Below are positions 1 to 64,000 of a DNA stretch of 64,000 bases, in pieces. Position numbers and translations under genes: made by a program. This DNA is from Streptomyces sp. CGMCC 4.7035 (GTDB lineage Bacteria; Actinomycetota; Actinomycetes; Streptomycetales; Streptomycetaceae): NCBI RefSeq assembly GCF_031583065.1, contig NZ_CP134053.1:2604001-2668000 (forward strand), given 5' to 3'. Below the pieces are notes generated by a model. It had not been told where the DNA came from and did no database searches. It worked only from the letters and a program-made list of their open reading frames with translations. Each line of letters starts with the position of its first letter. Positions within the stretch are counted from its first letter, which is position 1.

Positions 1-324
1 CAGGGCAAGTTCTATGTTCTTGCCCGCGGTCAGCCACGGGAACAGGGCGTGCTCCTGGAACATCAGAGCGGGACGCCCGTCGGTCTTGATGCTGCCGGCG
101 GAGGGCTCGTCGAGCCCCGCCACCAGATTCAGCAGAGTGGACTTGCCGCAGCCCGAGGCCCCCAGGAGGGTGACGAACTCGCCCGGTGCGACATCCAGGG
201 CGATGCCGTCGAGGACGAGCTGCTGCCCGGCGGGCCCGGGGAAGGACTTCGAGACGTTCTCGATGCGGGCTGCGTACTCCACCGACTCGGCGCCGTCGGC
301 GGCCTTGGCGAGGGTGGTGGCCAT
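1..324 (-). CDS. Sulfonate/taurine-type ABC transporter ATP-binding protein (3' end outside window)
   Basis: This is the nucleotide-binding subunit of an importer, probably for alkanesulfonates or another sulfur source. The visible 108 residues carry Walker A (GASGCGKS, about residues 55-62) and a Q-loop of the form MFQEHALFPW, typical of the SsuB/TauB/NrtD branch. The ATG at 324 follows a near-perfect ribosome binding site (AGGAGGTGACGACC). It lies 34 bp downstream of the binding-protein gene, so the two are probably cotranscribed; the matching permease should lie just beyond the left edge. The ABC signature and Walker B are outside the window. The substrate is inferred from the neighbouring sulfate genes. 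Confidence 0.9.
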   Translation of the reverse strand, partial: MATTLAKAADGAESVEYAARIENVSKSFPGPAGQQLVLDGIALDVAPGEFVTLLGASGCGKSTLLNLVAGLDEPSAGSIKTDGRPALMFQEHALFPWLTAGKNIELAL

Positions 325-358
325 GGTCGTCACCTCCTGGGAACTCTCGGGACTGGGC

Positions 359-1471
359 TTACTTGACGCCGAGACCGGCGTCGTCGACGGTGCTCTCGCC
401 CTCGGCCTTGAGGACCTTGTTCAGGAGCGTGAGGTCGTAGATGCCGTCCAGCTTCGGGTCCTTCAGCAGACCGGCCTTGACCGCGTGCTCCGCCTCGGTG
501 TTGAGGGTGGCGGCCAGCGGGTCGTCGGTGAACTGGATGGACTTCCACGCCGGGTCCAGGACCTCGGCCGACAGGGCCTTGCCCGAGTCGGTCTTCAGCT
601 GCGCGTTCGCCGCGGCCTTCGCCTCGTCCGGGTTGGCGTTGATCCACTTGTTGGCCTCGACCGAGGCCTTCAGCACCGCCTCGACGGCCTTCGGGTGCTC
701 CTTGAGGAACTTCTGCGACACGATGATGTTCGTGATCACGAACTTCTTGTCCGGCCACAGGTCCGCCTCGTCGAGGAGGACCTTCGCGCCCTCGGCGACC
801 AGCTTCGAGGCGGTCGGCTCCGGCACCCAGGCGCCGTCGATCGAACCGGCCTTGTAGGCGTCCGGGGTGACCTTGTTCTCGGTGCGGACCACCGAGACGT
901 CGCCCTTGCCGCTCTCCGCGTCGACCTTCCAGCCCTGCTCCGCGATCCAGTTGAGGAACGCCACGTCCTGCGTGTTGCCGAGCTGCGGGGTCGCGATCTT
1001 CTTCCCCTTGACGTCCTTCAGGGACTTGATCTTCTTCGGGTTCACCACGAGCTTCACACCGCCGGAAGCCGAACCCCCGATGATGCGCAGGTTCTTGCCG
1101 TCGGACTTCGTGTAGCCGTTGATCGACGGGGACGGGCCGATCCAGCCGATGTCGATGGAGCCGGAGTTCAGGGCCTCGATCTCCGAGGGGCCGGCGTTGA
1201 AGATCTGGTACTTGGCCCGCGTGGCGCCGAGCGCCTTCTGGAAGTAGCCCTTGTTCACACCGACGAGAGCGGTGCCGTGGGTCAGGTTGCCGAAGTAGCC
1301 GATCTTGACGGAGTCGAGCCCGTCGAGCTTCTGCGATCCGGCTGCGATCTTCTGGCTGGACGTGTTGTCGTCGGCCTTGGAGCCGTAACTGCAGGCGGCG
1401 AGGGTGAGGAGGGGAAGAGCGGTGACCACGGCGATGCCGCGGCGAAGGAAGGACGAGCGATTGGCAGGCAC
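359..1471 (-). CDS. Aliphatic sulfonate-type ABC transporter substrate-binding lipoprotein
   Basis: This is the extracellular solute receptor for the importer encoded downstream. With the GTG at 1471 as start (AGAGGAA about 7 nt upstream) the protein has 370 residues. It opens with a twin-arginine-like FLRRG, a hydrophobic stretch and the lipobox LAAC with Cys27, so it is a membrane-anchored lipoprotein. The mature part has the SsuA/TauA (NMT1-like) pattern, including IGYFGNLTHGTALVG near the N-terminus and GSIDIGWIGPSPSING. A longer reading from 1504 adds 11 residues without a better ribosome site. It follows cysN at the end of the sulfate operon, which supports a sulfur compound as substrate; nitrate or thiamine-precursor relatives cannot be excluded from sequence alone. 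Confidence 0.9.
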   Translation of the reverse strand: MPANRSSFLRRGIAVVTALPLLTLAACSYGSKADDNTSSQKIAAGSQKLDGLDSVKIGYFGNLTHGTALVGVNKGYFQKALGATRAKYQIFNAGPSEIEALNSGSIDIGWIGPSPSINGYTKSDGKNLRIIGGSASGGVKLVVNPKKIKSLKDVKGKKIATPQLGNTQDVAFLNWIAEQGWKVDAESGKGDVSVVRTENKVTPDAYKAGSIDGAWVPEPTASKLVAEGAKVLLDEADLWPDKKFVITNIIVSQKFLKEHPKAVEAVLKASVEANKWINANPDEAKAAANAQLKTDSGKALSAEVLDPAWKSIQFTDDPLAATLNTEAEHAVKAGLLKDPKLDGIYDLTLLNKVLKAEGESTVDDAGLGVK

Positions 1472-1510
1472 GGGAGGTGTTCCTCTCGTTGGCCCGGCGG
1501 TCACGGTCTT

Positions 1511-1600
1511 TCAGGCCGTGGCCGGGAGGTCGGCAGGTCTTCGTTTACGGCGGTGGGGGGTGAGGGCGCGCAGGCAGTGCGCGTACGTCATCGCGCACAT
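1511..1600 (-). CDS. Possible 29-residue leader ORF before the binding-protein gene
   Basis: This short frame starts at ATG 1600 behind a G-rich stretch (GGGCGGGGTGG) and ends 40 bp before the substrate-binding-protein start. Its product begins MCAMTYAHCLRAL and ends in a basic segment (HRRKRRPADL). A second frame, 1588-1692, begins two bases after the cysN stop and encodes a Cys-containing, Gly-rich 34-residue peptide. Either could be a translated leader coupling cysN to the transporter, or both could be chance. Neither matches the SRRHVDLGR-type leader found upstream of the sulfite reductase. Conservation in other species would decide. Confidence 0.25.
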   Translation of the reverse strand: MCAMTYAHCLRALTPHRRKRRPADLPATA

Positions 1601-1694
1601 CGCGCCACCCCGCCCTGCCCGCTGCCGAGGGCACCGCTGCCGACGCGGCCGCCCTCCTTCGCGAACGACGAGTAGAAGCAGGTGGTGATCATGG

Positions 1695-3023
1695 TCAGAA
1701 GTCCCACCCGTCGTCGTCGGCCTCGTCCTTCACCGGCTCGGGCGCGGCGAACGACTCGCCGACCATGCCCGCGGTGAGGGTGGTGCCGTCGGCCGGGTCG
1801 ATCAGAATGAACGAACCGGTGCGGCGGGAGTCCGCGTACGAGTCCACCGGCAGCGGCTCGGCGGTGCGGATCTTCAGGCGGCCGATGTCGTTGGCGACGA
1901 GCTGTCCCGGGTGCGGGTGCAGGGACAGGTCGTCGAGCGTGAGACGGGACGGGATGTCCTTGACGATCGCCTTGACCGTGCGGGTGCCGTGCTTGAGCAG
2001 CACCCGGTGGCCGACCGTCAGCGGCTGGTCCGCGACATGGCAGACCGTCGCCTCGATGTCCTGCGTGGTCGCGGGCGCGTCCTTGCTCGGCACGATCAGG
2101 TCGCCGCGCGAGATGTCGATGTCGTCCTCCAGCAGGAGGGTCACCGACTGGGGGGTCCAGGCCACGTCGACCGGCTTGCCCAGGAGGTCGATGCCGGAGA
2201 CCTTCGTCGTACGGCCGGACGGCAGGACCGTGACCGGGTCGCCGACGCGGAACGTACCGGCGGCGATCTGGCCCGCGTACCCCCGGTAGTCCGGGTGCTC
2301 GGCGGTCTGCGGACGGATCACGTACTGCACGGGCAGCCGCGCGTGGCAGTGCGCCAGGTCGTGGCTGACCGGGACGGTCTCCAGGTGCTCCAGGACGGTC
2401 GGGCCGCCGTACCAGTCCATGGTGGCGGACGGCTCCACGACGTTGTCTCCGGCCAGCGCCGAGATCGGGATGGCGGTGACCTCGGGGACGCCCAGCTCGG
2501 TCGCGTACGCCGTGAACTCCTCGGCGATCTCCGCGAAGACGGACTCCTGGTAGTCCACCAGGTCCATCTTGTTGACGGCGAGGACCACGTGCGGGACGCG
2601 CAGCAGGGCGGCGATCGCGGCGTGGCGGCGGGTCTGCTCGACGACGCCGTTGCGGGCGTCGACCAGGATGACCGTCAGCTCCGCGGTCGAGGCGCCGGTG
2701 ACCATGTTGCGGGTGTACTGCACATGGCCGGGGGTGTCGGCGAGGATGAACCGCCTGCGCGGGGTGGCGAAGTAGCGGTAGGCCACGTCGATGGTGATGC
2801 CCTGCTCCCGCTCGGCGCGCAGGCCGTCGGTGAGGAGGGCGAGGTCCGGGGTCTCCTGGCCGCGGCTGCGGGAGGCGTGCTCGACGGCCTCCAGCTGGTC
2901 GGCGAGGACCGACTTGGAGTCGTGCAGCAGGCGTCCTACGAGCGTGGACTTGCCGTCGTCGACCGAACCGGCGGTGGCGAACCGCAGGAGGGTGGTGGCG
3001 GAGAGTTCCGTGGTCGTGGTCAT
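1695..3023 (-). CDS. cysN: Sulfate adenylyltransferase subunit 1 (GTPase)
   Basis: CysN is the GTPase subunit that drives ATP + sulfate to APS + PPi with CysD in the cytoplasm. The 442-residue protein has all the translational-GTPase motifs: GSVDDGKS (19-26), the G2 region around EQGITID (73-79), DTPGH (96-100), NKMD (151-154) and SALAGDN. EF-Tu-like beta-barrels follow. There is no fused APS kinase; cysC is separate in this operon. The chosen ATG at 3023 lies two bases after the cysD stop, implying coupled translation; a longer in-frame opening to 3251 only shadows cysD. Length and order fit the actinobacterial enzyme. Confidence 0.97.
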   Translation of the reverse strand: MTTTTELSATTLLRFATAGSVDDGKSTLVGRLLHDSKSVLADQLEAVEHASRSRGQETPDLALLTDGLRAEREQGITIDVAYRYFATPRRRFILADTPGHVQYTRNMVTGASTAELTVILVDARNGVVEQTRRHAAIAALLRVPHVVLAVNKMDLVDYQESVFAEIAEEFTAYATELGVPEVTAIPISALAGDNVVEPSATMDWYGGPTVLEHLETVPVSHDLAHCHARLPVQYVIRPQTAEHPDYRGYAGQIAAGTFRVGDPVTVLPSGRTTKVSGIDLLGKPVDVAWTPQSVTLLLEDDIDISRGDLIVPSKDAPATTQDIEATVCHVADQPLTVGHRVLLKHGTRTVKAIVKDIPSRLTLDDLSLHPHPGQLVANDIGRLKIRTAEPLPVDSYADSRRTGSFILIDPADGTTLTAGMVGESFAAPEPVKDEADDDGWDF

Positions 3024-3025
3024 GC

Positions 3026-3964
3026 TTAGAAGTACCCCTCGCGCTTGCGGTCCTCCATGGCGGCCTCGGACAGCTTGTCGTCGGCACGGGTGGCGCCCCG
3101 CTCGGTCAGCCGGGAGGCGGCGATCTCGGCGATGACCTGCTCCAGGGTCACCGCGTCGGAGTCGACGGCGCCGGTGCAGGACATGTCCCCGACGGTCCGG
3201 TAGCGGATCTGCCGCTTCTCGACGGTCTCGCCGTCCTTGGGCCCGCCCCACTCACCGGCGGTCAGCCACATGCCGCCCCGCTGGAAGACCTCACGCTCGT
3301 GCGCGAAGTAGATCTCGGGCAGTTCGATGCCCTCACGGGCGATGTACTGCCAGACGTCCAGCTCGGTCCAGTTGGACAGGGGGAAGACGCGGACGTGTTC
3401 GCCGGGTGCGTGGCGGCCGTTGTACAGGTTCCACAGCTCGGGCCGCTGACGTCGCGGGTCCCACTGGGAGAACTCGTCCCGCAGCGAGAACACCCGCTCC
3501 TTCGCGCGGGCCTTCTCCTCGTCACGTCGGCCACCGCCGAAGACGGCGTCGAACCGCTCGGACTGGATCTTCTCCGTCAGCGGGAGCGTCTGCAGCGGAT
3601 TCCGTGTCCCGTCGGGACGTTCCTTGAGCACCCCGCGGTCGATGTAATCCTGTACGGAGGCCACATGGAGGCGCAGCCCATGTGCCGCCACCACACGGTC
3701 GCGGTACTCAAGGACCTCGGCGAAGTTGTGTCCGGTGTCCACGTGCAGCAGCGAGAAGGGGATCGCCGCCGGGGCGAACGCCTTCAGCGCCAGGTGCAGC
3801 ATGAGGATGGAGTCCTTGCCGCCGGAGAACAGGATCACCGGCCGTTCGAACTCGCCCGCCACCTCACGGAAGATGTGCACCGCCTCGGACTCCAGCGCGT
3901 CCAGGTGGCTGAGGGCGTACGGGCTGGCCGTGCCCTCCTCGGTCTTGGCGACGGTGGTCGTCAT
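3026..3964 (-). CDS. cysD: Sulfate adenylyltransferase subunit 2
   Basis: CysD is the catalytic ATP sulfurylase subunit that forms adenosine 5'-phosphosulfate. The 312-residue protein belongs to the PP-loop pyrophosphatase family: SGGKDS at 47-52 is the pyrophosphate-binding loop, and it carries the family features LLHVDTGHNF and the conserved GGGRRDEEKARAKER segment. The C-terminus ends REGYF as in other CysD proteins. The gene lies just before cysN with two bases between them. It is separated from cysC by 118 bp that contain a repeat-like hairpin, the only sizeable gap inside the operon. Confidence 0.97.
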   Translation of the reverse strand: MTTTVAKTEEGTASPYALSHLDALESEAVHIFREVAGEFERPVILFSGGKDSILMLHLALKAFAPAAIPFSLLHVDTGHNFAEVLEYRDRVVAAHGLRLHVASVQDYIDRGVLKERPDGTRNPLQTLPLTEKIQSERFDAVFGGGRRDEEKARAKERVFSLRDEFSQWDPRRQRPELWNLYNGRHAPGEHVRVFPLSNWTELDVWQYIAREGIELPEIYFAHEREVFQRGGMWLTAGEWGGPKDGETVEKRQIRYRTVGDMSCTGAVDSDAVTLEQVIAEIAASRLTERGATRADDKLSEAAMEDRKREGYF

Positions 3965-4048
3965 GCTGCGCCCCTTTCGTTCGCTTCTCCGCCCGCGCGG
4001 CGCAGAGGCGCGGCTTTCGTCGTCGTCTGCGGCTGAGCGGCCGCGCGT

Positions 4049-4082
4049 GCTCCCCCAGCTACCGCTGGGAGGTGCCCCCAGC
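4049..4082. repeat. REP-like inverted repeat between cysD and cysC
   Basis: The sequence pairs CTCCCCCAGC with GCTGGGGGCACC on the other strand around a GCTGGGAGG core. Closely similar elements recur between genes in many Streptomyces genomes. Here it sits immediately after the cysC stop codon, inside an otherwise tightly packed operon. It could stabilise the upstream transcript end or partly attenuate cysDN. No U-tract follows, so it is not a canonical terminator. Confidence 0.5.
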
Positions 4083-4664
4083 TCACAGGAGTCCCCTCTC
4101 GCTGAGCAGCGCGTACACCGCCGCCGCGGACTCCTGCACGGTCTGGTTACGGTGCTCGATCCGCAGATCGGGAGACTCGGGCTCCTCGTACGGGTCGTCG
4201 ACCCCCGTCAGGCCCTTCAGCTCGCCCGCCGCCTGCTTGGCGTACAGACCCTTCACATCACGTACCGAGCACACCTCGACCGGGGTCGCCACGTGCACCT
4301 CGATGTACGGCGCGCCGCTCTCCTGGTGGCGCTTGCGCACGGCCTCGCGGCTGTCCGCGTAGGGCGCGATCACCGGGACGAGCGCCTTGACGCCGTTGCG
4401 GGCGAGCAGGTCGGCGAGGAAGCCGATGCGCTGCACGTTGGTGTGCCGGTCGGCGCGGGTGAAGCCGAGGCCCGCCGAGATGAACTCGCGGATCTCGTCG
4501 CCGTCGAGCACCTCGACGCGGTGGCCCTCCTCGCGCAGCCGGCCGGCCAGCTCGTACGCGATGGTGGTCTTGCCGGCGCTCGGCAGACCCGTGAGCCAGA
4601 CGGTGGCTCCGGTCGTCACGTGGGTCTCCCTGTTGGTCGAAGAGTGTGCAGAAGTCGCGGTCAT
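4083..4664 (-). CDS. cysC: Adenylylsulfate (APS) kinase
   Basis: CysC phosphorylates APS to PAPS using ATP. The 193-residue frame has the P-loop GLPSAGKT (26-33), the DGDE segment (54-57), GFTRADRHTNVQRIG and the conserved YEEPESPDLRI near the C-terminus. The ATG at 4664 lies one base after the cysH stop. A GTG at 4619 has a better-placed ribosome site (AGGGAG) and would remove 15 poorly conserved residues, so the true start is uncertain. Because cysH here has the cluster cysteines of an APS reductase, PAPS may serve mainly sulfotransferases; this is inference. Confidence 0.95.
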   Translation of the reverse strand: MTATSAHSSTNRETHVTTGATVWLTGLPSAGKTTIAYELAGRLREEGHRVEVLDGDEIREFISAGLGFTRADRHTNVQRIGFLADLLARNGVKALVPVIAPYADSREAVRKRHQESGAPYIEVHVATPVEVCSVRDVKGLYAKQAAGELKGLTGVDDPYEEPESPDLRIEHRNQTVQESAAAVYALLSERGLL

Positions 4665-4665
4665 G

Positions 4666-5385
4666 TCAGCCGTGCAGCCCGCACTCGGTCTTGGCCCGGC
4701 CCGCCCAGCGGCCGGCGCGCGCGTCCTCGCCCGCCAGGACCCGGCGGGTGCAGGGGGCGCAGCCGACGGAGGCGTAGCCGTCCATCAGCAACGGGTTGGT
4801 CAGCACGCCGTGTTCGGCGACGTACGCGTCAACGTCGTCCTGAGTCCAGCGGGCGATCGGCGAGATCTTGACCTTCTGCCGCTTCTCGTCCCAGCCGACG
4901 ACCGGGGTGTTCGCCCGGGTCGGGGACTCGTCGCGGCGCAGTCCGGTCGCCCAGGCGCTGTAGTCCTTCAGCCCCTCCTCGAGGGGCTGCACCTTGCGCA
5001 GCTTGCAGCACAGGTCGGGGTCCCGGTCGTGCAGCCTGGGGCCGTACTCGGCGTCCTGCTCGGCGACCGTCCGGCGCGGGGTGAGCGTGATGACGTTGAC
5101 GTCCATCACGGCCTCGACCGCGTCACGGGTACCGATGGTCTCGGGGAAGTGGTACCCGGTGTCGAGGAACACCACGTCCACTTTGGTGCCGCCGGGCATC
5201 GCACGGGAGGCGAGGTGCGCGACCACCGCGTCCTCCATGGAGGAGGTCACGCAGAAACGCTTGCCGAAGGTGTCGGCCGCCCACTGGAGGATCTCCAGCG
5301 CGGAGGCGTCCTCCAGATCACGGCCGGCCTGCTCGGCGAGCGCCTTGAGATCCTCGGTACTGCGTTCTTCCTTCACGGTCGTCAT
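4666..5385 (-). CDS. cysH: Phosphoadenylyl/adenylyl-sulfate reductase
   Basis: CysH reduces activated sulfate to sulfite with thioredoxin. The 239-residue protein shows the [4Fe-4S] cysteine pattern of the APS-reducing branch: Cys126-Cys127 (CCKLRKV) and Cys209-x2-Cys212 (CAPC). The catalytic C-terminal Cys235 is in ECGLHG. E. coli-type PAPS reductases lack the four cluster cysteines, so APS is the likelier substrate. The ATG at 5385 overlaps the stop of the upstream 59-residue gene by four bases (ATGA) and has GGAGGGG upstream. A longer opening to 5583 is a shadow. Confidence 0.96.
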   Translation of the reverse strand: MTTVKEERSTEDLKALAEQAGRDLEDASALEILQWAADTFGKRFCVTSSMEDAVVAHLASRAMPGGTKVDVVFLDTGYHFPETIGTRDAVEAVMDVNVITLTPRRTVAEQDAEYGPRLHDRDPDLCCKLRKVQPLEEGLKDYSAWATGLRRDESPTRANTPVVGWDEKRQKVKISPIARWTQDDVDAYVAEHGVLTNPLLMDGYASVGCAPCTRRVLAGEDARAGRWAGRAKTECGLHG

Positions 5386-5561
5386 ATCTCGTCCCCTCCG
5401 CTGTCGGCTCGCTGAAACCCCCGGGCGAGCAGCCCGAGGAACTTCAACTGGAAGGCCCGGTTGCACGAGGCGCATTCCCACGCGCCATGCCCCTGCTCGC
5501 TCGGACGCAGGTCCTCGTCGCCGCAGTAGGGGCAGTAGAACGGGGCGGCCCGCTCGCTCAC
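5382..5561 (-). CDS. Small double-CxxC zinc-ribbon-like protein of the sulfite reductase operon
   Basis: This 59-residue protein has two CxxC pairs, CPYC (10-13) and CASC (30-33), spaced like a zinc ribbon or a small rubredoxin-like metal site, followed by a basic helix (FQLKFLGLLARGF). The GTG at 5561 overlaps the sulfite reductase stop (GTGA), with GAGGAGG upstream, and its own stop overlaps the cysH ATG. Translation of all three is therefore coupled. S. coelicolor has a small gene at the same place. Its function is not established; a role in metal or cluster delivery or electron transfer to the reductases is inference. Confidence 0.85.
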   Translation of the reverse strand: MSERAAPFYCPYCGDEDLRPSEQGHGAWECASCNRAFQLKFLGLLARGFQRADSGGDEI

Positions 5562-7249
5562 GACAGGGCCTCCTCGGAAGCACGCGCGGCCCAGGTCGCG
5601 AACCGCTCGCCGTCCTCGCGCTCCGCCTGGAACCGCTTGAGGACGCGCTCGACGTAGTCCGGCAGCTCCTCCGAGGTGACCTTCAGACCGCGGACCTTGC
5701 GGCCGAAGCCCGCCTCCAGGCCGAGCGCGCCGCCCAGGTGCACCTGGAAGCCCTCGACCTGCTCGCCCTTGTCGTCGAGGACCAGCTGCCCCTTGAGACC
5801 GATGTCCGCGACCTGGATACGGGCGCAGGCGTTCGGGCAGCCGTTGATGTTGATGGTGATCGGCTCGTCGAAGTCCGGGATGCGGCGCTCCAGTTCGTCG
5901 ATCAGCGAGGAACCGCGTGCCTTGGTCTCGACGATGGCGAGCTTGCAGTACTCGATGCCGGTGCAGGCCATCGTGCCGCGCCGGAACGGGGAGGGCTTCA
6001 CCGTCAGGTCCAGGGCCTCCAGGCCCTCGACGAGCGAGTCGACCTGCGACTCCGCCACGTCCAGCACGATCATCTTCTGCTCCGCGGTCGTCCGGACCCG
6101 GCCGGAGCCGTGCGCCTCGGCGAGTTCCGCGATCTTCGTCAGGGTGGCGCCGTCGACGCGGCCGACGCGCGGTGCGAACCCGACGTAGAAGCGGCCGTCC
6201 TGCTGCCGGTGCACACCGACGTGGTCGCGCCAGCGCTCCACGGGCTGCGCGGGCGCCGGGCCGTCGACCAGCTTCCGCTTCAGGTACTCGTCCTCCAGGA
6301 CCTGGCGGAACTTCTCCGCGCCCCAGTCGGCGACCAGGAACTTCAGCCGGGCGCGGGTGCGCAGCCGCCGGTAGCCGTAGTCGCGGAAGACGGAGATGAC
6401 GCCCTCGTAGACCTCCGGCACCTCGTCGAGCGGGACCCAGGCGCCGAGCCGGACGCCGATCTTCGGGTTGGTGGACAGACCGCCGCCGACCCACAGGTCG
6501 AAGCCGGGCCCGTGCTCGGGGTGGTTCACGCCGACGAACGCGACGTCGTTGATCTCGTGCGCCACGTCGAGCAGGGGCGAGCCGGAGATCGCGGACTTGA
6601 ACTTGCGCGGCAGGTTGGAGAACGCCTTGTTGCCGATGATCCTGCGGTGGATCTCCTCGATCGCCGGCGTGCCGTCGATGATCTCGTCCTCGGCGATACC
6701 GGCGACCGGCGAGCCGAGGATCACGCGGGGCGTGTCGCCGCAGGCCTCGGTGGTGGACAGCCCGACGGCCTCCAGGCGGTTCCAGATCTCGGGCACGTCC
6801 TCGATCCGGATCCAGTGGTACTGGATGTTCTGCCGGTCCGTGATGTCGGCGGTGCCGCGCGCGAACTCCTGCGAGATCTCGCCGATGACGCGCAGCTGCG
6901 CCGTCGTCAGACGGCCGCCGTCGATGCGGACGCGCAGCATGAAGTACTCGTCGTCCAGCTCCTCCGGCTCCAGGATCGCGGTCTTGCCACCGTCGATCCC
7001 GGGCTTGCGCTGGGTGTACAGGCCCCACCAGCGCATCCGGCCGCGCAGGTCGTTGGGGTCGATGGAGTCGAAGCCCCGCTTGGAGTAGATCGTCTCAATG
7101 CGTGTCCGCACATTGAGACCGTCGTCGTCCTTCTTGAACTGCTCGTTGCCGTTGAGCGGGGTGAAGTGACCCGCGGCCCACTGACCCTCGCCACGGTGAC
7201 GGCTCACCTTGCGGCGGGGCGTGGCGGGATTCTGTGGGGTGGCAGCCAT
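5558..7249 (-). CDS. Ferredoxin-dependent assimilatory sulfite reductase
   Basis: The enzyme reduces sulfite to sulfide by six electrons using siroheme coupled to a [4Fe-4S] cluster. The 563-residue protein has the cluster ligands Cys429-x5-Cys435 (CTGIEYC) and Cys471-x3-Cys475 (CPNAC). Tyr78 and Cys170 have the same spacing as the Tyr69-Cys161 covalent pair described in Mycobacterium tuberculosis NirA/SirA, which favours sulfite over nitrite as substrate. The ATG at 7249 follows AAGGACG. It is the first structural gene of the operon, preceded by a 122-bp leader containing a short peptide gene, and is coupled by a four-base overlap to the small CxxC gene. Confidence 0.95.
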   Translation of the reverse strand: MAATPQNPATPRRKVSRHRGEGQWAAGHFTPLNGNEQFKKDDDGLNVRTRIETIYSKRGFDSIDPNDLRGRMRWWGLYTQRKPGIDGGKTAILEPEELDDEYFMLRVRIDGGRLTTAQLRVIGEISQEFARGTADITDRQNIQYHWIRIEDVPEIWNRLEAVGLSTTEACGDTPRVILGSPVAGIAEDEIIDGTPAIEEIHRRIIGNKAFSNLPRKFKSAISGSPLLDVAHEINDVAFVGVNHPEHGPGFDLWVGGGLSTNPKIGVRLGAWVPLDEVPEVYEGVISVFRDYGYRRLRTRARLKFLVADWGAEKFRQVLEDEYLKRKLVDGPAPAQPVERWRDHVGVHRQQDGRFYVGFAPRVGRVDGATLTKIAELAEAHGSGRVRTTAEQKMIVLDVAESQVDSLVEGLEALDLTVKPSPFRRGTMACTGIEYCKLAIVETKARGSSLIDELERRIPDFDEPITININGCPNACARIQVADIGLKGQLVLDDKGEQVEGFQVHLGGALGLEAGFGRKVRGLKVTSEELPDYVERVLKRFQAEREDGERFATWAARASEEALS

Positions 7250-7371
7250 GGTGGGTACGTCCTTCGGACAGACAGGGGAGCGGCTCTGGCCTGCGCATAC
7301 GGGCACACGACTAGTACGTGCGCGTCACTACGCAAGGGGCAAAAGGGAAAAAACCGGTACTGGCTGGGTAC

Positions 7372-7455
7372 TCAGCTCGCCGGACAGATGGCGCTGGACA
7401 TGCGGCCGAGGTCGACGTGCCGCCGACTCACCAAGGCAATTCCAGTTCCAGGCAT
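7372..7455 (-). CDS. Putative regulatory leader peptide upstream of sulfite reductase
   Basis: This 27-residue frame encodes a peptide containing SRRHVDLGRMSSAIC, a motif recurring in short leader peptides before sulfur and amino-acid genes of actinomycetes. It ends CPAS and stops 122 bp before the sulfite reductase start, on the same strand. Its single Cys codon lies four codons from the end, consistent with a ribosome-mediated response to cysteine availability. The sequence match is seen directly; the control mechanism is inference. Confidence 0.8.
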   Translation of the reverse strand: MPGTGIALVSRRHVDLGRMSSAICPAS

Positions 7456-7508
7456 GACGGAAGCGTGTCACGGCGTTCTGGACACAGTCCAGCTTCGTCC
7501 GTCATGCG

Positions 7509-7543
7509 GACACCCTTGTCCCATCATGTGGAACAAGGGTGTC
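7509..7543. terminator. Strong hairpin between the GNAT gene and the sulfite reductase leader
   Basis: The arms GACACCCTTGT (7509-7519) and ACAAGGGTGTC (7533-7543) are perfectly complementary over 11 bp with a 13-nt loop that can extend the stem by CC/GG. It lies 40 bp after the acetyltransferase stop and 54 bp before the leader peptide start, so it can end transcription of the former. Lacking a clear U-tract, it might instead be an operator for the sulfur operon. Confidence 0.6.
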
Positions 7544-7582
7544 GTCGATCACACGGCCCGGACGCCTTGGCGTCCGTGCAGG

Positions 7583-8155
7583 TCAGAGGCTCCCAGCTCC
7601 TGGCCAGGGGCCCGGCGCGGCAACCTCCGGCTCCTCCTCGACCTTGGTGTCGAACAGCTGGAAGCCCCGGCGCTGGTAGTTGGCCATGGCGTGCTCGCCG
7701 TCCTTGCTGCATGTATGCAGCCACACCCGCTTCGTCTGCGCCAGCCCCGGCCAGCGGTCCGCGAGGTCCCACGCGCGGGCGGCCCCGTACGACAGCAGGT
7801 GCCCGCCGATCCGCCGCCCGCGGAAGGCGGGAACGAGTCCGAAGTAGACGATCTCCACGACCCCGTCGTCCTGCGGCTCCAGCTCCACGTACCCCGCGGG
7901 CGTGCCCCGGTCGTAGGCGACCCACGTCTCTACGCCCCGCCGGTTCAGGTACTCCTCCCACCGCGCGTACGTCCAGGAGAGCCGGTCGGTCCAGCGGATG
8001 TCCCCGCCGACCGATGCGTACAGGAAGCGGCTGAACTCGGGCGACGGCACCTCCGCGCGGACGATGCGGACATCGCCCTCGGGGGCCGCGGCGGACAGCA
8101 GATCGGTCGGGGACGTCTGCTCCAGGGACCACGTGGTCACGGTGATGCTGCTCAT
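7583..8155 (-). CDS. GNAT-family N-acetyltransferase
   Basis: A 190-residue acetyl-CoA-dependent transferase. The acetyl-CoA pyrophosphate-binding loop is visible as GLVPAFRGRRIGGHLL (motif A, RxxGxG/A-like), preceded by the beta-4 strand VVEIVYFG and followed by WLHTCSKDGEHAMANYQRRGF, the family's motif B. The substrate cannot be told. It sits between the sulfur operon and a secreted-protein gene on the same strand, with a hairpin after it, so it is probably monocistronic. The ATG at 8155 is the first start of the frame. Confidence 0.88.
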   Translation of the reverse strand: MSSITVTTWSLEQTSPTDLLSAAAPEGDVRIVRAEVPSPEFSRFLYASVGGDIRWTDRLSWTYARWEEYLNRRGVETWVAYDRGTPAGYVELEPQDDGVVEIVYFGLVPAFRGRRIGGHLLSYGAARAWDLADRWPGLAQTKRVWLHTCSKDGEHAMANYQRRGFQLFDTKVEEEPEVAAPGPWPGAGSL

Positions 8156-8274
8156 GCGGCCAGGGAATCACGGGGCCACGCGGTACGACAAAAGGGTTCC
8201 GGGCCCCGGCTCGCGCGCTGAGCCACCCCGGGGAAGTTCGGGCACATTCCCGCGCCGCCGTTCCCCGGAGTCGC

Positions 8275-9663
8275 TCAGTCCAGCGCGTCGTCCACCGCGT
8301 CCAGCGGCACCGCGTACAGCACCCGTCCGCCGGCCGAGCCGAGCGCCGAACCGTCGCCCCCGCTCGTGGCCCCCTCCGTCAGCGTCCACAGCTCGCCCGT
8401 CTCCTGCCAGTACGACAGGGACGCGGTGTGCCGGCCCCAGCACGCGTGCGTCTCGTCGGCCTCGCACGTCGCCGCCTTGGCCCCGGAGGCGTTCTGGCGC
8501 CAGAGCGTGCCATGCCGGCCGCCGACGGAGGGCGCCCGGTCGATGTACCAGTCCGCCGAGACCGCGCCGCTCCGCCGGTACGAGAGCACGCCCCGCACGC
8601 CGGTCGCGTCCGTCTCGTACGCCTCCGTCGCCCTGACGTCGCCCCGCTCGTCCGTGGCGAGCAGGCCGCCGCGGCCGGGCACGGTGCTGAACGGATAGCG
8701 CCACACGCGGGCCGGCCGCCGGGTTTCCCCGGACCCGAACCACTCGCTCGCCACCAGGCTGGCCGGGGCCGAGGTGCGGTCGAGCGAGAGGGCGGAGAAG
8801 CAGGGGACCCCGCGGTCGTCGGCCGTCGAACAGGGGCCACCGGTCAGGCGGTAGGAGCCGATCGCCGGCAGCACGTACTGGTAGCCGTGTGCCGCGTAGC
8901 CGCCCTTCACCCGGCCGATGGCGGAGCTGCCGACGTTCGCCGCCAGGATCCGGTTCAGATCGAAGACCAGCAGGGAGTCGTGGGCGGTGACGATCAGCTT
9001 GTCCTGGTACCAGACCATGCCGGACAGGCCGGTGCGGACGGCGTCGAAGTCCTTCCCGCCGGCGCGCGGGGCGACCAGCAGCACCCATTGGTAGGTGAGA
9101 TGGGCCGGGTCGTTCGCGTCGATGAAGGCGATCCGGGCGAGGTCGCGGTGGGCGGCCGGGTCGCCGGAGCCGCGGCCGTCGCGCGCCCAGCCGGACAGGA
9201 TGACCCGGTCCGGGCCCCACAGGCCGTCGTCGTCGGCGTCCCCGGAGGTGGTGACGGACCGGGGCAGCCACTGCGTGGTCGTCGCGTCCTCCTGGTCCCA
9301 GCAGTAGGCCCGCGTGGCCGTCGGCTTCACGGGCAGTGCGGCCGTCTCGGCGGCGTCGCACTCCGAGTGGTCGCGCATGGTGCGGTCGGCGGACGCGAGG
9401 ACGTCGTGGACACCGACGTTGCCGCCCATCGCACGGGTGAGCGTGTCGAGCGTGCCGCGCTCGGTGAGGTCGTCGTGGAGACGGAACTTCGCGGTCTCGG
9501 CGGCGGCGGTGACGGGGGCCAGGCTTCCGGGGTTGTTCCCGCCCGCGGCCTGCGAGGTGCTGATCAGCGTGGCGGCGGCGGTCAGTGCCAGTGCGGTTCC
9601 GGCCAGCGTGGCCCGCAGCGCACGACCTCTGCGCCTGCGACGGTGCCTGCCACGATGCTTCAT
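8275..9663 (-). CDS. Secreted protein of unknown function, beta-propeller-like
   Basis: A 462-residue protein with a strongly basic N-terminus (MKHRGRHRRRRRGRAL), a hydrophobic stretch of about 22 residues and a likely signal peptidase site after STSQA. The mature part has cysteines spaced for disulfides, repeated short strands (DADDDGLWGPDRVILSGW, MVWYQDKLIVTAHDSLLVFD) and aromatic-rich segments that suggest a beta-propeller or lectin-like fold. I recognise no catalytic motif. The ATG at 9663 follows GGGAGGTTGT. It is transcribed away from the upstream GAF regulator with 162 bp between them. Confidence 0.75.
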   Translation of the reverse strand: MKHRGRHRRRRRGRALRATLAGTALALTAAATLISTSQAAGGNNPGSLAPVTAAAETAKFRLHDDLTERGTLDTLTRAMGGNVGVHDVLASADRTMRDHSECDAAETAALPVKPTATRAYCWDQEDATTTQWLPRSVTTSGDADDDGLWGPDRVILSGWARDGRGSGDPAAHRDLARIAFIDANDPAHLTYQWVLLVAPRAGGKDFDAVRTGLSGMVWYQDKLIVTAHDSLLVFDLNRILAANVGSSAIGRVKGGYAAHGYQYVLPAIGSYRLTGGPCSTADDRGVPCFSALSLDRTSAPASLVASEWFGSGETRRPARVWRYPFSTVPGRGGLLATDERGDVRATEAYETDATGVRGVLSYRRSGAVSADWYIDRAPSVGGRHGTLWRQNASGAKAATCEADETHACWGRHTASLSYWQETGELWTLTEGATSGGDGSALGSAGGRVLYAVPLDAVDDALD

Positions 9664-9825
9664 ACAACCTCCCGGCGTAGGCCAACTGCTCCTCGTGGTC
9701 CGAACGTTGACCCAGGGAGCGGTGGGGTGGCCTGTGAGGGGGATGGTACGGCAGATGGCACGCCGCTCGGCCGAAGACCCCGTAAAGCGAGGGGAATCCC
9801 TCGCCCGGAGGGCACACTTGGCCCA

Positions 9826-11148
9826 TCACCGGGTTCGGGCGGCGGCTTCCCACGTCTCGCCGAGCCCCAGGAGCGGTCCCCGTGCGCGCACCACCCCGGG
9901 CGCCATCGAGTGCGGCAGCAGGTCCCGTGGGTCGTCCGGGGTCAGCACCTCCACGTTTGCCGACTCGCAGAAACGATAAGGCCGGTGTTCCAGGAACGCC
10001 CCGAGGTACCGCCGCACACGGGACATCTCCGCGCGCACGGTGACGGTGCGGGCCGGGTCCCCGAACACGTCGGCGGCCAGGGCCGCGGCCGTGCGGCCCG
10101 CGCGGTGGAGGGCCAGCAGGAAGAGCAACTCGGCGTGCCGGGGACTGAGTTCATGCGTCCAGGAGCCCGTGTCCCCGAAGACCGTCACCGACCAGCGGCG
10201 CGGATGCGCGACGTCCAGCACGATCCGCGTGGTGCGCTGCGGCGAGGGCGCGTCCACGGCCCGGATCAGCCAGCCGCCCGGGAGCGGCTCCACCGCGCAG
10301 GGGCCCAGCGCCGGCAGCAGACGGCGGCCGGGCGAGAGGGACGCGGGCAGGGCCACGCGGTCCGTGTACGGCATCCCGGTCACCGCCGCCGTCCAGCCGT
10401 CCTTGTCCACCGCCAGCGCCCGGCCGCCGAGCTTGGCGAGCAGCGGCGCCGCCACCGCACGCAGGCGCTCCAGCGAGGTCAGGTGCACCTCCCGCAGCCG
10501 GGCCTCGGCGAGTTTGGCCACCGCGTTCACCCACGCGAGCGTCGCCGGATGCATCGTCTCCAGCGGGCCGCTGACATCCACGACCCCGATCAGCCGGCCG
10601 TCACGCGGGTCCGTGATCGGTGCGCCCGTACACGTCCAGGAGGCGTGGGAGCGTACGAAGTGCTCGGACGCGAACACCTGCACGGGCTGCCGGGTCACCG
10701 CCGGGGTGCCCACGCCGTTCGTGCCGACGACGCCCTCCCCCCAGTCCGCGCCGAGTTCAAAACCCAGCCCGTCCGCCTTGCGCAGCACCGGCGAACAGCC
10801 CTCGCGCCACAGCACCCGCCCGTCCGCGTCCGCGACGACCATGATGTGCTGGGCGACGTCCGCGACCGACAGCAGGCCCTCGCGCAGCACCGGCAGCACG
10901 TGCCGCAGCGGCGAGTCGCGGCGCCGCCGCTCGATCTCGTCCCGGCCGAGCAGATCGGCCCGGAAGTCGTGGTCGGGATCGACCCCGCTGCGCAGCATGC
11001 GCCCCCATGACGCCTCGATCACCGGGCGCGGTGGCAGGGGAGCCCGCTGTCCCGCGAGCGTGGCGCTGCGCACTTCGCTGAGCACGCGCGCCGCCTGCGC
11101 GGCGTCCCGGGTGACGAGCCACGAGACGTTTTTCGCCGAGTGCGCCAC
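9826..11148 (-). CDS. GAF-domain transcriptional regulator with C-terminal winged helix
   Basis: A 440-residue one-component regulator. Residues around 20-230 resemble the N-terminal half of AcoR-type activators: a basic ARVLSEVRSATLAG helix, RPVIEASWGRMLRSGVDPD, and a GAF core with GADWGEGVVGTNGVGTPAVTRQPV and a WTCTGAPITDP segment. There is no sigma-54 AAA+ domain. Instead the C-terminal third (ELSPRHAELLFLLALHRAGRTAAALAAD, then TVRAEMSRVRRYLG) reads as a winged helix. Such proteins in actinomycetes often control alcohol or aldehyde dehydrogenases, but no such gene is adjacent. The start region carries an inverted repeat that may be its own operator. Confidence 0.82.
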   Translation of the reverse strand: MAHSAKNVSWLVTRDAAQAARVLSEVRSATLAGQRAPLPPRPVIEASWGRMLRSGVDPDHDFRADLLGRDEIERRRRDSPLRHVLPVLREGLLSVADVAQHIMVVADADGRVLWREGCSPVLRKADGLGFELGADWGEGVVGTNGVGTPAVTRQPVQVFASEHFVRSHASWTCTGAPITDPRDGRLIGVVDVSGPLETMHPATLAWVNAVAKLAEARLREVHLTSLERLRAVAAPLLAKLGGRALAVDKDGWTAAVTGMPYTDRVALPASLSPGRRLLPALGPCAVEPLPGGWLIRAVDAPSPQRTTRIVLDVAHPRRWSVTVFGDTGSWTHELSPRHAELLFLLALHRAGRTAAALAADVFGDPARTVTVRAEMSRVRRYLGAFLEHRPYRFCESANVEVLTPDDPRDLLPHSMAPGVVRARGPLLGLGETWEAAARTR

Positions 11149-11517
11149 GGGAACCTCCGGAAACCTGACCGTTCCGTCAGCCGTTTCCGGTCAGAACGCC
11201 CGGACCCGTGGTGACGGTGGTGCTCATACTGCCGCTTGCCGGTGACGGAGGGGCACACTCCGGCCACGCGAATGTGACGAAGAGGCGCGTGCCGGTGTCG
11301 GCTGAGGCGTCCGGAGGCGAACGAGGCGTCACAAGAGGCGCGGCACGTTGCAACCCCTTGCAACCCTGGCGGCGGGCATATGAGGTGATTGAAACTTGTG
11401 CAACGCCGCCGCGGCGGCGTCCGCGCTCCTTGACCGGGGCCAGGAGAGTGGGGGTGGTGCCGTGTCGGCGCAGCACCACCCCCGCGCCATGCGCCCTGGG
11501 GGGGCGCCGGTGACGCG
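11149..11517. other. Intergenic region upstream of the GAF regulator
   Basis: This 369-bp stretch contains CTGACCG (11165-11171) and CGGTCAG (11188-11194), a 7-bp inverted repeat 17 bp before the regulator start and thus a candidate operator. A terminator for the next gene is at 11450-11483. A 16-codon frame at 11177-11227 has no convincing ribosome site and is probably chance. I see no further gene. Confidence 0.5.
11450..11483 (-). terminator. Terminator of the acyl-CoA dehydrogenase gene
   Basis: The arms GGGGGTGGTGC (11450-11460) and GCACCACCCCC (11473-11483) pair perfectly over 11 bp with a 12-nt loop. It begins 35 bp after the stop codon of the AidB-like gene on the minus strand. Confidence 0.75.
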
Positions 11518-13152
11518 TCAGGCGACCGGACGCGCCCGTTCCACCGCGGTGGCCAGATCCAGGCTGTGCGGCAGCGTGCCGAAGGCCGTGCCCCAGTCCC
11601 CGCCCAGGCGGGAGGCGCAGAAGGCGTCGGCGACCTCCGGGGGCGCGTACTGGACCAGCAGCGCCCCCTGGAGCACCAGCGCGATCCGTTCCACCAGGCG
11701 ACGAGCCCGCGCCTCGATGCCCTCCAGGTCGGCGAGTTCGGTGAGCAGGTTCTTGATCGCGCCGTCCAGCCGGTGATCGGCGCCGCGCGCCCGCCCGACC
11801 TCCTGGAGGTAGGCGTTCAAGGCGTGCGGTTCGCGCTGGAGCGCACGCAGCACATCGAGCGCCTGGACGTTGCCCGCGCCCTCCCAGATGGAGTTGAGCG
11901 GCGACTCGCGCAACAGCCGGGGCATACCGGACTCCTCGACGTAACCGTTGCCGCCCAGGCACTCCGACGCCTCCGCCACCACCGGCGTGCAGCGCTTGGT
12001 CACCCAGTACTTGGCGGCCGGCACCGCGAGCCGCAGGAACGCCCGCTCCTGCTCGCTCCCGTCGTCGTACGCCGCCGCGAGCCGCAGCCCCAGCACCGTC
12101 GCCGCCTCCGACTCCAGGGCCAGATCGGCCAGCACGTTGCGCATCAGCGGCTTGTCGAGGAGCCTGCCGCCGAACGCCTCCCGGTAGGTGCAGTGGTGGA
12201 TCGCCTGCGCCACCGCCTGCCGCATCAGCGACGCCGAGCCGAGAACGCAGTCGAGCCTCGTCGCCGCGACCATCTCGATGATGGTGCGCACCCCGCGTCC
12301 CTCGTCGCCGACGCGGCGCGCCCAGGTGCCGTCGAACTCGACCTCGCTGGAGGCGTTGGACCGGTTGCCGAGCTTGTCCTTCAGCCGCTGGATCATGAAC
12401 ACGTTCCGCGTGCCGTCCTCCAGCACGCGCGGCACGAGGAAACAGGTGAGCCCGCCCGGCGCCTGCGCCAGCACCAGGAACCCGTCCGACATGGGCGCCG
12501 AGCAGAACCACTTGTGCCCCGTCAGCTCGTACGTCCCGTCCTCGGCCAGCGGCCGGGCCTCGGTCGTGTTGGCGCGTACGTCGCTGCCGCCCTGCTTCTC
12601 CGTCATGCCCATGCCGAAGATGACACCGGCCTTCTGAGCGGCGGGACGCAGACCCCGTTCGTAGACCATCGAGGTCAGCCGGGGCTCCCACTCGGCGGCG
12701 AGCACCGGATCCGTGCGCAGGGCGGGCACCGCGGCATGGGTCATCGACAGCGGACAGCCGTGGCCCGCCTCGGCCTGCGTCCAGACCACGAACGCCGCCG
12801 CCCGGCGCACATGCCCGCCCGGGCGCGCCCAGGCCGCCGTCAGCCCGGCGGCGACCCCCTTGCCCAGCAGCCGGTGCCAGGCCGGATGGAAGTCGACCTC
12901 GTCGATACGGTTGCCGTAGCGGTCGTGGCTCCGCAGCCTCGGCGGGTACTCGTTGGCCTGCACCCCCCACTCCTGCGCCTGGACGGAGCCGGCGCTGCGC
13001 CCGAGCGCCGACAACTCGGCACGGGCCTCGTCGAGGAGCGTGGGGTCCAGATGCCGCTCGACGGCCTCCAGGAGAGCGCGGTCGGCGGTGAAGACGTCAT
13101 ATGCGACCAGCGGCGGAGCCTGGTTGGTCACGTTGTGCGTGCTGGCTGCCAT
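11518..13152 (-). CDS. AidB-like acyl-CoA dehydrogenase family flavoprotein
   Basis: A 544-residue FAD protein, close to the 541 residues of E. coli AidB. The AidB branch is recognised by the long N-terminal extension, GMGMTEKQGGSDVRANTT, GHKWFCSAPMSDGFLVLAQ and SECLGGNGYVEESGMPRLLRESPLNSIWEG (given here only as landmarks in separate parts: SECLGGNGYVEES and LLRESPLNSIWEG). E. coli AidB is induced during alkylation stress and binds DNA, with weak isovaleryl-CoA dehydrogenase activity. Whether this one acts on DNA damage or acyl-CoA is not shown. It is monocistronic, divergent from the BrkB-type gene across 122 bp, and ended by a strong hairpin. Confidence 0.9.
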   Translation of the reverse strand: MAASTHNVTNQAPPLVAYDVFTADRALLEAVERHLDPTLLDEARAELSALGRSAGSVQAQEWGVQANEYPPRLRSHDRYGNRIDEVDFHPAWHRLLGKGVAAGLTAAWARPGGHVRRAAAFVVWTQAEAGHGCPLSMTHAAVPALRTDPVLAAEWEPRLTSMVYERGLRPAAQKAGVIFGMGMTEKQGGSDVRANTTEARPLAEDGTYELTGHKWFCSAPMSDGFLVLAQAPGGLTCFLVPRVLEDGTRNVFMIQRLKDKLGNRSNASSEVEFDGTWARRVGDEGRGVRTIIEMVAATRLDCVLGSASLMRQAVAQAIHHCTYREAFGGRLLDKPLMRNVLADLALESEAATVLGLRLAAAYDDGSEQERAFLRLAVPAAKYWVTKRCTPVVAEASECLGGNGYVEESGMPRLLRESPLNSIWEGAGNVQALDVLRALQREPHALNAYLQEVGRARGADHRLDGAIKNLLTELADLEGIEARARRLVERIALVLQGALLVQYAPPEVADAFCASRLGGDWGTAFGTLPHSLDLATAVERARPVA

Positions 13153-13274
13153 GTGACGAAACTACCCGCCGGTACGCCGCCGGTCACCCGAATGGGCAAG
13201 GTGCCACGCCGCGTCCCTCGCGGCTGCCTCACCAGGGGATGAGCGTGGGCCCGTACGGCGGATACGGTTAAGGC

Positions 13275-14444
13275 GTGCAGTCAGCAGCAAGTGAAACCCC
13301 CGAGCAGCCGTCCGGTCGGCTCCACCGGGCGCGTGCCCTCTACCGGAATGTCTCCAAGCGCAGGACCGCCTGGCTGTTGCTGAAGGACACGGTCAACTCC
13401 TGCATGGAGTACCGCATTCTGGGTCTCGCGGCCGAGGCGGCGTTCTTCACGCTGCTGTCCGTGCCGCCGCTGCTGCTGAGCCTCATCGGGCTGCTCGGAT
13501 ACGTCGACGACTGGACCGGCGCCGACACCATCCAGAGCCTGGAGAACAACCTCCTGGAGGCGTCTCGCACCGTTCTGTCCGACAAGGGTGTCACGGAGAT
13601 CGCCCAGCCGATCCTGCACGACGTGATGAAGGGCGGCCGCCCCGACGTCATCTCCATCGGCTTCCTGTTCGCCCTGTGGTCCGGCTCGCGGGCCGTGAAC
13701 GTCTTCATCGACACGATCACGGTGATGTACGGGCTCGACGGCACCCGGGGCATCGTCAAGACCCGGCTGCTCGCCTTCGTCCTCTTCATCGTGGCGCTGC
13801 TGATCGGCTCGGTCGCGCTGCCGCTGATGGTGGCGGGGCCGGACGCGGTGGTGAACATCGTGCCCTGGTCGACGACGGTGGTGCAGGTCCTGTACTGGCC
13901 GGTGGTCATCGTTCTGTCGGTCGTGTTCCTGACAACGCTGTACCACGTGTCGGTGCCGGTGCGCTCCCCCTGGGTGGAGGACGTACCCGGTGCCCTGGTG
14001 GCGCTCGCGATGTGGGTGCTGGGCAGCTTCCTCCTGCGCATCTACCTCACGCACACGGTCGAGGGGCCGACCATCTACGGTTCGCTGGCCGCGCCCGTCG
14101 CCGTGCTGCTGTGGATCGGTGTGTCCGCCTTCGCGGTCCTCGTCGGCGCCGCCGTCAACGCGGCGATCGACCGGGTGTGGCCGGCCGCGGCGACGGCGGC
14201 CGCGCGCGCGGAGAACGAGCGGCTGCGCCAGGAGCAGGCCGCGGAGTACGTGGCATGGGCGGCCGCGGCCCGTGTCGCCGACCCCGAGGACCCGGACATG
14301 CCGTCCGAGTTCCCGGAGCGCTGGTCCCGCTTCCTGCCCCCGGAGGACGTCACCTCCCGCCTGCGGACGAATGTGCGCAGCGCCCACCAGCAGCCACAAC
14401 ACGCACCTCGGCAGCCGCACAAGGGGGAGGGTGAGGGGGACTGA
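13275..14444 (+). CDS. YihY/BrkB-family integral membrane protein
   Basis: A 389-residue membrane protein with about six transmembrane segments (for example LSVPPLLLSLIGLLGYV, LLAFVLFIVALLIGSVAL, VVIVLSVVFLTTLYHV and VAVLLWIGVSAFAVLVGAAV). The family signature EAAFFTLLSVPPLLLSLIG is near residue 55. The last 80 residues are a charged cytoplasmic tail with a coiled stretch (ARAENERLRQEQAAEYVAW). The family was once annotated as ribonuclease BN but is a membrane protein of unsettled, possibly transport, function. The GTG at 13275 starts the frame. A tandem repeat follows the stop. Confidence 0.9.
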   Translation: MQSAASETPEQPSGRLHRARALYRNVSKRRTAWLLLKDTVNSCMEYRILGLAAEAAFFTLLSVPPLLLSLIGLLGYVDDWTGADTIQSLENNLLEASRTVLSDKGVTEIAQPILHDVMKGGRPDVISIGFLFALWSGSRAVNVFIDTITVMYGLDGTRGIVKTRLLAFVLFIVALLIGSVALPLMVAGPDAVVNIVPWSTTVVQVLYWPVVIVLSVVFLTTLYHVSVPVRSPWVEDVPGALVALAMWVLGSFLLRIYLTHTVEGPTIYGSLAAPVAVLLWIGVSAFAVLVGAAVNAAIDRVWPAAATAAARAENERLRQEQAAEYVAWAAAARVADPEDPDMPSEFPERWSRFLPPEDVTSRLRTNVRSAHQQPQHAPRQPHKGEGEGD

Positions 14445-14446
14445 GC

Positions 14447-14576
14447 GGGCGGCTGCCGGGCGATGGGACTGTGTGGGCGGCTGCCGGGCGATGGGACTGT
14501 GTGGGCGGCTGCCGGGCGATGGGGCTGTCTGCGCGGGTGCCGGCCGGCGGGACTGTGCGGCAGGCTGCCGGGCCGA
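14447..14576. repeat. 28-bp tandem repeat (three near-perfect copies plus degenerate ones)
   Basis: Copies start at 14447, 14475 and 14503 with the unit GGGCGGCTGCCGGGCGATGG followed by GACTGTGT. Copies 1 and 2 are identical and copy 3 differs at two or three bases near its end. Two decayed copies continue to about 14576. The array fills the gap between the convergent BrkB-type and NmrA-like genes. Confidence 0.85.
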
Positions 14577-14613
14577 CGTGAGGTCCTCGCGCCGGCCGGC
14601 AGCCGTGCGGCGG

Positions 14614-15447
14614 TCACGCCTTCCACACCCCCGCCGCCGCGTTCTCCCGGGCGAAGTCCGTGAAGTCGCGCGGGGCCCGGCCGAGGATCCGCCGCACACC
14701 GTCCGAGAGACGGGCGTTACGGCCGTCCAGCAGGGCTTCGAACAGCTCCACCAGGAACTCCACCTCGTCCACGGGCATCCCGAAACCCGCCAGCTCCCGC
14801 CCGTACTCCCGCGCCGACACCGGGGTGTATGTCAGCTCGGCCCCCGTCGCCTCCGCGATCTCCGCCACCGCCTCCCGGAAGGACAGCAGCCTGGGACCCG
14901 TGATGTCGAGGATGTGCCCCGCGTACCGGTCACCGGACGTCAGCGCCGTCACCACCACATCCGCGATGTCCCGCACGTCGACGAACGGCTCCCGCACCTC
15001 CCCGGCCGGAAACACCAGCTCCCCGTGGCGCAGCCCCTCCACGAGCGGCCCCTCACTGAAGTTCTGGGCGAACCAGGCCGCCCTTACGACGGTCCACTCC
15101 GCCCCCGACCCCTTGAGCGCCTCCTCCGCCGGCCGCGCCCACTCCTCCCCGCGCGCCGACAGCAGCACCAGCCGCCGTACGCCGAGTCCGACCGCCTCCC
15201 GGGCGAGCGCGCCCACCGCCCCGGCCGCCGCCGGGGAGCCGACGTCCGTCGGGTACATCAGGTACGCCGCGTCCGCGCCCCGCAGCGCTCGCGCCCACGT
15301 CGTCCGGTCCTCCCAGTCGAAGCCGGTCGCCCGGGACGCGGCCCGTACGGCCAGACCGGCCGCCCGCGCGGCCTCGACCACCCGGCTGCCCGTCCGCCCC
15401 GAGGCCCCGGTCACCGCCACCGTCATGTTCCGTGTGCTGTCTGCCAT
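14614..15447 (-). CDS. NmrA-like NAD(P)-binding oxidoreductase
   Basis: A 277-residue atypical short-chain dehydrogenase. The Rossmann glycine motif GASGRTGS is about ten residues in, followed by LSARGEEWARPAEEALKGSG and AAWFAQNFSEG, as in quinone oxidoreductase QorB/NmrA relatives. The Ser/Tyr catalytic pair of classical SDRs is not evident, so it may be a redox sensor or a NAD(P)H:quinone reductase. ATG 15447 is chosen; ATG 15426 would also keep the nucleotide-binding motif. It is divergent from an AraC-type regulator with 80 bp between them, suggesting that regulator controls it. Confidence 0.85.
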   Translation of the reverse strand: MADSTRNMTVAVTGASGRTGSRVVEAARAAGLAVRAASRATGFDWEDRTTWARALRGADAAYLMYPTDVGSPAAAGAVGALAREAVGLGVRRLVLLSARGEEWARPAEEALKGSGAEWTVVRAAWFAQNFSEGPLVEGLRHGELVFPAGEVREPFVDVRDIADVVVTALTSGDRYAGHILDITGPRLLSFREAVAEIAEATGAELTYTPVSAREYGRELAGFGMPVDEVEFLVELFEALLDGRNARLSDGVRRILGRAPRDFTDFARENAAAGVWKA

Positions 15448-15473
15448 GCCTTCAGCCAACTGCCCTACGCGAC

Positions 15474-15499
15474 AAGGAACCATCGCTGAACGGCTCCTT
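15474..15499. promoter_or_regulatory. Inverted repeat in the divergent NmrA-like/AraC promoter
   Basis: AAGGAACC (15474-15481) and GGCTCCTT (15492-15499) pair in seven of eight positions, with ten bases between. It sits centrally in the 80-bp divergent region and is a candidate binding site for the adjacent regulator. Confidence 0.4.
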
Positions 15500-15527
15500 C
15501 CCATAAGCACACGTCTACTCTGACGCC

Positions 15528-16463
15528 ATGGACCCACTCGCAGGACTGTTGGACGGCCCCCGCGCGCGGGGCGCCTTCATGATCCGGGCGTGTTTCGACC
15601 CCCCATGGGCCGTGCGGGTCGAGGACCGCGCTCCGCTGACGGTCATGCTCATGGTCCGCGGGGACGGCTGGGTCGTCCCGGACAAGGGGGAGCGGGTGCG
15701 GCTGCGGGCGGGCGACCTGGCCATCGCCCGCGGCCCGGACCCGTACACCTGCGGCGACGACCCGGCGACCGAGCCCCAGGCGCTGGTCCTGCCGGGCGCC
15801 GAGTGCCGTTACCCCGACGGACGGCCCCTGAACGGGGCCATGGACCTGGGCGTCCGCTCCTGGGGCGACCGCCTGGACGGCTCCACGGTCATGCTCATCG
15901 GCACCTACCTGATGCAGGGCGAGATCAGCGGCCGTCTGCTCGATGCCCTGCCGCCCCTGCTCACCCTCACCCCCGAGGTCTGGGACTGCCCGCTCACCCC
16001 GATCCTCATGGACGAGATCGTGCGCGACGAACCGGGCCAGGAAGTCGTCCTGGACCGGCTTCTCGACCTGCTCGTCATCGCCGCGCTGCGGGCCTGGTTC
16101 GCCCGGCCGGGGGCGGAGGCGCCCGCCTGGTACCGGGCGCTGGCCGACCCGGTCGTCGGCCGGGTGCTACGGCTCGTGCAGGACGATCCGGCCCACCCCT
16201 GGACCGTGGCGTCGCTGGCCGCGACCGCCGGGGTGTCCCGGGCCGCGCTCGCCCGCCGGTTCGGCGATCTCGTGGGCGAGCCCCCGATGACGTACCTCAC
16301 CGGCTGGCGCCTGGCCCTGGCGGCCGACCGGCTGCGCGACAGCGAGGACACCCTGGACGCGATCGCCCGCCAGGTCGGTTACGGCAGCGCGTTCGCGCTG
16401 TCCAGCGCCTTCAAACGGGTGTACGGCGTCAGTCCGCAGGAACACCGGACGCGGGTGGCATAG
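15528..16463 (+). CDS. AraC-family transcriptional regulator with cupin sensor domain
   Basis: A 311-residue regulator. The N-terminal half is a cupin_6-type domain ([35 protein letters not shown]). The C-terminal 100 residues form the two helix-turn-helix motifs of the AraC family: [20 protein letters not shown] and [20 protein letters not shown], with the GVSPQEHR ending. Regulators of this layout usually repress or activate a divergent oxidoreductase, here the NmrA-like gene. A second AraC-type gene starts one base after its stop. Confidence 0.92.
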
Positions 16464-16464
16464 C

Positions 16465-17196
16465 GTGACGCACGTGGCTGTGGGCGGAGACTTTGTCGCC
16501 TTTGGGTCCGGTTACACCGAACGGGCATCCCGGCTCGCGGGCGCGGTCGTGTGGACCAGCACGCCGACCGCCGCCACCGCCCGGCGGCCGGTCCTGCCCG
16601 ACGGATGCATGGACCTCCTGTGGACCGAGGGCAGACTCCTGGTCGCCGGCCCGGACACGCACGCGTACCACCCGGACGGCCCGCCCACCCGCTGGGCCGG
16701 AGTCCGGTTCCAGCCCGGTACCGCACCCACCTTCCTCGGCGTTCCGGCGTACGAACTCCGCGACCGACGCGTCGAGTTGGCCGATCTGTGGCCCGCCGCG
16801 GAGGTGCGTCGGCTGACCGGGCGCGTGGACGCCGCCGCCGACCCGGCGAGCGCGCTGGAGCGGATCGCGCTGGACCGCGCCGGGCAGGCGGCCGACCCCG
16901 ACCCGCTGCTCGGCACGCTGGTCGCGGCGCTCGACGCGGGCCGCTCCGTCGCCGCCACTGCCGACGAACTGGGCCTGAGCGCACGCCAGTTGCACCGCCG
17001 CTCGCTCATCGCGTTCGGCTACGGTCCGAAGACACTGGCCCGAGTGCTGCGGCTGCAACGGGCGCTCGCGCTGGCGCGGTCCGGGGTGCCCTTCGCCGAC
17101 ACCGCGGCCCGTACCGGCTTCGCCGACCAGGCACATCTCGCACGGGACGTACGGGAGTTGGCGGGCATGCCGCTGGGCGATCTACTGACCCGCTAG
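16465..17196 (+). CDS. AraC-family helix-turn-helix regulator
   Basis: A 243-residue regulator with an N-terminal sensor domain of the type that begins [21 protein letters not shown] and includes [10 protein letters not shown], then an AraC DNA-binding domain: [19 protein letters not shown] and [19 protein letters not shown]. The final helix is [12 protein letters not shown] 16465 is one base after the previous regulator's stop; GTG 16474 is an alternative start. The two regulators are very likely cotranscribed. Its stop overlaps the convergent VOC gene by 15 bp. The ligand and target are not deducible. Confidence 0.88.
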
Positions 17197-17580
17197 CGGG
17201 GCGAACAGGTCGACGCCGTTGCCGTCGGGGTCGTGCACGACGGCGTACCGCTGCCCCCAGAAGGCGTCCCACGGCTTCAGCTCGCCGTGATGTCCGGCAC
17301 CGACCAGGTCCTCGTAGACGGCGTCCACCTCGGCGGGCGACCCGCACCGCAGGGCCAGCGCGGCCCGGCCGCTTCCCGTGGGCGGCTGCCAGCCGGGATG
17401 GAAGGAGCGCACGGTGTCCTCGGTGTCCAAGAGCAGCCGCAGCCCGCCGGGCAGCTCCGCCTCCGCGTGCGGCAGCGCCTCCGCCCCCTCGGCGAACGCG
17501 AACCCGAGCCGACGGTAGAACGTGACGGCGGCCGCCATGTCGGAGACGACCAGCCCGATGGCATCGAATCGTGGAGTCAT
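17182..17580 (-). CDS. VOC-family (glyoxalase/bleomycin-resistance fold) protein
   Basis: A 132-residue protein of the vicinal oxygen chelate superfamily. It shows the paired beta-alpha-beta-beta-beta modules: [20 protein letters not shown] at the N-terminus and [17 protein letters not shown] at the C-terminus. Metal ligands are partly present (Glu/Asp in the second module) but the usual first His is replaced. It might be a dioxygenase, a glyoxalase relative or a sequestering protein. ATG 17580 is the first good start. It is convergent with the AraC-type gene. Confidence 0.85.
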
Positions 17581-17651
17581 GCGGCCACGGTAGGCAGGGG
17601 CGCGGGCGCCGGTCTTGAAGGAATCGGACACCCGGCGCCTCACCGGAAGGT

Positions 17652-17843
17652 CTAACAACCGCTGTTGTGGGCGAGCTTCAGGAAGGCGGTCCAGGTGGAG
17701 GGGGTGACGGTGAGGTGGGGGGCGGTGGGGGTTTTGGAGTCGCGGATGTGGATGGTGGTGGGCTGGACGGCCACTTCGAGGCATGCGCCGCCTTCGTCGC
17801 CGCTGTAGCTCGATTTGAACCACTCAAGTGCGGTGCCGGTCAT
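17652..17843 (-). CDS. DUF397-domain protein
   Basis: A 63-residue protein with the DUF397 pattern: WFKSSYSGDEGGACLEVA near the N-terminus, IHIRDSKTP in the middle and TPSTWTAFL near the end. These proteins are encoded beside XRE/DUF5753 regulators throughout Streptomyces and behave as small partners or anti-regulators in developmental control (for example in the bldB/whiJ group). Its ATG overlaps the stop of the regulator gene by four bases (ATGA), so the two are translationally coupled. Confidence 0.93.
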   Translation of the reverse strand: MTGTALEWFKSSYSGDEGGACLEVAVQPTTIHIRDSKTPTAPHLTVTPSTWTAFLKLAHNSGC

Positions 17844-18664
17844 CGCTCTCCTAGGAGTCGGTCCAGCAGGTCCCTCGTATCCTCGGGGGTGAGGGCCTGC
17901 GACCGCAGCATCGCATACTTCTGGGTGAGGATTGACACCTCGTCCGGGGCGGCGATCAGTTGGCTGCCGCGTTGCGTCTCCGCGTAGGCGAGCCGCTGAT
18001 GTTCGGGTGTCTCCAGCAGGATGAAGGGACCGTTGAGCCCTGCGTGGGTTGTGCGGTCCAACGGCAGGACCTGGAGCATGAGGCCCGGGAGTTCGGAACA
18101 CGCACGTAGATGCCGCAACTGCTCGACCCAGACTTCCTTCCCGCCGATGGGGGCCCGTACCGCCGGCTCCCAGACCATGAAGGAGGCGATCGGTGGGTCC
18201 TTGTGGTGCAGGATCGCCTGGCGCTCGATGCGTTTCGCCACCAACTGCGTGATCTCGTCCTCGCCGTAGACAGGGACACGGCTGCAGAAGACCGCCTCCG
18301 CGTACGCATCTGTCTGCAGCAGGCCAGGTAGCACCTGGTTCTCGTACCACGAGATCGCAATCGCCTCACGCTCGCAGTCCAGGTACTCCTCGGCCCACAA
18401 CGGGACGAGATCCACCTCTGGCATCCTGCTCAACGCAGTCGACAACGCCCCCTTCGTATCGAGAAGTTCGTCGAGCTGCTCGGCAAGATCCGGCTTCAGC
18501 GGCCGTCTGCCCTGCTCGATCGAGGCGATCTGCTGCTCGCCCACCACGAACCGTTCGCCGAGCGATCTCTGCGTATATCCGGCGGCCTCACGGAAGAGGG
18601 CGAGCAGCGCGCCCACCATCTTCATCGCCGAGGCGTTCCTCCGTGACCGTCGAGTCGTGCCCAT
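17840..18664 (-). CDS. XRE-family regulator with DUF5753 (Scr1/WhiJ-like)
   Basis: A 274-residue DNA-binding protein. The N-terminal helix-turn-helix spans LLALFREAAGYTQRSLGERF and GEQQIASIEQGRRPL. The DUF5753 domain follows with EAIAISWYENQVLPGLLQT and LLQTDAYAEAVF, ending with the EDTRDLLDRL helix. ATG 18664 has GGGGGGTGG upstream and is preferred to GTG 18673. It forms a coupled pair with the DUF397 gene. A perfect 10-bp inverted repeat lies 41 bp upstream and may be its operator. Confidence 0.93.
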   Translation of the reverse strand: MGTTRRSRRNASAMKMVGALLALFREAAGYTQRSLGERFVVGEQQIASIEQGRRPLKPDLAEQLDELLDTKGALSTALSRMPEVDLVPLWAEEYLDCEREAIAISWYENQVLPGLLQTDAYAEAVFCSRVPVYGEDEITQLVAKRIERQAILHHKDPPIASFMVWEPAVRAPIGGKEVWVEQLRHLRACSELPGLMLQVLPLDRTTHAGLNGPFILLETPEHQRLAYAETQRGSQLIAAPDEVSILTQKYAMLRSQALTPEDTRDLLDRLLGER

Positions 18665-18985
18665 GCGGTCCACCCCCCACCCGCGTGCATACGTTCACCG
18701 TCGCGCACTCGTGCAATCAGCCCGCACGAGTGCACGCACTGTTTCATGATTGCCACGGAGTGTGACTCCCGCCATGTGAACAGGGAAATCCACGCGGGTG
18801 TCGGCCCGCCGTCCAAGGCTGGGTTGAGTACTGCCCAGATCCGCCGCCGTCGCATCCGCGTGTCGCAGCCGGCCGCGCCACCTGATCGGAAAGCACGACG
18901 AAGTCGCTCGGCGCGGGTGGATCCGAAACTTTCGGTCCCCTCGCGCCATTGGGGCCGAGGCAGCCGCGATCTTAGGCTCGGGTGC
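18665..18985. other. Divergent intergenic region of XRE and ThuA genes
   Basis: This 321-bp stretch holds the promoters of the two divergent genes. Besides the palindrome at 18705-18733 I see no coding frame of convincing composition. Frames running into it from the ThuA side lack ribosome sites. Confidence 0.5.
18705..18733. promoter_or_regulatory. Candidate operator of the XRE/DUF397 pair
   Basis: GCACTCGTGC (18705-18714) and GCACGAGTGC (18724-18733) form a perfect 10-bp inverted repeat with a 9-bp spacer, starting 41 bp upstream of the XRE start codon. A further GTGCACGCAC follows. Confidence 0.6.
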
Positions 18986-19642
18986 ATGACCTTCCGTGTC
19001 CTCGTCTACACCCGCACCACCGGCTACAGGCACGACTCCATACCGGACGCCGTCGCCGCCGTACGCGCCCTCGGCGCCGCGCACGGCTTCGAGACCGACG
19101 CGACGGAGGACCCCGGCGTCTTCGAGTCGCCCCTCGACGCGTACGCCGCGGTGGTCTTCCTCTCCACCAGCGGCGAGGTTCTGACCCCCCAGGGCCGCAC
19201 CCGGCTGATGGAGTACATGCAGGCCGGTGGCGGTTTCGTCGGCGTGCACGCGGCCACCTGCACCGAGTACGACTGGCCCTACTACGGCGAACTGCTGGGG
19301 GCCCGGTTCGTGCGGCACCCCGCGTACCAGCCGGGCAAGGCGGTCGTCGAGGACCGTGGTCATCCGGCGACCCGGCACCTGCCCGCCGTCTGGGAGTTCA
19401 CGGACGAGTGGTACGACTTCCAGGCCAGTCCGCGCGGGGCGGTGCGCGTGCTCGCCTCCGCGGACGAATCCTCGTACGAGGGCGGCGGGATGGGCGACGA
19501 CCACCCGCTGGTGTGGTGCCGCGAGCAGGGTGCGGGCCGGGTCTTCTACACGGCGCTCGGACACGCCTCCGAGGCGTACGAGGACCCGGACTTCCGCGCC
19601 CATCTCCTCGGCGGCATCCGCTGGGCGGCTCAGGTGGCCTAG
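18986..19642 (+). CDS. ThuA-domain protein
   Basis: A 218-residue cytoplasmic protein with the ThuA (glutamine amidotransferase-like) fold: FRVLVYTRTTGYRHDSIPDA at the start, a GGGFVGVHAATCTEYDWPYY segment in the middle, and GRVFYTALGH near the end. Homologues act in disaccharide or trehalose-related catabolism. The nucleophile-elbow Cys of amidotransferases is not clearly placed. The gene converges on the LacI-type regulator with a four-base overlap of stop codons. Confidence 0.9.
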   Translation: MTFRVLVYTRTTGYRHDSIPDAVAAVRALGAAHGFETDATEDPGVFESPLDAYAAVVFLSTSGEVLTPQGRTRLMEYMQAGGGFVGVHAATCTEYDWPYYGELLGARFVRHPAYQPGKAVVEDRGHPATRHLPAVWEFTDEWYDFQASPRGAVRVLASADESSYEGGGMGDDHPLVWCREQGAGRVFYTALGHASEAYEDPDFRAHLLGGIRWAAQVA

Positions 19643-20691
19643 GGACTGTCAGACAGGCCCTGGCGCGGCGGCGCCGTGCTCGCCCGTTCCACCAGGCGCG
19701 TCGACAGCTCGGTCCGGGTGCCCTCCGGCCGTGCGCCCGCCATCATGCGCACCAGCAGGCGCAGCGCTGTCGCCGCCATCTCCGACAGCGGCTGCCGTAC
19801 GGTCGTCAGCGGCGGAGCGGCCCAGCGTGCCTCCGGCAGATCGTCGAACCCGACGACGCTCATGTCGTCCGGCACACGCAGCCCCCGTTCCGCGAGTGCC
19901 GCGTACACCCCCAGGGCCATCCAGTCCGAGCAGACGAAGACGGCGGTCGGCGGCTCGGGCAGGTCGAGCAGTTGCAGCATGCGGTGGTGCGCGGTGGTCT
20001 CGTCGAAGTTGCCGTGGCGCACGTATTCGGGGCGGTGACGGATCCCGGCCGCCGACAGTGCCGATCGGTAGCCGGCGAGCCGTGCGCCGCTGCACTGCTT
20101 GCGCCGGTAGCCGCCGACGACCGCGATCCGCTCGTGGCCGAGGGCGAGCAGGTGCTCGGTGGCGGCGACCCCGCCCTGCCAGTTGGCCGCGCCCACCGAC
20201 ACCACGCCCGGCGGCGGCTCCAGGACCGGATCGATGAGGACGTACGGGACGCGGTGCTGCTCCAGCCACGCGTACTGGGACGGGGTCAGCTCGGCCAGGT
20301 TGAACAGGACGCCCGCCGAGCCGCGCGCCGACAGCTTGTCGAGCCAACCGCGCTCCGGGCGCCCGCCACGGGTGCGGGTCAGGCCCGCCGAGACCACCAC
20401 CTCCAGGCCCGCGTCGTGCGCGGCCTCCTCCACGCCGTGGAGGATCGCGCCGGACCAGGAGCTCTCCAGCGAGTGGACGACCAGGTCGATCAGGGCGGGC
20501 GGCTTGTTCGCCTCGAAGCGGGGTCTTCTGACGTAACCGAGCCGGTCCAGGGCCTCGGTGACGCGGCGTCTGGTCTCGGGTGCCACGTCCTCACGGCCGT
20601 TGACGACCTTGGACGCCGTCGGCACGGAGACGCCGGCCTCACGTGCGACGACCGCGAGGGTCGGTCCGGCCGCGCCTGCGGTACGCACCAT
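19639..20691 (-). CDS. LacI-family transcriptional regulator
   Basis: A 350-residue repressor. The N-terminal HTH is LAVVAREAGVSVPTASKVVN with the hinge helix TRRRVTEALDRLGYVRRP. The periplasmic-binding-like effector domain includes GVLFNLAEL, HLLALGHERIAVVGG and the dimerisation segment VFVCSDWMALGVYAALAERG. ATG 20691 was chosen. A LacI-type operator (GAAAGCGCTTGCC on the minus strand) lies about 61 bp upstream, so autoregulation and control of the divergent esterase gene are plausible. Confidence 0.93.
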   Translation of the reverse strand: MVRTAGAAGPTLAVVAREAGVSVPTASKVVNGREDVAPETRRRVTEALDRLGYVRRPRFEANKPPALIDLVVHSLESSWSGAILHGVEEAAHDAGLEVVVSAGLTRTRGGRPERGWLDKLSARGSAGVLFNLAELTPSQYAWLEQHRVPYVLIDPVLEPPPGVVSVGAANWQGGVAATEHLLALGHERIAVVGGYRRKQCSGARLAGYRSALSAAGIRHRPEYVRHGNFDETTAHHRMLQLLDLPEPPTAVFVCSDWMALGVYAALAERGLRVPDDMSVVGFDDLPEARWAAPPLTTVRQPLSEMAATALRLLVRMMAGARPEGTRTELSTRLVERASTAPPRQGLSDSP

Positions 20692-20751
20692 GGGCCCACC
20701 TCTCCGGCCCCGTCCCGAGGGCCTCGAACGTTCTCGAACGGCGACCTGTTG

Positions 20752-20764
20752 GCAAGCGCTTTCT
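20752..20764 (-). promoter_or_regulatory. LacI-type operator
   Basis: The minus strand reads GAAAGCGCTTGCC with the central AGCGCT palindrome typical of sites bound by LacI/CcpA-family hinge helices. It lies in the divergent region between the LacI-type gene and the carboxylesterase gene. Confidence 0.6.
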
Positions 20765-20971
20765 ACCTTAAGGCCGGGACGAGTTGACGTGGAAGACGGA
20801 GCATTCGGTGGCCCGCGTCGGCCGCGTCGGCGGCCCGCGTCGGTTGGCCGCATCGGTGGGCCGTGCGGCGGGACACGCGGACCCGCCCGTCCCGGCCGCA
20901 CCGTGCCCCGGGCCCGGGTAGTGATGTGATGCCGTCAGGCGGGCAGTCCCCAGCGATGAGGAGAAGGCCGG

Positions 20972-22597
20972 ATGGACCGTGCGGACGAGGCGACAGCGAA
21001 CCCCCCGACCCCGTCGGACCCGGTGGTCCGCACTCCCTGCGGAGCCGTGCGTGGCCGATACGAGAAGGGGGTCGCCGTCTTCCGGGGCATCCCCTTCGCC
21101 GCCCCGCCGTACGGCCCGCACCGCTTTCGCCCGCCCGTCCCGCCCGAACCCTGGGACGGAGTGCGGGACGCGGGCGCGTTCGGGCCGACACCGCCGAAAC
21201 CGCCCTACTCGGACGCGTTCGGCCGCTACCTCTCCGACCCGGTGGTCGCCGGTGACGACTGCCTCAACCTGAACGTGTGGACACCGGAACCCGGCCCCGG
21301 CGCCCGGCTCCCGGTCATGGTGTGGGTGCACGGCGGCGCCCTGACCCGCGGCTCGTCGGCGGTCCCCGTCTACGACGGCACGGCGTTCGCCCGCGACGGC
21401 GTGGTGCTTGTCTCCTTCAACTACCGCCTGGGGGTGGAGGGTTACGGCCTCTTCCCGGACGCTCCACCCAACTCCGGGCTGCGAGACCAGCTGGCGGCGC
21501 TGGAGTGGGTGCACGAGGCGATCACCGAGTTCGGCGGCGACCCGGACCGCGTCACGGTCTTCGGCGAGTCCGCGGGCGCGATCAGCATCGGCGCGCTGCT
21601 GGCCAGTCCCCGCACCCGGGGGCTGTTCCGGCAGGCGGTGCTGCAGAGCGGGCCGCCCGAGTCGACGGAACGGGAGAAGGTACGGCGCCTGGTGCGGCGC
21701 ATGGCCACCAAGCTGAAGGTGCCGGCGACGGCGGCCGCGTTCGCCGAGGTGGACCGGGCGCTGCTGGCCGAGACCCAGGCGGAGGTGGGCCGCCGGGCCA
21801 CCCCGATCCTGGGCGGCCCCGCGTTCGGGATCGTGGTCGACGGCGACCTGGTGCCCCGGGACCCTCTGGAGGCACTGCTCGACGGCGCCGCCGGTGACAT
21901 CCCCCTGCTCATGGGCTGGACCAGCGAGGAACATCGCCTCTGGCTCGTGCCCACCGGGCTGACCGAGCGCATCGACAGGCTGGGCGCGGTCGCGCTGGCC
22001 GGTGCGATGGCCCGCTGCCACTGCGGCCCCGACGTCCCCCTCGGCTACCGCATCGCCCACCCGGACGCGCCCGCCTCCGACCTGGTGGGCCAGATGGTGA
22101 CGGACTACCTGCTCCGCTATCCGCTGCATCGCCTGGCCGACTCCCGTACGGAGCGGACGCCCACGTATGTCTACGAGTTCGCCTGGCGCTCACTCCTCCC
22201 CGGCCTCGGCGCCTGCCACGCCCTGGAGCTGGGCTTCGTCTTCGACAGCGCGGAGGTGCCGGAAGCGGCGAAACTGGCCGGCCCCGGCGCGCCCCGCGAA
22301 CTCGCCCACGAGATGCACGGGGCATGGGTGCGTTTCGCGGTGGACGGCGACCCGGGCTGGCCCGCGTGGGACGCCACGCACCCGGTACGGATCTTCGGCG
22401 GCGACGGGGACCCGGTGGTACACGGCCCCCGCGACACCGCGATGGCGCTGTGGGAGACGGCGTCCACCCCGCTGGAGCCCGCGACACCGCCAACCGGCAC
22501 CGGTTCGCTGCTGCGGGGCGCGGTGCCGCTGTCGACGGTGCGGCGGTTGCGGCGGGCGGGGGGAGTGGGGCGGCGGGACGAGGACCCTTTGGGGTGA
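20972..22597 (+). CDS. Type-B carboxylesterase
   Basis: A 541-residue alpha/beta hydrolase. The oxyanion hole is VHGGAL (119-124), the nucleophile is Ser200 in GESAG, and DDCLNLNVW (95-103) is the type-B family signature. The C-terminal third holds ACHALELGFVF, which supplies the catalytic His region. No signal peptide is seen, so it is cytoplasmic. ATG 20972 has GAGGAGAAGG upstream. It is divergent from the LacI-type regulator, which probably controls it. Substrates of this family range from aryl esters to carbamates. Confidence 0.92.
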   Translation: MDRADEATANPPTPSDPVVRTPCGAVRGRYEKGVAVFRGIPFAAPPYGPHRFRPPVPPEPWDGVRDAGAFGPTPPKPPYSDAFGRYLSDPVVAGDDCLNLNVWTPEPGPGARLPVMVWVHGGALTRGSSAVPVYDGTAFARDGVVLVSFNYRLGVEGYGLFPDAPPNSGLRDQLAALEWVHEAITEFGGDPDRVTVFGESAGAISIGALLASPRTRGLFRQAVLQSGPPESTEREKVRRLVRRMATKLKVPATAAAFAEVDRALLAETQAEVGRRATPILGGPAFGIVVDGDLVPRDPLEALLDGAAGDIPLLMGWTSEEHRLWLVPTGLTERIDRLGAVALAGAMARCHCGPDVPLGYRIAHPDAPASDLVGQMVTDYLLRYPLHRLADSRTERTPTYVYEFAWRSLLPGLGACHALELGFVFDSAEVPEAAKLAGPGAPRELAHEMHGAWVRFAVDGDPGWPAWDATHPVRIFGGDGDPVVHGPRDTAMALWETASTPLEPATPPTGTGSLLRGAVPLSTVRRLRRAGGVGRRDEDPLG

Positions 22598-22657
22598 CGG
22601 GGTGTCCGGTGCGACCGGCCGCGGTGTTCTGGCCGAGGACGCCGTCGGCAGGACTGC

Positions 22658-23596
22658 TCAGGCCGAGGACGCCGCCGACCCCAGCACCCCCGCGATCGAA
22701 GCGATCGCTTCCGGCCCCACCCGGCAGCACCCCCCGATCAGCCGTGCCCCGGTGTCGCGCCAGCGGGTGACCTGGGCCGCGGTGAACGTGGAGCGGCCGT
22801 CCCAGGCGCGGGCCTCGGCGTCCCAGCTCTCGCCGCTGTTCGGGTAGACCACCACCGGCTTGCCCGTCACGCGCGCGGCCGTCTCGACCGCGCCGTCCAC
22901 GTCCTCGGGGGCACAGCAGTTGACGCCCACCGCGATCACCTCGTCCGCTTCGGCGGCCAGGGCGAACGCCTCCTCCAGCGGCTGGCCGGCGCGCGTACGG
23001 TCGCCGGCGACGGTGTACGACAGCCACGCGGGGACACCGAGCCCGCGTATCGCCCGCAGCAGGGCCGCGGCCTCGTCCGTGTCCGGGATCGTCTCCATGG
23101 CCAGCACGTCGGGGCCCGCGGCGGCCAGCGCCTGAAGGCGCGGGCGGTGGAAGGCCTCCAGCTCGGCGACGGTGAGGCCGTAGCGGCCCCGGTACTCGGA
23201 GCCGTCGGCGAGCATCGCGCCGTACGGGCCGACGGACGCCGCCACCCACAGCGGTCGCGTGACGCCCTTGGCATGTGCCTGTTCCGCCGCCTCGCGGGCC
23301 AGCCCGACGCTCAGGGCGAGGAGCCCGGCCGCCCGCTCGCGGTCGATGCCGCGCTTCGCGAAGCCCTCGAACGTGGCCTGGTAGCTGGACGTGATCGCCA
23401 CGTCCGCGCCCGCCTCGAAGTACGCGAGGTGCGCCTCGGTGATCGCCTCCGGCCGCTCCGCGAGCAGCCGCGCCGACCACAGTTCGTCGCTCAGGTCGTG
23501 CCCGGCCGATTCCAGCTGGTTCGACATGCCGCCGTCCAGGACGACGGTCGTGGCGGCCAGGGCCTCGGCGAGGACGGGAGTGGTGTTGCTGGTCAT
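22658..23596 (-). CDS. mmuM: Homocysteine S-methyltransferase
   Basis: A 312-residue zinc-dependent methyltransferase making methionine from homocysteine with S-methylmethionine or S-adenosylmethionine as donor. The barrel starts LDGGMSNQLE; the zinc ligands are the Cys in GVNCC (about 225) and the Cys pair in GGCCRV (290-291). TSSYQATFEGF and METIPD are family landmarks. It is divergent from an amino-acid permease, a pairing like E. coli mmuP-mmuM, which suggests coupled uptake and use of S-methylmethionine. The shared control region carries a 13-bp tandem repeat. Confidence 0.93.
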   Translation of the reverse strand: MTSNTTPVLAEALAATTVVLDGGMSNQLESAGHDLSDELWSARLLAERPEAITEAHLAYFEAGADVAITSSYQATFEGFAKRGIDRERAAGLLALSVGLAREAAEQAHAKGVTRPLWVAASVGPYGAMLADGSEYRGRYGLTVAELEAFHRPRLQALAAAGPDVLAMETIPDTDEAAALLRAIRGLGVPAWLSYTVAGDRTRAGQPLEEAFALAAEADEVIAVGVNCCAPEDVDGAVETAARVTGKPVVVYPNSGESWDAEARAWDGRSTFTAAQVTRWRDTGARLIGGCCRVGPEAIASIAGVLGSAASSA

Positions 23597-23674
23597 GTCA
23601 TGACGCTAGTCGAAGGGCGGGGGGATGCCCGTGGGCGTCCAGTACGTGGGCAGGCGCCGGGGAGCAGTCGACGA

Positions 23675-23765
23675 GCGTTCGCGCCGAGCGGTGGTGTCGA
23701 GCGTGGGTGTCGAGCGTTGGTGTCGAGCGTTCGTGCCGAACGTTGGTGTCGAGCGTTTGTGTCCA
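23675..23765. repeat. 13-bp tandem repeat, seven copies, in the mmuM/permease control region
   Basis: Copies begin every 13 bp from 23675 to 23753. The consensus is GCGTTGGTGTCGA; copy 4 (23714) matches exactly and the others differ at one to three positions. The array starts 79 bp upstream of the mmuM start codon. It contains no stops in some frames and is read through by spurious short frames. Confidence 0.9.
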
Positions 23766-23893
23766 GTAAGTGAACAGATCGCCCAGCATGTGGGATGCCG
23801 GGGTACGATCCCTGCCTCCCCGCCCCCACCTCCCCGCCCCTTCGTATGCGTACGTCGCCGCTCGGCGCGTCCCTCCCCGAACCCGGAAGCGTC

Positions 23894-25288
23894 ATGACTG
23901 CCACCAGCACCACCGAGGCCACCGAGCCCGAGCCGGCCACGGCCGCGCCCGGCCGCCGCCGCACCTTCGGACTCGCCGCCGCCACCGCCCTGGTCATGGG
24001 CAACATCATCGGCGGTGGCATCTTCGCCCTGCCCGCCACCGTCGCCCCGTACGGCACGGTCAGCCTGCTCGCGTTCGTCGTGCTGTCCGTCGCCGCGGTG
24101 CTGCTGGCCCTGCTCTTCGGCAGGCTCGCGCGGCGCAGCCCGGTCACCGGCGGCCTGTACGTGTACCCGCGCGACGCGTTCGGCGAATTCGCGGGCTTCC
24201 TGTCGGCCTGGTCGTACTGGACGATGTGCTGGGTCAGCATCGCCGCGCTCGCCGTCGCGGTCGTCGGGTACGTCGACGTACTGATACCCCTGCACGGCAA
24301 CCACGCCCTCGAAGCCGTCGTGGCCCTCGCCGCGCTCTGGCTGCCGGCCGTCGCGAACTTCGTGGGCACCCGCTGGGTCGGCGCGGTACAGGTGGTGTCG
24401 ACGGTCCTGAAGTTCGTTCCGCTGCTCGTGGTCGCCACCGTGGGCCTGTTCTTCATCGACACCGACAACTTCGGGCCGTTCAACGCCTCGGGCCAGAGCG
24501 TGACCGGCGCGGTCGCCGCCTCCGCCGCGCTCCTCCTCTACAGCTTCCTCGGCGTCGAGTCCGCCGCGATGAGTGCCGGCGAGGTCCGCGACCCCGAGCG
24601 CACGGTGGGCCGCGCCAGCGTGCTGGGCACCCTCGGCTCCGCCCTCGTCTACCTCCTCGGCACGGTCGCCGTCTTCGGCCTGGTCCCGCACGACAGGCTC
24701 ACCAAATCGGGCGCGCCCTTCGCCGACGCCGTGGACGTGATCACCGGCGGCCACTGGGGCGGCACCGCGATCGCCCTGGTGGCCGTCGCCTCGATCACCG
24801 GCTGCCTCAACGGCTGGATCCTGCTGGCCGCGCAGATGCCGTACGCCGCCGCCCGCGACGGACTCTTCCCGACGCCGTTCGCCCGCGTCGGCAAGGGCGG
24901 CGTGCCCGGCTTCGGCGTCTGGGCCTGCGCGGTCCTCGGCACGCTGCTGATCGCCCTGAACTACACCGCGGGCCCGGACACCACCTTCCGCGTCCTCGTC
25001 CTGATCACCACGTTCACCGGCTGCGTCCCGTATCTGCTGTCGGCGGCGGCCCAGCTGTACTGGCTGGCGCGGGGCACCCGGGAGCGCGTCCGCCCGGCCG
25101 GCCTGGTGCGCGACCTGATCGTCGCGGCCCTGTCCTTCGCGTTCTCCTTCTGGCTGATCGCGGGTGCGGGCTACGCGGCGGTCTACCAGGGCGTGCTGTT
25201 CCTCTTCGCGGGCATCCCGGTGTACGTGTGGCTGCGCGGACGGCGCGAGAACCCGAGCGAGCGGCGCGAGAACCACACGCCCGCATGA
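23894..25288 (+). CDS. APC-superfamily amino-acid permease
   Basis: A 464-residue cytoplasmic-membrane transporter with about 12 transmembrane helices. TM1 has the substrate-binding GNIIGGGIFALP signature and TM6 contains the unwound segment SFLGVESAAMSAGEV. The short hydrophilic N-terminus starts at ATG 23894 (GGAAGCG upstream); an earlier start at 23795 would add a Pro-rich, poorly supported extension. Family members include arginine/ornithine and S-methylmethionine carriers. The divergent mmuM gene makes a sulfur amino acid an attractive substrate, by inference only. Confidence 0.92.
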   Translation: MTATSTTEATEPEPATAAPGRRRTFGLAAATALVMGNIIGGGIFALPATVAPYGTVSLLAFVVLSVAAVLLALLFGRLARRSPVTGGLYVYPRDAFGEFAGFLSAWSYWTMCWVSIAALAVAVVGYVDVLIPLHGNHALEAVVALAALWLPAVANFVGTRWVGAVQVVSTVLKFVPLLVVATVGLFFIDTDNFGPFNASGQSVTGAVAASAALLLYSFLGVESAAMSAGEVRDPERTVGRASVLGTLGSALVYLLGTVAVFGLVPHDRLTKSGAPFADAVDVITGGHWGGTAIALVAVASITGCLNGWILLAAQMPYAAARDGLFPTPFARVGKGGVPGFGVWACAVLGTLLIALNYTAGPDTTFRVLVLITTFTGCVPYLLSAAAQLYWLARGTRERVRPAGLVRDLIVAALSFAFSFWLIAGAGYAAVYQGVLFLFAGIPVYVWLRGRRENPSERRENHTPA

Positions 25289-25395
25289 CCCCGCCCGAAT
25301 CCGGCTGGTCATGACGGAGGCGGCCACGTGCCCGGATCCCTTCGCGGTGCGACCGGATGTCACAGCCCCGCCACCGACTCGCTGGCTGCTCCCGT

Positions 25396-26085
25396 CTACG
25401 GCTCCGTCGCCGGGGCGCCCGCGCCCGGGGTGATCAGTCCCGTCTCGTAGGCCACGACGACGGCCTGGGCGCGGTCGCGCAGGCGGAGCTTGGCCAGGAT
25501 CCGGGCCACGTGGGTTTTCACGGTGGCCTCGCTCAAGCGGAAACGTGCGGCGAGTTCGGCGTTGCTCAGGCCGCTGCCGAGCGAACGGAGGACTTCGAGC
25601 TCGCGGGGGGTGAGCACCGACAGGTCCCGGTGCAGGGCGACAGCCTGGGTGTCGCCGGCGACGAAGCGTTCGACGAGACGTCGGGTGATGGCCGGAGCGA
25701 GCAGCGCGTCACCGGTGCGGGCAAGGCGGACGGCGGCGACCAGGTGCTCGGGGGTGACGTCTTTGAGGAGGAAGCCGCTCGCGCCCGCGGTCAGTGCGGC
25801 GTACACGTAGCGGTCGAGGTCGAAGGTGGTCAGTATGACGATGCGGGGTGGATCGGGCATGGCGCCGGAGAGGATGCGCCGCGTGGCTTCCAGACCGTCG
25901 GTCCCGGGCATCCGGATGTCCATCAGGACCAGGTCGGGGCGGGTGCGGTGGACCGCGTCGATCACCTCGTCCCCGTCGGCGGCTTCGGCGACGACGTCGA
26001 TACCGTCTGCCGCCAGGATCAGGCTGAAGCCGGTGCGGACCAGCGCCTGATCGTCGGCGATCACCACGCGCGGCGGCTCGCTCAC
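25396..26085 (-). CDS. NarL/LuxR-family response regulator
   Basis: A 229-residue two-component regulator. The receiver domain has the acidic pair Asp11-Asp12, the phosphoacceptor Asp56 (LVLMDIRMPG) and the conserved Lys in GFLLKDVTPE. The C-terminal LuxR-type HTH is LTPRELEVLRSLGSGLSNAE followed by SEATVKTHVARILAKL. Its ATG overlaps the stop of the kinase gene by four bases. The kinase and regulator face a divergent ABC exporter, the arrangement seen in systems that sense envelope-active compounds. Confidence 0.95.
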   Translation of the reverse strand: MSEPPRVVIADDQALVRTGFSLILAADGIDVVAEAADGDEVIDAVHRTRPDLVLMDIRMPGTDGLEATRRILSGAMPDPPRIVILTTFDLDRYVYAALTAGASGFLLKDVTPEHLVAAVRLARTGDALLAPAITRRLVERFVAGDTQAVALHRDLSVLTPRELEVLRSLGSGLSNAELAARFRLSEATVKTHVARILAKLRLRDRAQAVVVAYETGLITPGAGAPATEP

Positions 26086-27416
26086 GCCGTCTCCTCAACT
26101 GCGACTGGTATGACGGCGCGGACGCGGAAGCCGCCGGTGGGGCGTTCGCCCGCCTGGAGGGTGCCTCCGTAGACGGCGAGGCGTTCACGCAGGCCGATCA
26201 GTCCGTGGCCGCCGCCGCGCCCGGCCGGTGCCTCGCCGGTGCCGCCGGTGTCGGACACCTCGATGTGCACGGCGCCTGGGACGTGGTCGATGGCGATCCG
26301 CACACGGGCGCCGACGGCGTGCTTGACGGTGTTGGTCAGCGCCTCCTGGACCACGCGGTACGCGGCCAGGTCGGCGCCTGCGGGGAGGAGGGCCGGCGTG
26401 CCCGTGACGGTCAATTCGACGGGGACACCGGTTTCGCGCATGCGGTCGGTGAGGGCCGGGACCTGGCCGAGGCCCGGTTGCGGCGCCAGGTCGGCCTCGG
26501 CGGCCGGGTCGGGGCCGTCGTCGGCCATGGTGAGCAAGCCCATGACGTGGCGCAGTTCGGCCATCGCGGTGCGCCCGCCGGCCTCGACGGCCAGCAGTGC
26601 CCCGCGGGCCCGTTCGGGCGCGGTGTCCATCACCTTGCGGGCCGCGCCCGCCTGGATCACCATCACGCTCACATTGTGGGTGACGATGTCGTGCAATTCA
26701 CGCGCGATACGGGAGCGTTCACGGTCGACGGCCAACCGTGTGGCGGCCTCGTGCTCCTCCCGCAGGACGCGTAGGCGCTGCTTCCAGGTGTGGACCGCGT
26801 TGGCTCCCAGCCCCACCCCGAGCAGCACGAGGAACGGCACCAGACCCGGTGTGAAGGACGGGAAGTTCTCCTCGTGGTACGCGGCGAGCAGGCCGGCGCC
26901 GGCCACCAGACCGATGAGCGTGCGCGCCCGGTGCGGGCTGTACACGGCTGCGCTGTAGGCGGCGACCACGCACGAGAGGAAGGTGTACAGGGTCGGGTCA
27001 CCGCCGCCCGGGCGCTGGTTGAACAGCAGGCTCGCGACGATCACGGCCCAGAACGAGGACAGCGGAAATCTGCGCCGTACCACCAGAGGCAGTGCGGTCA
27101 GGGCCGCCAGCGCCAGTTGCCACGGCTGGACGGTTTCGAGGTGCTGTGCCACGCCGACGGGCGGGAACGGAGCAGCCGGAACCTTGTCCGGCACAGGCAG
27201 CAGCGGCGGCGTCGGGACGAGAACCGGCGGAGCGGGTGCGGTCGTGCCGCCCCGGCTGTAGGCAGCGCCCGCCGTGCAGGCGGCGAGGACGAAGGCGAGG
27301 ATCGCGTCAGCCGTCCACATCCAGCGGGACGGGCGCGGCAGCGGGCTGGAGCGCAGCAGCGCCGCAGCACCCGTCCGCCACTGTTCCACGATCTCCGCCC
27401 GCACACCCCTGCCCAT
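26082..27416 (-). CDS. Sensor histidine kinase (HisKA_3 type)
   Basis: A 444-residue membrane kinase. Four to five hydrophobic segments lie between residues 35 and 205. The dimerisation/phosphoacceptor helix is SRIARELHDIVTHNVSVMV with His242, and the HATPase domain shows YRVVQEALTNTVKHA (N box) and GGGHGLIGLRERL (G box). A Pro-rich loop lies between the first helices. The start is uncertain: ATG 27416, GTG 27422 and downstream GTGs are in frame, and no strong ribosome site precedes the first two. It is coupled to the response regulator by ATGA. Confidence 0.92.
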   Translation of the reverse strand: MGRGVRAEIVEQWRTGAAALLRSSPLPRPSRWMWTADAILAFVLAACTAGAAYSRGGTTAPAPPVLVPTPPLLPVPDKVPAAPFPPVGVAQHLETVQPWQLALAALTALPLVVRRRFPLSSFWAVIVASLLFNQRPGGGDPTLYTFLSCVVAAYSAAVYSPHRARTLIGLVAGAGLLAAYHEENFPSFTPGLVPFLVLLGVGLGANAVHTWKQRLRVLREEHEAATRLAVDRERSRIARELHDIVTHNVSVMVIQAGAARKVMDTAPERARGALLAVEAGGRTAMAELRHVMGLLTMADDGPDPAAEADLAPQPGLGQVPALTDRMRETGVPVELTVTGTPALLPAGADLAAYRVVQEALTNTVKHAVGARVRIAIDHVPGAVHIEVSDTGGTGEAPAGRGGGHGLIGLRERLAVYGGTLQAGERPTGGFRVRAVIPVAVEETA

Positions 27417-27505
27417 GGGCACAGTGTGTCAAGCCCCGTAGCCGCCCACGTCCGTCCTGCTGCGGAGGGGCGCGGACGCAGCTACATCCGCCGTGTACAT
27501 CGCAA

Positions 27506-27530
27506 GGATGACGCGCCGGGCGGGTCATCC
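27506..27530. promoter_or_regulatory. Inverted repeat in the divergent kinase/exporter promoter
   Basis: GGATGAC (27506-27512) and GTCATCC (27524-27530) are perfectly complementary with an 11-bp spacer, 100 bp upstream of the exporter ATPase start. It is a candidate site for the neighbouring response regulator. Confidence 0.45.
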
Positions 27531-27629
27531 CGGGACGGCAGCCGGTTTCGCCGCAGCGGACGACGCCTCGGGCCGCGTCCGGCCCCTAGCTTCGGGACGA
27601 ACCGTCAACCACCGGCCCGGGGAGGCACC

Positions 27630-28334
27630 GTGGCAGCGACCACACCCGTCATCGACATCCGCGAGGTGACCAGGACGTACGGCGAGGGACCGCCGGCCCT
27701 CGCCGACGTGACCCTGAGTGTGCCTGCCGGAGAGGCACTCGCCGTCCTCGGGCCGTCCGGCAGCGGAAAGTCGACGCTGCTCAATCTGATCGCGGGACTC
27801 GACCGTCCGAGCACGGGCGGCGTCACGGTCGACGGGCTGCGGGTGGACGAGCTGAGCGAGGCCGGGTCGGCGCGGTACCGGCGGGCGAAGATCGGCATGG
27901 TCTTCCAGTTCTTCAACCTTCTGGACGACCTGACGGTGACCGACAATGTGCTGCTGCCCGCCCAGTTGGCGGGCGTACCCCGGGTCGAGGCCCGCAGCCG
28001 TGCCGCCGGGCTGCTGGAGTACCTCGGCATCGACCGGCACGCCGACGCCTACCCCGGCAGGCTGTCCGGCGGGGAGCGTCAGCGGGTCGCGGTCGCCCGG
28101 GCCCTGATGAACCGTCCGGCCCTGCTGCTGGCCGACGAGCCCACGGGCGCACTGGACAGCGCCTCCGGAGAGGACGTCCGGGAACTGTTGACCGACCTCA
28201 ACCGGGAAGGGCAGACGATCGTCCTGGTCACCCATGACCTGGGCCTTGCCGAGTCCTGCGCAACCCGGACCGTCGAGCTGGTCGACGGCCGGATCGTACG
28301 GGACACCGCGCACGCGGCGGTGGTGTCCCGATGA
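27630..28334 (+). CDS. MacB/LolD-type ABC transporter ATP-binding protein
   Basis: A 234-residue ATPase with Walker A GPSGSGKST (41-49), a Q-loop in GMVFQFFNLLDDLTV, the signature LSGGERQRVAVARAL, Walker B ALLLADEPTGALD and the H-loop VLVTHDL. The composition is that of ATPases working with FtsX-like permeases in peptide, lipoprotein or drug handling. GTG 27630 follows GGGGAGG. Its stop overlaps the permease start (ATGA). It is divergent from the two-component genes, which probably control it. Confidence 0.95.
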   Translation: MAATTPVIDIREVTRTYGEGPPALADVTLSVPAGEALAVLGPSGSGKSTLLNLIAGLDRPSTGGVTVDGLRVDELSEAGSARYRRAKIGMVFQFFNLLDDLTVTDNVLLPAQLAGVPRVEARSRAAGLLEYLGIDRHADAYPGRLSGGERQRVAVARALMNRPALLLADEPTGALDSASGEDVRELLTDLNREGQTIVLVTHDLGLAESCATRTVELVDGRIVRDTAHAAVVSR

Positions 28335-30715
28335 GCGCCCTCGGACGGGTGGTACGCGCCGGAGTCGGGCGGCGGCGCGTGCAGACCGCCGCGATGGTCC
28401 TGACCACGCTCATGGCCGTCACCGCGTCGGTCCTCGCCGCCGGAGTGCTCGTCGCGTCCCAGGCACCCTTCGACCGCGCCTTCGCCGAGCAGCGCGGCGC
28501 CCACCTGACCGCGCAGTTCGATGGGACGAAGGTGACGGCCGCGAAGCTCGCGGCAACCGCGCGCGCCTCCGGCGTGACCGCCGCGGCCGGACCCTTCCTG
28601 ACCCTGTCGGTCCGCCCGCGCACGGCCTCCGACTCGGATGCTCTTCCGGCCGGTGTCGATCTGCCGCCACTGACCGTCGCCGGTCGGGCGGATGCCGCCG
28701 ACCCCGTCGACAGGGTCGACCTCGTCGAGGGCACCTGGGCCACCGGCCCCGGGCAGATCGTGGTGGCGTACGACGAGGTGCCCGTGGAGCCGGGCGCGCG
28801 GCTGACGCTCCCCGACGCGCCGGGCAGCCCCACGCTGACCGTGGTCGGGGTGGCCCGGTCGGTGACCGGCACCGCGGATGCCTGGGTGACTCCCGCGCAG
28901 GCCGAGGCACTGACCGCGACGGGTGGCCCACTCACCTACGAGATGCTCTATCGCTTCCGCCACGCGGGTACGGACGCCCAGATGGCCGCCGACCGCGCCA
29001 CGATCACCGCGGCGGTGCCGAAGGGCGCGATGACCGGGGCGCACTCCTATCTGACCGTCAGGCAGCAGCAGACCGCCAACGCGATGGCGTTCGTGCCCTT
29101 CCTGGCCGCTTTCGGTGTGCTCGGACTGCTCCTGTCGACTCTGGTCATCGGCATCGTGGTCAGCGGCGCGGTCGGTGCCGCGACCCGGCGCATCGGCATT
29201 CTCAAGTCCCTCGGCTTCACCCCGGCGCAGGTCGTACGGGCCTACATCGGGCAGGCGCTGATCCCGGCGGCGGTCGGCTGCGCCCTGGGGCTGGTTCTGG
29301 GCAACCTGCTGGCCGTTCCGGTGCTCGGTGAGGTCGGAACAGCCTTCCACGGCCCGTCGGCGTCGATTTCCGTGTGGATCGACGTGGTGGTGCCTGCCAC
29401 GGCCCTCGCCATGGTCGCGGGCGCCGCTCTGGTGCCCGCGCTGCGCGCGGGCCGGCTGCGCACCGTGGAGGCGATCACCGTCGGGCGTACGCCCGACGCC
29501 GGTCGGGGGCGCCTGGCACGGCGGCTGACGGGACGGCTGCCGTTGCCGCGCGCGGTCAGCCTCGGGCTGGCCAACCCCTTTGCCCGCCCGGCCCGTTCGG
29601 CGACGACGGCCGCCGCGGTCGCCTTCGGTACCGCCACCGTCACCTTCGGGGTCGGGCTCGCCCTCACGCTCGGGGCCGTTCAGGAAGGCCGCATGCTCGA
29701 CTCCGCCGGTTCGGTCGTGGTGGCGACCGGCGGCGGGCAGGCGCCGCCCGGCGCCCAGGCGGTCCCCGCAGACGGCGGGTCCGACACGCAGAAGGCCGAC
29801 CCGGCGCAAGTCACCGCCGTGCTCCGTGCGCAGCAGGGGACAAGCCGCTTCTACGGCACGACCCGGGCGGAGGCGAGCGCGTCCGGGATCACCGGCCCCA
29901 CCACCGTGGTGGCATACCAGGGCGATGCGTCATGGGCCGCCCCCAAGATGGTCTCGGGCAGCTGGCTCGACGGCCCGGGCCAGGCAGTGGTCACCTCCCG
30001 GTTCCTGAAAGCCGCCGGAATCCGTATCGGGGACAAGGTGACCCTGACGGAGCAGGGGCGGCACGCCTCGGTGCGGATCGTCGGGGAGGCGTTCTTCACC
30101 GAGGGCGAGGGCATGGAGCTCCTGACCCCCGCCTCGACCCTCGCGGCACTGGGACTCGACGCGAAACCGGGCCGGTACGAGGTGGAGACGGAACCGGGCA
30201 CGGATCCGGCGCAGTACCTGGCCTCACTCAACCGTGCGCTGGACCCGGTCGGTGCCGTCGCCTCGGCCGACACCAGCGATACGTCCAGCGTGATCACGGC
30301 CATGGACACGCTGATCGGGCTGCTCACCCTGATGCTCGTCGCGGTCGCCGGCCTCGGCGTGCTCAACACGGTGGTCCTCGAAACCCGCGACCGCGTCCAC
30401 GACCTCGGCGTCCTCAAGGCCCTGGGCATGGCCCCCCGCCAGACCGTGACCATGGTCGTCACCTCGGTCGCCGGAATCGGCCTGCTCGCCGGCGCGGCGG
30501 GGGTCCCGGCCGGGGTCGCCCTGCACCGGTACGTCACGCCGCTCATGGGCAAAGCCGTCGGCATGACCCTGCCCACCTCGGACATCGCCGTCTACCACGC
30601 TCTCCAGCTGGCCATGCTCGCCCTCGGCGGGTTGCTCATCGCGGTGACGGGCGCGCTGCTGCCGGCCGGCTGGGCCGCCAGGAAAGACACGGCCACCGCG
30701 CTGCGCAGCGAGTGA
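28331..30715 (+). CDS. FtsX/MacB-like ABC transporter permease
   Basis: A 794-residue membrane protein with two FtsX modules. An N-terminal TM helix (TAAMVLTTLMAVTASVLAAG) precedes a large extracytoplasmic domain; three TM helices around residues 255-375 follow, including the RRIGILKSLGFTPAQV coupling loop. A second extracytoplasmic domain and a final set of three helices with the loop VHDLGVLKALGMAPRQT complete the repeat. Eight helices in total fit Streptomyces exporters involved in antimicrobial-peptide resistance or secondary-metabolite export. The substrate is unknown. It is coupled to its ATPase by a four-base overlap. Confidence 0.93.
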   Translation: MSALGRVVRAGVGRRRVQTAAMVLTTLMAVTASVLAAGVLVASQAPFDRAFAEQRGAHLTAQFDGTKVTAAKLAATARASGVTAAAGPFLTLSVRPRTASDSDALPAGVDLPPLTVAGRADAADPVDRVDLVEGTWATGPGQIVVAYDEVPVEPGARLTLPDAPGSPTLTVVGVARSVTGTADAWVTPAQAEALTATGGPLTYEMLYRFRHAGTDAQMAADRATITAAVPKGAMTGAHSYLTVRQQQTANAMAFVPFLAAFGVLGLLLSTLVIGIVVSGAVGAATRRIGILKSLGFTPAQVVRAYIGQALIPAAVGCALGLVLGNLLAVPVLGEVGTAFHGPSASISVWIDVVVPATALAMVAGAALVPALRAGRLRTVEAITVGRTPDAGRGRLARRLTGRLPLPRAVSLGLANPFARPARSATTAAAVAFGTATVTFGVGLALTLGAVQEGRMLDSAGSVVVATGGGQAPPGAQAVPADGGSDTQKADPAQVTAVLRAQQGTSRFYGTTRAEASASGITGPTTVVAYQGDASWAAPKMVSGSWLDGPGQAVVTSRFLKAAGIRIGDKVTLTEQGRHASVRIVGEAFFTEGEGMELLTPASTLAALGLDAKPGRYEVETEPGTDPAQYLASLNRALDPVGAVASADTSDTSSVITAMDTLIGLLTLMLVAVAGLGVLNTVVLETRDRVHDLGVLKALGMAPRQTVTMVVTSVAGIGLLAGAAGVPAGVALHRYVTPLMGKAVGMTLPTSDIAVYHALQLAMLALGGLLIAVTGALLPAGWAARKDTATALRSE

Positions 30716-31516
30716 ACCGTGCCCGGCCGCCGGCGCTCAGCAAAAGGCCGGTCGGCGACCAACAAGAGTGATCAACGCAGGTCCCACCCGAAGCCGAGGA
30801 GGCGGCCCGGCATCATCTGCGCCAGCAGTCGACGCCCCGTCAGACGTCAGATGAATGTCGTGGAGGACGGATTCGGCACACACGAGGACGGGAAGCACGG
30901 TGAACACCGGCGGGGGATCGGGCGGCACCGGGTGGAGGGGGCGCCGTTCCCGACTGCGGGCCCGTGGATGGCGTGCGTGGTGGGCTCCCATCCCGTCCAC
31001 CAACGCCCGCTCCACGGTGTGTGGGTCGACGGCGGACGGGATGGGAGCGGGGGAGAGCGGTGGGCCGGAGCGGTAGTTCGGGAGGCGGAAAAGTCAGCCG
31101 CTGCATGATGGTCTGGCGAGGCTGGTGGCGGGGGTGAGGAGCTTGACCATCACCCAGATTTCACCCAAGGTGCGGGGCCGCCGGGGGCGGTTATGGCGTC
31201 CCCAGCGTGGCGCGCGCGGCTCGGGACGCCAGTGCCGGCCCCAGGGGCGCCCGGCCGAAGCCGAAATGGAGCAGGCCTTTTATGGCTCCGTGTGCAGAGC
31301 CGCGCGTCAGTCCTCTGTGGGGTTCGGCGCGATGGCGGGACCAGGAGATCGCGCTCGGGGTGCTTCTCGCCAGTGACGTTGCCCTGGATGCCCAGGTCCT
31401 CGCGGGCCGCTTCGTGGAAAGCGTTGAACCATGTGCGTTGGTGTAAAGACCCGCCGGTGCCGCTATCTTGATCCCCGCATCGGGACAAAGACCGGGGAAA
31501 GACGGGGGAGCACAAC
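30716..31516. other. Gene-poor 800-bp stretch with possible decayed coding sequence
   Basis: I find no supported gene here. Short frames exist on both strands but without ribosome sites or family motifs. On the minus strand around 31300-31440 the reading WFNAFHEAAREDLGIQGN followed by GEKHPERDLL looks like genuine protein sequence but cannot be extended, so this may be a relic. The last 80 bp contain the promoter of the next gene, with GGGGGAGC as its ribosome site. Confidence 0.4.
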
Positions 31517-32182
31517 ATGTCCGCGGACAACAGAGCGTTCACGAATCCGCCGCCGGGACCATCGCAGCCACCACACCAGCCCCGCTGGGCCTGGTGGGTC
31601 GTCGGGATCCTGATCCCGCTGCTGGGAATCCTCGTCACCATCCTGGTGAGCCGACCGGGCTCGTCGGACGACAAGAGCGACGGCAACAGCGGCGCACCGG
31701 CGTCCACGCGGTCGTCCGCCCCGGCCGGCTCCGGCGCCACCCCGGACCAGTCCGCCGATCAGCCGGCGGAGAAGCCCAGCAAGAGCGCCCCCGCCGCGAA
31801 GCCGGCCTTCGGGCCCAAGGTCATCGAGGCCGACACGACCAACTCGGGGTCGTACATGGAGTTCGACACGTCCGAACCACTGGTGGTGGCGAACTCCACC
31901 CCCAAGGGCGCGGACCTCATCATCAGCGCGTCGACCGGTGGCGCTCCGGACCTGTTCGTGCCGGAGTCCCACATGACGCTGGCCCCCTTGGCCGACTCGG
32001 GCGCCGCTCCGACGGCCGACGAGTGTGCCGCGAGCGTGCAGCGCAACGGCACCTACACCCTGCCGGCGACACGCGGCGGTGGCTTCTGCCTGACGACCAC
32101 CGAGGGCCGCACCGTCTACCTCAAGGTCATCACCGCTCCGCCCGCCGGTCTGGCGAAACTCGAGGTCACCGTCTGGGCCTGA
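31517..32182 (+). CDS. Membrane-anchored protein of unknown function
   Basis: A 221-residue protein. A Pro-rich N-terminal tail of about 23 residues is followed by one transmembrane helix (WAWWVVGILIPLLGILVTIL), then a Ser/Ala/Pro-rich linker and a globular extracytoplasmic domain of about 110 residues. The domain has two cysteines (DECAASVQ and GGGFCLTT) likely to form a disulfide, and strands such as RTVYLKVITAPPAGLAKLEV. This layout is common among Streptomyces serine/threonine-kinase-linked or hypothetical surface proteins. I recognise no family. ATG 31517 follows GGGGGAGC. Confidence 0.75.
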   Translation: MSADNRAFTNPPPGPSQPPHQPRWAWWVVGILIPLLGILVTILVSRPGSSDDKSDGNSGAPASTRSSAPAGSGATPDQSADQPAEKPSKSAPAAKPAFGPKVIEADTTNSGSYMEFDTSEPLVVANSTPKGADLIISASTGGAPDLFVPESHMTLAPLADSGAAPTADECAASVQRNGTYTLPATRGGGFCLTTTEGRTVYLKVITAPPAGLAKLEVTVWA

Positions 32183-32210
32183 CGCCCGGGCCGCGCGGTA
32201 CTGCGGCAGG

Positions 32211-32404
32211 ATGGGGGCAAGCCGAACCGACTGGCGCACGAGACGTTCCCCTACCTACTCCAGCACGCCGACAACCCCGTCGACTGGTGGCCCTGGTCGG
32301 CTGAGGCGTTCGACGAGGCTCAGCAGGACGAACAGCCTGTCCTGCTGAGCGTCGGGTGTGCGAGCAGCGATTCGCTTGCGCTCGCCTTCCCGATCCTCAC
32401 CTGA
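32211..32404 (+). pseudogene. Relic of a thioredoxin-domain (YyaL/DUF255) protein N-terminus
   Basis: From 32222 one frame reads [19 protein letters not shown] and then [14 protein letters not shown], the highly conserved N-terminus of YyaL/SSP411-type thioredoxin-domain proteins. An intact gene would put ATG directly before PNRLAHE, but here the nearest ATG (32211) is out of frame by an apparent short insertion. After VLLSVG, where the family continues with a CxxC-containing segment, the sequence diverges and stops at 32402-32404. It is therefore a fragment of about 60 codons without a start. Confidence 0.8.
32319..32349. terminator. Perfect 11-bp hairpin inside the YyaL relic
   Basis: CTCAGCAGGAC (32319-32329) and GTCCTGCTGAG (32339-32349) pair fully with a 9-nt loop. 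It may now end transcription of the upstream membrane-protein gene. Confidence 0.5.
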
Positions 32405-32511
32405 CGCCTCGGCGGGCGCCTTTCCGCATCGCTCACCACGAACGGCATTCAGCTGCCGCAGCATGTGGCGGTTTGATTTGAGCACCTTTGTTCTGATCAC
32501 GGTTCACGAGG

Positions 32512-33408
32512 TCACCCTGGTGAACCGGTGCGGGAAGCGGTGGCCAGGACGTATTCGCCGATCAGGTCACCGAGCAGGGCACCGGCAAGGATGTCGCTGG
32601 GTACGTGCCCCGACATGTAGACACGCGAGTAGACCACCTCGGCCTGCATCCACTGGTAGTCGGCGGCTCGGTGCGGGGCGAAGCTGCTGAGTACGGTGAC
32701 GGCGGCGGCGGAGACCGCGGCGTGCCCCGACGGGTACGAGCAGGGGCAGGTGCTCCCGGGCTTGCTCTTCTTCTCCGGCCGCAGCGACGGGTCGAGGACG
32801 TACGGGGAGGGTTGCCGGTAGCGGGCATCCAGCCGGCTCTTGGTCGTCCTGGCCAATTTCAGGGCGGCCTTGAGCTGGGTCCGCTCGGCGTCCCCTTTGC
32901 CCGCGGGGAACAGTTCACGCTGGTCGGACAGGTACAGCTGCCAAATGTCCTCCTTCCCGTGGACCTCGAGCCAGCCGGCAGCCCTCCTCCCGGCGGCGGT
33001 ACGCGCGCGGGCGAGTTTCCTGAGCTGCCCGAGCTCAGCGGTCCGCTGGTCCGCCGACGGCGGGGGAGGGACACGCTGCTCCACCCAGAGAAGGAAAGCC
33101 TTGTCGTCGCGGGCGGTGCCATGCTGCCTCCGCCACTGGGCGAACAGCCCATCCGCCGCCCGCTTCTGCTCGGCGAGTCGGGTGGTCCAGCCACTGACGT
33201 CGGTGTCGGGGAACATCGCGGGTGGGGGGCTTTGCCGGATCCGCTTGACCGCAGTGGTCTTCGCGGTGCCTGCGGGGAACACCTGGGACCCGACCACGCC
33301 CAGCACGGCTGCCAAAGCCGCGACGACCGCGACTGCCTTGTACGTCCACATGGCACCGGAGGAGGCTGCTGTACCGGCTGGTTCCTTCCGATGGTTCCGG
33401 GTGCTCAC
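32512..33408 (-). CDS. PAP2-superfamily phosphatase
   Basis: A 298-residue acid phosphatase/haloperoxidase-fold protein with one N-terminal transmembrane helix (about 22-45), so the catalytic domain is probably extracytoplasmic. Motif 2 is PSGH (226-229) and motif 3 is SRVYMSGHVPSD with Arg262, His268 and Asp272. Motif 1 is degenerate: RP is at 210-211 but the upstream Lys is replaced. GTG 33408 overlaps the VTC-domain gene stop by four bases. Its coupling to a polyphosphate polymerase-like gene makes a phosphate polymer or phosphorylated cell-surface compound a plausible substrate, by inference. Confidence 0.9.
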   Translation of the reverse strand: MSTRNHRKEPAGTAASSGAMWTYKAVAVVAALAAVLGVVGSQVFPAGTAKTTAVKRIRQSPPPAMFPDTDVSGWTTRLAEQKRAADGLFAQWRRQHGTARDDKAFLLWVEQRVPPPPSADQRTAELGQLRKLARARTAAGRRAAGWLEVHGKEDIWQLYLSDQRELFPAGKGDAERTQLKAALKLARTTKSRLDARYRQPSPYVLDPSLRPEKKSKPGSTCPCSYPSGHAAVSAAAVTVLSSFAPHRAADYQWMQAEVVYSRVYMSGHVPSDILAGALLGDLIGEYVLATASRTGSPG

Positions 33409-34214
33409 CACAACACCACCGGTGGTTCCGTGCACACAAGGGTGTGAAAGCAGTTCCGTGCGATGCGGCGGACGTCATGGTCGGGGAGACCGGGGATCAG
33501 CAGGGCCTGCCCGATGAGGTACTTGCTGAGCGAGATCGGCCGGGCCCCCAGCTTGATCAGCAGTCGGTCGGCGGCAGCCGGGCGAGGCCCGCCCTTGGTC
33601 TCGACGAGAACCAGGTCATGGCGCAAGGCGGCGGCCGCGTGTCCGCGATGGCAGCTCAACCGGCCGTCGAGAGTGACCCGACTGCCCCCGTCCAGGTCGG
33701 CGAGGGCCGCTCGTACGCAGCGGATCTCCGCGGCAGGGGACAGGGAGGCCGTGTCGACGGGTACGCCGTCGCTCCGGAACACGTCGTCCACGAACGCGGC
33801 GGCCCTGGTCCCCAGGCGGCCGTATTCCTCGGCCTGGATCGTGTACGCGTGCTTGACCGTGGCACCGCGGCCGTCCTTGGTCTTGACCTCGGCGCGGCAC
33901 AACCTGTCCTCGGCATAGAGCCGGGTGCGGACCTTCCAGCGGCGCCTTCGCCCCTGGGCGTGGGCACGCCAGGCACTCAGCCCGGGAGTGTCGAAGTACA
34001 TGCTGTGGTATTCGGTGGTACGGCGGCCACCGAGGTCCAGGACGTGATGGGTCGGCGCGAGGGCCGCCACGAACCAGCGCGCTGTAAGGAGCAGGACCAG
34101 GTACTTGCGGTCGACCCGGTGCTGCAGCGAGGCAGCGGCGTCGACCTCCGTCAGCGTCGCCCCGCGCAGGCCGGCCAGACCGAGCGAGTCGGCGAAGGAG
34201 ACCGGGCCGGTCAC
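33405..34214 (-). CDS. VTC-domain (polyphosphate polymerase-like) protein
   Basis: A 269-residue protein of the VTC family, whose yeast members make polyphosphate inside a basic tunnel. Visible landmarks are QHRVDRKYLV (31-40), YFDTPGLSAWRAH (73-85), the basic strand RRRRWKVRTRLY and the acidic EVKTKDGR (109-116), with the late catalytic Glu likely in VLVETKGG. No transmembrane segment is present. GTG 34214 overlaps the DUF4956 stop (GTGA) and its stop overlaps the PAP2 start. Polymerase activity in bacteria is supported for the family mainly by sequence; here it is inference. Confidence 0.9.
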   Translation of the reverse strand: MTGPVSFADSLGLAGLRGATLTEVDAAASLQHRVDRKYLVLLLTARWFVAALAPTHHVLDLGGRRTTEYHSMYFDTPGLSAWRAHAQGRRRRWKVRTRLYAEDRLCRAEVKTKDGRGATVKHAYTIQAEEYGRLGTRAAAFVDDVFRSDGVPVDTASLSPAAEIRCVRAALADLDGGSRVTLDGRLSCHRGHAAAALRHDLVLVETKGGPRPAAADRLLIKLGARPISLSKYLIGQALLIPGLPDHDVRRIARNCFHTLVCTEPPVVLW

Positions 34215-34855
34215 GCGGACCTGCTCTCGACCAGGCCGAACCACGCCGGATCCGGACTCACTCCCTCGTCACGCACATCCCAGTTCACGGATCTGTCGGC
34301 GCGGTACTGGACCAGGACACGCGTCGTCTCCCGTACGTAGTCGACCTCGTCCACCAGCACCGCCACCGGCTCCTGGCCGAACCGGAACGCGATGTCCTGG
34401 TGGATCGCATCGGGGTTGGCATACAGCCGGTCCAAGGTCAGCTTCACCACCTGAACCGGTTGGTGCGCGTACGGGCCGTCCATGACCAGAACCGCCGCCA
34501 GTACCAGCGCGTCCAAAGCGACGATGAACCAGGTCTCCCGCTGGGGCAGCCCGCTGCACAGGGCGAGGACCAGTGCCACAAAGGTGTACGCGACATCCTT
34601 GGCGGTGAAGGCGGCGCTGCGCAGCCTTACCAGCGAGAGCATGCCGAACAGGCCGAAGCCAACACCGGCGGGAAATCTCCCCGCACTCATCGCGCTCATC
34701 GCCGCGAACAGGCCGATGTTGAGCGCGGTGAGCATCAACGGCATCTGCGGCACGGGACGGCTGCGCCGGTGCGACAGGCCCACCAGTGCCATCAACGCGA
34801 GGACGTCGAGCCCACCCCGGGTGACGAGGTCCCAGGGCCCCGTACCTGTCATCAT
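34211..34855 (-). CDS. DUF4956 membrane protein
   Basis: A 214-residue protein with about four transmembrane helices in its first half (LDVLALMALVGLSH, LMLTALNIGLFAAMSAMS, VAYTFVALVLALCSGL, FIVALDALVLAAVLVM) and a soluble C-terminal domain (VKLTLDRLYANPDAIHQDIA). The GFGLFGMLSLVRLRS segment is typical of DUF4956, a family regularly encoded next to VTC-domain proteins. ATG 34855 follows AAGGTGG. It is the first gene of a three-gene operon with four-base overlaps. A role as membrane partner of the polymerase-like protein is inference. Confidence 0.9.
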   Translation of the reverse strand: MMTGTGPWDLVTRGGLDVLALMALVGLSHRRSRPVPQMPLMLTALNIGLFAAMSAMSAGRFPAGVGFGLFGMLSLVRLRSAAFTAKDVAYTFVALVLALCSGLPQRETWFIVALDALVLAAVLVMDGPYAHQPVQVVKLTLDRLYANPDAIHQDIAFRFGQEPVAVLVDEVDYVRETTRVLVQYRADRSVNWDVRDEGVSPDPAWFGLVESRSA

Positions 34856-35170
34856 GCGCACCACCTTGTCAGCACTGTCCAGTCATTCAGGACAATCCGT
34901 CCAGAGAGATTGGACGACCGTAGCTGTGTGCTTGACCTCAGGCAATCGGCCGCCACGCACCAATCACGACCGAGCGGTACGAGAAACGGCAGGTGGGAGG
35001 GTTCGGCCAGCACGACGCACGCATTCCGGTTGTTTGTGAGTGCCACCCGATGGAGTGACTGACGCCCGTACGGCCCGCGATCACGGCCACCGTGGACCAC
35101 TTGGCTGGGGGCCGCGTCGCTCCGGACCGGCCGGGCGCCTCATCGGCGTCGTCAGAGCGTGCCGGCGCCG
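34856..35170. other. Intergenic region upstream of the DUF4956-VTC-PAP2 operon
   Basis: These 315 bp contain the operon promoter, with GTCC and GGAC half-sites around 34909-34916. Minus-strand frames crossing 34938-35100 have no ribosome site and no recognisable family. I see no gene. Confidence 0.4.
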
Positions 35171-37261
35171 TCACCCCCGGGACGCGTGCCGGCCGCTCCG
35201 CCGTCGGCCGCGCCCGCGCAGCACCGCCGGGATCACCAGCCCGACGGCCAGCGCCACCCCCAGCGCGTACGGCGGCCACCACGAGAGCGGGCCGCCGTCC
35301 GCCGCGTTCGTGGTGTGTGGTTCGTCCGCCGCGCCGGACGGTGACGCGATGCCTTGCTTCGGTGAGGCGCTTGCGCCGGCCGCGGTCAGGACGACGTCGT
35401 TGCCGTCACCGCCCCGGTAACTGATCCGGTACGTGGTGTGGGCGAGTTTCAGCTCGGCTCCCTCGCGCAGCCCCTTGAACGTACCCGTGGTCTTCGCGCG
35501 GCCGGTGTGGTCGAGCACGGTGATCTCGCGTGCGGGGGAGGTCCCGGCGGCTGCCAGGTCGAGTTCCCCGGCCAGCCTGACGCTGCCCGCCACCTTCAAC
35601 GGCTTGTCCTGCAGGACGAGTTCGCCCGGGGCGAGCTGTGTGTAGTCACCGGTGACCGTGAGCGGGCCCGCGACGTCGCCCGCGTTCGTCACCGAACCCA
35701 GCACCGTTCCCTTGCCGGTGAGCGTGGTCGTCACCCGCAGGCCGGTCTTCCGTGCGTCCAGGCGCGCACCGGTCGAGGTGATCCGGATCGCCGTGCTCCG
35801 GGACAGCGAAACCCCCGGGCCCAGCGCGAGCGTGCCCTTGGCGACCGTCGTCGTTCCGGTGTACGTCACCGGCGCGATCAGCGTCGAGGTCGCGGCCCCC
35901 GCCTGGGTGAGCGATCCGCTGCCGCTGATCCGGGACAGGGCCAGCGCCTTGCGCGCGTTGTTCAGTACCAGTGAGCCGTGGTTGACGACTTTGTAGAGGT
36001 CGCCCTTGGTGTAGAGCCCGCCGTCGCCGGACTTGCCGCTGCCCAGTCGCAGCACGGCACCCTTCTCGACGGTCGTCGAGCCGTTGTAGTACTGGACGGC
36101 GGCGAAGGTGACGTCGTTGCCCTTCGTCCCCTTGATGACGATGTCCCCGGCGCCGGGCGCGGCCAGCGTGTCGTGGAATTTGCCGCCGCCGATGGGGGCG
36201 CCCAGCGTCACCGGGCCGTTGTAGTCGAACGTGAGCAGTGAACGGGAGCGGGCGGCCAGCAGGTTGATGTAGACGGTCTCGGCGGTGCCCGGCATGAAGA
36301 TCTTGTTCGTGGTGCCGTCGCCCCACTGGACGTCGGCGCCCTTGATGTTGGTGCCGCGCTTGTTGACGTTCTTCCGCGCGGGCGTCCAGTTCAGGGCGGG
36401 GTCGCTGAGGGACGGGTTGCTGTCGCCGCCCTGGTTCGACCAGCTGTACTGCCCGGTCAGGATGACCTTGCCGCCGGGGCGGGACTGGACGTTGATGTCA
36501 CTGCCGTACTCGCGCTGGTAGAAGTCCATGCCCATGGTGACGGTCCGGCCCAGCGGGGTGTCGACGGTCCAGGTGCCCTGGTTGAGGACCTTGCGGACGT
36601 TCGGCAGCGACGTGGCGTACTCCGGCCGTCCGGCGTTGAGTTGCGTGCCGTTGTCGATCGTCCCGGAGAAGGTGTGGGTGCCCGACAGGTCCCAGGTGCC
36701 CCAGAGGAACCGTGGCTGCGTGATCAGGCCGGAGCCGCTGATGTTGCCCAGGTTGTAGGCGCTCTTCAGGGAGAGCCGCAGCGTGCCGTCGACCCGGATG
36801 TTGTCCTGGTTGAGCCGGAACGCCGGAGTGTTGTACGGGAAGTGGCCGATCAGTCCTGTCGTACCGCCGTTGCCGTACTGAAGGGTCGCGCCGCGCTCGA
36901 CCGTGACCGCGGGCGCGTCCGGGTTGGTCACGGTGACGTACGGGTGGTTGCCGCCGAGCGTCCGCACGGCCTGACCCTGGCGGGACCTGGGCAGCGTGAA
37001 GTCGCTGTCCTTCGTGAGGATCAGGGTGCCGCTACCGCGCACGGTGAGCGTGCCCTCGCCGCGGAACACCCCGGCGTACGTCGTCGTCCCGGCCGGCACG
37101 GTGACCACCGTGTCCCCGGTGAGTGTCACGTCCCGGTTCGCGAGGACGTCGGCGGTGACGTCCCGGGCCGCGGCGTAGGAAGGGGCGGCGGAGGTCAGGA
37201 GGGCCGCGACCGCCGCGAGGGCTCCGGTGGCCGCTGCTGTCTTGTGGATATGGCTGCGCAC
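35171..37261 (-). CDS. Large surface protein with beta-helix and autotransporter-type repeats
   Basis: A 696-residue protein with a signal peptide (cleavage near SYAAA, residue 31), a long right-handed beta-helix-like body rich in short repeats (for example LTVRGSGTLILTKDS, GTTTVAKGTLALGPG, KGTVLGSVTNAGDVAGPLTV), and a single C-terminal transmembrane helix (YALGVALAVGLVIPAVL) with a basic tail. The body ends with YRISYRGGDGNDVVLT, which resembles the passenger repeat of Gram-negative autotransporters. There is no LPxTG sortase signal, so it is anchored in the membrane by its C-terminal helix. Likely role is adhesion or polysaccharide binding; function unproved. Confidence 0.8.
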   Translation of the reverse strand: MRSHIHKTAAATGALAAVAALLTSAAPSYAAARDVTADVLANRDVTLTGDTVVTVPAGTTTYAGVFRGEGTLTVRGSGTLILTKDSDFTLPRSRQGQAVRTLGGNHPYVTVTNPDAPAVTVERGATLQYGNGGTTGLIGHFPYNTPAFRLNQDNIRVDGTLRLSLKSAYNLGNISGSGLITQPRFLWGTWDLSGTHTFSGTIDNGTQLNAGRPEYATSLPNVRKVLNQGTWTVDTPLGRTVTMGMDFYQREYGSDINVQSRPGGKVILTGQYSWSNQGGDSNPSLSDPALNWTPARKNVNKRGTNIKGADVQWGDGTTNKIFMPGTAETVYINLLAARSRSLLTFDYNGPVTLGAPIGGGKFHDTLAAPGAGDIVIKGTKGNDVTFAAVQYYNGSTTVEKGAVLRLGSGKSGDGGLYTKGDLYKVVNHGSLVLNNARKALALSRISGSGSLTQAGAATSTLIAPVTYTGTTTVAKGTLALGPGVSLSRSTAIRITSTGARLDARKTGLRVTTTLTGKGTVLGSVTNAGDVAGPLTVTGDYTQLAPGELVLQDKPLKVAGSVRLAGELDLAAAGTSPAREITVLDHTGRAKTTGTFKGLREGAELKLAHTTYRISYRGGDGNDVVLTAAGASASPKQGIASPSGAADEPHTTNAADGGPLSWWPPYALGVALAVGLVIPAVLRGRGRRRSGRHASRG

Positions 37262-37306
37262 GTCATCGGAGACGCTTCTGTCCGGTGGCCGATAACAGAA
37301 AATCGC

Positions 37307-37900
37307 TCACCGCTCGGTGGCGGCCGACCGCGGCACCCGGGTGGCCAGCCGCAGCAGCTCGTTCACGGACCACTGGTCGTACGCGTGCTCGCCGTACCTG
37401 GCGGCCACGACGCGGCCGTCGGGCGCGATCAGGAAGTCGCCGGGGAGGCCGAGGCGGCCGCCGGGCTGCCTGGCCGCCGGAGCGTGCTCGCGGCCCCGGG
37501 CGAGCTCCCGCGAGCCGCGCAGGATCGCCAGGACGATCGGCCCCCAGGCGCGCGGGCTGAGCAGTGCCCGGGGAGAGGACTCCACACCGAACTCCGCGTA
37601 CAGCCGCTTGCCGGGGTCGGCGATCACGGCGAACGGGAAGTCGGCCGTGTGCCGTGCGAGTTCCTCGGCCGGCGAGTGGAAGACCACGACCTCTCGGACG
37701 CCGGCCGCCTCGATCTCCGTGTGCCGCTGAACCACTGAACGCAGGTGCAGGTTGCAGACCGGGCAGCCGGCGAAGCGACGGAACTGGAGGTGGATCAGAC
37801 GGTCCGGGTCGGGAACGGCGACCGGGCCTCCGAAGACGGGTTCGAGGCTGCGCGCGGCGACGGTGGTGCCGGGCTTGATCGGCCTGCGGGGCATGGGCAT
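37307..37900 (-). CDS. AhpC/TSA-like redoxin-domain protein
   Basis: A 197-residue thioredoxin-fold protein with a CPVC motif (GCPVCNLHLRS, about residues 45-55), the strand VVVFHSPAEEL and the C-terminal GDFLIAPDGRVVAARYGEH. It belongs to the peroxiredoxin-like group and may detoxify peroxides or repair disulfides in the cytoplasm. ATG 37900 follows GAAGGGGA. It is divergent from a TetR-type gene with 72 bp between starts, filled by two palindromes, so the TetR protein very likely represses it. Confidence 0.88.
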   Translation of the reverse strand: MPMPRRPIKPGTTVAARSLEPVFGGPVAVPDPDRLIHLQFRRFAGCPVCNLHLRSVVQRHTEIEAAGVREVVVFHSPAEELARHTADFPFAVIADPGKRLYAEFGVESSPRALLSPRAWGPIVLAILRGSRELARGREHAPAARQPGGRLGLPGDFLIAPDGRVVAARYGEHAYDQWSVNELLRLATRVPRSAATER

Positions 37901-37915
37901 GAGTGATCCCCTTCG

Positions 37916-37936
37916 TAGGCGTATCGTGTACGCCTA
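37916..37936. promoter_or_regulatory. TetR-type operator 1
   Basis: TAGGCGTA (37916-37923) and TACGCCTA (37929-37936) form a perfect 8-bp inverted repeat with a 5-bp spacer, placed between the divergent redoxin and TetR genes. Confidence 0.75.
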
Positions 37937-37938
37937 TC

Positions 37939-37963
37939 CAGCGTAGGCGTATGCCGTACGCTG
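37939..37963. promoter_or_regulatory. TetR-type operator 2
   Basis: CAGCGTA (37939-37945) and TACGCTG (37957-37963) form a perfect 7-bp inverted repeat with an 11-bp spacer. It also repeats the GTAGGCGTAT core of operator 1 in its centre, 10 bp before the TetR start. Confidence 0.65.
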
Positions 37964-37972
37964 TCAACCGCC

Positions 37973-38587
37973 ATGCCGCGTCCCCGCTCCCTCACCCCGG
38001 ATCAGCTCGCCTCCGCCGCCCTCGCCGTCATCGACCGCGACGGGCTCATCGGGCTGTCGATGCGCGCCGTTGCCAAGGAGCTCGGCATGAGCACCATGGG
38101 GATCTACCGGTATGTGCGGGACCGCGAGGAACTCGAACAACTCGTCGTCGAGCTCGTGCTGAACGCCGTCGACGCGGAACCGCCGGCGTCCGGCGCGCCC
38201 TGGCGCGAGCGGATCGAGATCATGGCGCGACGCCTGCGCGACGCCGTCGGCGCCCACCCGGCGGTCGTCCCCCTGACACTGGTGCACCGGCACCGGTCAG
38301 CAGGCGCGATGCGCTGGTCGGAAACCGTGCTGGCCCTCCTCACCGAGGCGGGTGTCGAGGGCGAGCGGCGGGTCGTCGCACTGCGCGCCCTGCTCGCCTA
38401 TGTCGTCGGGGCGATCCAGCAGGAACACCTCGGGCCGCTGTCCGGTGAAGGCACGGTCGCCATCACCGAACTGCCGGCGGCCGAGTTCCCGTACATGACG
38501 GAGACTGCCCGGTGTGCCCGGAACGTGAGCGCCGACCGGGAGTTCTTCGACGGGCTCGCGCTGGTACTGCGAGGCCTGGACGTCTGA
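37973..38587 (+). CDS. TetR-family regulator
   Basis: A 204-residue repressor. The N-terminal HTH spans LASAALAVIDRDGLIGLSMR and VAKELGMSTMGIYRYVRDRE. The C-terminal half is of the tetracycline-repressor type (MARRLRDAVGAHPAVVPLTL, then ALRALLAYVVGAIQQEH). No ribosome site precedes ATG 37973, so it may be translated from a leaderless mRNA. Two palindromes lie in the divergent region with the redoxin gene. Its last codons and stop form the first unit of a 25-bp tandem repeat. Confidence 0.93.
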   Translation: MPRPRSLTPDQLASAALAVIDRDGLIGLSMRAVAKELGMSTMGIYRYVRDREELEQLVVELVLNAVDAEPPASGAPWRERIEIMARRLRDAVGAHPAVVPLTLVHRHRSAGAMRWSETVLALLTEAGVEGERRVVALRALLAYVVGAIQQEHLGPLSGEGTVAITELPAAEFPYMTETARCARNVSADREFFDGLALVLRGLDV

Positions 38588-38675
38588 ACCGCTCGTGGCT
38601 CTGGACGCCTGAACCGCTCACGGGCCTGGATGTCTGAACCGCTCGTGGCCCTGGATGTCTGAACCGCTCGCTGTC
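38576..38675. repeat. 25-bp tandem repeat, four copies, overlapping the TetR gene end
   Basis: Copies start at 38576, 38601, 38626 and 38651 with the unit CTGGATGTCTGAACCGCTCG plus TGGCC, differing at one to four positions. The first copy encodes the final Leu-Asp-Val and stop of the TetR protein, so the array looks like an amplification of the gene's 3' end. Confidence 0.9.
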
Positions 38676-38736
38676 GGAATGTGTTTGTCCCGCCCGACCC
38701 GTTGACCTCCTCGTAACACGCCCTTACCTTTTCGGC

Positions 38737-38772
38737 GTTCGTAATTGCAGAATCTTGTTCGATATTGCGAAC
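38737..38772. promoter_or_regulatory. Candidate operator pair upstream of the GH43 operon
   Basis: GTTCGATATTGCGAAC (38757-38772) is an imperfect palindrome ending 39 bp before the first GH43 start. GTTCGTAATTGCAGAA (38737-38752) is a weaker copy placed exactly 20 bp earlier, on the same helix face. The stronger copy matches the perfect palindrome before the sugar-binding-protein gene (55888-55903) at 13 of 16 positions. Confidence 0.6.
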
Positions 38773-38811
38773 TCCTGAGTGTCTCGTATCCCCCCGCGAG
38801 AGGCAGTCCGC

Positions 38812-39888
38812 ATGAGCCGCGATGACGACCTGCCCGAAGTTCCCAGCCGCAGACGGATGCTGAAGGGCGCCCTGGCCGCGGGCGCCCTGGCGGCGGCCGC
38901 CCCTGGAATCGCCCACGCCGCCCCGAGCCGGAAGGCAGACCCGTACGTGAACCCGCTCGTCCGCAACCGGGCCGACCCCCACATTCACCGCCACACCGAC
39001 GGCCACTACTACTTCACGGCCACCGCCCCCGAGTACGACCGCATCATCCTGCGCCGCTCCCGCACCCTGGGCGGCCTGGCCACCGCCGCCGAGTCGGTCA
39101 TCTGGACCAAGCACGCGAGCGGCGTCATGGGCGCGCACATCTGGGCGCCGGAGATCCACCGCATCGGCGGCAAGTGGTACATCTACTTCGCCTCCGCGCC
39201 GGCAGAGAGTGTGTGGGACATCCGCATCTGGGTCCTGGAGAACGCCAACCCCGATCCCTTCAAGGGGAGATGGACCGAACGGGGCCAGATCAGGACCGCC
39301 TGGGAGACCTTCTCCCTCGACGCCACCACCTTCACCCACCGCGGCACCCGCTACCTCGCCTGGGCCCAGCACGAGCCCGGCATGGACAACAACACCGCGA
39401 TCTGGCTGTCGGAGATGGCGAACCCATGGACGCTGACGGGACCTCAGGTGCGCCTGTCCACACCTGAATACGACTGGGAGTGCGTCGGCTACAAGGTCAA
39501 CGAAGGGCCTTCGGTCATCGCCCGCAACGGCCGCCTTTTCATGTCGTACTCGGCCAGCGCCACCGACTGGCACTACTGCCTCGGCCTGCTGACCGTCGAC
39601 GCGGACGCCGACCTCATGGACCCCGCCAACTGGTCCAAGTCCCCGACCCCGGTCTTCACCAGCAACGACACCACGAAGCAGTACGGCCCCGGCCACAACT
39701 GCTTCACGGTCGCCGAGGACGGCCACACCGATGTCCTCGTCTACCACGCCCGTCAGTACAAGGAGATCACCGGCGACCCCCTGAACGACCCCAACCGTCA
39801 CACCCGCATCCAGAAGCTCGGCTGGAGACCGGACGGAACCCCGGACTTCGGCATCCCGGTCGCCGACACCGTGAAGGAGAGTGCGTGA
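38812..39888 (+). CDS. Secreted GH43 glycosidase (Tat signal)
   Basis: A 358-residue enzyme with a twin-arginine signal (SRRRMLKGALAAGALAAAA, cleavage near AHAA). The five-bladed propeller catalytic residues can be placed: Asp55 in NRADPHIH as general base, Asp170 in FSLDATTF as pKa modulator, Glu231 in KVNEGPSV as acid. GH43 enzymes of this type are mostly alpha-L-arabinofuranosidases or beta-xylosidases. ATG 38812 follows GAGAGGCAG. The next GH43 gene overlaps by four bases, so both enzymes are produced together; removal of arabinose from arabinogalactan side chains would fit the partner. Confidence 0.92.
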   Translation: MSRDDDLPEVPSRRRMLKGALAAGALAAAAPGIAHAAPSRKADPYVNPLVRNRADPHIHRHTDGHYYFTATAPEYDRIILRRSRTLGGLATAAESVIWTKHASGVMGAHIWAPEIHRIGGKWYIYFASAPAESVWDIRIWVLENANPDPFKGRWTERGQIRTAWETFSLDATTFTHRGTRYLAWAQHEPGMDNNTAIWLSEMANPWTLTGPQVRLSTPEYDWECVGYKVNEGPSVIARNGRLFMSYSASATDWHYCLGLLTVDADADLMDPANWSKSPTPVFTSNDTTKQYGPGHNCFTVAEDGHTDVLVYHARQYKEITGDPLNDPNRHTRIQKLGWRPDGTPDFGIPVADTVKESA

Positions 39889-41300
39889 CAATGAGACGCG
39901 CGTACGCGATCCTGCTGGCCCTCGGTCTGGCCCTGATCGGCGCCCTCGCCACCGCCGGTCCCGCCCAGGCCGCGCCCCAGACCATCACCAACGGCACGCA
40001 GTTCACGGACACGGCCGGCAACCTCGTGCAGGCGCACGGCGGCGGCGTCATCAAGGTCGGCGGCTACTACTACTGGTTCGGCGAGGACCGCAACGCCGAC
40101 AACACCTTCAAGTACGTGGACGCCTACCGCTCCACGGACCTGAAGAACTGGGAGTTCCGCAACCACGTTCTGACCCAGTCGAGCGCCACCGAGCTGGCCA
40201 CCGCCAACATCGAGCGGCCCAAGGTCATGTACAACGCCTCCACAGGCAAGTTCGTGATGTGGATGCACAAGGAGAACGGCTCCGACTACAGCGAGGCGCG
40301 CGCCGCCGTCGCCGTCTCGGACACGGTCGACGGGAACTACACCTACCAGGGCAGCTTCCGCCCGCTGGGCCAGTACATGTCCCGGGACATCACCGTCTTC
40401 GTCGACACCGACGGCACCGGCTACATGGCCTCGGCCGCCAACGAGAACTACGACCTGCACATCTACAAGCTCACCGCCGACTACACCGGCATCGACAGCC
40501 TGGCCGCCAACCCCTGGCCCGGCGGCCACCGCGAGGCCCCGGCCCTGTTCAAGCGGGGCGGCGTGTACTTCATGCTGACCTCGGCCGCGACCGGCTGGAA
40601 CCCCAACCAGCAGCAGTACGCCACCGCCACCAGCCTCGCCGGGCCCTGGACGTCCATGGCGAACATCGGCGACTCCACGGCGTACAACTCCCAGACGGCG
40701 TACGTCCTCCCGGTCCAGGGCACCTCGGGCACCTCGTACCTCTATCTGGGCGACCGCTGGGGCAACTCCTTCGGCGGGACGGTCAACGACTCGCGGTACG
40801 TGTGGCTGCCGCTGACCTTCCCGACCTCGACCTCGATGTCCATGTCCTGGTACCCGGAGATCACGATCGACACCGCCGCCGGGACGATCAGCGGCACGAG
40901 CGCCACGTACAACACCCTGATCGCCCGGCACAGCTCCAAGTGCGCCGACGTGCCGAGCCAGTCGATCCGGCAGGGCGTCGCGATCAGCCAGTACACCTGC
41001 AACGGCGGCGCCAACCAGAAGTGGTGGTTCAAGTCCGTCGGCAGCGGCTACTACGAGCTGATGGGCCGCGGCAGTTCGCTGTGTCTACAGGAGAACGCGA
41101 GCACCGTGACCCAGGAGAACTGCACCGGCGCCACCACCCAGCAGTGGTCGGTCGTGACGTCCGGCTCCTACGTGAACCTCAAGTCCCGGGCGAGCGGCGA
41201 GTGCCTGGACGTGTCCGGTGCGTCCACCGCCAACTCCGCCGCGATCATTACCTACACCTGCAACGGAGGCACCAACCAGCAGTGGACGCGCGGAACATGA
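39885..41300 (+). CDS. GH43 exo-beta-1,3-galactanase-like enzyme with CBM13
   Basis: A 471-residue secreted enzyme: signal peptide to about residue 30, a GH43 domain to about 340, and a C-terminal ricin-type CBM13 with three QxW-like repeats (NQKW, TQQW, NQQW). The N-terminal QAHGGGVIKVGGYYYWFGED is the landmark of subfamily 24 exo-beta-1,3-galactanases, which also carry a CBM13 in S. avermitilis. Glu217 (GGHREAPAL) is the likely acid, and the canonical base Asp is absent as in that subfamily. GTG 39885 overlaps the upstream stop (GTGA) with AAGGAG five bases before; ATG 39891 is an alternative. It would release galactose from the arabinogalactan backbone. Confidence 0.92.
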   Translation: MTMRRAYAILLALGLALIGALATAGPAQAAPQTITNGTQFTDTAGNLVQAHGGGVIKVGGYYYWFGEDRNADNTFKYVDAYRSTDLKNWEFRNHVLTQSSATELATANIERPKVMYNASTGKFVMWMHKENGSDYSEARAAVAVSDTVDGNYTYQGSFRPLGQYMSRDITVFVDTDGTGYMASAANENYDLHIYKLTADYTGIDSLAANPWPGGHREAPALFKRGGVYFMLTSAATGWNPNQQQYATATSLAGPWTSMANIGDSTAYNSQTAYVLPVQGTSGTSYLYLGDRWGNSFGGTVNDSRYVWLPLTFPTSTSMSMSWYPEITIDTAAGTISGTSATYNTLIARHSSKCADVPSQSIRQGVAISQYTCNGGANQKWWFKSVGSGYYELMGRGSSLCLQENASTVTQENCTGATTQQWSVVTSGSYVNLKSRASGECLDVSGASTANSAAIITYTCNGGTNQQWTRGT

Positions 41301-41312
41301 CCGGCGACCGGG

Positions 41313-41474
41313 TCAGGTCAGCAGATCGATCGCGTCGATCGACGTGCCCGCGCTGAGATAGCCCGTCGTCCCCGAGCCGCTCACCACGTTGATCTTCAGC
41401 ACGTTGTACTGGCTGGTGTCCGTGCGCCAGGCACTGGCCGGAACGCTATAGGTCACCTTCTCGGCCGTGAAGGA
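41313..41474 (-). pseudogene. C-terminal remnant of a rhamnogalacturonan lyase-like gene
   Basis: The minus-strand reading KVTYSVPASAWRTDTSQYNV followed by VVSGSGTTGYLSAGTSIDAI ends with a normal stop. It matches the final carbohydrate-binding-like beta-sandwich of PL4-type rhamnogalacturonan lyases (VPASAL...VVSGS..GYLS pattern). Nothing upstream in the frame belongs to the family: at about 41470 the sequence switches into an unrelated gene on the other strand. Only about 50 residues remain. The exact junction is approximate. Confidence 0.6.
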
Positions 41475-42057
41475 CTCCGGCTGGGGCCAGCAGCTGCCGC
41501 AGTACCTCCGCACGGGACTCGCCGTCGCCAACTACGCCGATTCCGGGGAGAGCACGGTCACCTATCTGGCCGACCCGCGGCTGTGGGCGACGGTTCAGCC
41601 GCTGATCCGCCCGCACGACCTGGTCCTCGTCCAACTAGCCCACAACGACAAGCACACCGACGAGGTGACGTACCGGACAAACCTGGAGACCCTGGTCGCG
41701 GGCGTCCGTGAGAAGGGTGGTGAACCGGTGCTTGTGACACCGATTGTCCGCCGTTGGTTCAATGCGGACGGTACGCTCGACAACAACACCGCGCTGCTGG
41801 TGAACGGTCTCGGCGTGGACCACCCGGCGGTGATCCGCTCGGTGGCTGCCGCCGAGCACGTCCCGTTGATCGACCTGACGGCCAAGACCAAGGCGCTCGT
41901 GGAGTCGCTGGGCGTCGAGGGCTCCAAGTCGATCTACCTCTACAACGAGAAGCGGGACAACACCCACACGTCCGTCCACGGCGCGACGGTGTACGCGGGT
42001 CTGGTGCGCGACGCACTCGTAGCGCAAGATCTGATACCGGAGGGTCGCTCACGTTAG
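41467..42057 (+). pseudogene. 5'-truncated rhamnogalacturonan acetylesterase-like SGNH hydrolase
   Basis: The frame encodes GWGQQLPQYLRTGLAVANYA, then VQLAHNDKHTDE (block III, Asn) and DNTHTSVHGA (block V, Asp-x2-His), the pattern of RGAE-type SGNH esterases that act on pectin. The family's signal peptide and block I GDST with the nucleophile Ser should precede GWGQ by about 30 residues but are missing. The frame starts abruptly at the junction with the oppositely oriented lyase remnant. Without the Ser block the product cannot be an active esterase. Confidence 0.75.
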
Positions 42058-42120
42058 CCGCGGGCCCCTCCGCAAGCGCGGGGAGAACGCGTCAGGCGTG
42101 CGCCCCCGCCCGCACAAGCC

Positions 42121-42156
42121 CCTGGGGCGTCCCGACCGGAACCGGGGCGCCCCAGG
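42121..42156. terminator. Hairpin between converging remnants
   Basis: CCTGGGGCG (42121-42129) pairs with CGCCCCAGG (42148-42156) over 9 bp with an 18-nt loop. It is followed by TTGT on the plus strand. It fits a terminator for the truncated esterase gene, or a bidirectional one. Confidence 0.55.
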
Positions 42157-42183
42157 TTGTGACTCAAGGCTACGACCGGGGCC

Positions 42184-42477
42184 TCACGGGGTGAGGCGGG
42201 CGATCTTCAGCGTCGTCGTGGTCGGGGACGAGCCGGTCAGGGCGGTCGCGTACGACGGGGTGACCGGGGCGTAGGCCCACGTCAGGGTGGAGTCCTTCAG
42301 CACGGCGATGTCACCGGTAATGCGGGCCTGGACCACCTTGTCCGCGCCCTGGAACTTGCCGTTCCAGTCGATCAGCCGCAGGTGCGTGCCCGTGAAGGTA
42401 CCCGTGCACGTGCCGCTCGCGCACTTCGCGTTCTTCAGGGACTCCCAGGAGACGAGCAGCTTCACACTTCGGTCCAC
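42184..42477 (-). CDS. Hypothetical protein, probably a 5'-truncated fragment
   Basis: A 97-residue frame with coding-like composition (WESLKNAKCASGTCTGTFTG, HLRLIDWNGKFQGADKV, TLKIARLTP) and two cysteines that could form a small disulfide loop. It begins at a GTG within an 11-bp direct repeat (CACACTTCGGT at 42463 and 42475) and lacks a signal peptide although the body looks secreted. I recognise no family. It may be the C-terminus of a larger extracellular protein lost by recombination at the repeat. Confidence 0.45.
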   Translation of the reverse strand: MDRSVKLLVSWESLKNAKCASGTCTGTFTGTHLRLIDWNGKFQGADKVVQARITGDIAVLKDSTLTWAYAPVTPSYATALTGSSPTTTTLKIARLTP

Positions 42478-42567
42478 ACTTCGGTGGGCACCGTCGGGCC
42501 CGCCCGGCCATTGGTCGCGAGGGGCGGTCAGGGGTTGCGGCGGGCGGCCATTGACGTTTTCGCCGGG

Positions 42568-43140
42568 TCAGTTCGCCCGGGGCCAGTGCTCCAGCAGCAC
42601 GTGCAACGCATCGATGGCGCGGTCCCAGGACGTCTCCACGTCGCGGGGGGCGCCGAAGCCGCCGGTTGCTTCGAGGGCGCAGTAGCCGTGGAACGTGCTG
42701 CGCAGCAGGCGTACGGCGTCGGTGAGGTCGGGTTCGTCGAGGCCGTAGGCGCGGAGCACGCCGTAGGTGATCTCGGCGGTGCGGCGGAAGGCGGGGGAGT
42801 CGACGACGAGGGACTGGTCGATACGGATCTGGGTGGCCGCGTACCGCCCCGGGTGCCGGTGCGCGTACTCCCGGTACGCGCCCGCGAAGGCGGCCAGCGC
42901 GTCCTTCCCGGCGCGGCCGGCGACCGCTGCCGCGATCAGGTCGATCATCTCGCCGCCGGCGAGCAGGGCCATACGGGTGCGCAGGTCCTGGAGGTTCCTG
43001 ACGTGCGAGTACAGGCTCGCGTCCTTCACCCCGAAGTGCCGCGCCAGCCCGGACAGCGTGACGTTGTCGAAACCGACCTCGTCCGCGAGGTCGGCGGCGG
43101 CCTCGACGAGCCGGGCGGCCGTCAGTCCGGCACGGGCCAT
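42568..43140 (-). CDS. TetR-family regulator with WHG-type C-terminus
   Basis: A 190-residue regulator. The HTH is LVEAAADLADEVGFDNVTLS then LARHFGVKDASLYSHVRNLQ. The C-terminal domain (AFAGAYREYAHRHPGRYAAT, TFHGYCALEATGGFG) matches the TetR_C WHG group. ATG 43140 has a palindrome about 28 bp upstream that may be its operator. The divergent neighbour is an AraC-type regulator, so the target may be elsewhere. Confidence 0.92.
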   Translation of the reverse strand: MARAGLTAARLVEAAADLADEVGFDNVTLSGLARHFGVKDASLYSHVRNLQDLRTRMALLAGGEMIDLIAAAVAGRAGKDALAAFAGAYREYAHRHPGRYAATQIRIDQSLVVDSPAFRRTAEITYGVLRAYGLDEPDLTDAVRLLRSTFHGYCALEATGGFGAPRDVETSWDRAIDALHVLLEHWPRAN

Positions 43141-43167
43141 GGGGCCACCTCTCTGGAGCTGGTCTCT

Positions 43168-43183
43168 CTAGGTTCGATCCTAG
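43168..43183. promoter_or_regulatory. Candidate TetR operator
   Basis: CTAGG (43168-43172) and CCTAG (43179-43183) flank TTCGAT, 28 bp upstream of the TetR start. It looks superficially like a tRNA T-arm but no acceptor or anticodon arms are present. Confidence 0.5.
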
Positions 43184-43344
43184 TGGGACCAGGACTCGTG
43201 GACGGTGGGACCGCAGATGCCGATGCGCCGAGCCGAGACCCGGATGAGGTGAGGGGAGACGCGATGGGCCACGGCTTCACCGCGGCCGGGCCGCGCGTAC
43301 AAGGTGGTCTGGGCGGAAGTGAAGGTTCCGGGGCGTGGTGGGCA

Positions 43345-43378
43345 GTCGGCTGGAACTCTGGTGAAGGTTCCAGCCGAC
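43345..43378. promoter_or_regulatory. Perfect 12-bp hairpin in a divergent promoter region
   Basis: GTCGGCTGGAAC (43345-43356) and GTTCCAGCCGAC (43367-43378) pair completely around a 10-nt loop. No U-tract follows on either strand. Since no gene ends nearby, it is either an operator-like palindrome or the terminator of a lost gene. Confidence 0.5.
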
Positions 43379-43526
43379 ATCGCTCCCCTTGCTTCAAGCT
43401 AGACGAGTGGGGGGCGGTCGAGTCTCCGGTTCGCGCCCGTGGTGTCTCCACTTCGCGCCACGCAACCGGGTAACCCTCCTTTGCACGTCCCACGCGGACG
43501 AGGCTCTGGGAGTCGGAGGTGGTGCC

Positions 43527-44489
43527 ATGGACGGCGGTGCGTTACACGTACACCGAGCGACCCTGGGGGAGTTACAGACCGCGGCCTCCTCGATCCTCGC
43601 GCCGCTCGCCGTGACCGCTCCCGCCACGGACACCTTCCGGGCCGACATCGACGCGGCGCTGGTGGGCCGGGCCGCCGTAGCGCGGATCCGTGGCGGTGGG
43701 CACGAAGTGGCGCGTACGGCGAAGGCCATCACCTCCACCGATCCCGAGCTGCTGAAGCTCACACTGCACCGCACGCCTGAGCCCGCCACCGCCGACCAGG
43801 GCGGCCACCAGTCCAGGGCGCACGTAGGCGACTTCGTGGTCTTCGACATGACCCGCCCGTACCGGCTCGCCGTCGCCGACGGCTGTGACGTCATGGCCGT
43901 CGGCATCCCCCGTACCGAACTCGGCCGCCACGCCGACACCGTGGCCCGTCAGGCCGCCCGGCGATTACCCGCCGACACGGGAGCGCAGGCGGTGCTGTCC
44001 GCGTTCCTGCTCGGCCTCGGCCGTCACCTGGACGAGCTGACCGGACCGGCCCAGGCGCACGTGGGCGACGCGCTGGTGTCACTGCTGCTCGCGGCGTTCA
44101 CGGAACACGCGCCCGCGCGCATGGACACGGCCACCGAACTCACCGACCGCATCCGCGTCTACGCCCTCGCCAACATCGCGGACCCGTCCCTGTCCGTGGA
44201 GTCGGTCGCGGTGGCGCACGGCATCTCCGCCCGCCAACTGCACCGCCTGTTCCAGCGCGACGGCGAGTCGTTCGCGGCTTGGCTGCGCCGCCAACGCCTC
44301 GAACGCATCCGCCGCGATCTGCTCGACCCCGCCCTCGACGGCCGTACGACCGCCGCCGTGGCCGCGCGTTGGGGGATCCACGACCCCCGCCACCTCGCCC
44401 GCGCCCTCAAGGCGCACTATGGACTGACGGCACGTGACCTGCGGCGCGGGCAGGCTGGACTGAACGATGACCCTGAGCTTTCGGGTTGA
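43527..44489 (+). CDS. AraC-family transcriptional regulator
   Basis: A 320-residue regulator with an N-terminal AraC-binding-like sensor domain (HVGDFVVFDMTRPYRLAVAD) and a C-terminal AraC HTH pair: LSVESVAVAHGISARQLHRL and TTAAVAARWGIHDPRHLARA, ending KAHYGLTARDLR. This matches activators of the NphR/TxtR-like group with AraC_binding_2 sensors. ATG 43527 follows CGGAGGTGG; a longer reading from 43389 has no better start. The MFS gene begins 133 bp downstream on the same strand and may be a target. Confidence 0.9.
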   Translation: MDGGALHVHRATLGELQTAASSILAPLAVTAPATDTFRADIDAALVGRAAVARIRGGGHEVARTAKAITSTDPELLKLTLHRTPEPATADQGGHQSRAHVGDFVVFDMTRPYRLAVADGCDVMAVGIPRTELGRHADTVARQAARRLPADTGAQAVLSAFLLGLGRHLDELTGPAQAHVGDALVSLLLAAFTEHAPARMDTATELTDRIRVYALANIADPSLSVESVAVAHGISARQLHRLFQRDGESFAAWLRRQRLERIRRDLLDPALDGRTTAAVAARWGIHDPRHLARALKAHYGLTARDLRRGQAGLNDDPELSG

Positions 44490-44600
44490 CGCCGTTGGAG
44501 AGTCCCGGGTACGCGGGCTTCGGCGCGTACTTCTCGTCGTACGGGAGGGCGGCGCCGTAGCCGCCGAAGGTGCCGCCGAGGGACGTAAGGTTGCCGGGGA
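44476..44600 (-). pseudogene. Possible GH10 xylanase C-terminal remnant
   Basis: The minus strand reads LTSLGGTFGGYGAALPYDEK then YAPKPAYPGLSNGV. The GYGAALPYDEKY-x-PKPAY pattern resembles the last strand and helix of GH10 endo-xylanases (usually GxGAALLWD..Y..KPAY). Only about 35 codons are recognisable and no family residues precede them, so it is a short relic at most. It overlaps the region before the MFS gene. The call rests on a short pattern. Confidence 0.3.
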
Positions 44601-44622
44601 CCGAGGCGCTTGGGGGAGCAGC

Positions 44623-45912
44623 TTGACGTACGAGGCACAGCGCGAGGACGAGTCGGACAACGGAGCACGGCGCGCCGCACCCGCCCCCGGTCGCCCTTCT
44701 CCGCGGCAGCGTGACTTCGGGATCTTCTGGGCCGCGCAGACCCTCTCGGTCCTCGGGGACTCCTTCGCCCTGATCGCACTGCCGCTGCTCGTGCTGGAGG
44801 CGACCGATTCCGTCGCGCGGATGGGGCTGCTCACGGCGGTCGGCGGTGCGGCGTCCGTGCTGGCCGGGGTCTTCGCCGGTGTGGTGGTGGACCGGGTGGA
44901 CCGCAGGAAGCTGCTCATCGTCTGCGACCTGGTGCGGATGGTGCTCTACGGGCTGATTCCGCTCCTGTGGCTCGCCGGGCCGCGCATCTGGCTGCTGTAC
45001 GCGGTGCTGCCGCTGTGCGAGGCCGTAGGGATGCTGTTCTCCGTCGCGTACGTCACCGTCGTGCGCGCACTGGTCGACGGGGAGCGGATCACCGCCGCCA
45101 ACGGCCGGCTGAACGCGACCGCCGCGGCGGCCGGAGTGGTCGGCCCGCTGTGCGCGGGCCTCGTGGCGGCCTGGACGGGTCCGGCCGCGGCCGTCGCCGT
45201 GGACGCGGCGAGCTTTGGCGTTTCGGCGGTCTGCCTGGGCTTCGTACGGATCGGGCAGGGCACGCCGGACGAACCGGCACCAGCCCGGCAGGGGCTGTGG
45301 CGGGACCTGCTCGTCGGCGTGTCCTTCCTGCGGAGCCACCCGGTGCTGCGCGTCCTCACCGTGCTGCTGTTTCTGTTCAGCTTCCTGGAACTGGGCCTGA
45401 CCGACCTGATCATCTACCACCTCAAGCACGACCTCGGGCAGAGCGACGGCACGGTCGGCACTGTTCTCGCGGTCGGCGCGCTCGGCTCGATCACCGGGGC
45501 CCTGCTGGTGGCCCGGGTGCGCCGCGCGCTCGGCTTCGGACCCACCTGGACCGGCGCGGTGGCCGTCTGCGGCTGCGCGCTGGGCGGCATCGGCCTGGCC
45601 CGCGACGTACCGTCCGTCGCCCTCCTGACCGCGGCGTTCCTGTGCTGCGTCAGCATCTCGGGTACGTGCTCCATGTCCCTGCGCCAGCAGGTGACACCCC
45701 AGCATCTGCTGGGGCGGGTCACCTCCGCGTTCTGGACCATCCACTTCTCGGCGGGCCCGGTCGGCGCCGCCCTGCTCACCTGGGCGGCCCAGCACCACGG
45801 CACGGCCCCGGTGGGCGCGGTGGCCGGCGCGTGCTGTGTGGGCATCGCGGGACTGGCGCTGTTCACACCGGTGCGCGGGCGCCGCCCGGAAGCGGCCACC
45901 GAAGCCGCCTGA
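44623..45912 (+). CDS. MFS transporter (enterobactin exporter-like)
   Basis: A 429-residue transporter with about 12 transmembrane helices. FGIFWAAQTLSVLGDSFALI is TM1 and the loop VVVDRVDRRKLLIVCDLVRM carries the MFS motif A pattern as in EntS/MefE-type exporters. The TTG at 44623 has GGGGGAG seven bases upstream and gives a short hydrophilic N-terminus; the open frame extends to 44467 but that part lacks support and overlaps the AraC gene end and a relic. Likely a drug or siderophore exporter; substrate unknown. Confidence 0.85.
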   Translation: MTYEAQREDESDNGARRAAPAPGRPSPRQRDFGIFWAAQTLSVLGDSFALIALPLLVLEATDSVARMGLLTAVGGAASVLAGVFAGVVVDRVDRRKLLIVCDLVRMVLYGLIPLLWLAGPRIWLLYAVLPLCEAVGMLFSVAYVTVVRALVDGERITAANGRLNATAAAAGVVGPLCAGLVAAWTGPAAAVAVDAASFGVSAVCLGFVRIGQGTPDEPAPARQGLWRDLLVGVSFLRSHPVLRVLTVLLFLFSFLELGLTDLIIYHLKHDLGQSDGTVGTVLAVGALGSITGALLVARVRRALGFGPTWTGAVAVCGCALGGIGLARDVPSVALLTAAFLCCVSISGTCSMSLRQQVTPQHLLGRVTSAFWTIHFSAGPVGAALLTWAAQHHGTAPVGAVAGACCVGIAGLALFTPVRGRRPEAATEAA

Positions 45913-45930
45913 GCAGCCCCTGCGCGCCCG

Positions 45931-46737
45931 TCACCCGTTCACCCCCGTGTAGTGCCCGAGGCTCCGGCGCCACAGCAGCCTCGCCCCCAGATACGCCAGC
46001 ACCCCGAGCAGCGGCGAGGCCGCGGCCAGCCAGTACGGGGCGCCGGTGTCATGGCCGTGCCCCGTCAGGACCGCCGCCGGGAAGTACGCGACGAACGCCA
46101 GCGGCAGACCGAACGTCAGGAAGCCGCCCACCGCCTTCGGCAGCACGTTCAGCGGGTAGCTGCCGAACGTGCCGAGCAGCTCCTCCAGCCAGCGGCCCCA
46201 GTAGTCCGCCGCCGGGAAGCGCAGCGACGCGCAGGCGACCACCGTGAACAGTGCCGCCTCCAGGAGCATGCCGCCGAGGACCGAGACGATCAGGTAGCTG
46301 ATCCGGCCCGTCGTCCAGTCCAGATGACTGCGGCCCAGCGCGCCAGCCATCAGGCCCGCCGCCACCGTGAGGTCACCGATCGCGTTGGTCGGGAAGTACT
46401 CCAGCTGGACCTGGCGGTAGACCGGGAGGGGGCGCAGGAGGTACGCGTCGATCCTGCCCTCCTGGATGTGCCGGCCCAGGCCGTGCACCCGGCCCAGGAA
46501 CAGCACGAACAGGCCGTGCGCCAGCATTCTCGTCGCCGGGATGAGCAGGACGTCCGAGCTGTCCCAGCCGCCCATCCCGGTGAACCTGGTCAGCAGCACC
46601 GTCGCGAACACGATCACCGACACCTGCCAGACCGCGCCGATCGCGATCATCATCAGGAACTCGGAGCGGTACTCCAACTGGGCCCGGAAGTTCAGGCGCG
46701 TGATCCGCCACATGACGCGCAGGGCGTTCAACGACAT
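45931..46737 (-). CDS. ABC-2 family permease (subunit 2)
   Basis: A 268-residue permease with six transmembrane helices (for example FLMMIAIGAVWQVSVIVFAT and YLIVSVLGGMLLEAALFTVV). The LGRVHGLGRHIQEGRIDAYL and RPLPVYRQVQLEYFPTNAIG segments are typical of the DUF990-type ABC-2 permeases that always come in pairs with a large ATPase. Its ATG lies one base after the stop of the partner permease. The pair probably forms a heterodimeric export channel; substrate unknown. Confidence 0.92.
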   Translation of the reverse strand: MSLNALRVMWRITRLNFRAQLEYRSEFLMMIAIGAVWQVSVIVFATVLLTRFTGMGGWDSSDVLLIPATRMLAHGLFVLFLGRVHGLGRHIQEGRIDAYLLRPLPVYRQVQLEYFPTNAIGDLTVAAGLMAGALGRSHLDWTTGRISYLIVSVLGGMLLEAALFTVVACASLRFPAADYWGRWLEELLGTFGSYPLNVLPKAVGGFLTFGLPLAFVAYFPAAVLTGHGHDTGAPYWLAAASPLLGVLAYLGARLLWRRSLGHYTGVNG

Positions 46738-46738
46738 C

Positions 46739-47542
46739 TCAGCCTCCCTGCGAGATCACACGCCGGGCGGCCCGCCGCCACAGCAACCGGGTGAACAAGG
46801 ACAGGGCCACCACCCACCCTGCCTGCACGGCGAGTTGGAAGCCCGCGTCCGACAACGGGATCCGGCCCACGTACAGCGACAGCGGCACGCTCAGCGTCGC
46901 CTGGAACGGCAGGAAGCCGCTCATCGTGACGAACCAGTGAGGGAAGAACCACAGAGGCGCGTAGACCCCGGACAAAAGGTTCTGCGCGAAGATCAGGATC
47001 AGCATGGCCGCCCCGTTGCGCAGCGTCCAGAAGCACAGCTGGTCGATGAGCAGCATCACATAGTGCAGGACCCACTGGCCGAGCAGCAGACTGAGCGCGA
47101 ATACCCCCGCCACCGCGGCCGACCTGGGAGGCTCCACCACGCCGGCCGCCAGACACACCGCGTACCCGGTCAGCGCCCAGATGAGGCCGTACAGCCGCTC
47201 GCCGAGCGCCCGCAGCGCGTAGTAGCGCCGGGGCGACAGCGGGCGCAGGTACCAGTAGACGATGGTGCCGTACTGCATGTGCTGCATGACGCTGTCCCGG
47301 CCCGCGTACTGGTCCAGCTCCCGCAGCCGGGAGGCCAGAACGGCGAGCACGGCGTACGTGACCGCCTGGTCGCGGTCGAGTCCGGCGGTCGTGCCGGTCG
47401 CCTCGTACAGGCCGCGCCACAGGGACGCCACCAGAACGACCTGTACGGTCAGCCGCAGCAGGGCGGCGGTCATCCGGGGAGGCGTGTGCAACTCTCCGAG
47501 CGGGGTGACACGGGCGACGCGCCAGGCGTGCAGAACGGCCAT
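46739..47542 (-). CDS. ABC-2 family permease (subunit 1)
   Basis: A 267-residue permease with about six transmembrane helices (including WVLHYVMLLIDQLCFWTLRN and AAMLILIFAQNLLSGVYAPL). The MQHMQYGTIVYWYLRPLSPR stretch corresponds to the coupling region of its partner. ATG 47542 is one base after the ATPase stop; an upstream reading to 47575 lies inside the ATPase gene. Together with the second permease and the ATPase it forms a complete exporter of the type that in Streptomyces is often annotated for drug or lipid export. Confidence 0.92.
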   Translation of the reverse strand: MAVLHAWRVARVTPLGELHTPPRMTAALLRLTVQVVLVASLWRGLYEATGTTAGLDRDQAVTYAVLAVLASRLRELDQYAGRDSVMQHMQYGTIVYWYLRPLSPRRYYALRALGERLYGLIWALTGYAVCLAAGVVEPPRSAAVAGVFALSLLLGQWVLHYVMLLIDQLCFWTLRNGAAMLILIFAQNLLSGVYAPLWFFPHWFVTMSGFLPFQATLSVPLSLYVGRIPLSDAGFQLAVQAGWVVALSLFTRLLWRRAARRVISQGG

Positions 47543-47543
47543 G

Positions 47544-48539
47544 TCAGACCGCCTCGGCCTGCACGTACGCGGCACGCATCACGTCCTCCAGGTCGGCCTC
47601 GTCGATCGCCAGGTCCGTGACCTCGTACCGCTCGATGACCTGCTTCAGCGCCTGGTGGACGGTCGGGGCGGTGGCACCCTCCGGACCGAAGACCACCTGC
47701 GGGCCCTCGCGCCGCATCAGCGCGATGCCCGGCAGCGCCGCGACCTCGGCGTGCGGATCGGCGAGCGTCGCCCGCACCTGCCAGGTCGAGCCGAACTTCC
47801 GGCGTATCTCGTCCAGCGTGCCGTCCAGGACGAGCCGCCCGTGGTTGATCAGCACCACCCGTTCGGCGAGGCGCTCGACCTCCGTCATGTCGTGCGTGGT
47901 CAGCAGCACGGTCCGGCCGCGCTCCTCCACCTGGTGCCGCAGGAACTCGCGCACCTGCTCCTTGACCACCACGTCCATGCCGATCGTCGGCTCGTCCAGG
48001 AAGACGACCGGCGGGTCGTGCAGCAGCGCCGCGGCCAGGTCGCAGCGCACGCGCTGGCCGAGCGAGAGATGCCGTACGCGGGTGTCCCAGAAGGAGGACA
48101 GGTCCAGCAGATCGTCGAACTCCCGCAGGCGGGTGGCGTGTTCCTCCTTCGGCACCTCGTAGATGTCCCGCAGGATCGCGAACGACTCGCGCACCGGCAG
48201 GTCCCACCACAGCTGGGTGCGCTGCCCGAACACCGCCCCGATGTTGCGGGCGTTGCGCTCCCGCTCCTCGTACGGCACCACGCCCGCGACCCGCGCCTCG
48301 CCCGACGTGGGCGTGAGGATGCCGGTGAGCATCTTGATGGTGGTCGACTTGCCGGCGCCGTTCGGGCCGAGCAGAGCGAGCAGTTCGCCGGGGGCGACGT
48401 CGAAGCTGATGTCGGAGACGGCGTGTTTGGTGGCGCGCTCCGGGTTGACCAGGGAGCGGAGTGCTCCGGCGAGGCCGGGGCGACGGACGGTGGTGAGGAA
48501 GGTGCGGGAGAGGCCACGCACCTCGATACTGCCACTCAC
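47544..48539 (-). CDS. ABC transporter ATP-binding protein of the ABC-2 exporter
   Basis: A 331-residue ATPase. Walker A is GPNGAGKST, the Q-loop region is AVFGQRTQLWWDLPV, the signature is LSLGQRVRCDLAAALL, and Walker B is VVFLDEPTIGMD, with the H-loop in LLTTHDM. The RTQLWWDLP sequence and C-terminal extension are characteristic of ATPases partnering DUF990 permeases. GTG 48539 overlaps the MFS gene stop by four bases (GTGA). It heads a three-gene exporter set but is coupled to the MFS gene upstream, which is unusual. Confidence 0.95.
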   Translation of the reverse strand: MSGSIEVRGLSRTFLTTVRRPGLAGALRSLVNPERATKHAVSDISFDVAPGELLALLGPNGAGKSTTIKMLTGILTPTSGEARVAGVVPYEERERNARNIGAVFGQRTQLWWDLPVRESFAILRDIYEVPKEEHATRLREFDDLLDLSSFWDTRVRHLSLGQRVRCDLAAALLHDPPVVFLDEPTIGMDVVVKEQVREFLRHQVEERGRTVLLTTHDMTEVERLAERVVLINHGRLVLDGTLDEIRRKFGSTWQVRATLADPHAEVAALPGIALMRREGPQVVFGPEGATAPTVHQALKQVIERYEVTDLAIDEADLEDVMRAAYVQAEAV

Positions 48540-49717
48540 TCGATGTCTCTCCTCGTCAGTCGGATCAGCCAGACCGTCGCCACCAGCGACGCGCCCGACA
48601 GCACGGTCAACAGCAAGGGAACCGCGTGGATCCCGGACGCCTCGATACCCACGCCCAGCAGCGGGGGAGCGGCCACTCCGCCGATCATGGAGGCGGCGAT
48701 GACCCAGGCACCGGCCCTTTTCGCCTGGGGAAGCGCCTTGTTCAGCCAGGGCAGGCCGGTCGGGAAGACCGGCGCGATGAACAAGCCCACACCCGCGTAC
48801 GCCACCGGCGCCACTCCTTTTACGAGCGCCAGCAGCAGGCACGCCGTCATGCCCGCCGCGCACACGGTGAGGATGCGCTCGGGGGCGTACTTCAGCGTGA
48901 TCGGTACGACGAGGAAGCGGCCCGCCGTCAGCATCAGCCAGTACACGGAGGTGGCGGAGGCGGCCACGGACGCGCTGAAGCCGACGGTCTCCAGGTGGGT
49001 CGGTTCCCAGCCGCCGACTCCGGCCTCGACGGCGACGTTGAGGATGTAGAGCGCGAGGAAGCCGACGAGGACGCGGGAGAGCCCGAGCGAGGCGGACGCC
49101 TGAGCCGGTTCGTCATGTGTCGCCTCGGTGCCTACGCCCTTGGTGCACGGGATCAGCGCAGCCGCCAGTACGGCGCACCCCCCGAACGCATAGGCGTAGT
49201 GCTCGGGGCCCGTCCACGCCACGACCGCCGGGCCGAGCACCGCCCCGATCCCGAAGTGCGCGTTGAGGACGTTCAGCATGGCGGTGGACCGGTCGCCGAA
49301 GCCGACCGCGAACAGCTGGTTGAGGCCGTAGTCGATGCCGCCGAAGCCGAGGCCGCCCAGGAAGGCCGCGGCGAGGGCGAGCGGCCAGTTCGGGGCGAGC
49401 GCGAAGCCCGCGCTGCCGGCCGCCATCAGACCGTAACTCGCCGCCAGCAGCGTTCTGTTGCTGATGCGGGAGTGGATGGTGTTGAACGCGAGGACACCCG
49501 CGACCCCACCCGTGAAGTGCAGGCTCAGGCCGAGCCCAGCGCCCGACGGGGACAGGCCGTACTCCGCCCGCAGGCCCGGTACCGCCGGGCCGTAGAGCGC
49601 CTGGAGCATGCCGATGAGGACGAATCCGACGCAGGACGCGACCGCGGCCGGCCGGCTACAGAGTCTTCTGGGGGATACCCCCAGACCCCCGTGCCGGCCG
49701 GCCGCCGTCGGCCTCAC
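48536..49717 (-). CDS. MFS transporter
   Basis: A 393-residue transporter with 12 predicted helices. It resembles the FucP/sugar-type and Bsc6-like MFS proteins (GLGFGGIDYGLNQLFAVGFG, LNVLNAHFGIGAVLGP) more than drug exporters. GTG 49717 lies 11 bp after the beta-galactosidase stop; its ribosome site is weak, and the first 30 residues are basic and contain a palindrome. Downstream it overlaps the ABC ATPase by four bases. Location suggests import or export of a sugar linked to the galactosidase, by inference. Confidence 0.85.
   Translation of the reverse strand: MRPTAAGRHGGLGVSPRRLCSRPAAVASCVGFVLIGMLQALYGPAVPGLRAEYGLSPSGAGLGLSLHFTGGVAGVLAFNTIHSRISNRTLLAASYGLMAAGSAGFALAPNWPLALAAAFLGGLGFGGIDYGLNQLFAVGFGDRSTAMLNVLNAHFGIGAVLGPAVVAWTGPEHYAYAFGGCAVLAAALIPCTKGVGTEATHDEPAQASASLGLSRVLVGFLALYILNVAVEAGVGGWEPTHLETVGFSASVAASATSVYWLMLTAGRFLVVPITLKYAPERILTVCAAGMTACLLLALVKGVAPVAYAGVGLFIAPVFPTGLPWLNKALPQAKRAGAWVIAASMIGGVAAPPLLGVGIEASGIHAVPLLLTVLSGASLVATVWLIRLTRRDIE
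49668..49684. repeat. Short palindromic element at the MFS gene start
   Basis: CTGGGGG (49668-49674) and CCCCCAG (49678-49684) form a 7-bp hairpin with a 3-nt loop. Similar GGGGGTATCCCCC elements are scattered in Streptomyces genomes. Here it falls within the first codons of the MFS gene, about 33-50 bp from the start. Confidence 0.5.
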
Positions 49718-49728
49718 GACCGTGGAAG

Positions 49729-52608
<2,880 letters not shown>

Positions 52609-53481
52609 TCAGCCCTTGATGCCCGTCTGCGCGATCCCCTGCACCAGCCAGCGCTGGAGGAAGAGGAACACCAACAGCAGGGGCAGGATGGAAATGGCGG
52701 TGGCCATGAAGATCAGGTGGTAGTTGACGGTCTGGTTGGTCATGTACGACGACAGGGCGACCTGGACGGTCCAGGCGCTGGGGTCCTGGCCGATGACCAG
52801 CGGCCACAGGAAGGAGTTCCAGCCGTTGATGAAGGTGATCGTGGCGATCGCCGCGAAGAAGTTCAGCGAGTTGGGCACCACGACACGCCAGTACGCGCCC
52901 CAGTAGCCGAGCCCGTCCACGCGCGCCGCCTCCTCCAGCTCCTTCGGGAACCCCAGGAAGTACTGCCGGAACAGGAAGCAGGTGAATCCGCTGAAGAGGC
53001 CCGGAATGATGAGACCCCGATAGCTGTCCACCCAGCCCAGAGACGAGACGAGGACGAAGCTGGGCACGAAGGTGACGGCCGTGGGGACCATCAGGGTCGC
53101 CAGGACCGCGTAGAAGACCTTGTTGGCGTGCTTGTACGGGATGCGGGCGAGGCCGTAGCCGGCGAGCGAGCACACCAGGAGGATGCCCGTGGTGTGCAGG
53201 ATCGCGACGATCACGGAGTTCCACAGGGCCTGGGCGAAGTCGACCGTGGTGTCGTCGAACAGCTCGGTGATGTTGCCCCACTGGATGTCCGTGGGGAACC
53301 ACTTCCAGCTCTCGCCCGTGATCTCCGGATCCGTCATCAGGGCGTTGCGGATGATCAGGTAGAAGGGGATGAGGAAGAGGAGGGCGGCGACGCCGGTCGC
53401 GAGGTAGAGCCCGGCGTTGCCGATGACGCCGCCGCGCTTGGGCTTGACCGGCTTCCTGACGTCGGGTGCGGTGGTGGTCAC
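52609..53481 (-). CDS. Sugar ABC transporter permease, MalG-like
   Basis: A 290-residue inner permease with six transmembrane helices. The EAA coupling loop is EEAARVDGLGYWGAYWRVVV near residue 190. The N-terminus starts at GTG 53481, overlapping the partner permease stop (GTGA). With the MalF-like partner and binding protein it makes a CUT1-type oligosaccharide importer. No ATPase gene is present in the operon; in Streptomyces the shared ATPase MsiK often serves such systems. Confidence 0.95.
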   Translation of the reverse strand: MTTTAPDVRKPVKPKRGGVIGNAGLYLATGVAALLFLIPFYLIIRNALMTDPEITGESWKWFPTDIQWGNITELFDDTTVDFAQALWNSVIVAILHTTGILLVCSLAGYGLARIPYKHANKVFYAVLATLMVPTAVTFVPSFVLVSSLGWVDSYRGLIIPGLFSGFTCFLFRQYFLGFPKELEEAARVDGLGYWGAYWRVVVPNSLNFFAAIATITFINGWNSFLWPLVIGQDPSAWTVQVALSSYMTNQTVNYHLIFMATAISILPLLLVFLFLQRWLVQGIAQTGIKG

Positions 53482-54443
53482 TTGGACTCGTCACCCCTTC
53501 CGAATCCCATGATCTTGCCCTGGAACAGGGTGACGACGCAGATGAGCATGGTCAGGACGACCGCGCCCGCGCTGCCCACGCCGTAGTTCTGGTTCTCGCC
53601 CAGGGCCATCTTGTACAGCTCGACCAGCGGCGGCTGGCCCCAGGTGGCCTTTTTGAGGAGGTTGAAGAACTCGTCGAAGGCCTGGTAGGCGGCGATCAGG
53701 AGAAGCAGGATCACCGCGGTGGAGGTGGCCCGCAGCTGCGGCAGCGTGATGTGCCGGAAGGTCTGCCAGCCCGGCTTGGCGCCGTCGATGGCGGCGGCCT
53801 CGTACAGCTCCCGCGGGATGTTCTGCAGCGCGGCCAGGAAAAGGATCATGTAGAACCCGGACTGGAGCCACAGGCGTACGGTCACGATGACCAGCCAGTA
53901 CCAGGGCGGGTCCGGGTTGGCCAGCCAGGCGATGTTGTCGACGCCGAACCAGCCGATGACCGTGTTGGCCAGACCGAAGCGGACGCCGTTGAAGATGGAC
54001 ATCTTCCAGATCAGCGCGGCCGCGACATAGCTGCACGCGGTCGGCAGGAAGAACACCGACCGGAAGAACGCGCGCATGAACCGCAGCCGGTTGACCAGCA
54101 GCGCCAGGCCCAGGGAGAGGCCCCAGGTGGCGGGCACGATGAACGCCGCGAACACCGTGAACGTCACCAGCGAGTGCAGGAAGTCGGCGTCGGTGAGGAT
54201 CTGCACGTAGTTGTCGAAGCCGACGAACTCGCTCGGCGAGACGGTGAAGCGGGCCTCGAAGAAGCTGAGGTAGATGCTCCAGCCGATCGGCACGAAGACG
54301 AAGATCACCAGCCCGATGAGGAACGGCCCGGTGAAGAGCCAGAAGTTGAGGGTGCTGCTCGCCCCGAGGCCCCGCCGCGGCCGGTCCTTGGAGACCTTGG
54401 CCGGGGCGGGCTGGGCGACCCCGCGTGCAGTGGTGGTCGACAT
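53478..54443 (-). CDS. Sugar ABC transporter permease, MalF-like
   Basis: A 321-residue permease with six or seven transmembrane helices and the EAA loop YEAAAIDGAKPGWQTFRHIT near residue 215. The N-terminus (about 30 residues) is hydrophilic and cytoplasmic. It begins at ATG 54443, 22 bp after the binding-protein stop, and overlaps the next permease by four bases. It forms the other half of the CUT1 importer channel. Confidence 0.95.
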   Translation of the reverse strand: MSTTTARGVAQPAPAKVSKDRPRRGLGASSTLNFWLFTGPFLIGLVIFVFVPIGWSIYLSFFEARFTVSPSEFVGFDNYVQILTDADFLHSLVTFTVFAAFIVPATWGLSLGLALLVNRLRFMRAFFRSVFFLPTACSYVAAALIWKMSIFNGVRFGLANTVIGWFGVDNIAWLANPDPPWYWLVIVTVRLWLQSGFYMILFLAALQNIPRELYEAAAIDGAKPGWQTFRHITLPQLRATSTAVILLLLIAAYQAFDEFFNLLKKATWGQPPLVELYKMALGENQNYGVGSAGAVVLTMLICVVTLFQGKIMGFGRGDESK

Positions 54444-54465
54444 GTCGTCAGTCCGTCCGCGCGGC

Positions 54466-55731
54466 CTATCCGAAGAGCTTCTTGAGCTCGGCGTTGACCT
54501 TCTTGTCGCACGCGTCGAGCGCGGCCTCCGGGTCGCCGTTCTTGCGGACGACGTTCGCCATCACGTCGTCCCAGGCGGCGATCATCGCCTGGGTCCAGCC
54601 GATGTTGTCGAAGTGGCCGTAGTCGGTGAACAGCTTGACGCCCTCGGCGGGCAGGCCCGTCTTGAGCTTGGTGGCGCTCGCGGCCAGCGAAGTGCGCGGC
54701 GGGATGTGGAAGCCGTAGGAGGTCGACCAGTCCTCCTGGTACTCCTTCTGGTCGATCCACAGCCACTTCACGAATTCCTTGGCCGCGTCGACGTTCTTGC
54801 CCTTGGCGTTGACGAACATCGACCAACCGCCGTTGTAGACCGAAGGCTTGCCCGCCGAGCCCACCTTCGGGAACGGGAAGATGCCGATGTCGTCGCCGAG
54901 CGCCTTCTGCATCACCGGCATGGCCCACATGCCGCACCACTGGATGGCGCACAGGCCCTGGGTGATGGCCGACGGGTCCCACCAGTCGGCGGGCGCGCCG
55001 AGCAGCAGGTTGCCGCTGGTGAAGACCTTGCGCAGCTGCTTGAGACCGTCGACGACGGCGTCCGTGTGATAGGCGATCTCGTTCTTCTCGTTGAGCGTGT
55101 CGGCGCCGGCCGCCCAGATCAGGGGGCGCTCCAGCGGGGTGAGGTCGTTACCGAGGAAGAGCCCCTTCACCTTGCTGGTGGTGAGCTTCTCCCCGGCCTC
55201 GATCAGCTCTTCGAGCGTGGTCGGAACCTTGACCTTCGCCTTCTCGAACAGCGAGGGCCGGTAGAAGAAGAACTGCGGGTCGTCGATCATCCGGACGCCG
55301 TATATCTTCCCGTCGACCGTGTGCGAGGCGATGTCGGCCTGGTTGAAGTCGTCCTTGACCGGGCTGATGATGTCGGTCAGGTCCGCCACCTGGCCGCTCT
55401 TGACGAGCTGGATCTGCGGGTGGAACTCGAAGAGGTCCGGCGCGTTGTCGGTCAGCAGGGCCGCGAACAGCTTCTGCTCGAAGTTGTCGCCAGTGATCCA
55501 CTGCGTGGTCACATTGGCCTTCGTGTAGGCCTTCGCGTACTTCTTGATGGCCTGCTCGGTGCCCGCCTCGCCGTACGCGTGGAAGTACTGGACGAGGTTC
55601 TTGCCCGAACCCGACCCGCCCCCACGGCCGTTGTTGCTGCCGCATGCGGCCAGGGTGCCGGCGGCGGCCATGCCCGCCGCGGCCCGGAAGAGTGACCGGC
55701 GGGACCAGTTGTTGCTGCTCATTGCCGACAT
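54466..55731 (-). CDS. Extracellular sugar-binding lipoprotein
   Basis: A 421-residue CUT1-type binding protein. The Tat-like RRSLFRAAAG leads to the lipobox LAAC with Cys30, followed by a Gly/Ser linker. The mature domain has the family features GDNFEQKLFAALLTDNAPDL, DPQFFFYRP and FVNAKGKNVDAAKEFVKWLW. ATG 55731 follows AAGGACG. It heads the operon binding protein, MalF, MalG, GH2. A perfect 16-bp palindrome lies 157 bp upstream and may be the operator for galactan-derived sugars. Likely ligand: a beta-galacto-oligosaccharide, by neighbourhood. Confidence 0.93.
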   Translation of the reverse strand: MSAMSSNNWSRRSLFRAAAGMAAAGTLAACGSNNGRGGGSGSGKNLVQYFHAYGEAGTEQAIKKYAKAYTKANVTTQWITGDNFEQKLFAALLTDNAPDLFEFHPQIQLVKSGQVADLTDIISPVKDDFNQADIASHTVDGKIYGVRMIDDPQFFFYRPSLFEKAKVKVPTTLEELIEAGEKLTTSKVKGLFLGNDLTPLERPLIWAAGADTLNEKNEIAYHTDAVVDGLKQLRKVFTSGNLLLGAPADWWDPSAITQGLCAIQWCGMWAMPVMQKALGDDIGIFPFPKVGSAGKPSVYNGGWSMFVNAKGKNVDAAKEFVKWLWIDQKEYQEDWSTSYGFHIPPRTSLAASATKLKTGLPAEGVKLFTDYGHFDNIGWTQAMIAAWDDVMANVVRKNGDPEAALDACDKKVNAELKKLFG

Positions 55732-55887
55732 GCTGACGTCCTTGTCTCGAATGCGGCTGCGGCTCTTACAGCTCAGCGCGAGGTGGCTCAAAGAGGTGGC
55801 TGAAATGGGCTTGCGGTGCGGGACGTTAACCTTCGGCTAAGGCTTCGGCAAGGGGTTGGACGAAGCCTGTTCGAAGCGTTGTGCCCG

Positions 55888-55903
55888 GTTCGGAATTCCG
55901 AAC
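55888..55903. promoter_or_regulatory. Perfect 16-bp palindrome upstream of the sugar importer operon
   Basis: GTTCGGAATTCCGAAC is fully self-complementary. It lies between the GH30 stop and the binding-protein start, 157 bp before the latter. A 13-of-16 match lies before the GH43 operon at 38757-38772, 17 kb away. Confidence 0.7.
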
Positions 55904-55971
55904 AAGGAGTGGGGCAAAGGGGGTGAGGGCCGCCGGGTCAGGGGTGCCGGCGGCCCTCGGTCCAGGGGTGG

Positions 55972-57819
55972 TTACTGCCGGAACCAGGCCTCGTTGGACC
56001 CGCCGTCGCAGCTGTAGAGGATCACCTTGCTGCCGTCGGCGGTCGCCTGACCGCTGACGTCCAGGCACTTCCCGGACGCCTCGTTGACGATCTGGCCGTT
56101 GGAGTTCAGCAGCCAGCGTTGCGTACCGTCACCGGTGGGGTCCGCGGCTGTCGTGAGCCCCGAACTCCCGGCGGTCAGAAACCCGTTGGCGCCCTTCAGG
56201 GTGCCTTTCGCGTCGTACGACCACGACTGCCCGTCCCCGCCCGTGCAGGTGCCGATCGCGGCACCGGAGACGTCCGCCGTAAGGCACTTGCCCGACTGCT
56301 TGCCCTGCCAGGCGCCTGTCACGGCCGAAGAGCCGCTGTGACCCTTCTGGGCGAGAACGTACGTCGTGATGGACCGGGCGGGGAGCGTCGTGGAGACGGC
56401 GCCGCCGCTGACGGACGGCTTGGCCACGCTTGCCCAGTTCTCGTCGGCCGACGTCCGCACGGCCTTGGTGGCCCGTACCGGCGCCTTGCTGTTGAAGTGC
56501 AGGTTCAGGGCCGTGTCGGAGGTGTTGTGGTTGTTCACCACGACCACCCACGTGCCGTCCCGGTCGTACGTCGACACCTCGACCCCGTCCGGCGCGCCGG
56601 TCACGTTGTGCGCGACCGAGCCCGGTTTCACGAACTTGCTGTACTGGCCGAGCGCGTAATAGCGCTTGGTGAAGTACAGGGTCTGGTTGCCGCTGGTGGC
56701 GTAGTCCGGGTCGTAGTAGATCAGGCCGTCGTTCCAGCCGGAGTCGTTCTTCGCGTAGGGGTCGGTGCCGATCATCTCCGACAGCGCCACCCACCACTGG
56801 AACGCCGAGTCGTGGGCGGTGGCGAAGTCCTTGTAGATGATCCGGGAGAGGTTGAGACCGCCGTCGATGGTCGGGTCGTACTCCTGTGCCCAGCCCGTCC
56901 CGCCCTTGCCGAAGCAGCAGATCTCGGTGGACCAGGACTCCTTGCCGGCCGCCTTCGACGTCTCGTAGATCTTCGCCCGCTGGTCGTCACCAGGATTGTT
57001 GTACGTGTGGTGGGCCAGTTTCGACACGTACCGGTCCGTGCCCGGCTGCGAGATCCACTGCGGCACCTCGGTGTTGAAGCTGACCGTGCTGCTGGACTCG
57101 TCCGCGATGATGCCGGTCCTCTGGTGCCGGGACCGCTGCTCGGCGCCCAGCGCCCGCACGATGTCGTCCCGCTGGTCGACCGGCACCAGCATGCCCTCCT
57201 GGCCGCAGCTGTCGAAGCTGTTGTTCGGCTCGTTGAAGGGGCTGATGTAGTCGAACTTCTGGCCAAGCCCGGCGAAGTGGTCGGTGACGTCGGCGACGTA
57301 CTTCGCGAAGTCCTCGGTGTTCTCCGCCTTCAGATAGCCGCCGCAGCTCCTGCCGTTGGTCTTCCACTCGGCGGGCGCGCTGTTGACGAAGGCGATGAGG
57401 TCCTGGACGCCGTACTTCGCCGCGTAGGCGAGGAACGTACGGCCGCCCTTGTCCTTGCTCCAGTCGTACGTCCCGTCGTCGTCTCGGAAGTCCTCGGGGG
57501 CGCGGGACGGCGTGGTGACCGCCGTGCCGCCGCCACCGATGTTGTAGCGGTACGAACTCAGATCCAGGCCCTGTGCGGAGAACAGCAGCTTCGCCACCCG
57601 GGCCTGGACGGCGGGGTCGAAGTTCTTGAGGTCATTGACCCACCAGGCACCGGAGGCGCCGATGTTGTCGATGGTCTGGGCGGCGTGCGGGGAGACTTCG
57701 GCGGCCGTGGGGGAGGCCGCGTCGGCGGGCGGAGCGGATATCAGGGCCCCCGTGACAGCGAGTGCGGCTGCGGCTGTCGCGAGGACGGAGCGGTGGGGGG
57801 ATCTGATCGTGCGCGTCAA
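55972..57819 (-). CDS. GH30 endo-beta-1,6-galactanase-like enzyme with CBM13
   Basis: A 615-residue secreted enzyme: signal peptide to about 35, GH30 TIM barrel plus side beta-domain to about 485, and a C-terminal ricin-type CBM13. The catalytic acid is Glu197 (SPFNEPNN) and the nucleophile Glu299 (WSTEICCF). The FNEPNNSFDSCGQEG stretch matches the endo-beta-1,6-galactanase branch that cuts arabinogalactan side chains. The frame begins at TTG 57819 with AAGGGA eight bases upstream; no ATG or GTG start fits the signal peptide better. It lies 19 bp after the ROK gene and is probably cotranscribed with it. Confidence 0.9.
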   Translation of the reverse strand: MTRTIRSPHRSVLATAAAALAVTGALISAPPADAASPTAAEVSPHAAQTIDNIGASGAWWVNDLKNFDPAVQARVAKLLFSAQGLDLSSYRYNIGGGGTAVTTPSRAPEDFRDDDGTYDWSKDKGGRTFLAYAAKYGVQDLIAFVNSAPAEWKTNGRSCGGYLKAENTEDFAKYVADVTDHFAGLGQKFDYISPFNEPNNSFDSCGQEGMLVPVDQRDDIVRALGAEQRSRHQRTGIIADESSSTVSFNTEVPQWISQPGTDRYVSKLAHHTYNNPGDDQRAKIYETSKAAGKESWSTEICCFGKGGTGWAQEYDPTIDGGLNLSRIIYKDFATAHDSAFQWWVALSEMIGTDPYAKNDSGWNDGLIYYDPDYATSGNQTLYFTKRYYALGQYSKFVKPGSVAHNVTGAPDGVEVSTYDRDGTWVVVVNNHNTSDTALNLHFNSKAPVRATKAVRTSADENWASVAKPSVSGGAVSTTLPARSITTYVLAQKGHSGSSAVTGAWQGKQSGKCLTADVSGAAIGTCTGGDGQSWSYDAKGTLKGANGFLTAGSSGLTTAADPTGDGTQRWLLNSNGQIVNEASGKCLDVSGQATADGSKVILYSCDGGSNEAWFRQ

Positions 57820-57838
57820 CTGTGCATCCCTTCCGTCG

Positions 57839-59107
57839 TCATGAAGGTGGTGCGGTACGGCTCCTTGCGGGGGTGGTGCGCTTGGTGGGCCTCTGGTTGT
57901 TGGTGGCCCTCTGGGTGGCCGACTGGAGCGCGCCTTCGAGGGCGAAGGTCGCGGCTCCGAGGCACACCGGGTCGGTGGGGATGGGGGACAGGACGATCTC
58001 GGTGGCGGCGAAGGGCCGCTTCAGCGCGTGCCGGGCGACGGCCTCGCGCACCTCGTTCAGCAACGGCTCGCCGAGCGTGGCCGCGACCCAGCTGCTGAGC
58101 ACGACCACTTCGGGGTTGAGGAGGTTGACCAGGTCGGAGATGCCGGCCCCGAGGTAGCGGGCGGTGTCCCGGACCACCTTGAGCGCGACCGGGTCCTGCT
58201 CGTCGACCCCGCGCGCGAGTGCGTTGATCGTGGCGGTCTGGTCCTCGGGGTGCAGCAGGGTGCTGCGCGGGCTGAGCTCCCGCAGGTTCAGCATGATGCC
58301 GGGCGCCCCGACGTACGTCTCCACACAGCCGTGGTTGCCGCAGTGGCACAGCCGCCCGTCCAGGACCAGGGTGGTGTGGCCCCATTCGCCGGCGCTGTTG
58401 CTGACGCCGCGGTGGAGCCCGCCGCCGAGCGCGAGCCCGGCTCCGACACCCGTGCCCAGGTTGACGACCACGGCGTCCCCGCGCCCGCGGGCGGCGCCGA
58501 ACCACAGCTCGGCGACCGCGCAGGCGCGCAGCGGGTTGTCCAGATAGAGGGGGTAGGCGATGTGCTCGGCGAGCAGGTCGAGCAGCGGCACGTCGTGCCA
58601 GTCCCAGTTCGGGGCGTACTCGGACACGCCCCGGTCGCGGTCGACCTGACCGGGCACGCTGACGCCGACACCCAGGACGCGGGCGCCCTCCACACCGGCC
58701 TGGGTGACCACCGAGCCGACGGCCGCGGCCACATGGGCGACGACCTGCTCCGGGCGGTTCTCACCGGGGCGCATGTCCTCGTCGGCGCGGGCGAGCTGGT
58801 TCAACGCCAGGTCGAACAGCTCGACGCGTACATACGTCTCCGCGATGTCGACGCCGATCAACGCGCCTCCCGACGCGTTGACGGCGACCAGACCGCGCGG
58901 CCGGCCGCCCGCCGAGTCCTCGAAGCCGACCTCGGTGATCATGCGGAGGTCGAGCAGCTCACCGACGAGCGTGGCGACAGTGGCGAGGCTCAGCCCGGTG
59001 GCGGCCGCGAGCTCCTGCCGGGACGTGGGTGACGCGGCGATGATCTGGCGCAGCACCTCATAACGGTTCGCGGTGCGAATGTCGCGTGAGGTGCGCTTCG
59101 CGGACAC
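57839..59107 (-). CDS. ROK-family transcriptional regulator
   Basis: A 422-residue regulator of the NagC/XylR type. The N-terminal winged HTH is EVLRQIIAASPTSRQELAAA then TGLSLATVATLVGELLDLRM. The ROK sugar-kinase-like domain has VVNLGTGVGAGLALGGGLHR and the zinc-binding CHCGNHGCVETY (His/Cys ligands), and EWGHTTLV. GTG 59107 follows GGAGGG. It is followed by the GH30 gene and, further on, the importer operon; a sugar-responsive repressor of these genes is the natural reading. A long C-terminal basic tail is unusual. Confidence 0.93.
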   Translation of the reverse strand: MSAKRTSRDIRTANRYEVLRQIIAASPTSRQELAAATGLSLATVATLVGELLDLRMITEVGFEDSAGGRPRGLVAVNASGGALIGVDIAETYVRVELFDLALNQLARADEDMRPGENRPEQVVAHVAAAVGSVVTQAGVEGARVLGVGVSVPGQVDRDRGVSEYAPNWDWHDVPLLDLLAEHIAYPLYLDNPLRACAVAELWFGAARGRGDAVVVNLGTGVGAGLALGGGLHRGVSNSAGEWGHTTLVLDGRLCHCGNHGCVETYVGAPGIMLNLRELSPRSTLLHPEDQTATINALARGVDEQDPVALKVVRDTARYLGAGISDLVNLLNPEVVVLSSWVAATLGEPLLNEVREAVARHALKRPFAATEIVLSPIPTDPVCLGAATFALEGALQSATQRATNNQRPTKRTTPARSRTAPPS

Positions 59108-59178
59108 GTCCCCGATCCCTCCAGGCCACGGCCAGGCCCAGTGCCTCGGCGCGCCGCGAGCCTATGCCGGTGCGGGGA

Positions 59179-60506
<1,328 letters not shown>

Positions 60507-60515
60507 TCAACCGCC

Positions 60516-61190
60516 ATGACCCGGCCTCCGCTCCCCTCCGCCCTCCCGCAGACCGACCTGACCAGGCACCGCCGCCTGCGCGAGCAGGGCAGCCTCGAAC
60601 GGACCGATCTCCACGCGATCCTCGACGCCGGGTTCGTCTGCCACCTCGGTGTGACCGTCGAGGGCCGGCCGCTCGTCGTGCCTACCGTGTACGGGCGGGA
60701 CGAACGGCAGCTGTACCTGCACGGTTCCGTGGCCAGCCGGAGCCTCGCGGGCGGCACCCGGGTGTGCGTCACCGTCACGCACGTCGACGGGCTCGTCCTC
60801 GCGCGCTCGGTGTTCGAGCACGGCGTCAACTACCGCAGCGCGATCATTCACGGCACCGCCCGCAAGGTCACCGACCCGGACGAGAAGCTGGAGGGCCTGC
60901 GCCGGCTCACCGAGCACGCTACGCCCGGCCAGTGGGCGTACGCCCGGCGGCCGAACCGCAAGGAGCTGGCCGCCACCACCCTGCTGGCGCTGTCCCTCGA
61001 AGAGGCCTCGGTCAAGATCCGTACGGGCGCCCCCGAGGACGGCGACGGACCCGACGCCGAGCTCGGCCTGTGGGCCGGAGTGCTGCCGCTCACCTCGACC
61101 TGGGGCGCACCCGTGCCCGACCCCGTGCTGCCGCCGGACCTCCCCGTTCCGGCACACATCGCGCGGCGCGAGGGGACCCGGCACGGCTGA
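60516..61190 (+). CDS. Pyridoxamine 5'-phosphate oxidase-like FMN-binding protein
   Basis: A 224-residue split-barrel flavoprotein of the type that binds FMN or F420. The strand FVCHLGVTVEGRPLVVPTVY and the GSVASRSLAGG loop are the phosphate-binding features; the C-terminal SLEEASVKIRTGAPED segment is family-typical. The function is not known; some relatives are heme-utilisation or detoxification proteins. No ribosome site precedes ATG 60516. It is divergent from aldO and 58 bp upstream of the radical SAM gene, on the same strand. Confidence 0.88.
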   Translation: MTRPPLPSALPQTDLTRHRRLREQGSLERTDLHAILDAGFVCHLGVTVEGRPLVVPTVYGRDERQLYLHGSVASRSLAGGTRVCVTVTHVDGLVLARSVFEHGVNYRSAIIHGTARKVTDPDEKLEGLRRLTEHATPGQWAYARRPNRKELAATTLLALSLEEASVKIRTGAPEDGDGPDAELGLWAGVLPLTSTWGAPVPDPVLPPDLPVPAHIARREGTRHG

Positions 61191-61248
61191 CGTACAGGCG
61201 GGGGCATACCGTGAGGAGTCGAACGCCTGAGCCGGGAGGAGACACGGG

Positions 61249-62580
61249 ATGGGCAGCCGCACCGCACTGGTCGAGGATCTGATGGAACGATTCCCGCACG
61301 TACCACGGGAAGCCGTCTTCAAAGAGGATCTGCTGCGCGGGGGAGTGGCCTTCGACGCGTCCGCCCTGAGCGACAACGAGTCCGGCGAGGTCAAACCGAA
61401 GTCGTACTTCATCTTCTCCTTCGACCACGGCACCCTGCCCGAGCTGGGTGAGGCGGCGCTGCGCCGTCCACCCGAGGAGATCATCCTCACGGGCGGCCCC
61501 TACGACCTGCGGCGGACCGTCGTCTCCGTACGGGTCAATCCGTCCTCGCCCTATCGTGTGGCCGCCGACGAGGAGGGGCTGCTCGGCCTCTACCTCGACG
61601 GGAAGCGGATCGCCGATGTCGGCGTGCCCCCCATGCCCGAGTACTACCGGCACACCCTCTCCAACGGGAAGTCCGTGATGGAGGTGGCCCCGACCATCCA
61701 GTGGGGCTATCTGATCTACCTCACGGTCTTCCGCGTCTGCCAGTACTTCGGCGCCAAGGAGGAGTGCCAGTACTGCGACATCAACCACAACTGGCGCCAG
61801 CACAAGGCGGCCGGGCGGCCCTACACCGGTGTGAAGGACGTCGAGGAGGTCCTCGAAGCGCTGGAGATCATCGACCGGTACGACACCACGAAGGCCTCCA
61901 CCGCCTACACGCTCACCGGCGGCGCGATCACGTCCAAGGTCGCCGGGCGCGACGAGGCCGACTTCTACGGGCACTACGCCAAGGCCATCGAGGAGCGTTT
62001 CCCGGGCCGCTGGATCGGCAAGGTCGTCGCGCAGGCGCTGCCGAAGGACGACGTGCAGCGGTTCAAGGACTACGGCGTGCAGATCTACCACCCCAACTTC
62101 GAGGTGTGGGACCGGCGTCTGTTCGAGCTGTACTGCCCGGGCAAGGAGCGGTACGTCGGCCGTGACGAGTGGCACAAGCGGATCCTCGACTCGGCGGAGA
62201 TCTTCGGCGCGCGCAACGTGATCCCCAACTTCGTGGCGGGCGTGGAGATGGCCGAGCCGTTCGGCTTCACCACCGTGGACGAGGCGATCGCCTCCACCAC
62301 CGAGGGCCTGCGCTTCTTCATGTCGCACGGCATCACGCCCCGCTTCACCACCTGGTGCCCGGAACCGACGACCCCGCTCGGCAAGGCCAACCCCCAGGGC
62401 GCGCCGCTGGAGTACCACATCCGCCTGCTGGAGGCGTACCGCGCCACCATGGACGACTTCGGGCTCTCCTCGCCTCCCGGCTACGGCCCGCCCGGCCCCG
62501 GCCGCGCGGTGTTCTCGGTCAGCTCCTTCATGGACAGCCTTCCGGCGGGGGAGGGGGCCGAGGAGCCGTCCCACGCGTAA
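61249..62580 (+). CDS. Radical SAM protein with CX8CX2C cluster motif
   Basis: A 443-residue enzyme. The iron-sulfur ligands appear to be Cys164, Cys173 and Cys176 in VCQYFGAKEECQYCDI, that is C-x8-C-x2-C instead of the usual CX3CX2C. The rest fits a radical SAM barrel: TLTGGAITSK (SAM-binding GGE-like segment), ALPKDDVQRFKDYGVQ and VGVEM region NVIPNFVAGVEMAEPFGF. An N-terminal domain of about 145 residues precedes the barrel. The substrate is unknown; it resembles cobalamin-independent, biotin synthase-like family members in layout. ATG 61249 follows GGGAGGAG; a hairpin follows the stop. Confidence 0.88.
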   Translation: MGSRTALVEDLMERFPHVPREAVFKEDLLRGGVAFDASALSDNESGEVKPKSYFIFSFDHGTLPELGEAALRRPPEEIILTGGPYDLRRTVVSVRVNPSSPYRVAADEEGLLGLYLDGKRIADVGVPPMPEYYRHTLSNGKSVMEVAPTIQWGYLIYLTVFRVCQYFGAKEECQYCDINHNWRQHKAAGRPYTGVKDVEEVLEALEIIDRYDTTKASTAYTLTGGAITSKVAGRDEADFYGHYAKAIEERFPGRWIGKVVAQALPKDDVQRFKDYGVQIYHPNFEVWDRRLFELYCPGKERYVGRDEWHKRILDSAEIFGARNVIPNFVAGVEMAEPFGFTTVDEAIASTTEGLRFFMSHGITPRFTTWCPEPTTPLGKANPQGAPLEYHIRLLEAYRATMDDFGLSSPPGYGPPGPGRAVFSVSSFMDSLPAGEGAEEPSHA

Positions 62581-62594
62581 CGATTTCGTCGCGT

Positions 62595-62621
62595 GCCCCA
62601 CTCGTCGAGTCGGAGTGGGGC
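62595..62621 (+). terminator. Terminator after the radical SAM gene
   Basis: GCCCCACTC (62595-62603) and GAGTGGGGC (62613-62621) pair perfectly over 9 bp with a 9-nt loop, 15 bp after the stop codon. Confidence 0.75.
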
Positions 62622-62801
62622 CGCGATCCGTATATCAACTCAACAGAGTGCGACCACTGGTGACGGCATCTGAATAGGCAGCTTGTCAGTTGTGTGGGAA
62701 CCGTGAAAGGCTCTGGGTCTGTCGTGAGACGACCCTCAACTCCCTTGTTTCACAGGTGAGTTGTCTTTGCTTTCTGGAAGCAGTTGATGCAGGAGCCCCC
62801 C

Positions 62802-64000
62802 ATGCCCGACCTGCCGACCCCCCAGGACGCCGCCGAGGCCGCTCTGTTCTCGGAGTGCTGGGACGCGGTCCTGTCGTACGCCGACCTGTGCACCTCCGGG
62901 TCTGCCGCAGGCAGGCACCTGGCCACCGAGGCGTTCACCCACGGCATCCATGAGGCCCGCATTGCCGAGGCCCAGGCGCGGACCACCGGGCGTCGCACCC
63001 CGCGGCTGCCCGGGATCCCCCTGCTGCTGACGTCGGTGCGCACCAGCGCCGCCGCGTGGGAGACCGAGGGCAAGGGGCAGTGGCTCGACCCCGAACTGCG
63101 CCTGTGGCTCAACTCCGAGAAGGCCGCGCGGTACACCGGACCGCCGCTCCTGCGTCCGCTGGCCCTGCGCGGGCTCAGGGACATGCAGGAGCCGGACGCG
63201 GCCCTGCTGTGGCTGGCGGAGGTGGAGGCGCTGCCGCTGCCCGACGTGGCCCGCCGGCTCGGTCTGGACCCGGCGGCCGTGGCCACGGAACTGGCCCAGG
63301 TACGGGCGCTGTTCCGGGACCGTTGCCAGCGCAACCACCTCGACACGCCCATGGACGTCGAGTGCCGCAGCTACTCCCGGCTCCTCGACGCGGTCACCCG
63401 CGCGCCGGGCGCCGAGACACCGGAGGATCTCTCCCGGCACCTCGCCGTCTGCGTGCAGTGCGCGGAGGCGGCGGCGTGCCTGCGGCTGCACGGCGGAGGC
63501 ACGCCCGCCGCGCTGGCGAGCGGAGTGATCGGCTGGGGCGGGCTCGCCTACCTGGAGCGGCGGCGCCGCGCGGCGGAATCCGGGCTGAGCGGCGGACGCG
63601 CCCACGCGGGTACGGACCGGGGCATCGCGCCGGGCATCGTGACGCGGCCCCGGATCGGCAAGACCGGGATCCTGGCCGCGGCCGTGATCGTGTCCGCGCT
63701 CGCGCTCACGGTCTCGCTGATGCAGCTCGGCGACTCGGGCGGACAGGCGAGCGCGAGCGGCGACTCGTCCGACCGGCCGGTCGCCGGGGCGACACCGTCC
63801 CTGCCGTCCCTCGGCACGGTCTCGGGCAACGCCGCGGTCGGCACCTCCTCGACCTCGCGCCCGTCCCACACGCACAACAGCACGAAGAACGACGACTCCG
63901 ACACGGAACCGCAGGGAAAGTCCACGTTGCCCGTGGACGTCTCGTCCGCCGCGTCGGGCTCCGCCGAGGACCCGCGGTCGACCTGCCGGGTGAAGTACGA
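62802..64000 (+). CDS. Membrane protein with sigma-factor-like N-terminus (3' end outside window)
   Basis: The 399 residues visible run off the right edge. The N-terminus (AALFSECWDAVLSYADLCTS, AFTHGIHEARIAEA) and the region around 145-180 (DAALLWLAEVEALPLPDVAR then RLGLDPAAVATELAQVRALF) resemble sigma-70 regions 2 and 4 in degenerate form. A CxxC-containing zinc-finger-like segment (HLAVCVQCAEAAACL, near 212) is followed by a single transmembrane helix (GILAAAVIVSALALTVSLM, about 285-303) and a Ser/Thr-rich extracytoplasmic linker. Streptomyces proteins of this type usually carry an extracellular carbohydrate- or peptide-binding domain. ATG 62802 follows AGGAG. Confidence 0.8.
   Translation, partial: MPDLPTPQDAAEAALFSECWDAVLSYADLCTSGSAAGRHLATEAFTHGIHEARIAEAQARTTGRRTPRLPGIPLLLTSVRTSAAAWETEGKGQWLDPELRLWLNSEKAARYTGPPLLRPLALRGLRDMQEPDAALLWLAEVEALPLPDVARRLGLDPAAVATELAQVRALFRDRCQRNHLDTPMDVECRSYSRLLDAVTRAPGAETPEDLSRHLAVCVQCAEAAACLRLHGGGTPAALASGVIGWGGLAYLERRRRAAESGLSGGRAHAGTDRGIAPGIVTRPRIGKTGILAAAVIVSALALTVSLMQLGDSGGQASASGDSSDRPVAGATPSLPSLGTVSGNAAVGTSSTSRPSHTHNSTKNDDSDTEPQGKSTLPVDVSSAASGSAEDPRSTCRVKY

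Follow-up and report, generated by a model that had tools for sequence, protein, structure and literature searches.

Conserved palindromes before the GH43 and importer/GH2 operons of a Streptomyces are candidate operators of an IclR-family arabinose regulator

The two operons and their palindromes

The window analyzed here, a stretch of 64,000 nucleotides from the chromosome of Streptomyces sp. CGMCC 4.7035, carries a GH43 operon and, on the other strand, an importer/GH2 operon, next to which lie a GH30 gene and a gene for a ROK-family regulator. The relevant features are the following (boxes are given without strand unless one is stated).

38702..38730, + strand: TTGACC - 17 bp - TACCTT, the predicted GH43 operon promoter, from the sequence
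38737..38752: first box of the putative tandem operator, GTTCGTAATTGCAGAA, starting 6 bp past the -10 element
38757..38772: second box of the putative tandem operator, GTTCGATATTGCGAAC, from sequence and orthologues
38812..39888, + strand: GH43 alpha-L-arabinofuranosidase-like enzyme (Pfam PF04616; start codon chosen by eye)
39891..41300, + strand: GH43 exo-beta-1,3-galactanase-like enzyme with a ricin-B domain (Pfam, PDB; start codon uncertain)
49729..52596, - strand: GH2 beta-galactosidase with LacZ-type domains (Pfam)
52609..53481, - strand: ABC permease (Pfam BPD_transp_1)
53478..54443, - strand: ABC permease (Pfam BPD_transp_1)
54466..55731, - strand: CUT1-type solute-binding protein (Pfam SBP_bac_1; start codon chosen by eye)
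55823..55851, - strand: predicted importer promoter, TTGCCG - 17 bp - TAACGT
55843..55865, - strand: 23-bp dyad CTTCGTCCAACCCCTTGCCGAAG, overlapping the importer -35 element; candidate ROK operator
55869..55884, - strand: second box of the putative importer operator, 19 bp from the first, with the right half alone conserved (GCACAACGCTTCGAAC)
55888..55903: GTTCGGAATTCCGAAC, a perfect palindrome and the putative importer operator's first box, some 80 bp upstream of the predicted start site
55972..57819, - strand: GH30 enzyme with a ricin-B domain (Pfam Glyco_hydr_30_2), separated by about 20 bp from the preceding ROK gene
57839..59107, - strand: ROK-family regulator (Pfam ROK and HTH_24)
59179..59201, - strand: candidate ROK operator upstream of the ROK gene, dyad CTTTCCTAATCCCTTGTAGAAAG

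The initial annotation had tied these genes into one arabinogalactan regulon through a palindrome before each operon, and the positions that it gave were all confirmed. Read directly from the sequence, GTTCGGAATTCCGAAC at 55888-55903 is a perfect palindrome, GTTCGATATTGCGAAC at 38757-38772 matches it at 13 of 16 positions, and GTTCGTAATTGCAGAA, with 11 of 16 matches, begins at 38737, exactly 20 bp before GTTCGATATTGCGAAC. This weaker copy turns out to be an instance of a general tandem arrangement of two boxes about 19 bp apart.

The enzymes proposed for arabinogalactan fit in the case of both GH43 products. The best PDB match of the 38812-39888 product is 3akf, an alpha-L-arabinofuranosidase (E 3.7e-142), while the 39891-41300 product matches 3vsf (E 1.4e-135), 7bys (E 2.1e-61) and also 5flw, and some of its PDB matches are named galactan 1,3-beta-galactosidase or exo-beta-1,3-galactanase, which provides the relative of exo-beta-1,3-galactanase called for in an arabinogalactan degradation set. 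The beta-1,6-galactanase role suggested for the GH30 enzyme, however, was not confirmed: its best PDB matches, 3clw and 7n6h, are weak (E ~1e-22) and include no close solved relative, and among 120 GH30 homologues listed the name parts shown contain no galactanase and two arabinofuranosidases. The GH30 gene lies between the ROK gene and the palindrome and so precedes the latter. It is therefore no part of the importer operon that follows the palindrome, and is grouped with the ROK gene instead.

The palindrome does not occur at random density. The genome (8.09 Mb) contains 9 copies of GTTCGNNATNNCGAAC, where 0.3-0.6 would be expected from Markov models (order 1-3; training set of 466 kb from this genome, comprising the window and stretches around motif sites), and the same models predict 0.0004-0.0008 copies of the exact 16-mer genome-wide. 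The palindrome arms with any centre are found 28 times against 15-31 expected; because the arms alone are not rare, the signal consists of the arms plus the central AT. Our own gene caller puts 6 of the 9 copies between genes (binomial P = 1.4e-4; 0.114 of the window is intergenic), as it does 4 of 7 when the two sites that nominated the motif are removed (P = 4.5e-3). Sites with at most one mismatch number 51, of which 50 were examined; inside genes are 3 of the 9 perfect sites and 31 of the 41 one-mismatch sites examined. Annotation covered the intergenic one-mismatch sites other than those at 16930, 1801826, 3882524 and 5655619, two of which partly overlap called genes. One perfect site lies before nucS and has no sugar link.

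A candidate IclR-family regulator and its tandem boxes

The boxes are conserved before orthologous genes of both operons. A box above 15 bits lies upstream of all but one of the 14 importer orthologues (the exception, L034, has a degenerate box at 12.5 bits) and of 11 of 12 GH43 orthologues, the window's own counted. The idea of one regulon is upheld by this shared, conserved putative operator, but the regulon is confined neither to the two operons nor to arabinogalactan. Before the GH43 genes, the first box and its spacing are kept in orthologues, and aligned promoters have TTGACC in 11/11 and TACCTT in 10/11. The second importer box (55869..55884) scores -3.9 bits in the window, and +19 is the best partner-box offset across 13 importer orthologues. 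Tandem boxes also precede three of six paralogous GH43 genes (59-65% identity); the other three lack sites, even in IclR-bearing genomes, and the same is true of 17 distant importer and GH43 relatives (L040-L045, L068-L078).

The gene that we put forward for the regulator lies elsewhere on the chromosome:

6,447,426-6,448,175, - strand: IclR-family regulator gene, on the same chromosome but outside the window, 3.8 Mb away

It adjoins genes for an SMP-30-type lactonase and a GH51 arabinofuranosidase, and its product (L158:7027-7776) has HTH_IclR (PF09339) and IclR_C (PF01614) domains above cut-off. A matrix built from 22 GH43/importer sites only, which are orthologous and hence related, finds tandem boxes 19 bp apart before 27 of 27 orthologues of this gene (at least 76% identity; 61 genomes), a scan outside which stand three IclR matches of 37-47% identity. 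The IclR, GH62, GH51 and GH27 promoters on which the matrix was tried are all outside its training set. In a scan of named genomes the tandem precedes all 80 IclR loci kept (the best 80 of 414 relatives), and a lactonase gene adjoins IclR in each of these 80. The 973,056 bases around them contain 140 tandem sites above 20 bits, all intergenic and all spaced 19, with 80 before IclR and 60 elsewhere; in the same bases the mirrored matrix and five other spacings yield 0 tandem sites. Eight of the 60 sites elsewhere were typed by neighbour, giving six importer binding proteins, one GH51 and one DUF6545. Many partner boxes score low: the best one exceeds 0 bits in 8 of 10 cases in this genome and in 7 of 12 in relatives, and it falls below 0 at the ChvE locus, the importer of the window, L243, L244, L252, L257 and L259, a profile taken without nucS and two relatives' sites that have no sugar link.

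The domains, a tandem spacing within 18-22 bp and a candidate operator before its own gene all place the candidate within what is expected of the IclR family, and GTTCGNNATNNCGAAC, compared by eye, fits the published IclR group-1 palindrome shape. Site conservation, spacing, gene association and the sites before the regulator's own gene are observed directly. On these comparisons of sequence, we consider it likely that both palindromes are operators of one IclR-family arabinose regulator that ties the two operons together.

The IclR gene is present in all 14 congeners that have the importer or this GH43. Perfect sites average 5.9 per genome in those 14, 1.7 in 12 other IclR-bearing congeners and 1.4 in 10 without IclR; we dropped these counts as a test of co-occurrence with IclR, since they do not track it beyond operon-bearing genomes and are uninformative because relatedness confounds them. 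The IclR is missing, at E 1e-40, from the six genomes examined from other genera in the order. Their perfect sites, of which 20 of 25 were examined (G038 4/4, G039 4/4, G042 5/5, G050 5/5, G045 1/3, G040 1/4), fall in genes in 14 cases and are intergenic in 6, and none has a positive-scoring partner box.

Other binders and the extent of the regulon

There are many IclR paralogues per Streptomyces genome, one of which uses a related box. That another IclR paralogue binds the window sites, for example a GylR-like protein or the one encoded at 5,789,635 by an aldehyde dehydrogenase gene, seems to us unlikely. Of 36 congeners, 30 have the latter at no less than 80% identity, a related tandem box lies before its gene, and one published GylR site, GGTCGGCATTGTCGAACA, resembles the palindrome (PMC9732521). 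The box of the 5,789,635 paralogue, however, reads ...CTGAAC in 30/30 scanned orthologues versus 0/22 GH43/importer sites, and the neighbours typed for this paralogue, namely an aldehyde dehydrogenase, an acetyltransferase and a penicillin-binding protein, have no arabinose link.

A regulon of the two operons only, specific to arabinogalactan, was the version first proposed, and the gene content of both operons suits it. We regard it as very improbable, since the same sites occur before GH62, GH10/GH62, GH51 and GH27 genes, other importers and the IclR gene, here and in other genomes. In this genome, intergenic GTTCGNNATNNCGAAC-type copies stand before all three GH62 genes, at distances of 130 to ~840 bp (two at ~0.6-0.85 kb), and before one GH51 gene, one GH27 gene, the IclR-family gene and a sugar-acid/importer locus. 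Dehydrogenase, lactonase and MR/MLE dehydratase genes occur at the putative sites of the regulator. In G013, G022, G009 and G032, 21 of 27 perfect sites are out of sample, three matrix-training and three other sites having been left out; 7 are genic and 14 intergenic, and 12 of these 14 adjoin glycosidase, AbfB-domain or sugar-importer genes, one by layout match alone. The commonest theme of the regulon is the release of arabinose. Most likely, it represents a wider conserved Streptomyces switch in which one regulator controls many arabinose-polysaccharide enzymes and importers. A perfect site between AMP-binding and molybdopterin genes in G022 has no sugar link, and a 321-aa gene after the site at 6426595 has no Pfam, NCBIfam or PDB match, the homologue names shown being hypothetical or U32 peptidase.

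We find it scarcely credible that the ROK regulator encoded next to these genes is the palindrome-binding protein, heading a local galactan regulon of two operons. Its gene is adjacent, with an orthologue (at least 85% identity) in 13 of 13 importer-bearing relatives, but the GH43/importer-trained matrix finds the palindrome before none of 14 ROK orthologues, nor before a cut ROK copy (L145) or two more distant ROK genes (L146, L147). Moreover, G006 has GH43 with both boxes and IclR but neither a ROK orthologue (best 36%) nor an importer orthologue, while G016 has the ROK gene and an adjacent GH2-size gene without an importer orthologue, and 16 kb of its sequence contain no palindrome even when 1 mismatch is allowed. 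Published ROK sites described in PMC4856308 look different, and a different conserved dyad suits the ROK protein better. This dyad is invariant before the importer (CTTCGTCCAACCCCTTGCCGAAG is identical in 14/14 promoters) and occurs before ROK orthologues with full arms in 11 of 14, partial arms in 2 more and not at all in 1; it was not found before L146 and L147. A genome-wide search for it gave 3 places, a number that proves nothing because the reversed-pattern control also gave 3. The related dyads carried by the ROK gene and the importer promoter may be the ROK regulator's own operator, and the ROK protein is probably a neighbour rather than the palindrome binder.

We give practically no credence to chance likeness or to a promoter feature that is conserved but serves no regulator: the random density of the arms without the AT centre and the three genic perfect sites would suit chance, but all 140 tandem sites around the 80 IclR loci kept (the best of 414 relatives) are intergenic at a single spacing with controls at zero, and the place of the boxes relative to the promoter varies by operon, unlike a core promoter element.

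A model of control and its relation to known systems

In our model, two dimers or a tetramer of the IclR-family regulator would bind the two boxes (consensus GTTCGNNATNNCGAAC), 19-20 bp apart on one face of the DNA; this binding, its sign, the effector and the link to ROK are what we infer. The regulon would include the regulator itself, arabinose-freeing enzymes (GH43, GH62, GH51, GH27), the importer/GH2 operon of the window and probably the sugar-acid/ChvE-GguAB importer locus. The GH43 boxes begin approximately at the predicted transcription start, which would suit repression, and the importer boxes, at about -80 and -61, would suit activation or a long-range effect. L-arabinose or an oxidation product of it is the probable inducer. 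Because the dyad overlapping the importer's -35 element is common to the ROK gene, the importer may also be regulated locally by ROK. As a tentative extension, which we think has a modest chance of being right, the IclR protein, shared by a large part of the genus, might sense an oxidation product common to the stereochemical relatives L-arabinose and D-galactose, formed via the dehydrogenase, lactonase and MR/MLE dehydratase, and so read both sugars of arabinogalactan; the importer would then act as an AND gate with ROK, such that uptake needs both polymer and galactoside signals.

Streptomyces are major plant cell wall degraders of soil, and their xylan and cellulose switches are better known. 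The regulon proposed here can be tested, since its candidate regulator is named, its tandem operator exactly defined and its targets listed; if true, it would explain the joint switching-on of arabinoxylan, arabinan and arabinogalactan enzymes.

The motif shape and tandem spacing are known features of the IclR family. For 94 orthologous groups, Suvorova and Gelfand (2021, PMC8222616) described tandem sites at a spacing of 18-22 nt, with GKTYCRYW3-4RYGRAMC as the consensus. The main text of that study contains no arabinose, arabinan or galactan regulon, and its supplementary tables may list one; titles, abstract openings and passages returned by a Streptomyces literature search likewise yielded no IclR-family arabinose or arabinogalactan regulator. 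KdgR and BhcR are the best NCBIfam matches of the candidate, and KdgR is also among its PDB matches. The candidate is neither of these, because it scores far under the curated cut-offs (165.5 versus 350 for BhcR and 162.8 versus 275 for KdgR). GylR of Streptomyces clavuligerus is likewise an IclR-family carbon regulator with a palindromic operator and also binds its own promoter, but its targets are glycerol genes and its minimal site is GGTCGGCATTGTCGAACA (PMC9732521). For the ROK protein, the RokB/CsnR repeat TTTGTTC-N11-GAACAAA, T-rich on the left and A-rich on the right, resembles the CTTTC-N13-GAAAG dyad seen here, although RokB and CsnR differ in targets, and ROK at this dyad is a candidate only (PMC4856308). 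The IclR-like SACTE_5479 is called homologous to an allantoin regulator in PMC12772271. The xylan regulon of BxlR described there also unites Streptomyces hemicellulose enzymes through a common palindrome, CGAANNTTTCG, but BxlR, a LacI-family protein, differs from our candidate in family, motif and sugar.

Copies of the palindrome in the chromosome

The initial annotation had read a 16-bp palindrome common to two operons as the mark of an arabinogalactan-use regulon. When checked on the sequence, the coordinates that it gave for the palindrome are correct. The copy on the GH43 side carries 3 mismatches to the perfect form over its 16 positions, and exactly 20 bp earlier starts another, weaker one. 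The features concerned are as follows.

38737-38752 and 38757-38772, the two boxes before the GH43 operon
38812-41300 (+), the two GH43 genes of the GH43 operon
49729-55731 (-), genes of the importer operon (solute-binding protein, permeases, GH2)
55888-55903, box before the importer operon
57839-59107 (-), ROK-family gene
6,447,426-6,448,175 of the same chromosome (-), outside the window, IclR-family gene (the first IclR, our candidate regulator)

The window corresponds to bases 2,604,001-2,668,000 of an 8.09-Mb chromosome. The form GTTCG-N6-CGAAC occurs 28 times in the whole chromosome, near the 15 to 31 copies expected under a Markov model; with an AT centre it occurs 9 times against 0.3 to 0.6 expected. 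By our own gene caller, three of these nine perfect copies are genic: one falls in a YccF gene, one in a gene without a type and one in that at window position 728. The other six are intergenic. The window holds two of them, a third precedes nucS, and each of three GH62 genes, exactly the number that a family search finds in the genome, has one upstream. One GH62-linked site sits between GH10 and GH62 genes. The first GH62 gene is ~130 bp from its site, and the remaining two are ~0.6 and ~0.85 kb from theirs. Around one GH62 gene (L089:672-11904) lies a cluster of enzymes with ricin-B domains, comprising two of alpha-L-fucosidase type, a GH127 beta-L-arabinofuranosidase and one of alpha-galactosidase type. 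The copy at 728-743, GTTCGTGATCACGAAC, is inside a coding gene, and the same 16-mer recurs in relatives, genic at all four places checked. The nucS copy (L088:5992; genome 1649991) is in the promoter region of that gene, beside a 'NucS shadow ORF', and the relative G022 has a perfect site (L254:4028) with a gene layout equal in size to the nucS locus. No sugar link was seen.

With at most one mismatch there are 51 sites, 50 of them placed (9 perfect, 41 with one mismatch). Among the 41, 31 are in genes and 10 are intergenic, 6 of the latter annotated. Annotated sites precede a GH51 arabinofuranosidase gene, the IclR-family gene standing first in an IclR-lactonase pair, a second IclR gene, a gene without a Pfam match (site at 6211402) and a GH27 gene whose product matches PDB 3a21 (E = 0), which we take to be the S. 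avermitilis beta-L-arabinopyranosidase; another has an MR/MLE dehydratase/Zn-dehydrogenase pair on one side and, on the other, a ChvE-GguA-GguB importer accompanied by an aldose epimerase. A 321-aa protein encoded directly after a regulon site (L157:6026-6991) gave no match in Pfam, NCBIfam or PDB and has >1,800 homologues, hypothetical or U32 peptidase among the names listed.

Tandem spacing and conservation

Every offset from 10 to 45 bp was scored for a partner box. For 10 sites in the genome of the window, 12 relatives' sites outside the matrix, 13 importer promoters and 11 GH43 promoters, the best was -19 or +19; the window GH43 copy, spaced 20, is the exception. The partner is often weak, exceeding 0 bits in 8/10 sites of the own genome and 7/12 sites of the relatives. 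A separate tandem-pattern search gave 13 matches at 11 places (1 for the reversed-pattern control), namely the three GH62 sites, GH51, GH27, the ChvE locus, the second IclR and 4 places inside genes; it missed the first IclR site and both sites of the window.

Sixty other genomes contain 13 close relatives of the importer protein (75-82% identity) and 11 of the first GH43 (80-87%). Own copies counted, a box of >15 bits precedes 13/14 importer genes and 11/12 GH43 genes, the exceptions being importer locus L034, whose box is degenerate (12.5 bits), and GH43 locus L066, a 3-kb contig on which the preceding gene directly abuts. The GH43 promoters read TTGACC-17-TACCTT, with the first box 6 bp on in the window; the L058 promoter carries an insertion and has 16 bp in that interval. 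The second box lies 19 or 20 bp beyond the first in GH43 promoters, and importer promoters have a full box upstream and a half-box at +19. At 38575-38670, 3.8 copies of the 25-bp unit CCTGGACGTCTGAACCGCTCGTGGC follow one another, starting where a TetR-type gene ends and extending in the direction of the GH43 promoter.

Seventeen loci of more distant importer or GH43 relatives had no sites, with or without the IclR in the genome, and of six paralogous GH43 genes (59-65% identity) three are preceded by the tandem and three are not. Because of this, the conserved predicted operators of the two operons belong to one part of the genus, and the site preceding IclR has a wider distribution.

In the four IclR-bearing relatives (G013, G022, G009 and G032), 21 of 27 perfect sites were examined, of which 7 fall within genes. 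Of the 14 intergenic ones, 12 adjoin a sugar importer or a gene of GH43, GH62, GH10/GH62, AbfB-domain or GH27 type (L257 assigned from gene layout alone), and the other two an AMP-binding/molybdopterin pair and a locus nucS-like in layout. In six genomes of other genera, the 20 of 25 sites examined were 14 genic and 6 intergenic, with no positive partner boxes. Mean perfect sites per genome were 5.9 in congeners with these operons, 1.7 in other IclR-bearing and 1.4 in IclR-less congeners, so that outside genomes with these operons the counts do not separate the last two groups.

Candidate regulators

A matrix built from 22 GH43/importer sites was run on other promoters. Tandem boxes 19 bp apart precede 27/27 IclR orthologues of at least 76% identity in 61 genomes (L217 included), and tandem boxes precede all of the best 80 of 414 IclR loci of the named-genome scan, 79 labelled Streptomyces and one 'Actinobacteria bacterium'. 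The 973,056 bases around these 80 loci hold 140 tandem sites of >20 bits, all spaced 19 and none within a gene, 80 before IclR and 60 elsewhere; controls with the matrix mirrored or with any of five other spacings gave zero. Of ten neighbour genes typed, six encode importer binding proteins and one each GH51, DUF6545, TerD and a product without family, the last two standing on the opposite side of the IclR promoter. A lactonase adjoins IclR in 80/80 of these best loci, and in 27/80 the fetched flank also contains a strong GH51 match. In G004 the IclR gene diverges from a dehydratase and a dehydrogenase of MR/MLE and Zn-dehydrogenase types, with boxes in between.

The second IclR (at 5,789,635), a paralogue of 31% identity whose gene diverges from that of an aldehyde dehydrogenase, is a rival but weaker choice as binder. 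It has a conserved tandem box of its own (L153:6558-6592), with a first half that resembles GTTCGRTATNCTGAAC. This box ends in CTGAAC in 30/30 orthologues scanned and in 0/22 GH43/importer sites.

Binding by the neighbouring ROK regulator is argued against by the absence of the box before 14/14 ROK orthologues and three further copies, by G006, which has the GH43 operator and no ROK orthologue, and by G016, which has ROK and the adjoining GH2-size gene and no box within 16 kb. The importer promoter holds a 23-bp element with CTTCG/CGAAG arms, identical in 14/14; the ROK promoter has CTTTC/GAAAG arms around a similar core in 11/14 (2 partial, 1 missing); the arms differ in letters and keep complementarity in each. 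At up to 3 mismatches, a whole-genome search found these two elements, each with 2 mismatches, plus a third and weaker place, and the reversed-pattern control also found three. Both dyads overlap the -35 region, so they may be a shared promoter feature. Just upstream of the ROK gene, 59193-60443 encodes an FAD enzyme of aldonolactone/alditol oxidase type (FAD_binding_4 and ALO), possibly belonging to the same sugar locus.

Proposed regulation and its place in the IclR family

The tandem boxes, their spacing, their gene associations and their position relative to predicted promoters can be read directly from the sequence, and we propose that the first IclR protein binds them. It would repress the GH43 operon, as the boxes there would start near +1, and would probably act differently at the importer, where they lie near -80 and -61. 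Its ligand may be arabinose or a sugar acid, given that genes for a lactonase, a dehydratase and a dehydrogenase stand at its sites and that it has relatives of KdgR type, none of which reaches a curated cut-off. No report of this regulon was found in the literature searched, most subscription papers and the PMC8222616 supplement being outside its scope. The text of PMC8222616 establishes the motif type and tandem spacing for the IclR family. The 19-bp tandem agrees with the 18-22 nt by which IclR-family tandem sites are commonly separated according to that text.
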